Assembly (NCBI GenBank): GCA_029582155.1
Contig: CM055899.1
Location: 83,146,556-83,210,555, forward strand
Direction: 5' to 3'
Source of the DNA: Panopea generosa
Lineage: Eukaryota; Mollusca; Bivalvia; Adapedonta; Hiatellidae
DNA: 64,000 bases
Under the pieces are notes generated by a model, which made no database searches, was not told where the DNA came from, and was given only the letters and a program-made list of their open reading frames with translations. The translations under genes and the position numbers were made by a program. Positions 1 to 64,000 of the stretch are shown piece by piece. The first letter of the stretch is position 1; each line of letters starts with the position of its first letter.

Positions 1-1242
1 GAAATGGACAGAAAAATAAAATTTGGCAGGTTCTGTCTTAAACTATTGTTATACAGGCTTTTAAAATGTATTAAACTAAAACACAATAGCAAAAACAATT
101 TCTCAAATTCATTTCAATCCTTGTTTTTATATGATACTTTATATAATGAATTCAATCATACTGACGGATTTTACGAAAGCATGTTGTTTTGTAATGGGCG
201 GAGAATGGTCTCCTGTAAAGGTAGATCAATTATGGGTACTTTATGTTTTAAGTTAACAAATCATCCGTTTTTCTCTTGGCAAAATTTTTATACCAATGAA
301 TAGTAAATTAATAAAAAGAAAATGAGTTGAGAGTGGGAGTGGGATTGGGATTTAGGAGAGGGGTAATAAAGTGACTATTTGACAGAGTGTTTCTGTTCAA
401 TTTAAATCCATTAATTTCAGTGTAAACTGTACTTAACTACAATGCAAACTAAATAAGAAAAATATATAATTTACAGAACTAATACATACTCCAGAATTTG
501 TTTGTGCATATTAGTATTGCTTCCATTGACATTTTGGTTCATCAATCACTAATTGTTTCTAGTCATTGCTCTTGTGACCCTATTCTGCAAGTCTGAATAC
601 AGCAGGTTCAACCCTTCACTACTATTATCAAGGTGAGAAACTCTAAAAACACAAATGGATGTGCTTTCTTTTTTCAATATAGTTGTTCCACCTTTGGATT
701 TCCAATTGTTAAAAGGTAAGTCCTCTTGTTTATGTACAAAGCTGTCAGCAAGAATAACGATAGTGCTTGTGCCACAACAGCTCCGCCACTAAGGTTTTAC
801 CAGTTGTTTGCCGTAATTTAGATGTTGGGCACATTCTGAATTTCATTCAATATCTTCTCAAGCTGCATTGTCTTAGGCTGTCTTCAGATGTTCGAGAATA
901 TTCTAAAGATGAGCATTATTCTTTTCACTCATCCAAAACTATATACGCATCATGTCCGGCTTGTCACATCTGGCAGTGTTATGTGCTGTCATTCAGCTAA
1001 CACACTTCAATCTTGCTGGTCCTTTTCCATCATCGGCAAATACTGATTGCAAACAGTAGAGGTGTACATCACGCTTTGTGGCATCTGAAAAAAATAATAA
1101 CTGTAACTCAAACACATAATAAAATTTGTTGTCAAATTATCATATGCTTATACTTTTATATTCTAAATTATAAACCTTGATAAAGAAGCGAACGAAATTC
1201 CAAAGTTTGTCTCTCTCAACAACATAAGCTGATATCAAATTT
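1..1242. other. Left flank, no supported gene
   Basis: AT-rich sequence. A 99-codon open frame at 4-303 (+) has no recognisable motif and its composition matches the surroundings, so I do not call it a gene. The stretch from about 640 to 1090 is less AT-rich than its neighbours. On the minus strand it has an acceptor-like pyrimidine tract ending in CAG near 1085, followed by a short open run reading KRDVHLYCLQSVFADDGKG. On the plus strand a donor-like GTAAGT lies near 716. This could be a fragment of an old gene or transposase, but no family is recognised and stops interrupt it. Nothing else is seen. Confidence 0.4.
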
Positions 1243-1255
1243 ACAAAATTAAACA

Positions 1256-1563
1256 GACCACAGCGCGGTCTTGCGGTAGAGGTCCGTCTCGCATGCGAAA
1301 GGTTGTGGATTATTTTTCCCGACCGGGTCATACCAAATAATTAAAAATGGTACTAGACGCTTCTTCGCTTGACGCTTAACATTTAGAGGAGAGTTCTAGG
1401 TCTGGTCGACCCGGTGTCAGTATAATGTGACTGGGTGGGGTATCATACCATGTATCTGCGGCATGATACTCCAGTGTGAAAGCGTTCAGAATACTGTCTC
1501 AAGTAGACACCGTCGCAATATGACTGGAAAGCTGTTGAAAGCGACGCTTAACACCATACAACA
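1256..1563 (+). mobile_element. tRNA-derived SINE, full length, with 13-bp target duplication
   Basis: Seen: a tRNA-like head (tcttgcggtagaggtccgtc, then gcatgcgaaaggttgtgg) with degenerate A and B boxes, a body with ggtcgacccggtgtcagt and tgactgggtggggtatcat, and a tail of ACA units. It is flanked by identical 13-bp direct repeats, acaaaattaaaca, at 1243-1255 and 1564-1576. That exact duplication and the complete head-to-tail structure show a fairly recent L1-style target-primed insertion. From memory, this body is typical of a tRNA SINE family abundant in bivalves. The B box is damaged, so this copy is probably not transcribed well. SINEs have no coding capacity and depend on a partner LINE. 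Confidence 0.88.
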
Positions 1564-1576
1564 ACAAAATTAAACA

Positions 1577-4500
1577 AATTTATTCACTGCTATTGTTACG
1601 GGGTAATTTATTTGGTTTACACAAGATTCTATTATTTTCAACTGATAAAAGAAGTATATCATACTAACCTTAACACTTCAAAATCATGCAGGTATGTTGA
1701 TACTGACGAAACAAATCTTCATGGGTGAAAACACAAACAATGTCATGGGTTTTCACAATTGTTTTATAATTATAAAAATTATGAACATATATGTTACTAT
1801 GAAAAATATTGTCAAAGTATACATGTAAACGACTGCATTTCATTACTTGAAAAACGAACCTGTAAATTACTCATGTGATGCATTTATTTCCGGGTAATTG
1901 TGAGACATTATTACACGTTTATATCTGCTGCTGGTATCAATTAGATCTGTAAACTCAGTGACACTTTCTTGACCTTTGTATAACTTATCAGCTGATACAG
2001 CTAGTTTATTTGGTGTGTATATATAGGGTCTTTGCTATATCAAACATCACAAAATCTTTACTATAGTCACACAATACGAAAGCAATTTCAATTTAATTTC
2101 AAAACACTTGTGTTTACTAGAGTTATAACTACCATTTTATGTGTTGGTTGAATTTCAAAAGGATGACCAATGAAATATTACGTTACCGGTCAAAACTTGC
2201 AGATATGGGAAAGACCAATTTTCCCTAGTTGAAATAAAATGTGTTTACTATTGTCATCACAAAATGGTAAATAGGTGATGCATTTATAGTGTTTTAGAGT
2301 AGATAAGACAACATGTGAACTATTGAATAATTAAATAGACAATGCTTACATGTTTAACAATAAGTCAATAAATAATACTACTTTATATAATTATGTAAAT
2401 TGAATATTAATATGTAATAAATTAATTTACTTTTAAAATATGTTTAATTGAAATGTTGTGTGTATGTTCTATTTTTAAGGAGAAGGAATAATATGATAGG
2501 TGTGATGGTTAATCAGGTCGTGGTCAAGGTCACTGTTGCTAAAAAATAGAAAAAAAATATTGCCTTTAACAACATTTGTTTTCCTTTACATTTTGATGAC
2601 AGTTAAGTAAAGTTTCTCAAGGAACAGTTAAAGTGATTTGAGACTTATTTTGAGCTAAATCAAGTCAAGGTCACTCTTACATAAAAACTTTCTTAGGAAC
2701 TGAGAAACCAAATTTGTTTATATTTGTTTTAAATGATCTCAATTATTAGGGTCCATTGGGGCCTAGTAAGGGGACCGATTTTACATAAATGGTTCCTATG
2801 AGTAGGGGTTTTAAGTTTGTTTAGTTAAAAGTGCTAGTGTTCAATGGGGCCTAGGAAGCGCACTGAACACTTTTCATGTTAACACAGGTGATTCTCGAAA
2901 TTTAAAAAGAAGTGACCAGTGAAATCAGGTAAAACACAAACCTTTGTTTTTTACTTGATATAATTTACAAACATTAAGGAACAAATTCATTGTAATTTGT
3001 TATTAACGTTACTCCAAATTGTCTAATACTGAAAGTTTCGAAGTATGAAATGTCCGTGCTCTCATAATTTTTTAATCATAAAAATCAGTGTTAAAGTTGA
3101 AATTCTAGGCAGACAAGTATAATTTCGTGCAGACAAGGAGAATTCCGTGTGGACAAATAGATTTTCGGACAAGACGAAATATCAACACGGACTTTCGGCA
3201 TTATTTCCGTGTCCGTCTAAACTTCGGGCGGAGAAATGTGATTCCGTATGAATTCCGCCTGGATTGCACCTGGATTCCGCCTGGATTCCGGGTAGATTTT
3301 TCATACAGGGAGACTTGTAGTCAAACTTACTTAAACACTATCATTTATCTAATAGCTTTTTCTTAATTGAAATATTCTGCTTCTGAATAATTTGTGTATG
3401 AAATTACGGTACTTAGTAATGCAACAGTTTTTGTACCTTTTGTTTAATTACATTTATTCTAACCATATCAATTATCTAATGATGTAAGAGAGAACTTTAA
3501 AACTCAGGAAATTTAAATCATCAAATTAAACTTACATTAATAACAGCTTTTTTCATTATGGGATTTCCGCAAAAGTAAAACCAGATTTAAATGGGCAACA
3601 CAATTAGCACCAACTGTTGCCATGCGTTTGTTAACGAGATTGCTACTGATGTATTTTATACGCGAAGAAGTATTTTATTGGTGCATTTTAAAGGGAGATT
3701 ATCGGGACCAAAAAAACACGTTAAATGTCTTAAATATAGAATCATTATCAAAATGGATAAAAGCATCTATCATCAATAAATATAAACCGAATGGTTTAGT
3801 ATGTCAAATCAACCGAAACATGACAAAATCGATATGTTAATTCGAGTGGTAAACTTGGAACAAAATCCCCATTCTAAAAATAGTCAGAACTTAAATACTG
3901 TTACTGACTCTTTCTTAGATGAAACTATTTCTACTACGTGGAAACCTGTAAAAGGGAACTCATTGAAATCAAAACTAAATCACGTGACGTCACAAAGTAT
4001 GATGCAACTTTAAACGGGAAAATTTATTTTCCCCAATAAATGTTTTACACCATCAAAGTACATTAGAACTGGCTGCCTTCATATCATCATCTGGCATGAA
4101 TTGAGTAGTGCATGTGAGTATTTGCAAAATTTGTGTTTTTAAATTGTTAAATCTTTTTAAGCCTGTTGCTTCGTTGATTTCCCACAAGCTTCATAGTAAC
4201 TGAGATCTGCATTGTGTATATTTATACTACTTCAAACCTTTCTGATGTTATGTGTCACTACAATCAATCGCAACATCAACTTTTAAAGTACAGCTTTTAA
4301 AGTCCTAACTTTGCTTGAAATAAAAAAATATGACAATATTCTTATTTACAGGCGTTAGATCAAATAACGTATTTACGTTCTAGGAGTTAATCTCATCTGT
4401 TCGTACCAGTTAACAAATAAATTGTTTAAAATATGCTTATACTCTTTACCTAAAGAAATGTTGCTTCCAAAACAACATAATAGTGTATGTGTCTGAATTT

Positions 4501-5883
4501 CGGATCGAAATGTTCAAACTATTACTAAATTGTGAGAAGCCGTAAGGATTCATTTTATAGAATAATGTCTATAAAAGGGTTTGTTTATTATAGTGTCAAC
4601 CCTATTGAAAGGGTCAAACCACACTGGGCTTATGCTGTCTATATATTTAACTTATGGTTAGTATAACTTTATCGGGAAAAGGTCTCTCTACATATGATAC
4701 ATATAAACCTATTTTAAAAATGGACCCAAAGCATTTAATTAGTATTAATATTATTGTTTATTATGTTAAACCCGTCAAAACCTGACAAAAATGATATTTT
4801 AATAGGAGTGCTGATATTGTAATGAAACTCCCATTTTAAAATTAAATAATATGCAACGTTGCTGGACGACTTTCTCACGTTGTTCTGACTCTAAGATAAC
4901 ATAAATTCTTCTGAATGATACCAATACTATGGAACAAATTAAAATCGAAATAAATGACATGACTTTAGTACTTCATAAAATAATATGCATTAGTATATAT
5001 ATAGTCTAAACTGGGCACGTAAGCCAAGTTAGGAACTTTTCCATATAAATAATTATCATTGTGACAATATGTATAAGTGTGTTGAAAAATGATTAATTAG
5101 GAATTGCTGACCTTTTTACATTGTTTTAAAAATCCTGATATAGTTCCTTTAAGACCATGGTAATACAAGCTTTCGAAAAAGTAATAATATAAAAAAACTT
5201 CGTATTTGTCTAGCATTTTAACTAATGATCATATAAAAATATGCGAAAAAAAGGCAATAACAAGATGTAAATGTTTCGAAATATATGGTTTTAGTTGTTA
5301 ATACAGTATTTGTTATTTATGAGGATGCTTACTTTAGTTTAAACATTAAAGCATTTCTTTTTTAAATAATCGATATCAGTTATTGTTTTAGAATATGGGG
5401 TACGAATCGGATATGCCGAGACATAACCTACAATCAGTCATTCAAATTGGTTATTCTATCACTAATCAAACGCAGCCAGAAGCTAATGAATGTTTTCTGT
5501 TACATATTGTGTGCATCACGTTTTACATCAAAGAGCCATAAAAAAGTAACATTTGTTCACAGAAATATCAATATTTATTTCTTTCTACACATCTGTTCCG
5601 TTTTAGTAGAAAGAAATGTTATATTTTTATTTATTTTACACTAGGTGGGATACATTTTTTTCAGACTAAAATACGTGTGTAATCAAGTTCGCCACGTTTG
5701 CATTCCATAGAAACGCACTTTTGAATGAAGTATTGCAGATAGACTTCGTTTTCTTCTAAAATGATAAAGTTACCTTTCAACTAATCGTTCTGTTTTGGAG
5801 TACAGATGAACACCTGCTGGCATCACTGTTCAATTATAGGGGAATCACCTTAGACTATATCAGATGGAATAATCTCTCAAATC
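1577..5883. other. Left flank, AT-rich intergenic sequence, no gene seen
   Basis: Several short open frames of 60-80 codons occur (for example 3127-3366, 3801-4013 and 5447-5644 on the plus strand). None has a recognisable domain, a plausible splice context or a composition differing from random AT-rich DNA. The 11-bp degenerate repeat at 3118-3296 is listed separately. A weak internal similarity between about 3800-3880 and 4730-4830 may be an old local duplication but is too diverged to be certain. Confidence 0.5.
3118..3296. repeat. Degenerate GC-richer short tandem repeat
   Basis: A GC-richer island in very AT-rich DNA. It contains repeated variants of the words gaattccg, ttccg and ctggattccg. 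The clearest part is 3251-3292, where cctggattccg recurs about every 11 bases (three to four units). Further upstream the same words recur at irregular spacing (gtgcagacaag, gtgtggacaaa, gtgtccgtct). An open frame of 79 codons crosses it and is a by-product of the repeat. Confidence 0.5.
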
Positions 5884-6655
5884 CCAGCAATATCCAGATA
5901 AAAGTCCTGAATATTGACGAAAAAAAACAGCAGTATCCAAACAACGGTCCCTAATATTGACTAGAGAAAACAGCAGTATCCTGATAAAGGAACCTAATAT
6001 TGACTAGAGAAAACAGCAGTATCCAGATGAAGGACCCTAATATTGACAAGAGAAAACAGCAGCATCCATGTTAAGGTCCCTAATATTGACTAGAGAAAAC
6101 AGAAGCATCCAGAAAAAGGTCCCTTATATTGACTAGAGAAAACAGCAGCATCCAGATAAAGGTCCTTAATATTGACTAGAGAAAATAGCAGTATTCAGAT
6201 AAAGGTCCCTAATATAGACTAGAGAAAACAGCAGTATCCAGATAAAGGTTCCTAGTATTGACTAGAAAAAACAGCAGTATCGAGATAAAGGTCCCTAATA
6301 TTGACTAAAGAAAATAGCAGTATCAAGAAAGGGTCCCTTATATTGACTAGAGAAAACAGCAGCATCCAGATAAATGTCCCTTATATTGACTTGAGAAAAC
6401 AGCATTATCCAGATAAAAGTACCTACTATTGACTTGAGAAAACAGCAGTATCCAGATAAAGGTCCCTAATTTTGACTAGAGAAAGCAGCAGTATCCAGAT
6501 AAAAGTCCCTAATATTCATTACAGAAAACAGCAGTGTCCTGATAAAGGTCGCTAATATTGACTACAGAAAACAGCAGTATCTTGATTAAGGTCCTAATAT
6601 TGATTAGAAAAAAAGCAGTATCCAGATAAAGGCCCCTTATATTTACTAGAGAAAA
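5884..6655 (+). repeat. 43-bp minisatellite, about 18 units
   Basis: A head-to-tail array whose unit reads gagaaaacagcagtatccag followed by ataaaggtccctaatattga and cta, 43 bases in total. Successive cagcag words are 43 bases apart over most of the array. Units differ by one to six substitutions or small indels, so the array is moderately old. The edges are sharp: it begins after tctcaaatcc and fades at ttactagagaaaacatatgc. 43 is not a multiple of three, so the 69-codon minus-strand open frame inside it is a repeat artefact. Confidence 0.95.
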
Positions 6656-7380
6656 CATATGCATACATGGGGATACAGATGGATAATTGTAAGCGTAACA
6701 TATTTGTATATATTTCAATTTTCATTGTATTGAAATAACAAATACAAAAATATTCTCTGACCGATGTCACTATTTTGAAACTGATTTTCCTTAAACTTCT
6801 TATATAATTTCATCTGTAAAATTGCTTCTACAAAAGCAGCAATGTCTTATTGAATAAATGGAAAAGTACATTTTTATTTTAACTATTTTTTCAGCAGCCT
6901 ACTTATTCCAACCGAGTTGTCTTTGGAGAACTTATAGAATAAAACATAGCTGAAACATATGCTCTGACCTGTAATACCTGATTTTCACATACGCATGTGC
7001 ATATAGTATGTTTAGAAGGTATATTACCATTTTCAGCCGGGCTTTATGCCGTCGCAATGATCAAACTTGGCTCTGTTACCGCCAAATTGAGACTTCATTC
7101 CTCGAATTTCTTTTTTATTCATGCAAGTTATATATGCAAGCAGAAACAAATCTAATAATGAAAATGTACTGTGGACATTAATTTATGTCATTTCAAAAAC
7201 AGAATAAACCAAATTCTACAATAATAACAATCACATTAGGACGGCGTATATATATATATCTTATAAAGCCCGACCTTTAGTACTTTAAAATACTTTGATT
7301 ATTTGTAACTGAAATAATACGGGCCAAAACATGATTTTTATGTTTTAATCAAGTTTCGTTTCAGTGCTTCTTCGTTAATT
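6656..7380. other. Spacer between minisatellite and repeat array, no gene seen
   Basis: AT-rich DNA with a short (TA)n tract near 7247-7258. No open frame of note and no similarity to the repeat units further right could be found. Confidence 0.4.
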
Positions 7381-10300
7381 CTAAAATAATAGAACTTTTA
7401 TAGTGAAATGATTGAACAACCTATAATTTGTATTTATCATATATATACGAAGCAATTTTAATGCTTGTACAACATCATAAGTTTTATTGTCTATCTATTT
7501 ACAGATCAGCAATAGGCAATGCTCATTCAAGAACCATTCAAAATGTTTGTAATTGTATTGTATTGGATTTTTGGCACTGATTTACAAGCGTGAAGAAATT
7601 AAATTGGTGTGCATAAATCCTTCAATTTTTCCGGGAATTAATGTTTCATAACATTGTTTATCCACAGTTTGATTTATTGTAATCCTTTAATTACAAGTTG
7701 TGTAGTTAACTGTATGTAGTTCTGTATAAATACGCGTTACAGCCGTATTCACAAGACTTAAGGAAAATTGTACCAACAGCAAACACATCTGGACATAAAA
7801 CATTTATATCTCGGTTTGAACGCTTTGACACAAATAAAACAGTTCACGTATTACATAAAATAACGATATCTGACAAAGCAACGTCTGGTATAAAGATTCT
7901 AATGTATTTATAAACAATAAGAAACTTTCAGAATACAAATGCCAAATTCCATACATTATGTGTGTCATATATATGTTGACATTATATAAATTGCGTTCAA
8001 GTTTCTGCAAATCCCAACAAAATGAGGGAGAACAATCAAACTGCTCCCGGTAAAAAATCGTTCAGTGTTGGATTTATTGAATGATTTAATGTGACGGATA
8101 GGTAAAAAAGTTATAGTTAATCGTATAGCTGTATGTACCAGTCAAAGTCATACAGGTACATACCAGAAAACTGTAAAATATTAAACACCAAGTAGATATA
8201 CGCCATAGTTCCTTAATAATGAGTGATATGTTGTGTGCGAGCGATAACCATTTAAAAGGGAATTTATCAGGATTTTTCACTTTTAAAATTCCAATATATC
8301 AGACCTATATATATTCTTACGTATTATCATCTATATATATTTAATCCTGTCAAAGTAACATATTAAAAAGGAATTTCCTAACATGGGCTATTCGCCTAGG
8401 ATAGACTAAAATAGATTTCCCGCTTAAAAGTGCAATATATTTTATAACGTATTAAATGAGTAGCGTGATTTCTTTGATCGGTTATACACAGGGGTGTATC
8501 CAGGATTTCAGATAGATACGCCATTGATACAGGTTTACACGTAGTAAAATGTTCATCTTAGAAAGAGTCAGAATGACGTCAAGCAGTAGTGAAATGCTGT
8601 CTATTTATAGAATCGGGATTTCTTTTAAATTTCAAGTTTACCACTCCAATTTAAATATCGATTTTATTACGTTTTGGTTGATTTGCCATACCAAACCATT
8701 CGAATTTGATTTATTAATGAAAATGAGTTGCTTTTGATCCATTTTAATAATCATTTCATTTTTAAGACATTTCTAGCATGATTTCCTGATGTACCCCCTT
8801 TAGATATGATTTATATACTGTTACTTATTGTTCATTTACACAATAGTAAAAACTGCAACAATGTTGTTTGAAAAACAAATCAATAAAGTGAGGTTTACGT
8901 ACATGTTTTACTTTATATTTGATATTATTCTTAGATTTGTACCAGTATATTATACTCTTCTGGGTAGCGTCCTAAGCACAGTCCTGTCAAAATGTTCTGT
9001 TTTGCCTCTTTGCTTCTAATCAAACCTGAGACTGATTTGTTGAAATATACAAGTACCACTAACACATACCTGGAATTTTAAAACTTGATGCTACAGGATG
9101 ATTAAATGTCAAATCAATGTTTTGATTTATAAAATTAAATTAAAGATATGTTATTGATACTTTAGGAAATCAATGTAAACACCAACAACATAATGGTTGT
9201 ATGTAATCAAACCAGGAAATATGCTTGTTTCCATAAAGAAAACCTTTAAAGAAAATCGTTAGGGCAATTCTTATTTGCTTATCCAAGACTCTCCCTTCCA
9301 CAACAAAAGGAAAACGAAGAAAGTTAACGCAAACTGTTCAACGAACTGCAAAACAACTTTGTAGTGTGTTATTTATTTACTTATTATGACCGAGTTCTTC
9401 CAAACATTTTGAACACGAGCGAGATTGAAACCTGTCAGTCATATTTATATATACATTAAGGCTGTTACAAAAAAAAGCTAATTAGATTACGTTTTCCATT
9501 TCCTATGTGAATCATGTTGGTCTCCTGGTGCACCTGCTAATACTAACTTTGCAGTAACCCAGTATTTGATGATTTATTTTTAGTAACATATGAACACCCT
9601 TTGAGCGTCAAACTGTTGTAATAAAAACCAAAGAAGAACAGACAGACGGTGATAAAAATCTACCGATAATTAGACTAATAATTAAAATGAAGTGACCCAG
9701 ATAAGATTGACTATGGTTTGGTTATAACCCAAACATCAATTTAGTTTTTACAGTTTTACATTATGAGCACTGTTTTTTTATAGACTGTTATTATCTTCAT
9801 GTCATTGCTTAGGATTGTTATATATTTACTCTCTAAATGTGCATTACGTACCCAGAAGCCACTTATATCATGTTAACAGTCTTTGTTGATGTCGGTCTTG
9901 CTGTTTTTAAAAGAGATAACCGGAGCTTCCTTTACAAAAGCGAAATATACACAATAAATTCAAACGTTTAAAACCGAAACTTACCAAATTATTAAGACAA
10001 ATTTTCAAGATATTTGTTTACACATTCGATTCTTAAATAACATAATACATATAGTAAGTTATGGTAGTCAATGATTTCGTATTTACTAATCGATGAATTA
10101 TTCAAATAACGAATTAAGTACTCGCGACTACATAATTGAACGGTTTTAACAGTTGACCATATAGAAGATCAATGCGATTTTTATACAGTTTATAAATATT
10201 ACATCATATTGAAATAATCAAGTGATTATTTATGACAATCGCTAAATTACATAACATAATATTATAGAAAGTGGATTTGAACATAACAACTTCTTTTCCC

Positions 10301-13300
10301 AATTTTAGTAATTTTGTATGAATGCTCAATAAGATTAAAGATTTTTTTCTGGTGGACTTTCTGCACTTCATCATATTATTGTTTTTACAGCAGCAATCTT
10401 GTGTGAAGTGTATTGGCTGCAGGATGTCATGATTAACTTTGACCCAATCTTTTTATCCTCTGAAAAAATAAAACCATGTATTGTAAGGGTATTGGGTAAC
10501 TAAAAAAATATCGTATATCGTTTATCAAGATCTTTGTACAAAATCCAGTATCTGCTTGGCAATGATAGCCAAAAGTAGCCCGGAAATGTTTATTTACATT
10601 TGAAGTAGACCTTTCTCCAAAAATATAATCGGGTAAACAGTTTACACAGATTATGTACATATTTGTTTTTATCTTGCTCTAAAGTATACATATATGTGTG
10701 TAATATTACTAGATAATTAATGACGGTAGAACAATAAATAAACCTGCTTTATAGTATTGATGAAGTAAACAGAAAATATATGTATAGACACAAGGCTTGG
10801 TACATTTTGCTTTATTAAAAACATATTAAGAAAAGACACTTCAACCCACCCATAATCATAGTTTATGCATAGGTATTTTCCTTCGGCGGTTCAATCGGAT
10901 AAACTGTCCTTTCGGCCCTCCAGTTAAGAACGCCTACGACTGCGACATAAAATGAATAAACACAACTAAAGCATAATTTGTTAATAAAAAAATTAAACTT
11001 TATTCAGATTTCAAACTCACATTGTTACTTATGGGTCTTATCATATTACACAATGCTCCAGGGTACACATGCATTCTTATCAGTGAAAGACTAACAACAC
11101 ATACTATCAAAGTTTAAATATAAGTTTATTAATAAGAACGAAATGAAAAAAAAGTCACAAAAATGATTTAACCTGTCATCCAGTCGTAATTATGTTATTG
11201 TTTCATTTTTATCTGTCTGAACATGATATTAATTTAATATTTGTTTATTTGGCATGAAAATATGTTTAAATTAAATATCACATATGAAATAAGCAGATAA
11301 CTTTATTAGATAAGAAAAAATGTTTCACGTAATACCTTCTATAATACATCGCCACAGCTGACGTGCGTGCCTATAAAACAGGATACCAGTATATAAACTC
11401 TACAATAAAGTTAAGTATCTGGATACTATAGGGATTTTGTGATTTATATCACTTAAATGTGCATGGTAGTGCCAAGTTGTATTTTAGTTTGTTCATCAAT
11501 TTATTGTTTTTCACATGTAGTAAACCGTTTATGAATGAGTATCATTACTAACCCAGATACTAACGTAATAAAAATAAAAACAATATTAAAATATGCATCA
11601 TGCAAAGAACATCATCACAATACAAATACGCCTCGTGTATTGATACATTTTTAATTAAAGAATTCAAACAAACAGTGCATATAAAGTGATGAAAATGATA
11701 AACTCATTCAAACGAGCATAGCAAAGTACAGAATTACGAAGTTCTGGATTGTTTTACCAAATATTATTTTCTTAAAATATCTACCCATTTTGCCAAGGTA
11801 ATCCTGTACATTTTTAAGACTACATCCTCCCTCTCGCCGTATCCATTACCATATCATAAAACGAGTTAACGGATGTAAATGTTTTATGACTAAGTTTAAG
11901 TTTGATTTTAAGAGCTCTTCTAGCTATCTTGACATCTGACTGTTAAAAAGTATAATTTAAACATTCAGCACCATTTTTGCCGTTCCTGTCAATTATTATC
12001 AAATTGAGAAGAGACGGTGTCAATAATACATTCCTGTTATTCTATGGCAAACACATGAGGTTGTATATGCCATAAGTGAATACGGCATACATCTGATCAA
12101 TAATTTATTTGGTCTTGCTGTGCATATCTTGACACAATTCGACGAAAAGTACAATGTACAAAAGCATAAATATGCATGATTTTATGTACCACACAAATAA
12201 TAATAACGCTAGTATAGGAACGACAGAGGGGCGGTATGATATGGCAGCGTGTCTTAGTATGCTTGTTATATGTCCCTGACCAACACATTCAAAATATATT
12301 CAGAATTATGGATATTCAAGAACTCATAGCGCTGTGAGACTGACAAGACTACATGCAGCATATGTATAATAGGATGGAGAATTTGCCATCTCTCTCTGGA
12401 AATATTTGCATTGAAATTAATTAAAAATGCCAGAATATAGGTCACAATATTTCGGTCATCTGGCAGCCCCAATGAACTTTTTTTCAACATAACACAAGCG
12501 ACATGTATGTAAATTGTATACGCCGCAATGCCACTTTAAATATTTTAATATAATTATCACTGTCATCAAAGAATGTTAGTTTTGGAGTCATTCAATGTAT
12601 CAAATACAGTCTTCCCAATTTTTTTAATGCGAATAAATGTTTCAAGAGATATTGGTTCAACTCAGTAATCTAATACAATAAAATACAATAACATAATGCT
12701 TGTGTCCAAAATTGAATTTATCAAATTTTAATCATAATCTTTAAAGACGTTAAAATTCAACAATGACGTTTACTTTTTCGATGTGTTGAATTAATCACAA
12801 TGTAATGGCAAGCTTGATAAATACTTATATGACCTTCATATTAAAAGTAGACGAAATACTCACATTAAGCCATGTAAAAAAATACTTTTTATTTTCATAT
12901 GCTTGGTTACGATCTGAACTTCCAACAGTGGCTACGAAGGAAAGAGGGATTATGTATTAAGACTTATATGACTACCATATTGAAGAAAACTGAGTATTCT
13001 GCCGACTTCCGTCGGTAATTCAAAATATGTTTAATAAGTTTGTTTAATATATGTTCAAATAAAAATCTATATACAACTCACACATCTGTAAAATATTCTA
13101 ACTAATATGATTTACTTCTAACATAATTGATGTTTTCAGTTTACTTCCTCTAGTATATCCTATATATCTTTGTATTTATTTTATTTTCGCTGAATTCAAT
13201 ATATATTTTAGACGTTTAATAAATTATATTTACCAACGTCAGAATTCAAACCATGTTTTTATACCAAATAATGCACTTTGATCATTGAAGATTACGTGTA

Positions 13301-13740
13301 TTTACAGTTCTGCAAATCCTGAAATAATATCACATTAAAACATGTATAAAAATATCAAAATATCAAAACCTAATTGCTTTTCCTCATTACGTAGACACTT
13401 AAATAGAAATACGATTTATCAGATCTTAACTCCGATTGTGATATTAATTTCCACCATCAAGTGTTTTCAGATGGAAAATACAAAAACTTACACATTGTAA
13501 TGAGTTTGTTTTCTCTTTTGCTTTGCAAATATTTACGTAGATCAAGAAATTATGAGAAACCATCAAATGTGTTGCAAGACAAATAAACAAACATTGCATG
13601 CTTTCTCTACGTATTTTGATTATAAATGCTTTGTATTCTTAATTTCATCTATCGTGAAATAAATTAATTGCTTAGTTTTAGCTAAAGAACACACAACAAC
13701 AACATTATCTTAATTTTATCGACAAATCTCTGTCTGTCTA
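7381..13740 (+). repeat. Array copy A
   Basis: About 6.4 kb. It starts with sequence similar to 40075-40160 in D, then runs through landmark 1 (7870), a block shared with B and C near 9155-9480 (gagcgagattgaaacctg), a further block at 10390-10640 shared with B and C, landmark 3 (11465), and the end blocks at 12470 and 13490. It lacks the telomere-like module and the 39.0-39.7 kb module of D-F, and has no minisatellite where D-F have one (after 12840). No gene is seen; open frames are all under 80 codons. Confidence 0.75.
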
Positions 13741-15229
13741 TCTGTTGTGTGGCGGCTGGCTTTAGGATATGTTTCTGTGAGATATAGTTGATGGGTCTCA
13801 CTTCCCGATCTGTGGGATGGGACAACACTTTATATACTCTAATGAAACATTTTATGACAAAATATCCAATCTGCAGGCCTTGCTATTTACATGAAGGTTC
13901 TCCAAGAGAGAGTAAATATACGATAGACAATAGATACTCACCTGACCACAAATATAATGGTGAACTGGAATGATATAGGCATATATATTCAATGGAGATC
14001 GGATAAACCAAGAAGATATGCACTATATGAGAGACGGTAATAAACTCCATCAATGAAGGTGGTCCTTTGTGCTAAAGAGATTTGTTTTTAATGTTGACCT
14101 ACAAACAACAATATGTATTTCGCCATTCTCGGCTATTCGGCTAGGACTTTAACTTTTCATTAAAACATGTTACTCCTGCGATGCAAAGTGACTTCGGATT
14201 ACGGAAAAAACCTAAACATATATGAAAAGACGTAATGCAATTTAACTTTCTGCTCAACATAATAACGTGCATCTGTTAACAAATCGACAAGAGCCATTTT
14301 TAAGAATAATTAAAACATTTATAAGTATATTGTATGAGATTATTGGAGCTTGGTTATCAACGGGAATATAGTAAATTGCAGTGTATAAATCCTTCAATTT
14401 TCCCGAGATTTATATGTCATAACATTGTTTATCTGCAGTTTGATTTATTGTTATTCTTCAATGACAAGTTTTGTAATCAACTATGTGCAGTACTGTATAT
14501 ATACGTGCTTCAGCTGTATCCACAATAATAATGTGAACTTGTACTACCAGTAATCGCATCTGGATGTGAGATATCTATATTTTGGTTTGTACGGTAAGAT
14601 GCACAATAAAACAGTTTATTTGTTCTAAAAAATATTATATCTGACGAAGCAACGTCTAACATAAAAAGTCTAATGCTTTTAGCAACAGTAAGAAATTAAT
14701 AGTCAACTATTTGACGTAAGATTGTTTTCGGAATTCAAGTCATTCTACGAGGTATACACTATAAATGTCATGTGCTATAATTTCCGTTACATTATAAAAA
14801 GGGCGTAGAGGTTTCCAGAAACAAATCAATTCAGTGATAGAGAACAACAAGACATTGTTCGGTTAATAATTGTTCAATGTTGTTTGTTTAATGCGTTTTT
14901 ATAATAAAAAAACCCAAAAGAGTTTCAACTGAAATTGATTCATTAGAATATCAGAATATAGTTTTATTTTCAATATCCAATAGGCACGCAGGCCCATCTG
15001 GTACCTGATATATACAGAAACATATGACAGACAGTGGTTAATTTATGCTATTTAACAGTTACAGTATTAGTTTATATTATAAATCGTATCGAAAATAGCT
15101 AGATTAAAGCAATGGTGTAAGTAAAGGTGAAAGGAGAAGGTGGTACACTGTACTGCATAGGCAACACATTTGTAATATTCAAAAGTCATGTCAGAAAAAC
15201 AACAACAACAACAACATGATCTTACCTAG

Positions 15230-16590
15230 TTATACTTTGAATAGAGTATGAATATAAGAAAATAAAAACCAAGATGTGTATCAGACATATATGGCTCTAT
15301 TTCTGGTTTGAAAAGCTTTTAATATAATTTTTTTTTTATTGTACGCTTATTTTCTGAATTGAACAATTTGATAAACTTAGGCATGTTGGGTCTGTTCAAT
15401 AATATTTATTGATATACAAATTTCGTAAATCGGAATATAGTACATATTAAATAATTAAATGGTTTTTATCCTCTAATTCATTACAAAATCTGCAATTTCT
15501 TCGTGAAATGGTGTTCTAATTGGACGTTTCCAACGGCCTGCCTCCACGTCTAAACGATGCGACGAGACACGTAATTTCGCAAAAGTTTTAATGCACTTTT
15601 GAAAGTTTGATAAAATCTAAAATTAATAATATGATTGTGAAACACACCACGTGTGCCGAATTTGGATAAATAGTACACTAATTCGTTGTTTCCCTTAAAT
15701 TTTACAGTATTGAACTCTTGATTTTATAGACGAATACATTGATCTAATAATATAATATTTTACCCCTAATTCCTTACTTAATCAATCATACCACAACTTG
15801 TCACGTCCTATATAATCAAAAGCTTTAGTAAAATAAATGAATGCATATATTAGATTTTTACCTTGATTAAGAATATGATTTACCAGACCATATTATCAAC
15901 AGTACTCATTTTGTTTTATCTAAAACCGGCCTGAGCCTGTATATAAATATCGTACGTTTCTGCCCATTCATAGAGTCTTTTATTTCAAATAATGTACCTA
16001 AACAACTTAATAACTTAATTTCACGATAATTATAAACTACACTTGTTCTGCCCTTTTTGTGTAATGGTATAATATGTCACTATGGCCAACATTCAGGAAA
16101 ATAACCAATATCGAATATTAAATAGTGTAAATAATGTTGGCAGTTTTATCAATTTACCGTGGATAAAAACAAAATTTATTATATAACCAGGGCCACCTGA
16201 GTTGTTCGACTTTAATTGCTCTAAAGCCTTCAAAATGTCATTGTTCGTGAATGCCGAATTTGATTCCTCTAATAAAACTTCAAACTCGTTATTTTCATAT
16301 CTATCAATATAATGTAAAATGTCCTCATCTGGGATAAAAATCATCTGAAGGGTTATTTACTGATTTAAAATATTGTTCAAATAAAGACAAAAAGGAATAT
16401 TTGATTGTTTCATACCTGAAGCCTCATCAAACATGTTCCAATACAATTTTGCTTTTTTAAAACGAGCATTAATATGTTCATTTGTTTGTTTGCATCCAAA
16501 TTGTGTAGTGCATTTCCTTAAAAGTATCTTATATTCCGATGTGGCCTTAATCCTTTTATTTTGTCGAAATCGATTAAACATTCTCACAAT
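15230..16590 (-). pseudogene. LINE-A linker, truncated reverse transcriptase and C-terminal Cys region
   Basis: 16587-16357 reads YKILLRKCTTQFGCKQTN and FKKAKLYWNMFDEASG, the linker normally placed between EN and RT. 16344-16093 reads FTNNDILKALEQLKSNNSGG, the usual RT entry motif, then HGKLIKLPTLFTLFN. After several frame changes an RT segment with NYR and AFDYI-like words follows. The catalytic FADD region is absent. 15600-15300 reads RNCRFCNELEDKNHLII and YVLYSDLRNLYINKYYW, matching the C-terminal CxxC...H...C module of many invertebrate LINEs. I infer an internal deletion of about 1 kb. Confidence 0.7.
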
Positions 16591-16929
16591 GGAATATTAA
16601 GCATCATTACATTTTTCATTATACCGTGGATTTACATTGTTATTACCAAACGTACGATGTTCTTGTTTACCTTTATTTGTTTTTTATTAAATTAAGGAGA
16701 TGCAACTCGTTCAATAATATCATTTAAAGTTGTTACACAATAATTAATATTTTCTCCCGTGAAACATTCCTGTATATTTACATGAAAAGCATTAAAGGCG
16801 TCGATGCACTCAGAGGCACATCAGTTATCGTTAAAAATAGAAACTGTATCACTGTTCCGTTTATACTTATATAAAAAGTCTTTAGATCTTTCATTTCTGT
16901 TTTCAATATCAATATTATTACTAATACTT

Positions 16930-17840
16930 TTTTTAAAATTCTAAATTAAAAGAAAATAAATAATGGTCAGATAAAATATTTCGGTCACATACTTCAAAAT
17001 GTTTAATATATGGAAGAAAAAAAACATTTTGCGAAGCAAGAACATAATTCACAAGACTACACCCTAGATTTCTAACAAAAGTATACTTACCAACGCCTTT
17101 ATCATTACCAAACCTTCCGTTCAAAAAACGCAAAAATCCAACAAAAGAGAATCGTTATCATTAAAATGACCTTGGTCTAATGAGGATGAAGGTCAATCGT
17201 CATCGGCTATGTAGCTATCAATAAACATTTATATGAAATTATCATCATCATTTACGACAAAGTCAACATGCATTGAAGTTCGAACATTCAAATCTTAACA
17301 GAGCATATAATGAAAATTATCAATATTATAAGTATTGTTACAATCTCTATATAAGTATCGTTATCATAAGTATTGTTACAATCTATATCTATTATTGAAT
17401 TTAACGATACATCAAAAATATTTGTATCGTTAAATACCTGACAGCTGCTGTCATCTGGTATAACGTAACATAATCCAATAAATAATTCTGATTAAACAAG
17501 AAATAAACACGAGATAATTTCAACCATATATCGTCTTTATCATTGAATACAAGAGTATGTTCTGAAACATAGCTATCTCTAAAATAAATAACAATTACAC
17601 CCGAACAACGCTTTGCATTTCTGTTATTTTCAGTTCCGAAAAAATTGAACAAACAGAAACGAATTCACTGCCAGTACCGATTAAATATTTGTCCAAGTTT
17701 TAGTAAACACAACAATATCATTATTTGTAAAAACACAGCTTAATTCTTTGTTTTTAAGTTTATTTGTTCTGCGCATCACTTAACCCCGTACATTTAATAA
17801 CATACATCGTAAAGTCACCTTCCCCGACATGCGGTGAACC
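16930..17840 (-). pseudogene. LINE-A APE endonuclease remnant
   Basis: Start region reads DIVVFTKTWTN (the catalytic-Glu strand of APE enzymes is normally TETW; here E reads K). It continues with CSGVIVIYFRDSYVSEHT, then DDIWLKLSRVYFLF and YVIPDDSS. The C-terminal part (17133-16933) reads RFLNGRFGNDKGVGKYTFVR and then DRNILSDHYLFSFNLEF, which contains the SDH catalytic box. In the middle, FIDMFIDSYIADDD is recognisable but broken by stops. APE endonucleases nick the target DNA to prime reverse transcription. Several frameshifts are needed to follow it, so it is non-functional. Confidence 0.75.
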
Positions 17841-18880
17841 AGAACCAGACTGATTCGTGGTGACGATTGGCTGACTTAACGTACTATTAATAGACCGTCC
17901 TGTCCCATGACGAACCCTCGTTTCTGCGTATGTACGTGTGCACTGATTCCGACATTTTATTAACGTGAACAACACGTTTTAATGGAGAACGGTCACGTGA
18001 CTGTTTTGAACTGTTACTTTCTCTGGATTTATTCGTGGGCACATTAAATGAAGAGCACGACTTGTGTATTGAAGGCTGTATAGATGTTATGATACACTCA
18101 GCACGTGATACTGTGTTCGACACCTCTGTCTGTGTATTCATTGCCGAAAATGGTTCCAAATTGGTGTCCGATAACTGTTGATTGGTTGACCGACATATCG
18201 ACACTGGCGCCTGCACTGCTACAGTCCATATCGTCACGTATCCCATTATTCGTATTTTCACGTGCAGTATAAAGTGGAATATCTGATGAACAAGTTTGTG
18301 AGCTTGAAAAGTGTACACTGTCTTTAATGTTAACATTTGTCAATAGTTATATCGAGCATTTTCGTAAAACGATTGCTGTACATGGATTTATTCCAGTCGG
18401 GAAACGCATCCTCTTTTATCTTGCCATCCATCAACAGCTTGGCCGGGTATACAATCAGTACTTTAGATCTGCGGTACCTTTTCCTGAACCTCTTACATTG
18501 AGGCCACAACATTTTTCTGGCTTCTTGGATATATTTTGGCATGTCGTAATCAGAAGAGTAAGGGATACCTGTCAGCATATTAACCATGCGCATAATGGCC
18601 TCTGTATTGCTAAAGTCTCTAACGTTGACAATGATTCGGCGATGTGGGTTTTGAGTTCCAATCTTACAAGCACCCAATCTATGAACACAAATTTCTATCT
18701 GGGTCCAGGTTAAGGCAATTGTCCAAGAAATCACTAAACAATTTTCACCATGTTTCTCGCTAAACCCCCAGAAGATCCAATTACGACGTTGACTCCATGA
18801 TTTCATATCAATGGACTTGAAGGCTTATGTTCTGAGGAGGCCAGTTTGTTGATTTGTAACATTAATAATGTCACCTACCT
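17760..18880 (-). pseudogene. LINE-A ORF1-like protein remnant
   Basis: A 158-codon frame (18806-18330) carries the pattern of LINE ORF1 proteins. It has IEICVHRLGACKIG, then RRIIVNVRDF (RNA-binding fold core), then PKYIQEARKMLWPQCKRFRKR and KLLMDGKIKEDAFPDWNK, like the C-terminal domain of ORF1 proteins that starts with a paired Arg/Lys-rich helix. The following Ser/Asn/Gln-rich tail continues in shifted frames (18343-18098 and 18336-17887), ending with RSPLKRVVHVNKMSESVHTY. In live elements this protein packages the RNA. Here it is split by at least two frameshifts. It sits immediately upstream, in transcription sense, of the endonuclease. Confidence 0.65.
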
Positions 18881-20950
18881 TGTGTACTATGTTTGCCATG
18901 GTGTTTTTAAAATGCTAATTCCATGAACACATTCGCTTTGTCGAGATTTGATAATCTGTAACTATGTCACTAACTTGCTATCCATAGAGGTTTTTGCAAA
19001 AATAATGCGATCATTTTTCCGACTATCGCTAATTGTTGTCCTGCTGAAGTGGCATTTCCAAAAACCGCCATATTTTCAACAAAGTAAAACGAATCGGTAA
19101 AGAAAAAAGACATTATTCTGGTTCCATGAGCATAATAACTATAACGTTTTCGGAAATAAAATGTCCAAGTGTCACTCTGTGCTCATAAATGTGATGATAG
19201 ATATCGTTTTTGTGTCAAAAGGTTATTTTAATCTATTAACTCGCTATCGCTCACACGTCTGTACTGTCCGCCATATTTAATTAGGCATGTACAACAAATA
19301 CAAACCTGGACTTGTGACATTCGATGTTGAATGATCATGTAGACCCAACAGTTTCTTTTCTGAAAAATTAGTGATGAATGTCACTGTTACTTTAGAGAAT
19401 AAATGTAAACGTTAATTTCATAATGGCAGCTTATTAACCAAACTAAGAAACACTCCCAGAAGCAAACTGTTTAATGAAAATATTGACCAATTCCAATTTG
19501 TTTACAAGACACTCTTCCCCCTTCACATACACACACAAATGATAATAGAAACACAAAACAAACAAGAAAAAAACACAACACGAACATTTCCATGAACTAT
19601 AAAACAATGTTATTGTATGTTACGTATTTACTTATTATTCCTATAATTTCCAATTTCATAACTTCTTCCAAACACTTGGAACACGAGCGAGATTGATACC
19701 TGTCAGTCGTATTTATACTTACATTAAGGCTGTTACACAAAAAATAAAAATGTTAATTAGATTACCTTTTTCCATATCTATTTTGAATGATATAGCTCTC
19801 TTAGTACGCCTCCTACTGCCAACTCTCCAGAAACCTCCGTTTTTGATGATTTAGTGTCAGTAATATATTAACACCCTTTAAGCATTAAACTAAAGTAATA
19901 AAAACAGAGATGAACATATAGACAGTGATAAAAGTCGTCTATTGATATTTAGACCAAAAATTGGGATGAAGTGACCTAGATAGGATTGGTTGTGTCTTGG
20001 TTATAATACAAACATCAATCTAGGTTTTACAGTATGTACACATGTTCTTTTTACACACTGTTATTATCACAATTGCTTTTGGATTTTTTTATATTATTTC
20101 TAAACGTTCATTACATATTCAGATACCACTATGCATTGTTTAAACGGTAAGGTAACACTTATGCTGTTCTTCCTATAATTAAAAGTTAAAACCAAATTCT
20201 CCCGGCCTACACAATATTTACCATTTTTACTATGTACATTGACCAGTTCTTGTCGCCTTTGAAAGAATAAAACAAGATATGGTAAAGCTATTGGGTAACT
20301 TAAAAATGCCAAATGCAGCATAATGTTTACGTCAATTACGTATCTTTCATTGATGAGCCTTCAAAAATGAGAAAATAGTTTTGAGTAGTATTGGAAAAGT
20401 ACGGTTGTTTTTTTTCAGTATTTAATATGTCATGGCTTATATCAAACAAGTATATCGAGGTCCGTATACCGAATCCAGCATCTTCACCATACATCGATCT
20501 TCCCATAATGTAGCCTTAGAGACTAGCCTAAAAAATTTAATTACTTAAAAGTTGGCATCACCAAAGTTATAATTTGGTAAGCAGTATACACTTTTACTAT
20601 TCTGTAAACTGTGCATATTTAATATTACTACAGATTAAAAGATGACATAACGCTCATTAATGAATGACACGTGATTCAATATTGCTCGCCCACCATCACG
20701 TTATGTGTGTGATGTGTTACGGAACATAACATAAAAACCGTATTCGTTTCATAAGAATAAATATGTACAGATGACTGTAAAAGAAATAACGTTTAAATAT
20801 AATTCTTACATAATCTACTTAATATTTACAAGCGTTTATAAGATGCCGAACTATACATCAATCCATATTTATTTCTAAAGTGAAATAGTTGTGGCTCATC
20901 CAACAGTGTTATGCAATTAATACAATAATGTTATAGTCCTTTCCACTATA

Positions 20951-21664
20951 CATACGATGTATTCTGGTCTAAAGTTGTACAACAGGGAGATATTTTGTAA
21001 ATAGTGAAATATACTCAGTAAACACAAGCTTACATTTTTTAGATTACGTCTGATGTAAAAGTTTTACAAAATATTTCAGTTTACATTTTTTGTAAAGAAA
21101 ATACATTTCTAGTTGATGCTTTTACTATTTTGTTGTTTTCTTCAATGTGTACATGATATAAAAGTATGTTTTCAATTCTATTATTTGTCATTCTTTATGT
21201 AACAACGATTATCTTTATAGTGGAACAAGAATGTATTCCACTTGATTTAATTTTATTGTTTTCTGCAATTTATATATGGACATTGAGTGTTTTATTTGGT
21301 GTATAAATTAATATTGTTCGTACAGAAAGAAAAAAAGATTCTTGTACTATGACACTTTAAAGACGTGTCAGTTGTTCAGGTTTTGTTATCTTTGTACAAT
21401 GCTAATGCGTTGAAGAGTTAATTGGTCAGTTTGGATAGTGCTCAGTGACAAAAGGTGTTGAAAGTATGTTGTGATGAGAATTGTTAATTTCTATTGTTAA
21501 TACTTGATATGCTGGGGGTATTCTGATGAATATGAGAACATGAAGTTAGGAAAATGATTTCGACCGAACAACATTTAACATTATTACCTCTCTGTATATG
21601 AAATTGTGGAATAAACAGTTTTAAACCTATTTTGAGTTATATTCCCCAAAAATGCCATCGTATT
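20951..21664. mobile_element. Candidate MITE in copy B
   Basis: An extra 0.71 kb relative to copies D and F at the same place (D about 33549, F about 53153). It is bounded by short direct repeats ttccactata (20941-20950) and ttcactata (21665-21673). Its ends begin catacgatgtatt and, on the other strand, aatacgatggcatt, sharing the inverted word atacgatg. There is no coding capacity. The 8-9-bp duplication would suit an hAT- or Mutator-type element, but the inverted repeat is very short, so the family is open. Confidence 0.5.
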
Positions 21665-23690
21665 TTCACTATACACAATAATAAGTTTCTTGTCGGGTGT
21701 TGCCAGATTTAAGGTCATAAGTGATCTAAGTAAGTGTAAACGTTTTTATTTAAAATGTACCTTTAATATATATTAAGACAAAGAGACCAACAAAAGTATT
21801 AAAAAATATATTTTAACGCAATAAGTATACCTGAATTATACAAAATCTTGAAATTCTTCAAAAATCAACAACACAGAATACAGATATTTATTTGACTTTA
21901 GCATACATCATCAACATATCAAAACAGATAAACAAATCATGCGCTCAAACATATATGTGACATTTCAATGTAAACGTACGTTGCTATAGCTACATATATA
22001 CACATATTAATCTATATTTTACGGATTTTGGTTCAAATGTAGAAGAAATTTAAAACATTATAGATATGGATGATAAAATAATACACCAAAACAATATTAA
22101 ATAATAAATATCTAAAACACCCGAGCACTGTCATAATAAATTATTCCTTCTGCATGGTATGACAATGAAAATGATCAAAAATGCTGAAGTTTAAAATGTC
22201 GAAAAAGCGAATACGATGATACAGACATAGAAATATGATAGAATCACAATACTACATCAATTGAATTGTGAAACCGATCTCAAAAGTGTACAGCAAATTT
22301 TCAATTCATATGTGAAAAATAGCATATATAAGCTTGTTCACACACCAGTATGAGTTTTAATTAAACAGTGCATGTCTCTTTTGAAAGGCATTATATACAT
22401 ATACAAATATATAATGCTAGTTGCCAGAGTATGTTTGTGTTTTGTGTATTTCATTATTTTCACAAACTTAAACATATTTATAGTCCTTTTGTAGTATGTT
22501 GGTATGTATAGCAGTCTTATTTCTTTATGAATCTCACATTTTAAAACTAAATGAAACTCATCTTCAATATCTTTGGGTGCACATTACATACACAATCTTT
22601 AATTCCTTGGAATCAATGGACTGTAATAATGCCTATATCGGAATTTCAAGTCTGTACATGTATACTTGTGTAAATCATCACAGTGTATTGATTAATAAAC
22701 TTGATAATTACTATGGCCCTCAAATTATAAACAAACATAAACGAAATATATACACTGATAAATGTGAAAAAATTAAAACAAACCTTTCATTTTCATATGC
22801 TATTAGCTACGTTCTGAGCATCCAAGGGTTATGTGTTACGAGATATAATATACTATCACAACACCTACTTGTTGTTTGGTGGGAGTAAATCGTCGATTCG
22901 TACTTATATTCAATATTGGTATTGTTCCTGATTTCTTGGAACCATGAAACCGATTCAATGTTTCTTGAGAATACAGTACCACTTTAGCCCGTGCTGGTGG
23001 GCGAGAGGGTGTTGCATGTTTCATTAAATCTTATATTATGAACATACTAAAATAACAGGTCTTATATTATCTTCCCTTGGTTGCGACATTTATCAGATTT
23101 TTTTTCAACATGTTCAAACAAATATAGATATACATCTTACACAATGTCACCTAATATAAGCTACTAACACAATTTATGTTAACTATTTACTACCTCTAGG
23201 TTATCCTTTATCTCTTTGTGGTATATTTTCGATGCGTTCAGTCTATGTTTTCAATGTTTGAGACGTTTAAAGAGTATTTCCCAAAGTCAGAATACTTACG
23301 TTGCTTCTTTATACCAGCTATCCTCTTTGATCGTTGAAAATAAAGTGCATTTACAGGTCTGCAAGTCCTGAAATAATCTCTCAGTATATACGGGAGAAAA
23401 AAATATAAAAAACAATCAAAGCGTCATTGCTTATCTTTATTACATAGACACTTAAATAAATCTATCTTTCTTTAATTCCGATTGTGATATTAATTTCCAT
23501 CAAGTGTTTACAGATGGAAGATACAAAATTCGAGACACCAAAAAAAAAATTAAGCCCAAAAAACATTGCATACTTTCAGTACGTATCATGATTATAATTA
23601 ATGTGTAAACTGTGTTTTCTTCAGCTGTGAAACAACTTAATTAATTGTTTATTTTTTAGTTTCATAAAGGAAAAACTCTGTCTGTATGCC

Positions 23691-23731
23691 TGTCCGTCCG
23701 TCCGTCCGTCCGTCCGTCTGTCCGTCCGTAC
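23691..23731 (+). repeat. (GTCC)n microsatellite
   Basis: About nine units of GTCC with two interruptions, at the junction between copies B and C. Copy A/B junction DNA at 13725-13745 has a shorter related run (ctgtctgtctatctgt), so the tract is ancestral and expanded here. Confidence 0.85.
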
Positions 23732-24211
23732 GTTCATCTGTCAATGAAACATTTTATGATAATATATTCTAATCTGCACGTCTATCTTAAGTCAACAATA
23801 GCCAATGTAAATTAAGGAACGATTTAATATGTTTTTGATTATATTGTATAAGATATTTATCACTGATTTACTAGCGGGAATGAAATCAGTTGCAGTTTGT
23901 AAATCCTCCAATCTTCTGGGATTAATATTTCGTAACAGTGTTTATCTACAGTTCGATTTATTGTTTTCTTTTAATTAAACGTTGCGTAATTAACTATATA
24001 CATTTCTGTATTAATGCTTTCTACAACCGTATTCGCAATAATTACGACCACCACCACCACATCTTGATATAATTTTATATATCGTGTTTTGTACGGTAGA
24101 ATTCACAATAAAACAGTTTACTTGTTTATAAAATTACGATATCTGACGAAACAACGTCTAACATAAAGATTCATAGGTATTGAGCAAAAGTGTACACTTT
24201 ATTCAATAATT

Positions 24212-24412
24212 GTGTGGAGTGCCTGGTCCAGTGGTAAAGCACCGAACCCATGATCGGAAGGTTGTTGGTTCGATATTCTGCTACAGCTATGTGTTGTGTC
24301 CTTCAGCAAGGCACCTTTTCCGCATATGTTTAGTACTGGTTATACCGAGAATTCGAGCGTGATTTGTCTAATTTGTAAGAACCTGTTTCACAATCAAAGC
24401 AAAATAAATAAG
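24212..24412 (+). mobile_element. tRNA-derived SINE in copy C
   Basis: A-box-like tggtccagtggtaaagc (24224-24240) and B-box-like ttggttcgatattctg (24265-24280) form a tRNA-like head. The middle carries gtgtccttcagcaaggcacc, a segment found in several animal SINE families. The tail reads cctgtttcacaatcaaagca then AAATAA units. The corresponding places in B (about 14695) and D (about 32710) lack it, so it inserted after C separated from them. The same body, older and with a decayed head, is present at a different place in copies D, E and F. Confidence 0.75.
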
Positions 24413-27400
24413 TTTAAAACTAATTATTGACGTTAAAATCTCCTTTCAAAATTTAAATCAACATTTAGGGTATACACTATAATGTCATGTGCCATACGTT
24501 TTCTTATATCATAAAATTAATAATTTTCATTAAATGATAGAGAATAGTTAGAAGTGAGTACGTCAAGTCAGGTGTTATTCAAAAAAATGAGATTTACTTT
24601 TGGTCTAGATGCAGTCACGTGCATCGCCGATATGGACAGAAAATTAGTGGTAAATATGGTCTTGGCTATTAAATGCCCGACACTTGTTATTGTGTTAAAC
24701 ACTTGGTATGTTGACTTTGTTGGGCTTATATTTGCCCATACTCACTAGGCATGGGCAAAACACGTGTCTCTATAAACATGAGTTACGCTAGTAATTTATC
24801 AAGTGTGCATTAGTTTCGTTACGATAAAAATCATATGTAGCGAATTTGCCATTTGAATAATACATGTTATAATGAGAAACTCATATTAATACAATAGAAC
24901 GATAGCGAAGATAATAATGCAATGTAAATCTTTGTCAGTGCTAATCACATAATAAACATTCACAAACTTGGAGTTATTTAATATAATTTACGCTTCCGTT
25001 TGCATGCTTGTTAACGCATGCAAGTGCATATGCTCATTGTAATTTACACTTGGTTATTTGTTATGTTTTTTGTATATATGTTTATATTTGCGCATGTGTG
25101 ATTTCTTTCTTGCACACTTGTATAAACTGTATGCTATCATGTTGTAATCTTCTTACTGGAGGTAACAAAGATATAATTATTGTTAAACATTTGTCAGATA
25201 TATTCAATAGCTCCTTTTTAATGATTTATATATTTCTTACAAGTGATATCTATTTCTTATTAGTTTAAATATATAACCTGTTGTATATCATTTTTATACA
25301 CAGTCAGTCAAATATGCGAGATATCCACAAAACCACAACAGTGCTGTCTGAAATCAATATTTTTTGCACATGTTTTTTTTTTTACTTTATATTTGCAATT
25401 ATTCTTTCATTTGAAGTATACATCACCTCTGTCGATACCGTGCAACGCACAAGTCAAAATCTTCTTCCCTTAGATTTCCGTCTAAAGTCCAGCTGAAATG
25501 AATTCATAAGAATATCCTAATACTAACAGTATTAACCAGGACATTTAAAACTTGATGTATAATAATCATGTTGACTCAATGTTTTGATTTACGAAGTATT
25601 CGTGAACAATGTTACTAATACTCTGGTATACAAATGTAAACGACAGTATCAGAACTGTAGTATGTAAATCAGAAGCAAAACGTTTAATGAAAATTGGTCG
25701 ACCGATTCCATTTTATTAATCTTATCAGGCATTTCCCCCTCCACACACATAAAACAGAAAAAAACAACAACCCAAAAAACAAAAAAATGCGAACCGTTTA
25801 AAGGACTACAAAATAATATTGTTTTGTTGGTATGTATTCATCACGGCTATGGTTTATAATTATATAACTACTTCCAACACTTGGCACATGACTGCGATTT
25901 ATCCTTGTCATTTATATCTATATATACTCGTACAAAATACAAAAAAAAGTTAATTAGATTACCTTTTCAATTGTCTTATTGAATCTTTTGTACTTTACTT
26001 ACACTTGCTACTTCCAACTCCGCAGAAACCCAATGTTTGATGATTTATTGTCGGTAATAGGTTGACATCTTTGAAGCATTAAACTGTAGTAATATAAAAC
26101 CAAAGAGAAAACTGTTCAACAGTGAAATTATCAATTATTATATGATTAACTAGTAGGTTAGATGAAGCGAACCAAACTATATTATCATTGTCTTGAGCAT
26201 AAACTATCCAACAATACGTTTGAACAGTACGAGCACGGTTAATTTTTCATAGAATTAGTTGAATTATCATATATTCACTCTCCAAACATTAACTTAATAT
26301 CCAGAAATCATATCATATATTTATTAGCAAAACGTTTATCAAGAAAACAAATCACTTAAATTATGTCATTATGTAAACAGTCTTCATTCATGTCTTTCAT
26401 GCTCTTATTAATAATTATATTAGGAACATACCGGCAGAAACGAAATATACCATAATTTAATTACGTGTCAGCTGTGATTGATATAATCAAAAACGTTATA
26501 AATCTCACTTAATACAATGAAACTGGCATAAATATGATATCAGAGCAAAATTATTGTAAAGGAATTATTGATGGCAATCACTAAATTACATGAAATACTA
26601 TCGCAAATATAGGATTTGAGCAAACAATTTTAGTATGTTTGTGTGAATGCTCAATAAAACTAGTGATTTGTTTTCGTGTGCTTCCTTCGCTTTATCATTG
26701 TTATTGTCTTAGACAACAGACTAACGTACCGTTTTGTGACTGCAAGATGGCGTCCTGCCCTTCAAATCAATGTTTTTGTGTCTCTGAAAGTATAAATCGA
26801 GATATAGTAAGGACATTGGGTAATTAAATAAATGCAAAAATGGAGAACAATTTATTATCAAACGTGTATCTTTCATCGATGAAACGTTAGAAATGTGCAA
26901 ATAATTTCGAGTTACACCAGAAAAGGAATGAGATTGTTATTTCAGTATTTGATATTTTATAGCCTTTTACATACATGGGCATCGAGGAATATGTACCGGG
27001 TCCAGTGTCTGTTACGCAATGATTGTCACAGAACGTAGCTAACGAGATAAGCCCGAAAGTGTTTACCTACATTCGAAGTGAGCGTATCTTGCAAAAAAAT
27101 AATAAGGTAAACAGTATAACATATACACTGCTTCTGTACTTACTATTGTATCTTTCGTAAACTATACACACTTCATATTACCGAATAATTGATGATAGGA
27201 AAATCCCGTGATTCTATATTGCTTGCAAGTCATCCCGTAACATTGTTGTTATATTAACGAACAAAAAACACGTAATTTTATTCATTTGATGAATACAAAC
27301 ATGTACGAATGTTCTTCCAACAAGTTTAGTCCTTATCTTTAACTACAGAACATGATTGATATAAAACATTGTAACCTACCCATAGCTACAGTGTTTTCAT

Positions 27401-30400
27401 GGCGACCAACAGAATCTTACTTTGGCGACATTATCTGTTTGGTTTAACTTATTTAACTTAGACACCACTCCCGGAGTTATCGGTTAAACTGTCATTATAA
27501 CCACGTCACAAACCGGTGAAGAACTCACATAGCAGTCTGGCTTTCAGGGACACACTTACCAATCTACGAAAAGAGACGAAGACTGAATAATACAATATTT
27601 TGCTTAAACCTATCCCGGAATACGCACTCGCGTCTAAGGATCCTCACAGCAGCATTAGACATAGCATGATGGAAGTGATATAGTGCGGAACACATATTTA
27701 TAGTGAGAGTTAGGGTGTCAAGACATTTAGAAGTATCCGTCAAATTGCAGTCTTCAGTCAGGATTAGAGGGTAAAGAATGTAAGCTGCCAACGCAGGTTA
27801 ACTGTTAGATTCCTGACACGACCCGTTTGTCTCTCTAAACATAAAAAAGTACAGGTTATTCCCAGAAAGTTGACCCCGGGATTTGTTCTTGTATGTTCTG
27901 TGCTTACATCGTAAAACCTCAAAACCACTGCAGATACGTTTATAAAAAGTCTACGATTCTCCAAGTTTTATCTGCATTTTTACCTGAAGAAGATGACAAA
28001 AGATATGATACATTACTAAATTAGAACAAAACAATGAACAAGAATATTTAATTTGTTATTGCCCAGTCATATTTAGTTCAATCTTTCGTTTTATACAGTT
28101 AAAAACATTACATTATGAAATAAGTTGAATAGGAATGGCCATATTAAATGTTGAAAGAACATGTGACCATGTGACCAGACACATTTGACTATAAACGTAT
28201 ATGATTTACATGTACAATATATAATGTAAAATGCTTTTTTGGCTATAAAAATATTACGTCATAAAATTAACAATTGCAAGTATTCGGTTATTGGTTCATG
28301 CAGTATTTTTGATATATGAAACCTTTGATTATACATCTACACAGCTGGCGTGCTTATCTATGGAATGGATTCAATTAATTTAATTACAGGATAAAACTAA
28401 AATCAGACAGGATATAAACTCTACTACAAAGTTAAGCATCTTAATACGACAGGTATTCTGTGATTTATATCAATTAAATGTGCACGGTAGTGCCAAGTTC
28501 TGTTTTAGTTTGTTCATCAATTTATAGTGTTTCACAAATAGTTCATGAACGAGTTAAAAATCTTGAAAAACGTATCCAACTCCGATATTAGCGTATTAAA
28601 TATAAGACAATTAATTGCATCGTGCAAAGTCACCAATACAACACACATACGTCCAAACAGTACATTAAAGCCAAATGGATTGCGATTATTGGGACCATTT
28701 GAAACGCACTGAAAAGTTTTATACTCAAAGTAGACGAATGTATAAAACAAATAGCTGTATGATTTGTCTTGATAATCCGTTATATTTCCTAGACTACAGC
28801 CTAGCTCATTTTCTTTCTGCCATCACCTAATGAATAGAGCTGGCTGGTGTGAATCCTCTCTACCTGACTAAGTTGATGTCAAAATTTTAAAGCTGTTTAA
28901 CATATCTTAACATATCTTTTTGCTGTTTATAAATTATAATGATTATATTATTGCCCACCTTAATATTCCACCCTTTCTTGGCAATTTCTGTTAATAGTTA
29001 TCAATTTGGCAAATGACATGTCTATTTATCCTGATAATGGATAAGATTTATCTTCAGTTCTAATCCATATTTATGCTTATTTGTATTTATGTAAATTGCA
29101 ATGAATAAATTTGTTTAAACCAATTTATCCTGCCGTAGACACTTTGCTGAGGTAATATACGTTTAAATCATATGGTTATACAAATGCACATTTGCATTTA
29201 AGTTTATTTGGTGTTTGGTTTTGAATATTTTGATTCAATTCAACGGAAATTACCCTGTATGATAGATGAGGTCCATGGAATTCTACAACAGATTAGCTTA
29301 ACAGCTGAGTTTCAAAGCGCCGATTATCCTAAGATCAGTTCAGAACTATTTCCGGTACTTTCGCAAGTTTATTGTATCTTTGGTATATTAGTTATTCTTT
29401 TTGTATTCAGTTATATAATAAGCCTATCGGGGGAAGTTTGTAAATAGTAAACTCTACTAAATCACTTTCCATCAGTATGCTTTTATAATGTTCCGGGCTA
29501 CATTTAACACAAATATTAATTCATTTCTTCTTGACCGTTGTTTTTCAGAACTGATGTACTTGATTTATTTATAGCATGGTTCCTCAGTTTGGAACCGTTT
29601 ATATAACGTTATCGTTTTTTTAAAAAAATAGTAGTTGAATTTACTTCAACTTACATTAAACATTGGTTAAAACACAAAGTATTCTTCATTTATTCAACAA
29701 AATTGTTTCGTCGTCACTTATAGACATGTATCAGACTGAGTATAGTTCTGTGTTCGTAAATTAAACATCGACTGACAGGTGCATTATCTTCGTTTAATGG
29801 TAATTGATGAAACAGAAATCTCGGAGATTTGTTACCTGATAACGGTTCAGCATTCAATATAATAGATCTGAGACATTTAAAACTAATTGTGATGAAAGGC
29901 ATTAAATAAAGTATTGGTTATATCTTGTTGGAAATTTATATTTTACATATAAGAAGAATTTGGATCAATCAGTAGTAATAGACTATGCATCAATAAAGTA
30001 CAATATAATTCTTGTGTTTTGATGCGGAATGTTTATTTCTATGACAGAAAATATTATATGTGGAAATAATCAATTGCATCCGATTTACCGTTATGTTTTG
30101 CAAAAATGCAATAATGTTTTTTTTTAAGTTCAAATTCATTGCTAGGCCACATAACAAGAAACATATTTATGCATACTGATAAAGAATTTGTAATCTCTCT
30201 TTAAAAATATTTACGTTCAAATTCGTTATTAATTCATGTATGCCAGAATATCTGTAAGAATAAGCAATCAAAATATTTCGGTAAACTGCCAGCTGAAACG
30301 AACTTTCTAATATTGCACAAACGACGTATGCATAAACACTACACGCCACAATGCCACGTTATCTATTTTAAACATTTATCCCAGTCATTGATAAATATCA

Positions 30401-31039
30401 GTTTTGGAGTTTTTCCATGTTTCAAATATCAACCGATTTTCGTTTTATTTTTATATATAGAAAAATGTTGCAAGAGAAATTGCTTAATATCAATCTCAAC
30501 AATCTAATATAATGAAGCACAATACATTTTGTTAACATAATATTATTTTCAAACAGCGAATATCGTGCTCAATATTAACTTTAAAATAGATAAATACCAT
30601 TGGTTTGTCTCTGTTTTTGCTGTAATTGTTTTGTTCGGCGCGCTAAAATAAATAATGAACGAAGATGCCGCAGTAACTTTTCCCGACCACACCAAACATA
30701 TAAATTCGAAACACAACAATCAGATATGTGTACGATATACCTAGACAGTGCTCTTATTCTTCAATCCTGATATTTATCTTCTTCCTTTAAACTTGTTTAA
30801 GCGACAAAATTATGCAGAACATGTAACTAAGACATACTTTCAATAACTGTTTAGATTGACAGCGCATCGTCAATATTTTCTAACAGGTTCCAACAAAATG
30901 AAGAAAAAAATATTTGTCCATATATGCTTTTATATTTTTGCATATATCTAGAGGCCGCTCTAATACTACAGGATGACGCAATTGACCGATAATATACGAT
31001 TGAATCGGAAATATTACCATAATTTCCGTTACAGCAAAG

Positions 31040-31310
31040 CAGCATATTTTTTTGCATATTAGAATTTTTAAAGAATCAAACTTCGATGGTGAAATGACTA
31101 AACAACTTATAACTGTATTTATGAGAAGTAAAAGAAGTTTAAATGCTCCATACAATTTAACCAATATTTTTGCAAAATTGGGAAATACAAAGAGTACGCG
31201 TACATGCCGAGAATTAAAAAATAACAAACAGTAAAAAGCATTCCTTGATACATGTTATATGCAGAACTCGGAAGATACCAGTAGCGTTTACAATGGAAGC
31301 ACACAGTATC
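31040..31310 (+). pseudogene. Decayed LINE C-terminal fragment, copy C
   Basis: Aligns with 40060-40370 in D. Plus-strand frames contain RSKRSLNAPYNLTNIFAKLG, like the segment just before the C-terminal domain of LINE polymerases (normally ending in YGSEIWG). Frames are broken and the assignment leans on the better-preserved D copy. A minus-strand frame of 115 codons here is a shadow. Confidence 0.35.
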
Positions 31311-31787
31311 AAATTCTCGGATAATTTAATATTTGGAAAACCATTGAACTTAAGTTACATAATATGTTATAAATCACCGGTTATCTAACATTAATTCACA
31401 TTTAAAACATCAAAAAATAGTTACAATGTATTGAAACAGAAAGCTGTATTCATGTAACTTATAACCTAAGACGCTGTTCATTTTGCTACTACATAAGATT
31501 ACCTAATTTTGCACAATAAACATATATCACGTTATTTCTTCTTATATTTAAATGTAATCAAATATAAAAACGTTTAACGAAACACACAGTACAAATTAAA
31601 AAACACAACGTAATTGCTTTTGTTAAAATGCAAATCGTCAGGTAATAATATACTAATTTTAAAAACGCAAAATCAGTAAAATAATTTTGACCTGCATATT
31701 CATAAATAAATGTCATTTTTCATTTTGCATACAATATATAAGATTGTTCATTTCAATTTGTTTGACAAGAATCTTGCATCTAAAGCT

Positions 31788-31814
31788 AGGGTTAGGGTTA
31801 GGGTAAGGGTTAGG
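31788..31814 (+). repeat. Telomere-like TTAGGG tract, copy D
   Basis: Four to five TTAGGG units, one altered to TAAGGG, directly after gcatctaaagc. TTAGGG is the telomere repeat of molluscs. It sits at the same point of the unit in E and F. Confidence 0.85.
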
Positions 31815-32111
31815 CTTTATATTATTATGTTTTGACGATTGGCTGTCCTCCACTCAAGTTGTACTCCTTAATTAAATATACATGTCTCAAATATATGCTT
31901 TCTTGATGATCTTATCATTCTATAATTCTCTAATGTTGTAACATGTGTTAACTAAAATGGTAAAGAAAAGGTAATGTTGTTTTTGTTGTAATACTGGCAC
32001 AACGTTTTAGGTATATAACGTCTATATGTTTACAAGTAAGCGATAGAATAAGTTCATTCAAGAGAATGAAATAATTTGCAGTGCGCAAATCCTTTAATTT
32101 TTCTCGAGACT

Positions 32112-32141
32112 TAATAATAATAATAATAATAATAATAATAT
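32112..32141 (+). repeat. (TAA)n microsatellite
   Basis: About ten perfect TAA units in copy D. Absent from E (41210) and F (52040), where the flanking ctcgagactttatat-type sequence is continuous, so it arose after D separated. Confidence 0.9.
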
Positions 32142-33548
32142 TTTATTAACTTAAAATATTACAGTTTCTCGTTACCAAAACATATAATATATTCACAGGC
32201 CTGTTATCAGAATATAAATTACATATATAATATTATTTCAGAATGTATATTTGTATGTTATTAGATGTATCAAATATACTGAGGATGAACATCAACCTAT
32301 GATTTACTCAATCATTAATGAGTGTTAAAATATTTCCTAGTAGCCAGAAAAATAAAATATATTGGTATTTTTTATATGTTTATATCATAAGTAATACCAT
32401 TTCTAATAGCAAACGCTTTTTTATGTTAAAATACGTAATAACATTGTTAATCTGCAGTTTGATATATTGTAATTATTCAAGTTGTGTAGACAACTATATA
32501 GAGCTCTGTATAAATACGCCCTGCAGCTGTATTCACAATTATTTGTTGAAATTGTACCACCATTAAACACATCTGGACATTATACGCTATTTATATCTAG
32601 GTGTGAACGCTTTGATACGCACTAAGTTATTTTGTTCTATAAAGTTACACGTACGCTACCTGACGAGGGTATAACATTAAGATTCTAATTTATAAATCAA
32701 CAATAATAACGTTATATAGTCAATTATTGACAGACATGTATTTTTGGAATCGAAGCTTAATAACAAGTCATGCACTTTAAATGCCATGAAAAACAACGGA
32801 GTTTATAGGACAGTATTGCATATCATTGTTTGGCTGAAAACCTTTTCATTATTGCAAATTGGCTAGATTATTCATGCTTTATAAACTAATGCCACAAAAT
32901 CTAAAATTGTTGTTTATATATATTTATTCGAGTCAATCTGATTCCAATAATTGGTAAGCAAACATACCAGGATATGTAATTACTTCTTTCTCACTACAAT
33001 ATATTATAAATAACATATGTGTTTGTCGGCTTATCTGTACTCACCAATACATTGACAATATCGGCATATTGAAACGTATGTAAATCATACTAACTATATC
33101 ACTCATAAATGAGAAATATCGATTGTGAGACTCAAATATGCAGAAACAGGGACACACGCATAAATATAATAAGGCAGTATTACAAATATAATGATTGTGT
33201 ACATGAAAGCATATATTTGATTAAGTTGAATATTTAACGACGGTAGAACGCTCATACATAAAGGTCACGTGATGCAATATTGAATGCACGTCATTCCGTA
33301 ATATGTTTGTTGTATTTCTGAAGACAGGTATTAATTGTATTCATTAGAAAAATATAAAAATGTATGGATGCTTTGATAAGAAATAATGTTCAAATCTTAT
33401 AATTTATTAACTATTAACAAGCATGTATAAGATGCCGAACGATGCACATTAATCCCTATTTATCCTATCGTGACGTATTTGTGGTTTAGCCAACAGTATT
33501 ATGCAATAAAAACAATATTGTTATGTTATGTTATGTTATAGTCCTTCT

Positions 33549-33580
33549 CTAAATAACAATAGAAATTAATAGTTATTTAG
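33549..33580. repeat. Short perfect hairpin in copy D, conserved in F
   Basis: ctaaataac and gttatttag form a 9-bp perfect stem, extended imperfectly around gaaat. Copy F has the same stem at 53153-53184; E (45972 onward) has lost part of the left arm. It lies just after landmark 2. No function is evident. Confidence 0.55.
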
Positions 33581-34074
33581 GAGTCGAGCTTTGCCAGATT
33601 TGAAAGCAATATTATGCATAACATAATATTAAATAGTTTGTTTAAACTATCTTTTAAGAAATAATTATATAAAACAAAGAAAGCAATCAACATATTCTCA
33701 TTTCAAAAATATGTTTCTATGCAAACAAACACATGCCATGAGGTATTGATCCAAAGAAGATATGAGTATGGGTCCTATTTACCTAAACAATTATTGACCC
33801 TTAATCCTTTAGGATATGCTTCCATACGTGCGGCACATGGAGAAAACAAAATGCTGTATTAAAAAAGTATTTAGTAATAACACCGCAAACCACCCATTAC
33901 AACAGCCTACTCTTGGCAAACTTTGGTGGCACTATCGGATAAACTGTCTTCGAATAACAATGTTGGGCCTCCTGCGAAAAGAAATCGTCAGCCGTATTGC
34001 TTTCCTTTGAAATATCTACACAACCACCAAAAATAATTATACCATAGTTTGTGTAAACAAATCCTGGATATGAG

Positions 34075-34255
34075 TAGAAACAGTGTTGACTGCCAACGCT
34101 AGAGGTTCCGTGTTCGATCCCCTACACAATCCGTTGGAATCTCAAAACATAACTCAGCCGGAATAGAGTGGATACAGTTTTGACTGACAACGCTAGATGT
34201 TCCGGGCTCGATCATTTGCTCGACCCGTTGGACTCTCGGAACATAACTCAGCTAA
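34075..34255 (+). repeat. Doubled tRNA-Gly-like segment, copy D
   Basis: Two tandem units about 94 bp apart. Each holds gactgccaacgctagaggtt followed by a B-box-like gttcgatcccc (second unit more decayed). The loop word ctgccaa would give a GCC anticodon, so the source looks like a tRNA-Gly or a SINE head made from one. There is no complete cloverleaf (no acceptor stem pairing was found), so this is not called a tRNA gene. Each unit ends with acataactcagc. Confidence 0.6.
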
Positions 34256-36910
34256 TATAAACTTGACTATCCTACACTGGTATCGCTGGTATGTTTTTAT
34301 CAGATTTTAAAACCACATTGTTACTCTTGCGCCCAAAATCACTGTAAATATGTTGATAAAAAGCCTACGATGCCCCAAGTTGTAGCGACATATATCCGAA
34401 AGAAGACAAAAATGATATAAAATATTTCCAAATAAGGAACGGAAAAAATATTATATTCTTCCATTTTACACCGATTCAAAATAAACATTGTAAAGTGGTT
34501 GAAAGGGAATGGCCGTATCTAATTGAGAAAACTTGTGACCAGAGCCTTTTGCCGATAATTGTTTATGATTTTTAACTAATTGTTACAACAAAATGATTTT
34601 AACATTTTTACAGTAATCGATTAGATAAGATTGATTCATGCCGAATTTCTTGATATATGAAACCTTCAATAACACATCACCAGGCTGACGTGTGTGTCTA
34701 TGTGATAGATTCAAGTAGTGTAATTACAGGATAACACTAAAATCCAGCAGGATATAAACATTATCATAAAATTAAGTATCCGGATACGATAGGTACTCTG
34801 TGAGTTTTATCACGTAAATTTGCACGGTAATGCCAAGTTGTAACTTATTTTGTACAACAAAGTAATTGTTTTCACAAATAATAAATCGTTCATGAAAGAG
34901 TTAAAGATATTTGACAAAATAAAAAACTCGGATTCCAACGTATAAAAACAAGAAAGTTATTATAATATGAATCATGCAAAGTCCCCACCACAACACAAAT
35001 ACATACAGACAGTGTGCTAATACCAACTAGAATACTGATAATACATGTTTACAGTAGAGAAGTTAGGTTAAACTGTTGAAGCGACTAACAGCAACGATAA
35101 AAATGTTCTTGATTGTAATTTACCCGTGGTAGATGATTTGATCCGTGCTTTTATCGTGTTATTGGCATCACCCTGCCTATGCCGGTGTGATCAAGTTGTC
35201 CAGTGTAAATCATCACCAAATGGTCATACGCAGCGCTTTGCAATCGCCGAATCTTTTTTAAGCTCGGCAATTAATGTATTGATCTAAATGTGTCCACATT
35301 TTACAAAGGTATTCCGGTATATTTTCTTAAACTACAACCTCGCCCTTTATATCATAAAACAAGTCATCAGGTGCACTTGATTTTGTCATACTTTTATTGC
35401 AATCTCATCTTGAATTAGTTCAACGACAATTAAACTGTTGTGAGTTGAAAGCAAAGGCAGAAAGATAATATTGTAATATACGAATATTGAATCATGTTAT
35501 GTAATCATACACATACTAATAGCGAGAGTATAAAAACACAGCATAATCACTTAAATGAAGCTTGTCAATGTATGATTGCTGTGTATTATATTCCTGGTCG
35601 AGTAGTTCAACATAACCTGTAGAAATATGGATGCATGTGCACTTATAACTCAGAGTCATCTAGAAGATAACTTTAGGATTGGTAGCCCCGATGTCGGTTT
35701 TGGCCTCACTACACAGTTAAACCAATTGTTAGCGACGGTAACACAATTATATTGCGCTAAAATGCCATACGGTCTGATAAGAAATTGAATACTTTTCATA
35801 GCAGACCATTATAGAAATAAGCACGTCTATGACTTATACAAGATATATGTTGTGGCAGGTTAAATTCAACCAGCTAACAATACCTTTCAATTTGTAAATG
35901 ATTGTACATTTATTAAAAAATGTATTTTATTGCCATCAAATTATCTATAGACATGTATCAGTGGTATTTCTGTGTTCGTAAATTTAACATCGAACGAAAT
36001 GTGTATTTCCTTTAAAGCCTTCGTTAAATGGTAATGGATGAAACAGAAATCACGGATATTTGTTACCTGATAACTGATCAGCATTCATTACGATGAATTC
36101 CAGACCTCTAAAACGAATTGTGATGAGGGGCATTTAATAAATTATTGTTTATATCCTATTAGAGATTTAATTCATATGAAACGAAAACTTGAATTGATAA
36201 GATAAGGATATACTTTTGTAGTACTAATGTTATAATGTGCTCTATAATGTGAAATTTTTATTATCTATTAAAAGCAAATTTAGCTATTGACATTTCCTTG
36301 GATCCGATATACCGTTTTATTTGTCGAAGTCTATATTTTACGCTAAGCTACATTGCTATCAAAAGATGTATGTTTTGGTGGAAAATTCATCAGCTCTCTT
36401 TAGAAAAGTTTACATTTTAAAGTGTAATTAATTCAAGTATGCCAGATAATGATCAGATAACTTACTTCAACTGCCAGTTTAAATGAACTTTCATACATTA
36501 CACAAGCGACATACACGTAAACAGTTAACCCCGCAATGGCTCTTCAACTATATCAAATTGTATCCTAGTCATCGAAAAATATCAGTTTCGAAGTCATTCA
36601 ATGTTTTAAATATTAAATGAGTCTTTATTTATCTATAAATACAAAAAACAGTTGCAAGGATAATTGGTTAAGCTCAATAATATAATGATATGGTTTACAA
36701 TAATATAACAATTGTGTTTAAAAAATAAATCTATACTTTTATTAAACAGAAAGTAGCCTCTTTAAAGACCATATCAAGTTAAATTGACAATGTCTGAATT
36801 TGAAGTTACATGCAGTACGTGTGTAATTAATATAAGATATGACACTGTAATAGTGTATCTAAGACTTGATAAATACTAGTATGGCCTTCATTTCATAAAT
36901 AGACGAAATG

Positions 36911-37130
36911 AAGTATAACTGATAAAATATAGAATATAACTGATAAAAGTTTTAGTATTACTGATAAAAAATATATTGTATAACTGATAAAAATATATAG
37001 TATAACTGAGAAAAGTATATAGTATAACTGACAAAAATGTATATATTAACTGATAAAAATGTATAGTTTAACTGAGAAAAGTATAAAATATAACTGACAA
37101 AAATATATAGTATAACTGATAAATGTTATA
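36911..37130 (+). repeat. Minisatellite, about 10 monomers of 20-22 bp, copy D
   Basis: Monomer close to tataactgataaaaatatag. It starts right after tagacgaaatgaag, which is also the left border in F. Confidence 0.9.
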
Positions 37131-37224
37131 AAACAGATCATTGTCATATACATTAGGTTACGTTCCGTGCTGTCAAGGGAACGATTAACGAAATCTTATT
37201 GACTATCACAGCAGCAGTCGTAGT

Positions 37225-37365
37225 TGTTCCGTTGCTCCGCGCTTTCATTCAGTAGTGTTATTCGACCTTCCGCAATGGCCTTAGGTGGTGTCCTTGAGCC
37301 AGACGCATTTTCCGCATATTCTTGTAAGTTATAAGAATTTGTTTCACAATCAAAGTAAACCCATG
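37225..37365 (+). mobile_element. Old SINE remnant, copy D
   Basis: gtgtccttgagccagacgca and the tail atttgtttcacaatcaaagt match the body and tail of the SINE at 24212-24412. The tRNA head is barely recognisable (gttattcgaccttccgc as a worn B box). Orthologous remnants lie in E and F, so it predates their separation. Confidence 0.65.
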
Positions 37366-38999
37366 TTTAAATTTGAGTATTGTTATTAAAATATGGTTGA
37401 TTCGTGTGTAAGTGGACAGGTGTGGCGGATGTTGCATGTTTCATTAGCCCAGCTTCAATAAACACGAGTCTGCTATGGTCTTCCTTTGGTTACCTATGTG
37501 CTTCATAACAGTCTTCCATCAGATGTTATTGTACTCGTGCATGTTCAACCCAAAGTAGATATACATCTTACACATTTGTACTTCATTCTCATTTACATGA
37601 CTTACTCCTTCACTGAATTCAATACAGGTTTAAAAGTGAAAGAATATTTCCTAACGCCATATTGTAATCAATCGGAATGCTTTTGGTTCCGGATAACGCA
37701 CTTTGATCATTTAAGATAACGTGTATTTCTCCGTCAATAACATGTATAAAAATAAAATAAATCAAAGCCGCAATGCTTTTCTTCTTGACATAGACAAGTA
37801 AACAGAAATACAATTAATCTGATCTAAATTCCGATTGTGATGTTAATTTCTATCATCAAGTATTTTCAGATGGAAGATACGAAAACGTACACATTATCAG
37901 TTAGTATTTTTTCTCCTTTGCTTTGCGCATATCTTCGTAGATAAATAAATTGTCTAGATGCATCTCTTCAGTATTAACTCCATAGTTTACTGACATGCTG
38001 TATGAACCACTGATCCACCACACAACAATACATTTACAAATTTTAGCAAAGAGCAACCATCCGCTCTCTGCTCAAATGCGTATATTAAAAATGAGTCTAT
38101 TACGCCTATGTCTTGTGGTAATTAAATATAGCCAAAACCAAACGTAAACAGTAAGTATCGAATTGTAGTTTCAAAGAGTTACGCCTATTATCATTTAATC
38201 TATTAAATATATTATAACATTGACGCGGATATCTGGCGCCAATTTACCCAATCACGTCCGGAGTTTGTCGTTTTTTTGTCAAACATTGTACATGTTATGT
38301 AAATAACCTACACAATGTGAAATGCTGTTTTGTTCTACAGAAACGAACTGAGGGAAGGTCCAGGGATTTATAGTTAACGTAGCATACTTGAATTATTTAA
38401 AAAGAGTGTGTGTACCGAATACATATATCACCCTTGATATGTCTCTGGCGTCTGCTGTTACTGTTTAGTTCGATGCGTGAAAATAAATATTCAAATAAGA
38501 TTCCTTAGTGACTTTTCCCGACCACACCAGACACATAAATTCGTAACATAACAACAAGATATTTGCACGATATACCTAGACGGTACTTTCATTACTCAAT
38601 CTTGAAGTTTACCTTCATACCTGCAAATCCTTAATTATTGTGTAAGCCGCAAAAGTATGAAGAACACACCACTAGTTGTAAAATAAATGTGTAACAAGGT
38701 TTACAGTTTAAAAAAATAGTGAAACAAAATAATTGGCGAACTTTCCCTAAAAGTCAATATGCGTCTATCGTTTGGTAAACACATGAGATCATATAATAAC
38801 TCCCGTTTTATTCAACAATTTTTAGTAAAGAGAGACTGACATAATTGACACAGCAAAATTTCAAATAAGTCGTAACATGCCACACACCGAATAATAAATA
38901 ATAAACGTTTAAACAAAGATAAACCAATTACATTTGATATTTAATAACATACACAGTTACAGGATCGATAATGCATCTCAATTGTCATTGTGTCTTAAT

Positions 39000-39790
39000 C
39001 TGCAAATTTTTGAAAATGACCTTGGGTCAAAAGACTGGCACTTTTGAACGTTATAGACATAGAATACAACACGACTGTTTGATTTTAGAAGTATCAAGAT
39101 AATGAGTCCAAAATAACCTCAGGTTTCCTCGCCATACATTTGATTGACTGGACAATATGACAGCGACTTAATGAGACCAGAAGCAAAACACACGTGGCGC
39201 CATACATGTCAGCACACATTTCAGTCTGCGTTATGTAATTAACCCCGTGGAACGTGATAGGTATACATTAATTATTTGTGATATTCAGTTATAATGTACC
39301 TGTTACTCACCGTTATTGATTATGACAATACACGATACGCTAAAAACAAATCAAAGTGTACTATTACTACCCAACACAGATATCAGCAAACGAAGAACAA
39401 AAACCGCAGTGAACTTTATCACATGTTTTACACAATGAGCATCAATGTGCTGATTAATTTCAAGGGTGTCTTAACAATAATGATATTAGCATTTAGGCTA
39501 GTAGTTTTCTGTAATGAAGATAACAGTGTATGTTGTTCTCTATTTGCAGGTTACACATATGAATTCAATGTCAATGAACGTGGCTTAGCTAAATATTTCA
39601 ACAAAAACAATAGATATACGAATGCTACCTATATAGAATGTGAAACAATCATTTTTATCTAATTTTCATATCTGATATATATTATTGCACAGATATAACA
39701 GAAAAATACCCAGCTATATACTATCGTATAAAAATAACAGAAAAAGGCTACGAACTTATTGAAAAACTCTCGTATACTTGTGAATAAAAA
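39000..39790. other. Conserved module of the repeat unit, copy D
   Basis: Holds a 122-codon plus-strand open frame (39294-39662) starting MYLLLTVIDYDNTRYAK and containing YHMFYTMSINVLINFKG and ILAFRLVVFCNEDNSV. It has no recognised domain. A TTTGCAG acceptor-like word precedes GYTYEFNVNERGLAKYFN. Downstream, after a second acceptor-like ttgcacag, a short open run ends KITEKGYELIEKLSYTCE plus stop. In F the same frames exist with one stop, and in E they are broken, so I do not call a gene. On the minus strand a 50-codon stretch is even better conserved in E and F, but it is frameshifted here. Identity to F is about 93% by hand count over 160 bases. Confidence 0.45.
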
Positions 39791-39924
39791 ACAAACAAAC
39801 AGAAAATATGTACTGCAAGATAACAGAATATAGCGTAAATATATAAAGTTGATTAAACAATACTGTTTATACGTTTATTTACATATTTCTCGAAATATAC
39901 TGAACGGAACAGCTTATCCGCCAC

Positions 39925-39990
39925 CTGGCATTTTATGTACCTGGCATTTTATGTACCTACCTGGTATTTTATGTACCTGGCATTGAATTG
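39925..39990 (+). repeat. 16-bp minisatellite, about 4 units, copy D
   Basis: Unit cattttatgtacctgg, following gcttatccgcca. Orthologous to the longer array in E. Confidence 0.8.
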
Positions 39991-40059
39991 CTAAATTGAT
40001 TGTGTGATGCTATCAAATTTGAGGCCAGTATGAAAGAAAATAAATATGAAATTGTTATC

Positions 40060-40370
40060 AAATACTTAACGGTGGTGAAAGTAGAACTATTTTTATTTGA
40101 TACAATATTGTTAAATGACTGAACGACCTATAAACTGTATTTATGAAACGTAAAAAAAGTTTTAATGATCCATACAATTTTGCCATTTCTAACTTATTTT
40201 TGCGGAATTTGGAAATACGAAAACCTTGCGTTAGAGAATGCGTACATGACGACATTTAAAAAATTACAAGTAGTACAAGGCATCCCTTCAAACATGTTAT
40301 ATACCGAGTTCAGAAGATACCAAGTACCGAAAACAACACAAGCACGCGTTAAATTCTTGGATAATTGAAT
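40060..40370 (+). pseudogene. Decayed LINE C-terminal fragment, copy D
   Basis: Plus-strand frame 40165-40368 reads FCGIWKYENLALENAYMTTF, then KKLQVVQGIPSNMLYTEFRR and YQVPKTTQARVKFLDN. The pattern matches the region after the polymerase domain of many invertebrate LINEs, where YGSEIWG, a helix, LGV..STPN.MVY.ELGR.P and a basic helix follow one another. The D and C copies share it, so it was part of the ancestral unit. It is heavily worn, so the call is an inference from motif spacing. Confidence 0.4.
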
Positions 40371-40849
40371 ATTTGTAAAACAATTGAAAGAAAGCTACAT
40401 AATATGTATTAAATCAACGGCTATCTACTTACATTTATTCAAATTTAATACATCAAACAGTAGCTATTGAAACAGGAAGATGTATTTATGTAGCTTATAA
40501 CCTTAATCGCCTATCACTTTGTTACGACCAGTTCCTCTACATAAGATAAACCGACTTTGCAAATAGCTGGCTACAATAAACACATACCAAGTTATTGCTA
40601 CTAATATCTACATGTAATCAAATATAAAAAGCTTTTAACGAATTTCACAATACAAATTAAAACAAACACAACGTAATTGCTTTTGTTAAATTGCAATCAG
40701 GTAACAATATCCTAATTATAAAAACGCAAAATATCATTAAATTATTTTTGACCTGCATATTCATATAAATATGTCATTTTTCATAATGCATCAAATATAT
40801 AAAATTGTTCATTACAATTTGTTTGACACGAAACATGCATGTATAGTTA

Positions 40850-40866
40850 TGGTTAGGGTTAGGGTT
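40850..40866 (+). repeat. Telomere-like TTAGGG tract, copy E
   Basis: Two and a half TTAGGG units after gcatgtatagttat, at the same position in the unit as in D. Confidence 0.75.
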
Positions 40867-41373
40867 CGACGTTTGACGTTTTGACGTTTGACTGTCTTCT
40901 ACTTAAGTTGTACTGCTAAAATATACTTGTTTCAAGTTTATGTTTTCTTGATTATCGTATTATTCTATAGTTTTCCAATGATATAACATGTGTTAACTAT
41001 AATGGTAAAGAAAAGATTATGAAGTTGTTGTTGTAATACAGTTACAACTTTGTAATTTTATTTACGTCTATTCGTTTACAAGTAAGTGATAGACAATATT
41101 CATTCAAGAATCATTTACAATATTTGTAATTCTACTATATTGGATATTTTGCATTGATTTGTAAATGGAATGAAATAAATAACTGTGCACAAATCCTTTA
41201 ATTTTCTCGAGACTTTATATTTGATAACATTGTTTATCTGCAGTTTGATGTATTGTAATTCTTCAAATTGTGTTGACAACTATATACAGCTGTGTATAAA
41301 TACGCGCTGCAGCTGTATTCACTCTAATTTGTTGAAATTGTACAACTATTAAACACGTCTGGACATTATAAGC

Positions 41374-41408
<35 letters not shown>

Positions 41409-41409
41409 A
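41374..41409 (+). repeat. (TA)n(GT)n microsatellite
   Basis: About nine TA units followed by about nine GT units in copy E. In F (52210) the place reads tatctatgtatc, so the expansion is specific to E. Confidence 0.9.
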
Positions 41410-41980
41410 CGCTTTGATATGCATTAAGTTAGTTTGTTCTATAAAGTTACATGCACGATATCTGACTGAATAAGGTATAACATTAAGATTCTAATGTATA
41501 AATCAGAAATAATAAACTTGCCATGAAACGAAAATATTGATGCAAAACCGGGAAATATTGTACACCATTGTATTTCATTGTTGCAAATTGGCTAGATTGT
41601 TTTATTCGAGTAAATCATATTCTAATAATTGGTAAGCAAACATACTAGGATATGTAATTATTTCTTTCTCACTACAATATATTATAAATAACATATGTGT
41701 TTGTCTGCTTATATATACTCACCAATACATTGTCAATATCGGCATATAAAAACGTACATAAATTATAATAACTATATCAATTCAATTCTTTATTAGTGAC
41801 TCAGGCCTCCGGCCCACACACATTACACATTTACAATATAATAGCACATCATTTACACGTGATTTGGAGTTTCAGTAACTATACATTATATTCAAATACA
41901 TTTAAATACATTCAAATACTATGACATAAACATAATAATATTATGACCATATAATTATATTAATATTTGATCAATTTTCT

Positions 41981-42970
41981 TCAGTTGATAAAGGCATAAT
42001 AAAGAAACATAGCTACACATTTTATAAAATTTTCACATTTACATGACATAATAATGTAGAACTTGTTTTTTCTGGGAAGTGTGAAATATTTCTTTGGAAA
42101 ATAAAGTGATCTTAAATCATGATATAGTGGACATATCAGTAAAAAATGATATTCGTCTTCAAGTAATGTTTTACGATGAAAACATAGACGCCTTTCTTTT
42201 GGAATACCTATATGTTTTCCTCGTTCTATAAGTAGACAATGAGATGAGGTTCTAAATGCTTCCATTGATATTCTAAATCTCTTTACATCTAATATATTTA
42301 AATAAGGTTAATAATAAGTTCTTGTTTAAAATATTTATATAAATTTAACTTTGCCTTTCCTCTACCATTCCACTCCAGCTTTGTTTAAATTAATCTGTAA
42401 GTCTAATATAATATCTGTTTATAAACAGTTTTGTAACAGTTTTTCACCATGTTGTTGTTCCCAAACATAACCAAATCCATTTGAATACAAGTTAAGTTTA
42501 AATTGAGACACCCAGTTTTTGTATCCTTGACTATCTAAAAGGACTAACATATCATAACATTTTCTAACACATCTCGTGCTAGGCATTTTTAATATTTTAC
42601 ACCAATATTTTGGATAACATTTGCTGGCAGGTAAGTGCATAAGGTACCGCCCACAGTCACCTATAACTGCAGCATTACAAGAATTAATAGATGCATTCAT
42701 ATATCTTTTACAAGCATATAAATGGACTCTATCTATACATTCCATTTTATCGAAAACCTACAGTTCTGAACCTTTAAACAATATTGGACTAATCTATGTA
42801 TCAAATAGTTTAAAAAATACACTATTAGGTAACGGGCCTAGCTCACTCAATGAATTAAGCATTGTTACTAGCACTCGTTTAGCCTTTATCGCTAATGCAT
42901 TCGCCATCTGGCACATAGATAACTGACTGGTCAAATACAAACGAACATAATTAAACCGTTTACATTATCA
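41981..42970 (-). pseudogene. LINE-B C-terminal domain with Cys/His module
   Basis: 42745-42419 reads MECIDRVHLYACKRYMN, then AAVIGDCGRYLMHLPASKCY and KYWCKILKMP, and WVSQFKLNLYSNGFGYVWEQ, the helical region after RT in many invertebrate LINEs. 42265-41981 reads RRLCFHRKTLLEDEYHFLLI then CPLYHDLRSLYFPKKYF, the EDEYHF...CPLY module (a CxxC-type zinc-binding region, here with CFH). The two frames are separated by a frame change. It ends about 200 bases before the element's 3' end. Confidence 0.8.
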
Positions 42971-44183
42971 ATAAATGATCCATTATATGACCACTTCTCT
43001 ACTCTTGCTAGGCGTCCCCCATTTTTAAATACGACAATTTTTGTTTTCTTTATATTCACTTTCAATTTCCATGTTGTACAATATTTCAATAGTAAATCTA
43101 ACTGCTTTTGTAAACCATTAATAGTATCTGAGACTTATGCAATGTCATCAGCAAACAACAAAAATAGTATTTCCACAATATCAGGTGTCACCTGAGCTCC
43201 ATGTATTCCACTATTATTAATTTCTTCGCTCAGTTCGTTAATGAATAATGAAAACAATATTGGGCTGAGGACACAGCCTTGACGCAACCCGATTGGACAT
43301 TGAAAATACTCTGTATGTGTACCACTAGTCTTTACACATACTTTTACATTTTTATAAATTCCTTGTATTGACTGGAATAATTTTCCTTTGATACCACAGT
43401 TTCTAAGTACAGTAAAAAGTTTATTTTTATGGACACTGTCAAAATCTTTTATGAAGTCTACAAATGCCATATATAATTTTCTACCTTTTTCACATAAATA
43501 TTTAGAAACAATTGCCTGCAGTATGAAAGCATTATCAATAGTAGAGTATTCTGAGCAAAAACCACCTTGTGACTCAGATATTTTATCAAATATTATTGAA
43601 TAGAATGTTATCCGTTTAGTAAGTATGCTAATATATATCTTACTAAAAGTGTCTATTAATGATATACTTCTGTAATTATCTGGATAGTTAAATGATCCTT
43701 TTTTATATGGATAGGTACTAAGATGGAGTCTGCCCATTTATCTGGGTATTCTCTTCTTGAAAACAATCTATTGAAAAGTTTAATAAAATATGGCAACATA
43801 ATGTCTTTACTGTAAATAAAATGTTCAGCAATTAGTACATCCGATTAAGCTTTTTTCTTCTTCAAACGTCTCACTGCGTCCATGACCTCGTCAGCTGTAA
43901 TTTCCGAGTTAAATATAAAACTATCTATGGAATTTAAGTCAACGTTTATTTCTTCAAAGTTAATATCATTATTTTCATCATTGTCATCATTTATATCATC
44001 ATACTGGTTATATAGCGCTTTTAAATGATTAAACCAAGTGTCATTGTATATTTTAGATTTCGCAATAGGATTCTTTGGGTTACATGCTTTAATTTGCCTC
44101 CAAAAATGTTTTGAGTTCTTAATTGATTCTACTATTGAATTAAGAACATTTTTATTATAACAATATTTATTTTCACTGTACAC
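42970..44183 (-). pseudogene. LINE-B reverse transcriptase
   Basis: Linker 44183-43845 ends ITADEVMDAVRRLKKKKA, the RT entry motif. Then come EHFIYSKDIMLPYFIKLFNR and REYPDKWADSILVPIH. The 200-codon open frame 43737-43135 contains NYRSISLIDTFSKIY, ESQGGFCSEYSTIDNAFILQ, palm motif A FVDFIKDFDSVH, motif B GLRQGCVLSPILFSLFINEL and motif C FADDIA, with both catalytic aspartates present. A stop follows FADDIA directly. Beyond it the same frame continues LLLKYCTTWKLKVNIKKTKI then VVFKNGGRLARVEKW. This is the best-preserved coding segment in the window, but it is interrupted at both ends and so not functional as it stands. Confidence 0.9.
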
Positions 44184-44639
44184 AGTTTTGAAAACTTTCT
44201 TTGCACAAATGTATGCATTTAAATCATCAATGGCACTAGTCGTGCGAAAATGACGTAAACATCGACTTTTATCATTTTTAAGGATGCGACATTCACTATC
44301 GAACTACTTTTGATTGGTTGAAGGCTTATTTTTTACTTGTTTTTTTGTATTTAAATTGATCACATGCTTCATCCATAATTTTAACAAAGTCATTTATAAC
44401 GCAATTGATATTCGTTTCTCTTTCATCAATCATATCATCTACGCTATATAATTTGCCCTCCAGTACATTTTCGCGTAAAATGTTTCTGAATTCCTCCACA
44501 TGTTCATCACTAAATTCATATTTATATTCAGTGACACTACTACTCTGATCGTCAATCTGATCAAACTTTACTAAATTACATGAATGTAATATACAAATTG
44601 ATTGGGAGATGTTTACACTCAGTTCTGTCATCCACTTCA

Positions 44640-45430
44640 AAATTTCCTATGGAATCAATAAGGCTTTTAGAGATAAGATAATAATCTATGACAATACAAC
44701 CACTTGCTTATATATGTAAACTGTTCAATTCCTTTATCGCTACCAAACCTTAAATTTACAATATAAAAGCTATAAGTTTTACAAAATTCTTTAATAAAAG
44801 TAAAATACTTTACCAAATGTATTAATTTTGTCATCACATGATTCTCTCTTTATACCGATGTCCCCATTTAATCTATCTTCGTATTCACATGATTCTGTTA
44901 TATGTAAATCTATGTCGGTAAAATCATCTAGCGTTGATGTTCGCGCATTAAAGTCACCAGCGAGAAAAACGTTAGTCTGGGAATTTAGTCTGAATTTCAA
45001 CCATTTCATTTTCTATACTATGAAAACCTGATAATATACCCCTATAAAAAGGAGAGTGTTTTGGTGGTATATACACACCTATAAGTATAAGATCACTTTT
45101 CTAAGTAAGTATACTTTTGTTAATTTTTACTAATACTCCAAATTCAAAACTTTCAGAGAATTGTTTTACATACTGTTTATATACACTGCGTATAATAACA
45201 ACAACTCCACCCATGTTTCTACCACCTTGTACAAACAACTTTGCAGGACAAATAAAATAAATGTGATTTGGAAACTTTTTATCGATATCCTCGAATTCAT
45301 GATCCCATGTTTCTACGATATTATGATATCAAAATTCAGTATGTAAGACATAAAGTCATTATCAGACAATTTATATCTTATCTCTTCAATGTTCCAACAA
45401 ATTATAGATATGGTATGATTGATATCTGGT
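44640..45430 (-). pseudogene. LINE-B APE endonuclease
   Basis: Starts with ICWNIEEIRYKLSDNDF, then ETWDHEFEDI (catalytic ETW; reached by a frame change), RNMGGVVVIIRSVYKQY, YIPPKHSPFYRG and FLAGDFNARTS (catalytic DFNAR box). RLNGDIGIKRESCDDKIN and LRFGSDKGIEQFTYISK follow, ending near DDRTECKHLPIN where live enzymes have the SDH/SKH-type box. These are the motif order and spacing of APE endonucleases. One stop interrupts the strand after NKSILT, and there are at least two frame changes. Confidence 0.85.
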
Positions 45431-46494
45431 GGGCGTTGACCTGACCGCTAGAATACTTCTCCACTGGCATTAATCAACGTGTGATTATCCTGAGCATTTT
45501 CAAGTGCTGGTGAATTTACTGACTAAGATATCACACATAATTAATGAAAAATATTGCTTGGCAAACATAGATGCGCATAATCTTAATGCAGGAACAGGGA
45601 GACACGTATCAATATAATAACGTAAACAGTATAACAAGTCACTGATTGTAATTTACACATATTCGATTATACTAAATATTTGACCACGGCAAAAAGTCCA
45701 TACATGAATGTCACGTGATGCAATAATGATTGCACGTCATCCCGTAATGTGTTTGTTGTATTTCTTACAAAAAAAATAATTGTATTCATCAGATAAATAT
45801 ATGCTTGGATAAGAAATAATGTTTTAATATCATACTTGATTAACTAATTAACTGTTCACATGCCGAACGATGCACCTAAATCCCTATTTATCCTATCGTG
45901 ACGTATTTGTGGTTCATCCATCAGTATTATACTATAAAGACAATATTGTTATGTTACGTTACAGTCCTTCTTTCAATAACTATAGAAAGTTATTGTTATT
46001 TAGGAGCTGCGCGTTGCCAGATCTGAGGGCAACATTGTGCCTTACATATTGTAAACTATTTTTGTTTTAACTATCCTTTAACAAAATAATAAAATAAAAC
46101 AAAGGCGATAAACAAATAATCATTTCCGAGATATGTTTCAACGCAAGCAAACACATGCTATGAGATATTGATCCAAAGAAGATATGAGTATTGGGCCTAT
46201 TTACCGTAACAAGTATTGACTCTTTAATCTTTTACGTTATACTTTTATACGTGCAGTACACGGATAAAAAAGTTTGCTGAATTAAAAACGTATTTAATAA
46301 CAATACCGTAAACCACCCATAACAACAGACTATTCTTTGCAAACTTTCTTTGGCGACACTATCGGATAAATTGTCTTGGATACACCATGTTGGACCTCCT
46401 GTGAAACAAACCGTCAGCAGTCTTGCTTTCATTGGAAACATCTACCCAACTACCACAAATAATTATACCATAGTTTGTGTAAACAGATCCCAGA

Positions 46495-46678
46495 TTAGAG
46501 TAGATACAGTGTTGACTGCCAACGCTAGAGGTTCCGAGTTCGATTCCCTACTCAACCCGTTGGGCTCTCAAAACATAACTCAGTCGAAAAAGAGTGTATA
46601 CAGTGTTGACTGCCAACGCTAGAGATTCATAGCTCGATCCCCTGCTCGGCCCGTTGGACTCTCGGAACATAACTCAGC
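46495..46678 (+). repeat. Doubled tRNA-Gly-like segment, copy E
   Basis: Two units about 93 bp apart, with B-box-like gagttcgattccc in the first. Same structure as in D. Confidence 0.6.
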
Positions 46679-49061
46679 ACGTGTTCTACCCTGAACTGTG
46701 ATATGTTCGTACGAGCTCTGATCTTACACCGTAATTGAGTTGAATTAAATAAGTATAAACTTGACTGCCCTACTGGTATCGCTGGTACATTTTTATCAGA
46801 TTGTTAATCTTGCGCCCAAAATCACTGTAGATATGTTGATAAAAAGCCTACGATGCCCCAGTGTGTACTGGTATTTATCCGAAAGGACACAAAAATGGTA
46901 TAAAATATTTCCAAATAAGGAACAGAAAAAATATTATATTCTTCCATTTTTCATCGTTCCAAAACATGTAAAGAGGTTGAAAGGGAATGGCCGTATCTAA
47001 TGTTGTGAAAACTTGTGACCAGACCCTTTTGCCGATAATTGTTTATGATTTATAACTAATTGTTAAAAATGATTTTAACCTATTAGATAAAATTGATGCA
47101 TGCAGTATTTCTTGATATACGAAACCTTAAATAACACATCACCACAGCTGACGTGCGAGTCTATGATATAGATTCAAGTAGTGTAATTACAGGATAACAC
47201 TAAAATCCAGCAGGATATAAACACTATCATCAAATTAAGTATCCGGATACGATAGGTATTCTGTGATTTATATCACGTAAATTTGCACGGTAGTGCCAAG
47301 TTGTAACTTATTTTGTACACCAATTTAAAACTTTTTACAAATGATAAATCGTTTATGAATAACTTGAAGAACTTGAACAAAATAAAAAACTCCGATTCCA
47401 ATGTATAAAAAAACAAGAAAGTTATTAACATATGAATCAAGCAAATTCCCCACCACAGCACAAATACATACAGACAGTGTAGTAATACCAACTAGAATAA
47501 TGATAATACATGTCTACAGTACAGGGAAGTCGGGATTAAACTGTTGAAACGACCAACAGAAACGATAAAAAGTTCTTGATTGTAATTTACCCGTGGTAGA
47601 TGATGTGATCCGGGCTTTTGTCATGTAATTGTCATCAGCCTACTACAACCTCGCTCTTAATATCTCAATCACCACATCATAATAGTCCACACCTGTCATC
47701 ATAACACAAGTCATCTTGTTCGCTTTATTATGTTATACTTTTCTGCAATCACATCTTGACTTCTTGACAATTACAAAGTTGTGATTTAGAAGTAAAGGCA
47801 GAAAGATAATATTGATATATCCTAGTATTGTATGTTATGTCATCATACACATAATAATAACGATAATATAGAAACACAGCATAATCACTTAAATGAAGCG
47901 TGTCAATGCATGATTGCTGTGTATTATATTCCTGGTGGAGTAGTTCAACATAACCTGTAGAATGATGGATGCATGTGCACTTATAACTCAGAATTATCTT
48001 AAAGATAACTTAAGAATTGGTAGCCCCGATGTCATTATTGGTCTCACTACACAGTTAAACCAATTGTTAGCAACAGGTAACACAATTATATTGCGCTAAA
48101 ATGCCATACGGTTTGATAACAAATTTAATACTTTTCGTAGCACACCAGTATAGAAATAAGCACGTCTATGACTTATACAAGATATATTGTATACGTGGCA
48201 GTTTAAATTCAACCAGCTTACAATACCTTTCACTTTGTAAATGATTGTACATTTATTAAAAAAATGTATTTTATTGCTAACAAATCATCTATATACATGT
48301 ATCAGTGGTAATTGTGTGTTCGTTAATTAAATATCGACTGACAGGGGTATTACTTTTGAAGCCTCCGTTTAATGGTAATGGATGAAACAGAAATCACGGA
48401 CACTTGTTACCTGATAACTGTTCAGCATTCATTACGATGGATTCAAGACCTCTTAACCTAATTGTAATGAAGGTCATTAAAAAAGTATTGTTTATATTTT
48501 GTTAGAAATTAAATTTTCATTAGAAAAGAAGAGCTTTGATAGATAAGATAACGATAAACTTCTGTAATACTTAAGTAATAATGCGCTCTATTTTATGATA
48601 TAGGTGTTATTTATTTAAAGCAAATTTAGCTATTGACATTTCATTGAATCCGATTAACCGTTATATTTGCCGAAGTTCATACTTTACGCAAGATACATTG
48701 CAGTCAATAGATGTATGTTTTGGTGGAGAATTTGTCAGCTCACTTTAGAAATTTTTATATTTAAAATTGTAATTAATTCAAGTATGCCAGAAAATATGTT
48801 TGAAAAGACGATCAGATAACTTATTTCAACTGCCAGTTTAAATGAACTTTCTTACATTACATTACATGAGCGACGTACATGTAAACAGTTAACGTCGCAA
48901 TGCATCTTCAATTATATTATATTGTTTCCTAGTAATCGAAAAATATCATGTTTTAAATATTAACTGAGTCTTTATTTATCTTTAATACAATGGCAGTTGC
49001 AAGATAATTGCTTAAGCTCAATAATACAATGATATGGTTTACAATAATTTAATAATTGTGT

Positions 49062-49125
49062 CAGTATAACTGATAAAAAATATAAAATAATTTATAAAAT
49101 ATATAGTATAACTGATAAATGTTAT
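49062..49125 (+). repeat. Minisatellite, about 3 monomers, copy E
   Basis: Same monomer as D 36911-37130, reduced to about three units and partly scrambled. Confidence 0.75.
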
Positions 49126-49214
49126 TAAACATATTGTCATATACATTAGGTTAAGTTCCGTGCTGTCAAGGAAACGATTAACGAGATCCTAGTGCATATC
49201 ACAGCAGCAGTCGT

Positions 49215-49355
49215 AGTTGTTCCGTTGCTCCGACACTTTGATTCAGTAGTATTATTCGACCCTCCGCAATGGCTATAGGTGGTGTCCTTGAGCAAGACAT
49301 ATTTTCCGCATATTCTTGTAAGTTATAAGAATTTGTTTCACAATAAAAGTTAACA
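49215..49355 (+). mobile_element. Old SINE remnant, copy E
   Basis: Orthologue of D 37225-37365 (gtgtccttgagcaagacata, then tttgtttcacaataaaagt). Confidence 0.65.
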
Positions 49356-50062
49356 CATGTTTAAATTTGAGTAATGTTATTAGAATATGGTTGATGCGTG
49401 TGTAAGTGGACAGGTGTGGCGGATGTTGCATGTTTCATTAGCCCAGCTTCATTAAACACGAGTCTGCTATGGTCTTCCTTTGGTTACCTATGTGCTTCAT
49501 AAATATCTTCCATCAGATGTTATTATACTCGTGCAGGTTCAATCCAAAGTAGATATACATCTTACACATGTGTACTGCATTCTCACTTGTAATAGTATGA
49601 ATCGACCACACCAGACATATAAAGTCGTAACACAACAATCAGACATGTGCACGATATACCTAGCCAGTATTCTCATCACTCAATCTAGACATTTACCTTC
49701 ATACATGCAAATCCTCAATTGTCGTGTAAGGGACAAATTGATGAAGAACATATCACTAAGAGTAAAAATAACTGTGTAAATAGGTTTCAATATATAGGTA
49801 TATATATATATATATATAAATAAATAGGTTAACAAAATAATTGCCGAACTTTCTCTAAAAATTAATATGCATCTATCGTTTGGTAAACACGTGATCATAT
49901 GATAATTCCTGTTCTATACAACAACTTATGTAAAAGAGAAAACGCACACTTTGGAGACATCAACATTTCAAATAGAGTCGTAACATGCCACACACTGAAT
50001 TATATAATAAACGTTTAAACAAAGATAAACCATTCGCATTTGATATTTAATAACATACACAG

Positions 50063-50770
50063 TTACAAGATCGAGAATGATATTTCAATTGTCATTGTGT
50101 CTTGATCTGCAAATATTTGAAAATGACCTTGGGTGAAAAGATTGGCATTTCGAACGTTATAGACATAGAATACAACACGCGTGTTTGATTTTAGATGTAT
50201 CCAGAAAATGAGTCCAAAATAAACAACGTCAGGTTGCCTCGCCATACGTTCGATTGACTGGACAATATGACAGCGACTTTTGAGGCCAGCGTGCAGCAAA
50301 ACACACGTGGCGCCATACATGTCAGCACATATTAACCACGAAACATTTCAGTCTGCGTTATATAGTTAACCCATAGGAAAGTGATAGGTTTACATTAATC
50401 ATTCGTGATATTCAATTGTAATGTACCTTCTACTCACCGTTATTGATTATGACAATACATGAAACGCTAAAATCAAATCAAAGTGTACTATGATGGTCCA
50501 ACACAGATATCAGCAAACGAACAACAAAAACAGCAGTGAACTATATCACATGTTTTACACAATATAGCATCAATGTGCTGATTAATATCAAGGGTGTCTT
50601 CACAATAATGATATTAGCCATTAGGCTAGTAGTTTTCTGTTATGAAGATAACAGTGTATATTGTTCTACATTTGCAGGTTATACATATGAATTAAGTGTC
50701 AATGAACATAGCTTAGCTAAAACAACACAATACCCAGTTATATACTATCGTACAAAATAACAGAAAAAGT
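50063..50770. other. Conserved module, copy E
   Basis: Minus-strand open frame 50320-50063 (85 codons) contains CHIVQSIERMARQPDVVYFG then LIFWIHLKSNTRVVFYVYNV. The matching frame in F differs by about six bases in 52 codons. The plus-strand frame of D is interrupted here. 50536-50760 keeps ILAIRLVVFCYEDNSV. Near 50718 the sequence joins the two D segments described above with the intervening part deleted. No family is recognised. Confidence 0.4.
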
Positions 50771-50944
50771 CTATGAACTTATTGAAAAAAATTCTTATAT
50801 TTGTGAATAAAAAAACAAATAGAAAATATGTACTGCAAGATAACAAAATATAGCGTAAATATATAAAGTTGATTTAACAATTATGTTTGTACGTTTATAT
50901 ACATATTTCTCGAACTATACTAAACGGAACAGCTTATCCGCCAT

Positions 50945-51117
50945 CTGACATTTTATGTACCTGATATTTTATGTACCTGGCATTTTATGTACCTGGCATT
51001 TTATATACCTGACATTTTATGTTCCTGACTTTTTATGTACCTGGCATTTCATGTACCTGACATTTTTGTACCGTACCTGGTATTTTATGTACCTGGCATT
51101 TTATGTACTTTTCTCAA
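50945..51117 (+). repeat. 16-bp minisatellite, about 10 units, copy E
   Basis: Unit cattttatgtacctgg with variants (gacattttatgttcc). Expanded from about 4 units in D. Copy F lacks the array at the equivalent point (about 62590). The 98-codon plus-strand frame across it is a repeat artefact. Confidence 0.88.
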
Positions 51118-51206
51118 AAAATGTCAAAGCAATTTCTTTGAAATTTAGACCAAAATATATAAACCTGTTCATTACAATTTGTTTGACACAAAACATGCAT
51201 GTACAG

Positions 51207-51220
51207 CTAGGGTTAGGGGT
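51207..51220 (+). repeat. Telomere-like TTAGGG tract, copy F
   Basis: About two units (ctagggttaggggt) after gcatgtacag, the shortest of the three orthologous tracts. Confidence 0.65.
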
Positions 51221-51444
51221 CGGCTACATTAGACTATGTTTTGTCGTATGACTGTCCTTCACTTAAGTTGTACTGCTAAATAAATATACATGTCTCAGGT
51301 ATATGTTTTCTTGATGATCTTATCATTCTTAAGTTCTGTAATGTTATTACATGTGATAATTAAAATGGTAAAGAAAAGATTATGTTATTGTTGTTGTTGT
51401 TGTTGCAACACCGGCACAACGTTGTAATTTTATTTACGTCTATA

Positions 51445-51900
51445 CGTCTCACATACCAATTAATTGTGTACTGTTCTACATATAGAGACATGCACTTCTG
51501 GAACACTGGATACATTACCAATGGTTCTAAAAGTGCCTTGTTCCCATAGAAAGTCCTCTGTTGGTTCAAATATGCAGAAAAAAATCATTGGGTTGACCAG
51601 GTTGCTTTTTCACAATTTCGATGGTTTGATGACACTCCTTCATTATTGACAATTCTGCTCATTTGTTGCAGTGTTCACTACGCATCTTTAAACTGTTATA
51701 GCATCATCAAACAGTTGCGAATGTCACCCAAACTTTGCAGAAATCATGAAAATGTTCCAATATTCCCATATGCACAAAGACATATGACATTTAATGCATT
51801 TTTAACAAAAGAAATGTCCAACCGCTTTACACAGCTCTTATTTCTTTGGCGTAATAATCTTGCTACCGTCATGTAAGGAAGGTAATTCTTCAGTGAGACC
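51445..51900. mobile_element. MITE, 456 bp, copy 1 of a two-member family
   Basis: Flanked by TATA at 51441-51444 and 51901-51904. Ends cgtctcacataccaa and, on the other strand, ggtctcactgaagaa, giving a terminal inverted repeat of about 8-9 bp (gtctcac). Copy E lacks it: at 41050-41065 the sequence runs tttacgtctattcgtttaca. About 420 bp of the interior match 58490-58951 (for example acatgcacttctggaacac and cgctttacacagctct). The two open frames inside (61 and 76 codons) look spurious. A 4-bp TA-rich target duplication with no coding region fits a non-autonomous DNA transposon. Confidence 0.82.
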
Positions 51901-53674
51901 TATATGTTTACAAGTAAGAGATAGACAATGTTCATTCAAGAATCATTTATAATATTTGTTATTCTACTATATTGGATATTTGGCACTGATTCATAAATGA
52001 GAATGAAATGAATTGCTGTGCGCAAATCCTTTAATTTTTCTCGAGACTCTATATTTTATAACATTGTTAATCTGCAGTTTGATGTATTTTAATTCTTCAA
52101 GTTGTGCCGACAACTATATACAGCAGTGTATAAATATGCGCTGCAGCTGTATATTCTCACTAATTTATTGAAATTGTACCACCATTCAACACGTCTGGAC
52201 ATTATAAGCTATTTATATCTATGTATCTACGCTTTGATACGCACTAAGTTAGTTTGTTCTATAAAGTTACATGTACGATATCTGACGAATTAAGGTATAA
52301 CATTAAGATTCTAATGTATAAATCGACAATGATAAACTTATAGTCAATTATTGACATGTATTTTGACATGAATCGAAGTTAAATTACAAGGCATACCCTA
52401 TAACTGCAATGAAAAAGAAAATATAAGTGCAAAACAACAGAATCTACCGGACAATATTGTCCACCATTTTATTCCATTGTTGCAAACAGGCTAGATTGTT
52501 TTATGTTTTATTCGAGTAAATCATATTCCTATTATTGGTAAGCAAACATACCAGGATATGTAGTTATTTCTTTCTTATTACGAAAAATTATAAATAACAT
52601 ATATGTTTGTCGGCTTATCTATACTCACAAATACATTGTCAATGTCGGCATGTAAAAACATACGTAAAAAATCATACTAACTATATCATTCATAATAAAT
52701 GAGAAATATCGTTTGTCAGACTGAGATGCGCATAGTCTTAATCCAGAAACAGGGAGTCATGCATAAATATAATAAGGTAAACAGTATAACAAGTCACTGA
52801 TTGTAATTTACACATATTCGATTACACTGAATATTTGACGACGGCAGAACGCTAATACATGAAGGTCACATGATGCAATATTGATTGCACGTCATCTCGT
52901 AATGTGTTTGTTGCATTTCTTCAAAGATAAATTAGTTGTATTCATTAGATAAATATAAACATGTAAATATGCTTGGATAAGAAATAATGTTTAAATATTA
53001 TACTTGTATAACTAGTTAACTGTTTACAAGCATTGATAAGATGCCGAACAATGTACCTAAATCCCTAGTTATCCTATCGTGACGTAGTTGTAGTTCATCC
53101 ATTAGTATTATGCTATTTATACAATATTGTTATGTTACATTATAGTCCTTCTCTAAATAACTATAGAAAGTTATTGTTATTTAGGAGCTGGGCGTTGCCA
53201 GTTTGAGGGCAAATTGTGCATTACATAATGTAAAGTATTTTCGTATAAACTATCCTTTAACAAAATAATAAAATAAAACAAAGAAAGCAATAAACATATT
53301 CTCATTTCCATAATACGTTTCAACGCAAGCAAACACATCCCATGAGATATTGATCCACAAAAGATATGAGTATTGGGCCTATTTACCTAAACAATTATTG
53401 ACTCTTAATCTTTTACGTTTTGCTTTTATAAGAGCAACACATTAAAAAAGGTTTGCTGTATTAAAAACGTATTAAGTAATAACACCGTAAACCACCCATA
53501 ACAACAGACTATTCTTTGCAAACTTCCTTTGGGGAAACTGTCGGATGAACTGTCGCGGAATAACCATGTTTGGCCTCCTGCGAAAAATACCGTCAGCAGT
53601 CTTGCTTTCCTTTGAAACATCTACCCAACTACCAAAAAATAATTATACCATAGTTGTGTAAACAAATCCCGGAT

Positions 53675-53765
53675 AAGAGTAGATACAGTGTAAACTGCCA
53701 ACGCTAGAGGTTCCGAGTTCGATTCCCTGCTCGACCCTTTGGACTCTCAAAACACAACTCAGCAC
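53675..53765 (+). repeat. Single tRNA-Gly-like segment, copy F
   Basis: One unit with ctgccaacgctagaggttcc and gagttcgattccc. The second unit found in D and E is missing. A more decayed version is in C near 27783-27830. Confidence 0.55.
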
Positions 53766-55884
53766 GTGTTCTGCCCGTAAGCGTACCCAAGATATGTCCA
53801 TATAAGCCCTGAAATTTACATTGCAATTGAGTTAAATTAAATAAGCATAAACTTGACTATTCTGCACTGGTATCGCTGGTACATTTGTTATCATATTTTC
53901 AACGCACACTGTTACTTTTGCGCCCGAAACCACTGTAGATACCATTATAAAAATCATACGACCCTACGTTTACCGGCATTTATCCGAAAGAAGACAAAAA
54001 TGGTATAAATGTTACCAAATAAGGAACGAAAAAAATAATATATTATTCCATTTTACACCGTTCGAAAATATATATTGTAAAGTGGTTGAAAGGAAATGGC
54101 CGTATCTAATGTTGGGAAAACTTGTGACATGACCCTTTTGCCTATAATTGTATATGATTTATTACTTATTGTTACAACAATAAAAATTTTAACATTTTTT
54201 CAATAATTGATTACATAAGGTTGATTCATTCATTATATCTTTATATGCAGAAACCTTCAATAACACATCACCACAGCTGATGTGCTTATCTTTGAAATAG
54301 ATTCAAGTAGTGTAATTACAGGATAACACTAAAATCAGGCAGGATATAAACACGATCATAAAATTAAGTCTCCGGATACGAAAGGTATTCTGTGATTTAT
54401 AGCACTAAAATTTGCACGGTAGTGCCAAGTTGTAACTTATTTTGTACACGAATTTAAAACTTTTCACAAATACTAAATCGTTTATAATGAGTTAAAAATC
54501 TTGAACAAAATAAATAACTCAGATTCCAACCTATAAATATAAGAAAGTTATTAAAATATGAATCAGGCAAAGTCCTCACCACAACACAAATACGTACAGA
54601 CAGTGCAATGATATAAACTAGAATAATGGAACGACATACATACAATACAGAGAAATTTAGATGACGCTATTGATATGACCAACAGAACTGATTAAAAGTT
54701 TGGTCATTTACGTAAGATAGATGATTCGAACAGGGCTTTTATGATGTTTTAGACATCACTCTGCTAATGTCGCTGTGATAAAATTGTGCAGTTTAAACCA
54801 TCACAAAATGATCATACGCAACACTTTTCAACCGTCGAAACTTATATTTTTTAGCTATTTTATTTACGAAACAAATCGAGCAATGAAAATATATTGTAGA
54901 CATTGTATTATGTCACTTTGAACGAATTTAACCAAACGCTACACATATAAAAAAAGTTAAGAAGGCATATGAATGATTACTAATGCACGGCAATAAATGT
55001 TTTGATCTAAACGTGTCTATATTTTGTCGAGGTATTCCGGTATATTCTCTTAAACTACAACCTCGCCCTTTCTATCTCCATCATCACATCATAATAGTCC
55101 ACACCTGATTACGTTTAAGTTTGATTTTAAGAGCTTTACTAAGAATATTGACAATACATTTTACTGCATAAATATTATTAACCTTAAACATTCATCTCCA
55201 GTAATTAATGTCAATCGTTATCAATTTGACAAATGACGATGCCAAACGGTATTTGCCTGCCATTTGTATGAAAACAAATTATAGGTCATCTTGTAAATGT
55301 GATACGACGTAAATCTGCGCTTTAGTTTGTTTTACTTTTTACTGCAATCACATCTTAACTCAATTCAACGACATTAACAATGTTGTTGAGGTAGAAGAAA
55401 ATGATGATATTGTATAATGTTATGGTATCATACAAACAGTAATAACGATTGTATAGAAACACAGCGTAATCTCTTAATATTATCGTGTCATTGTTGTGTG
55501 TTATATCCTTGGTCGAGTAGTTCAACATACCTGTAGAATGATGAATATATTTGCACTTATAACTCGGAGACATTTACAAGATAACATAAGGATAGATAAC
55601 CCCGATGTCGGTATTGGTCTCACTGCACAGTTAAACTAAATTTTGTGACGGTCACACAACTATATTGCGCTAAAAATCATACAGTTTGATAATTTTTGGA
55701 CTTGATCAATACTTTCCATAGCACACCGGTATAGAAGTAAGCATATCTATGACTAATAGAAGATATGTATATTTGGTAGTTTAAATTCAACCAGCTTAGA
55801 ATGCATAACACTTTTACAATGATTCTACATTACATTTATTTAGCAAAAATGATGAATGTTATTGCCAACAAATCATTTATATAC

Positions 55885-56060
55885 ATGTATCAGTGGTAAT
55901 TCTGTGTTCGTAAATTAAACATCGACTGACAGGTGTATTACTTTTGAAGACTTTGTTTAATGGCAATGGAAGAAACAGAAATATCGGAGATTTGTTACCA
56001 GATAATTGTTCAGCATTCGTGACGATGGATTCCAGACCTCTAAAACGAATATGAGAGGGA
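55885..56060 (-). other. Possible fossil exon, copy F
   Basis: Minus-strand frame reads GLESIVTNAEQLSGNKSPIF, then LFLPLPLNKVFKSNTPVSRC and LIYEHR. It is open here and in C (29902-29714: AEPLSGNKSPRFLFHQLPLN). It is interrupted by one stop at the same codon in D (about 35955-36135) and E (about 48305-48475). Between E and F the aligned codons show about 7 silent and 10 replacement differences, weakly suggestive of past selection. An acceptor-like cgttttag precedes it. No family is recognised; it could be chance. Confidence 0.3.
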
Positions 56061-56796
56061 CCTTAAATAAAGTATTGTTTATATCTCGTTAGAAATTTAA
56101 TTTTCATTAGAAAAGAAGAGCTTAGATTGATAAGATAACGATAAACTTCTGTAATACTTCTGTACAAATGTGCTCTATTTTGTGAAATAGTTATTATTTA
56201 TTAAAAGCAAATTTAGCTATTGACATTTCATTGCATCCTATTTACCGTTATATTTGTCGAAATCTATATTTTGCGCTTAGCTACATTGCAATAAATAGAT
56301 GTATGTTTTGATGGAGAATTAGTCAGCTCTCCATAGAAATGTTTATATTTAAAATTGTAATTATTTCAAGTATGCCAGAAAATATGTTAGACATTCTGAT
56401 CAGAAAACTTACTTCAATTGCCAGCTTCAATGAATTTTCTTTTTACATTATACGTTTACATTTAAACAGTATACGCCACAATGTCAGTTTAATTATATTA
56501 TCCAAGTCATCGTAAAATATCAATTTTGGAGTCATTCCTTGTTTAAAATATAAACCGAGTCTTATCTATCAATACAACAGGCAGTTGCAAGAGAAATTGC
56601 TTAAGCCCAGTAAGCTAATGAAATGGTTTACATTAATATAATAACTTCGTTGACCATAACAAGTGATATTAATTATCTATGAATTTTAAGTGACATGTAG
56701 TATGTGTATAATTAATAGAAGACAATACTCTGTAATAATGTTTCTTACACTTGATAAATAATTGTATGGCTTTCATATTATAAATAGATGAAATAA

Positions 56797-57650
56797 AGTA
56801 TAACTAAATAAAGTGTATAGTATAATTGACAAAATATATAGTTTAACCGATAAATATGTACATGTACAGTATAACTGATCAAAATATATAGTATAAGTGA
56901 TAAAAATGTATAGTATAACTGACAAAATATATAGTGTAACCGATAAAAATGTATAGTATAACTGATCAAAATGTATAGTATAAGTAATAAAAATGTATAG
57001 TATAACTGATCAAAATGTATTGTTTAAGTAATAAAAATGTATAGTATAACTGACAAAATAAATAGTGTAACCGATAAAAATGTATAGTATAGCTGATCAA
57101 TATATATAGTGTAACCGATAAATATATATAGTATAATTGACAAATTTTATAGCGTAACCAACAAAAATGTAAAGTATAACTGATCAAAATATATAGTATA
57201 ACTGATAAAAGTGTATAGTATAACTGACAAAATATATAGTGTAACCGATAAATATGTATAGTATAACTGATCAAAATATATAGTAGAAGTGATAGAAATA
57301 AATAGTGTAACCAATAAAAATATATATTATAACTGATCAATATATATATATATAGTGTAACCGATAAGTATGTATAATATAACTGACAAAATATATAGTG
57401 TAACCGATAAAAATGTAACGTATAACTGACAAAATATATAGTATAAGTGATAAAAAGTTATAGTATAACTGACAAATTATATTGTGTAACCAATAAAAAT
57501 GTATAGTATAACTGATCATAATATATAGTGTAACCGATAAAAATGTATAGTATAACTGATAAAATATACAGAGTAACCAATAAAAATGTAAAGTATAACT
57601 GATCAAAATATATAGTTTAACTGATAAAAATACATAGTATTACTGATGAA
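56797..57650 (+). repeat. Expanded minisatellite with a 43-bp higher-order repeat, copy F
   Basis: About 40 monomers of 20-22 bp. Two monomer types largely alternate: type 1 tataactgacaaaatatata and type 2 tgtaaccgataaaaatgtat. This gives a 43-bp two-monomer unit across much of 56900-57560; some stretches use a third variant with actgatcaaaa. Three minus-strand open frames here (63, 124 and 89 codons, rich in Tyr, Leu and Ile) arise only because the repeat lacks stops in that frame. Confidence 0.93.
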
Positions 57651-57754
57651 TGTAAGTAAAACAGATCATTGTCATATACATTTGGTTACGTTTCGTGCTT
57701 TAAAGGCAACGATTTACGAGATATAATTGACTATCACAGCAGCAGTCGTACATG

Positions 57755-57895
57755 TACTTGTTCCATCGTTCCCCATGTTGATTTAGTAGTGTTGTTCGAC
57801 CCTCCGCCATTGCTATAGCTGGTGTCCTTGAGCATGACACTTTTTTCCGCATATGCTTGTAAGATGTAACTTCTTTCATAATCAAGGTAAACTAG
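57755..57895 (+). mobile_element. Old SINE remnant, copy F
   Basis: Orthologue of D 37225-37365 (gtgtccttgagcatgacact, then ttctttcataatcaaggt). Confidence 0.6.
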
Positions 57896-58489
57896 AGTAT
57901 TGTTATAAGAATACCGCTTAAGCGCCTATTAGTGGACAGGTATGGCGGATGTTGCAGCTTCAACACAAGACTGCTATGATCTTCCGTTGGTTGCCTGTAT
58001 GCGTCATAAAAGTTTTTCATCAGATGTCATATATCGTGGTTGCCAATGTATCTAATTGTTAGCGGATGGCATATTAATCCTTTGACACAAAGGATCTTTT
58101 CTCAAACGCTAGAAAGATAAACTTAACAACATTGTGTATATCAAAAGTATTTAAATGAATCATAATATATAATAATGACTGTTTTTTTCTTTTAAGAGTT
58201 TCGGTATTAAAATTAGTGGAATGAAAACGTTAGGAAGCCCTGTACTTTTAAGCGAAATTGTATTTCGTCTCAATCACTTTTCTGTTATGTCTTTGCCATA
58301 TTGGCCTATATTGTAATTTCCTCTAAATAAACCTTTTTTTATCAGTAAGCAATGTGTAGAACATCTGAATTTGGCCAACATTTTGTCAAATCGCTTAATA
58401 AATATTTTTTTCAGAAGTGTGTACAAACTTGAAACCGTTACAATTGTCTTATTTACTGGTAGTTTTTAAGTGTTCGTGCCAAACGTAAA

Positions 58490-58951
58490 TGTCTCGCACA
58501 GGATTTAATTTTATTCTGTTATACATATTTAAACATGCACTTCTGGAACACTTGATACATTACCATTACCATTTCAAAAAGTGCCTTGTTCTTATAGATT
58601 ATCCTCTGTTGTTTCAATTATTGCGAAAAAAACTTGGGGTTCACCAGGTCGATTTTTCGCAATTTTGATGATGGTTTGATGGCATCCTTTCATTTTTGAC
58701 AATTCTGCCCATTTGTTGCAGTGTAGCACTACGCATCTTTAAACTGTTATAGCGTCATCAGGCAGTTCCCAATGTCATCAAAACTTGGCAGAAATCATGA
58801 AAATACTTCAATGTTTCCATATGCACAAAGAAATATGACATTTTATGCATTTTTAACAAAAAGATAGCCCAGCCGCTTTACACAGCTCTAATTTCTTTGG
58901 CGTTAGAATGATGCTTCCGTCATGTTAGGGAGGTAATTCTCAAGTGAGACC
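58490..58951. mobile_element. MITE, 462 bp, copy 2 of a two-member family
   Basis: Flanked by TAAA at 58486-58489 and 58952-58955. Ends tgtctcgcacagg and, on the other strand, ggtctcacttgagaa. The empty site is visible in copy D at 38136-38150 (ccaaacgtaaacagtaag). The interior matches 51445-51900 with many substitutions, so the two insertions come from one family but are not recent twins. It inserted into the 3' part of the LINE-C remnant region. Confidence 0.82.
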
Positions 58952-59620
58952 TAAACAGTAAGTTTCGAATTGTAGTGACCCATGAGTGCGCCCATTATCA
59001 TCTGATCTATTAAGCATATTATAACACTGACGTGAATGTATGTCGTAATCAATATGTATGAATGTAACGCACAGTGGCAGTCGACCACATTCACCATCTG
59101 CGCAGGGATCCAAAATTGTTTACAAAATATTATGTAAACTTTTTCTATCCTGTCAATATATTGAAAGCCGAATATTTCGGAACTGTTACAGACTGTTTGC
59201 TTAACTTTACACTCAAAATATTTAAACATATCAGTATGATATAATTGACTAAACAGGCCATCGCCATTTGCTCGTTTAGATGCACACTGGTTTGTTTTCG
59301 ACCATGCCAATTTTGCAGTCATGTAATACCTAAGTATTTATATTGAGAGGCAGTTAGGGATTATTTTCATAAAAACAATTTACACAATTATATTATACAC
59401 CGCCATTTCTAAAGTAAACAGTTTTCAGCCAGGGTAATGGTTACCTTAACAGTATCACCAACTTTCGAGATACAACCATTTTGCCTCTGCAATTGAATGG
59501 CAGTTTCGAAAAGGTTTGAAATATGATAAGCCTGTATTAGTGCAAAAAGGTCAAACGTTTCTTTATTAATACTATTACCACGGTCAAATGTAATAAATAA
59601 TTGATATATATTCAAAAAGT
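58952..59620 (-). pseudogene. LINE-C fragment: end of reverse transcriptase and start of the C-terminal domain
   Basis: 59615-59409 reads HISNLFETAIQLQRQNGCIS then KVGDTVKVTITLAENC, resembling the stretch after the FADD box (normally ADDI..FETAI.LQ.QL and a segment ending KTKI.VFRNGG). RNGG follows in another frame, then YKYLG. 59322-58951 reads YYMTAKLAWSKTNQCASKRA, then EIFGFQYIDRIEKVYIIFCK and QFWIPAQMVNVV, like YMTPKLVW...SEIWGFQYIDRIEKVH. At least two frameshifts. The last 90 bases (58955-59045) have an orthologue in D (38140-38230), so this LINE was part of the ancestral unit and is mostly deleted in D. Confidence 0.7.
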
Positions 59621-59639
59621 ATCGTTGACTGGCCGGTGT

Positions 59640-60590
59640 GGTGTTTACAAGAAGCGACAGTAAATGGTGTCACTTACGTGCTGTACGATGAACATGTATT
59701 AATATGAGACAGTCACTAAGGGAGTCGTGATATGGAGAATTATTGCATCAAATTTATAAACTGTAGGTTGCCATACGGCAGTCATTGTTGCAAACCTTTA
59801 GTCAACAGTCTATTGTCATTATAGGGAAATTTTTGTGGCATCATCGTACTGATTCATATGCAATGGTGATAGAGAATTTATTGTGGCAACACTATACTTA
59901 ACCAGATGCTGTTGTGATATAAGACTTCTGTTGTGGCGGCAATATTTAATTAATAATACATGCAATTTTTCATCATCTGTTTTTTAAACAATACCATGAT
60001 GCACTACCCTAAAATGATTATGATATTCATGCTAAACGTTGCGGACTTGCAATAACCTCTACAATTGAACTGCATCAATATAGCATGCATAGTCAATTTT
60101 GATCATTTTCTATGATACGATATGGAGATTTTAAGAAATAGGAATTCTAAGATGGATTGTGACATAACCTTTTACCTTAACTACATACTCTTAGTATTTA
60201 TTCTAAATATACGTATATGGTCCTTCTTGGCCGATTGGTCTACTGAGCTGTAGTCTGTGCTCGGCACAGGATCATTTTTGAGAAATTGTGCCAGGATGTG
60301 ATTTTCTTAAACAATAAAACTCACTATCCCAAATATAACCTTTCACATGATTACATTGGCGTTAAATGCAACTAAAACATATAATCAGTAAAACATACAA
60401 TCAAAAAATAATGACATAACATGCCAGTCACGATAATTAGTAAACCAGGTACTTAACTGATGTTTATGAACTGTTTAGACCCTTTGTATTCGAAATTACT
60501 AACCCTCTTGACTTTCCTTGCCAAAGTGCCTTACCTATATTTGGCTGTTAATGTGATACGGAAACGTCATTATGTGATACCAATGTGTAC
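59640..60590. other. Unassigned DNA in copy F
   Basis: No match to the other copies, no recognisable domain. 60228-60300 has a tRNA-like head (ttcttggccgattggtctac, then tgtgctcggcacaggatc), possibly a SINE fragment. Copy D has a deletion at this point (38232) or F an insertion. Confidence 0.4.
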
Positions 60591-61020
60591 CAATCACGTC
60601 CGGATATAGGTTTGTCGTTTTTTGTCAAATATTGTACGTACATATATAACCTGAAATGTGTTAAATGCCGTTTGCTCTATAGAAACGTACTGAGATAAGT
60701 GATTTATAAAGTTTAACGCCATTTGAACACATTTCAGGTTATATATATTCAATTTTACTGCTGGAGAAATCCCTCAGACTGTCAGAGTGAATAGAACCAA
60801 CGTATTTCCGCAAGTAACTTGCATCTTTTCGCACATAAAGTTTTTCGAGCCAACGGGACTCGAACATTCAATTTAAGCGGTGAGAGGTTAGTGATCTTGA
60901 GACGGCGCCAGTTTACTCAATCATGTCAGGAGTTTGTCCTTTTTTGTCAAACATTGTACATGTTATGTAAATAACCTGTCAAATGAGAAGTGTTGTTTTG
61001 TTTTGCAGAAACGCACTGAA
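60590..61020 (+). repeat. Local direct duplication, copy F
   Basis: 60590-60700 (caatcacgtccggatatagg..., gaaacgtactgag) and 60915-61020 (caatcatgtcaggagtttgt..., gaaacgcactgaa) are related to each other and to D 38250-38350. F therefore carries the segment twice, the first being the more decayed. Confidence 0.6.
60642..60748. repeat. Inverted repeat (27-bp arms, 52-bp spacer), copy F
   Basis: Left arm 60642-60667 (atatataacctgaaatgtgt...) and right arm 60720-60748 (...acacatttcaggttatatat) pair at 26 of 27 positions with one extra base. The arm sequence is itself part of a worn local duplicate of 60900-61020. Copy D does not have the right arm. Confidence 0.75.
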
Positions 61021-61659
61021 GGTAGCTGAAGGGATTTATAGTAAACTTGCATACTTGAATAATTTAAAAAGAATGTGTGTACCGAACACATATATCACCC
61101 TTGATTTGTTCTGGCGTCTGCTGTTACTGTTTAGTTCGGCGCGTGAAAATAAATATTCAAATAAGATTCCTCAGTGACTTTTCCCGGCCACACCAGACAT
61201 ATAAATTCGTAACACAACAATCAGACATGTGTACGATATACCTAGACAGTATTCTCATAACTCAATCTAGACATTTACCTTCATACCTGCAAATCCTCAA
61301 ATGATGTGTAAGCAACAAATATATAAAGAACACATCACTAAGAGTAAAAATAACTGTGTAAACAGGTTTCTAGTTTAAAAAAAAAAGTGAAAAAAAAAAA
61401 ATTATTGCCGAGCTTTCTCTAAAAATCAATATGCGTCTATCGTTTGGTAAACATATGAGATCATATAATTACTCTGTATATACTATATAATTACAATGTT
61501 TAGTAAAGAGAGACGCACATAATCGAGACAGCAAAATTTCAAATAAAGTCTTAACATGCCACACACTGAATTTAACGTTTAAACAAAAATAAACTATTCG
61601 CATTTGATGTTTAATAACATTCACAGTTACATGATCGAAAATGTATCTCAATTGCCAAT

Positions 61660-62490
61660 GTGACTTGATCAGCGAATTTTGCACAATGACCTTGGGTGAA
61701 AATATTGGCACTTCCGAACGTTATAGACATAGAATACAACACGCGTGTTTGATTTTAGAAGTATCCAGAAAATGAGTCCAAAATAAACGACGTCAGGTTG
61801 CCTCGCCATACAGTTGATTGACTGGACAATATGACAGCGACTTGATGAGTCCAGCGTGAAGCAAACCACACGTGACGCCATACATGTCAGCACATATTAA
61901 CCACGAAACATTTCAGTCTCCGTTATAAAATTAACCATTTGGAACGTGATTGGTATATATAAATTATTTGTTATATTCAATTGTAATGTACAGACTTCTC
62001 ACCGTAATTGATTATGACAATACACGATACGCTAAAATCTAATCAAAGTGTACCATGATGGTCCAACAAAGATATCAGCAAACGAAGAACAAAAACCGCA
62101 GTGAACTATATCACATGTTTTACACAATTATCATCAATGGGCTTATTAATTTCAAGGGTGTCTTAACAATGATGATATTAGCCATTAGGCTAGTAATTTT
62201 CTGTTATGAAGATAACAGTGTATGCAGTTCTGTATTTGCAGGTTACACAAATGAATTCAGTGTCAATGAATATAGCTTAGCTAAATATTTCAACACAACG
62301 AATCGATTATCAAATGTTGCATAATATTATGTAGAAAGTAAAATTATCATTTTTATTTCATTTTCATATCTTATTTATATTATTGTACAGATAAAACAGT
62401 ACAATACCCAATTTTATACTATCATACAAAAATTAAAGAAAAAATCTACGAACTTATTGAACAACTCTCGTATATTTGTGAATAACAAAC
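61660..62490. other. Conserved module, copy F
   Basis: Minus-strand open frame 61893-61669 contains CHIVQSINCMARQPDVVYFG then LIFWILLKSNTRVVFYVYNV. Plus-strand 62055-62324 (89 codons) matches the second half of the D frame, with YHMFYTIIINGLINFKG and YEDNSVC. It may be a remnant of an old mobile or host gene, or simply a slowly diverging part of the array. Confidence 0.4.
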
Positions 62491-63090
62491 AAACAGAAAA
62501 CATGTACTACAATATAACAGAATATAGGATAAATATATACAGTTGATTTAACAATTTTGTTTATACGTTTATTTACTAATCAGTGGGAAATTATCTGTTC
62601 CGTTCAGTATATGTTTAAAGTATTTCACAGTTTACCAGTTGTTCAGACAACAGCAAAAAGAAAAAAAACACAAAAAAAACCCGCTTTGGAGTAAACTGTA
62701 AACATTTACTCTTTTTTACTGTAATGCACGGACATACAAATCGTCTTAAACCGCCCTTAAATATCATTTGATCAATATTCTAAAAGTTGAATGCTCCTAG
62801 ATTTAACAATGTGTGTACATTATAATATTGCTTTAATGTCAAATAAAATTTATTTATTGGTCTTTTATTAATGTTATTTTATATTCTGTTCTTCATTTAT
62901 GTATAATTAATAAACGTGAGCTGCGTTCTATATACAGTAAACAGCGATCATTGTTTACTGGATTCCTTAACTGATTGTGTAATGCGATCAAATTTGAGGC
63001 CAGTATGAAAGAAAAAAATAGGACAATGTTATCAAACGTTTAACGGTGGTGAAAGCAGAATCATTTTTAATTTATATACTATTGTTACAT

Positions 63091-64000
63091 TCCAGATATC
63101 GCACTCAGGATTACATTGACACAGACAAAAAATAGATTAAAAAGGGGCATTTAGTAGTATAGAAATTAAACCATAATTAAATGTTTGAATGAATTATACT
63201 ACCAACCTCTACACTAACGTCATGTAATAGCTACAGACATGAACAACATGGAAATTCAGGAGTCAAATGTGGTTTACCCTAAGAGGCCATCGATGTACAT
63301 TCAATAAAATAATACTTATGTGAAGATGTATATTTCAATAAAACAATTTAAAAAACGTAATTGGTAAGATGTCTATGTATGGTCATATTGGCCCTGGTGT
63401 TCCATATTGGTTCGAGAGCTTTAGCGCGAGGGCCAAGGTCAATGTGACCAATAGGCACACCTCTACCACACTATAATATTTTAATCTTAAATCTTTTTAA
63501 TATATTTATGACATTATATGTGTATTTGATGACTTTGAATTTCCGTGATATACTATGGTCTTTTTTTATTCAAATAGAAAGAGGAAACAAAAGAAAACAA
63601 ATAGACAAAATATTACAAAAAAATGGTCCAGTAGGGGAATAGAACTCGGATATCCACAGTAACAGGCTATGAGATATAAATACTAAGCGTGTTAATTTTT
63701 TTTAAATGATACTTCCTTTAATCAACAATAATATTAAATAAACAAAACGGGTTTACAACATATTTTAACAAGTCATTCTATTTTATTATGTTAATCTCGT
63801 CACTTATCAATGCGTCGGCCTATACCTCTTGTTTCCAAGTCCAGTTCGTTTCAGTGACTTCCTTATTGAATGCTTAAGCCAAATCATAGTGGTCTTGTAG
63901 CTATTGATGCATACTGGATTGGAGATTTTTTTTCAAAATGAATAGTCTTCGCTGCACAGCCAGTTTTGAAGTTTTCCAACGTCCTAATTGTCTTTAATTT
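63091..64000. other. Right flank, no gene seen
   Basis: Array similarity stops after about 63090 (the D equivalent continues at 40110). The rest is AT-rich. 63384-63455 contains an imperfect hairpin with arms ggtcatattggccc and caaggtcaatgtgacc, around ttcgagagctttagcgcgag; it looks like a fragment of a repetitive element but is unassigned. Confidence 0.4.

Follow-up and report, generated by a model that had tools for sequence, protein, structure and literature searches.

A 56-kb array of six diverged tandem units without a detected host gene in Panopea generosa

Described tandem segmental duplications usually carry genes. Macrosatellites, in the parts of two accounts considered here, usually comprise tens of units, which are almost identical and variable in number, and several are GC-rich (PMC3018141, PMC4041453). 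For two human macrosatellite arrays, the first of these partial accounts gives monomer identities of 99.3–99.7% and 97–100% (PMC3018141). Here we analyze an array of six units within a 64-kb stretch of DNA (the window) from the bivalve Panopea generosa. The array is probably a noncoding segment that was duplicated in tandem and has exchanged patches between copies, gathered inserts, and decayed. No description of it occurs in the titles and abstract openings of the literature surveyed.

Layout of the array

Homology between units, as detected by blastn, spans positions 7377 to 63090 of the window, and the borders of the 56-kb array in the original prediction (7381 and 63090) were thus accurate to within tens of bases. 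The two edges agree in unit phase within ~35 bp, and the array therefore contains an integer number of units. An integer count of units that are collinear and have their edges in common is characteristic of a tandem segmental duplication. The units are 6.9 to 12.0 kb in length (Table 1), which is the kilobase scale predicted but a wider range than the predicted 6–10 kb. Of the boundaries, that between units E and F is the least secure, since only part of block U9 exists at this junction.

Table 1. Units, inserts, and conserved blocks of the array (window coordinates)
Feature	Position	Strand	Remarks
Unit A (older set)	7377–14231	+	Left edge in the phase of the right edge of F; 72% matched by other units (near-identical boundaries used)
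Unit B (older set)	14232–23741	+	
Unit C (older set)	23742–31062	+	
Unit D (younger set)	31063–40105	+	96% matched by other units
Unit E (younger set)	40106–51125	+	Carries LINE insertion
Unit F (younger set)	51126–63090	+	58486–58953 is a second copy of 51441–51902
LINE fragment (reverse transcriptase)	41781–45490 (edges approximate)	-	E only; Pfam RVT_1, E=1.5e-27; PDB LINE/R2 matches
22-bp minisatellite	F 56797–57668; D 36912–37123; E 49066–49119		~40, ~10, and 2.6 copies, respectively
GC-rich 94-bp piece	D 34072–34252; E 46497–46677; F about 53.65–53.76 kb; C 27754–27914	+	Doubled in D and E; weak in C
Block U1	A 7452–7927; 14237–14695; 23742–24191; 32431–32709; 41031–41519; 51900–52339	+	Aligned in 6/6 units
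Block U4	A 11387–11630; 28408–28651; 34748–35002; 47211–47491; 54340–54594	+	Longest well-kept island between older units
Block U7	A 13339–13551; B 23110–23528; D 37739–37951	+	Absent from C, E, and F
Island U8	C 30677–30743; D ~38.5 kb; E 49.6 kb; F 61.2 kb		31-bp windows reach 97% identity
Block U9	D 31063–32063; 40106–41109; 51126–51447 (second half only)	+	Nearly all missing from A

A sensitive blastn search within the window (E≤1e-3) yielded 163 non-redundant matches, minisatellite matches still included, of which 161 were direct and two inverted. The inter-unit set, from which matches centered in two 22-bp minisatellite stretches were excluded, consists of 104 matches, all direct. These represent all 15 unit pairs, and 97 of the 104 fall into collinear chains; the seven out-of-order matches belong to pairs CD and CE (two each) and CF, AD, and DE (one each). 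By comparison, ten order-1 Markov sequences gave one match altogether. The landmarks thus recur six times in one orientation, as had been predicted, and not as scattered repeats lacking collinear diagonals. This head-to-tail, direct arrangement of kilobase-sized units is that of macrosatellites. For seven of the 15 pairs (AB, AC, AD, AE, DE, DF, and EF), none of 500 shuffles of match order reached the observed collinearity. The number of shuffles that did so for the remaining pairs was 4 for CE, 5 for AF, 8 for CF, 17 for BC, 23 for BD, 41 for CD, 86 for BF, and 87 for BE. The pairs BC, BD, BE, and BF, for which there are three to four matches each, are thus individually weak.

Tandem arrays are frequently misassembled, which counts in favor of an artefact in which haplotypes or repeats were wrongly joined. 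Such a misjoin is extremely improbable here, as the copies are 13–35% different, a LINE is private to one of them, minisatellite lengths are unequal, pieces have been lost, and the array edges agree in phase; haplotypes would not show such differences and edge phase.

Divergence, exchange, and inserts

The units form two age classes, with A, B, and C old and D, E, and F young. Mean identity inside matches is 65.5–70.3% for pairs involving A, B, or C and 76–81% among D, E, and F (the D–F value includes overlapping minisatellite matches), consistent with the predicted divergence of the repeats. Over 5053 gapless columns, distances among the young units are 0.134 (D–E), 0.171 (D–F), and 0.160 (E–F), equivalent to 83–87% identity (13–17% different). 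The closest pair among D, E, and F changes along the unit, and informative sites are clustered by pair (chi-square 157 against a shuffle maximum of 68.4, and 38.2 against 33.5 in the other alignment; 0 of 2000 shuffles in both), as expected of exchange between units.

Unit E has a private LINE fragment, which contains a reverse transcriptase domain and whose site is empty in D and F. No relative of this reverse transcriptase was found among viral contigs, nor were exact patterns of U4 and U1 found there. Unit B has ~4.4 kb (about 14.9–19.27 kb) for which other units have no equivalent in the interval flanked by the corresponding blocks; this sequence looks LINE-derived, with one weak match to the LINE of E (B 16890–17116, 62% over 246 columns). 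The GC-rich 94-bp piece contains a word resembling a tRNA B-box in E (46537) and F (53716). GC-rich peaks common to D, E, and F were considered as possible exons, and visual inspection of their translations in six frames led to their rejection.

Under the reading we favor, ~7 kb of noncoding DNA would have been duplicated in tandem, and later in-register unequal crossing over, in two or more rounds, would have raised the number of head-to-tail copies to six, with A, B, and C older and D, E, and F younger. The copies may then have kept exchanging patches through conversion or crossover; LINE, SINE-like, and minisatellite inserts would have entered, and pieces would have been lost. The remainder would drift as neutral DNA, presumably without function. 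Counting against this reading, E–F differences are 0.0995 at the 422 sites that D shares with A–C as compared with 0.181 at the 2438 sites without an A–C counterpart, and a quiet stretch occurs near D 39009–39510. Variable columns are also over-dispersed, with a variance/mean of 2.07 in 50 windows, a value raised by the final window alone (54). Because the units share DNA without a detected gene, we regard the array as an aging tandem duplication of noncoding DNA and not as a new kind of element.

Search for genes and conserved islands

The lone ATG/GTG/TTG frame of at least 200 amino acids in the window is the reverse transcriptase, and as far as tested, the array has no intact host open frame, just as predicted. 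Pfam six-frame scans of ~54 of the 64 kb (all but 5001–7300, 12301–14800, 29801–32400, 56301–57600, and 62601–64000) detected nothing above cut-off except the inserted LINE. The PDB search used unit D in six frames together with a single frame from the LINE region, and the best match for unit D had E=0.08. This match, to superoxide dismutase, was set aside as chance, as were a Pfam LIM match (E=0.088) and sub-cut-off Pfam matches of single open frames.

Codon tests were applied to units aligned by block alignments and FFT alignments. The first, in which BLOSUM scores were compared with those of shuffled columns, gave no convincing signal. Among 12 blocks, the scores of V2 and U2 were attained in none of 40 shuffles and that of U2b in one of 40, and these were rejected as coding on account of aligned peptides with stops, misaligned tails, or just eight residues. 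Three candidate frames that were checked had no third-position excess. Because the first test had poor power below ~80 amino acids in a power simulation, we adopted a likelihood test that rewards constraint together with an open frame. In simulations with perfect alignment and no indels (threshold at the 95th percentile of 60 neutral runs of 600 bp), this test found 40 of 40 exons of 35 amino acids at omega 0.1 (median 20.6) and 37 of 40 at omega 0.3 (median 13.8), as well as 23 of 40 exons of 20 amino acids at omega 0.3.

For two alignments of D, E, and F, which span D 33064–37600 and 38235–40120 and their counterparts, the best likelihood scores were 8.7 and 9.2, and these were reached by 6 and 10 of 20 local shuffles, respectively. 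U1 and U9 were tested as blocks, and D 32064–32400, 32800–33063, and 37600–38235 (except U7) fall outside the test. The aligned D/E/F DNA has no detectable constrained exon of ~35 amino acids or more; shorter or fast-evolving exons, or noncoding transcripts, are possible in the units. Across 14 alignments, U1, U2b, and U8 beat 20 of 20 local shuffles, a single shuffle of 20 attained the score of U2 and likewise of U5, and for the other nine (both D/E/F alignments, V1, V2, U3, U4, U6, U7, and U9) 3 to 20 of 20 did so. We read U1, U2b, and U8 as conserved DNA because the stretches are 4–24 amino acids in length, both strands score, and the U8 plus frame is stopped in D.

These results bear on the suggestion, made originally on the grounds that units of such size often carry genes, that the array is the graveyard of a protein gene family. 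In that case, a gene in the original unit would have died ahead of the duplications or shortly afterwards and become unrecognizable, and the old units, at 30–35% divergence where aligned, are diverged enough to mask a pseudogene. However, Pfam, PDB, and the codon tests revealed no recognizable remnant of a coding gene within the scanned parts: the LINE alone exceeded the Pfam cut-off, unit D had nothing better than its chance PDB match, and D, E, and F carry no codon signature. As a very old pseudogene would leave nothing detectable, a dead gene family is neither supported nor excluded by these searches; nothing speaks positively for it, and we consider it unlikely. That a gene was never present in the unit is the simplest reading that fits.

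Several islands are kept above their surroundings, namely U1, V, U4, and U7 between old units and U6 and U8 between C and D/E/F. These islands weigh against the favored reading; they could be under constraint, contain very short exons, or have been exchanged recently between units. A TATA-like word occurs in U1 in four of the six units (7725, 32509, 41295, and 52129), while B has the variant TATATATA and the word is broken in C. TATAAATAYG occurs five times on the plus strand of the window, with four of these words, homologous and so not independent, inside U1; it also occurs five times on the minus strand. From its sequence, the U1 word may belong to a promoter.

It is conceivable, though doubtful, that the units form a cluster of noncoding or very-short-exon genes, putatively transcribed from the TATA-bearing U1 into an lncRNA or encoding a small, fast-evolving peptide. 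Retention of U1 in all six units, a TATA-like word in five of six when the B variant is counted, the concentration of plus-strand words in U1, and the constant order of the short islands U4, U7, and U8 are consistent with such genes, and the codon tests are underpowered for exons this short (below ~80 amino acids for the first and at 20 for the second). The U8 minus frame of 24 amino acids, which is open in C, D, E, and F alike and whose score none of 20 shuffles reached, is an open candidate for an exon. Six of the 24 residues, however, differ between the D and F peptides, and the score of the plus frame is nearly as high (19.5 versus 20.2). In U7, a frame of ~17 amino acids runs uninterrupted through the A, B, and D copies, with a codon gap in frame in B, and its score was reached by 8 of 20 shuffles. 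Further evidence against such genes comes from the break of the TATA word in C, its frequency on the minus strand, and the lack of third-position excess in the candidate frames. Conserved splice donors were in no clear excess (2 and 0 on the plus strand, 3 and 5 on the minus strand, 2–6 in controls). An Rfam search at E≤5 identified no RNA family, its five matches all being under the gathering score, and hairpins with z-scores to -4.2 at single places (U9) did not recur at matching places across copies. As a gene family lacking proteins, the six units would be a tandem cluster of noncoding RNA genes driven by TATA words, or of regulatory blocks, in which the short islands U1, U4, U7, and U8 have long been kept and the rest drifts; we consider this quite unlikely.

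Comparison with known systems

The array had also been called macrosatellite-like. Its direct tandem order, kilobase units, integer unit count, exchange between copies, and lack of a gene found agree with this term, but its homogeneity does not (65–70% identity for old and 83–87% for young units). By length it qualifies under a looser usage, given in part of one account, of satellite units >100 bp (PMC13130569). As a macrosatellite, the array would be a homogenized tandem repeat of kilobase units that varies in copy number and plays a part in chromatin. This is very unlikely, since it has six units only, whose 65–87% identity falls short of the near-identical monomers in the excerpted values for two human arrays (PMC3018141), and a search for CTCF-like sites gave no match at two mismatches (1.23 expected by chance).

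Regarded instead as a decaying tandem duplication of noncoding DNA, the array leaves known principles unchanged at present. It has six copies, two age classes, exchange patches, and post-split inserts side by side in DNA without a visible gene, and could be used to gauge how such DNA is shaped by unequal exchange, conversion, and decay. Should U1 turn out to act as a promoter, the array would count as a family of noncoding genes in tandem.

The insert in E, which carries RVT_1, matches LINE-1 ORF2 and R2 proteins; this LINE is an insert within the array and not the array unit. The macrosatellites D4Z4, DXZ4, RS447, SST1, and the 1q23.3 tRNA array resemble the array in kilobase unit, tandem order, and single orientation, and some of them are likewise noncoding, whereas the array here consists of six diverged AT-rich units. 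It differs from described tandem segmental duplications in that no gene was found, and is like those formed by unequal crossing over and gene conversion in its direct collinear units, age classes, patchwork, and private inserts.

Collinear structure of the array

Sensitive self-blastn of the window yielded 163 non-redundant matches, of which 161 are in direct orientation. With matches centred in two 22-bp minisatellite stretches left out, 104 matches occur between the six head-to-tail units (A–F), and all 104 are direct, with 97 falling in collinear chains. Ten Markov control sequences having the dinucleotide make-up of the window gave one match in total. The array of six direct repeats claimed in the original prediction is real, its matches lying largely in collinear chains rather than as scattered repeats. 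All 15 unit pairs are represented, by 3–11 matches each. The collinearity of seven pairs (AB, AC, AD, AE, DE, DF, and EF) was never reached in 500 order shuffles, and that of the remaining eight was equalled by 4–87 of 500. Among these, BC, BD, BE, and BF have only 3–4 matches each, AF has five, and in CD, CE, and CF one or two matches per pair are out of order.

Homologous blocks follow the order U9, U1, V, U2, U3, U4, U5, U6, U7, U8 within a unit. Some blocks are missing from some units (U7 from C, E, and F), and matches to V are confined to A, B, and C. Inserts and losses account for the unequal unit lengths. Unit A starts at 7377, the counterpart of position 31063, where U9 of D starts. 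Homology between F and D ends at 63090, which corresponds to D 40116; A 7399 aligns with D 40106, and A 7377 with about D 40084. The left and right edges are thus at the same unit phase to within ~35 bp, so no partial unit is left over at either end, which is what in-register expansion of one duplicated segment would give.

Features of the array and its left flank
Feature	Position	Strand	Remarks
GC-rich patch	926-1575		left of array; up to 48% GC; no Pfam match
Short interspersed element, 3 copies	3699-3988; 4669-4963; 8255-8790		first two left of array; third inverted, inside A
43-bp minisatellite	5885-6657		18 copies; a short way left of array
Open frame, 164 aa	18333-18824	minus	within extra DNA of B; no Pfam family above cut-off
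Doubled 94-bp piece	34072-34252 (D); 46497-46677 (E)		also in F
Low-divergence stretch	39009-39510		in D
LINE fragment	about 41.78-45.49 kb	minus	in E; empty sites in D and F
0.46-kb stretch	51441-51902; 58486-58953		second copy inside F, out of unit order
22-bp minisatellite			~10 copies in D, 40 in F

Divergence, signs of exchange, and inserts

The young units differ at 13.4% (D–E), 17.1% (D–F), and 16.0% (E–F) of 5053 gapless columns, and pairs involving the old units A, B, or C have 65.5–70.3% identity over 1.0–3.2 kb aligned. The closest pair among D, E, and F changes along their length: in D coordinates it is E–F at ~33.1–34.1 kb, mostly D–E at ~34.1–35.9 kb, E–F at ~35.9–36.4 kb, and then D–E up to 37.5 kb. 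The clustering of closest pairs had a chi2 of 157 in the first D/E/F alignment, where none of 2000 shuffles exceeded 68.4, and of 38.2 in the second, where the highest shuffle value was 33.5. Such a patchwork is what exchange between units leaves, whether by conversion or unequal crossover.

The E–F difference is graded, being 0.0995 at sites that D shares with A–C (n=422), 0.148 at sites variable among D and A–C (n=344), and 0.181 at sites having no A–C counterpart (n=2438). This gradation hints at mild constraint; conversion between units, along with poorer alignment of the sites having no A–C counterpart, could also produce it. In the low-divergence stretch of D, D/E/F divergence is about two thirds of usual, and about half in three of five 100-column windows. 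The stretch overlaps a 126-aa open frame of D; no codon signature was found there in D/E/F, and the frame is shifted in E. Either recent exchange or constraint may explain the low divergence.

Unit B has about 4.4 kb of extra DNA, whose sequence weakly suggests derivation from a LINE. The 164-aa frame within it presumably resembles LINE ORF1, and the LINE proteins of the window may be akin to mollusc LINE proteins. A tRNA B-box-like word occurs in the 94-bp piece of E and F, and this piece is perhaps a SINE fragment. The three-copy interspersed element exemplifies a scattered repeat here, in contrast to the units.

Coding potential and conserved islands

The 64-kb window is ~31% GC, and neither tRNA genes nor, at curated thresholds, any Rfam family was found in it. 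Its single ATG/GTG/TTG frame of 200 aa or more is that of a reverse transcriptase. In these respects the window appears eukaryotic. Pfam scans (six frames, stops as X, about 54 of 64 kb) detected one family above cut-off, LINE reverse transcriptase, which doubles as a positive control; a LIM match (E=0.088) was below cut-off. A PDB search with six frames of unit D gave a single match (E=0.08), and the control on the LINE gave 13 matches at E<=0.01.

A first codon test, which simulation showed to be weak for exons below about 80 aa, gave no convincing signal. A second test combined constraint and open frame. In simulations with divergence set like that of D/E/F, it detected 35-aa exons in 40/40 (omega 0.1) and 37/40 (omega 0.3) runs and 20-aa exons in 36/40 and 23/40, respectively, and called unconstrained exons in 2–9 of 40. 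The best scores for two real D/E/F alignments, 8.7 and 9.2, were equalled by 6/20 and 10/20 local shuffles. Scores within the shuffle range, together with this power, make constrained exons of at least 35 aa unlikely in aligned D/E/F DNA; smaller, relaxed, or positively selected exons may be present.

Among 12 block alignments, U1, U2b, and U8 exceeded 20/20 shuffles. Because their high-scoring stretches are short (4–24 aa) and score on both strands, we read the signal as conserved DNA. The 24-aa minus frame of U8 is open in all four copies, with D and F differing at 6 of 24 residues, and is a candidate exon. Changes were not concentrated at third positions in three candidate frames (V, U7, and the 126-aa frame lying at about 39.3 kb in D). 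As for a family of vanished genes, the graveyard proposed in the original prediction, we found no positive evidence.

Compared in 31-bp windows, islands of U1, V, U4, and U7 reach 87–97% identity from one old unit to another, and those of U6 and U8 reach 94–100% from C to D/E/F. A TATA-like word occurs in U1 of A, D, E, and F; B carries a variant of it, and in C it is broken. Conserved splice donors numbered 2 and 0 for the plus strand and 3 and 5 for the minus strand, which is no clear excess over control orientations (2–6), and neither an RNA family nor a hairpin common to unit copies was seen. It appears improbable that the array forms a tandem family of units, noncoding RNA or regulatory, that U1 would drive.

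Origin of the array and comparison with macrosatellites

The simplest account is tandem duplication of noncoding DNA. A noncoding segment would have been duplicated in tandem and grown through at least two rounds of in-register unequal crossing over; its units would have exchanged patches and taken up inserts, and would now be decaying. The macrosatellite-like alternative of the original prediction holds in part. Tandem growth and exchange are shared with macrosatellites, but the array lacks the homogeneity of human ones, the monomers of those described in PMC3018141 being 97–100% alike. In the looser usage that appears in PMC13130569, a macrosatellite is any satellite with units >100 bp.
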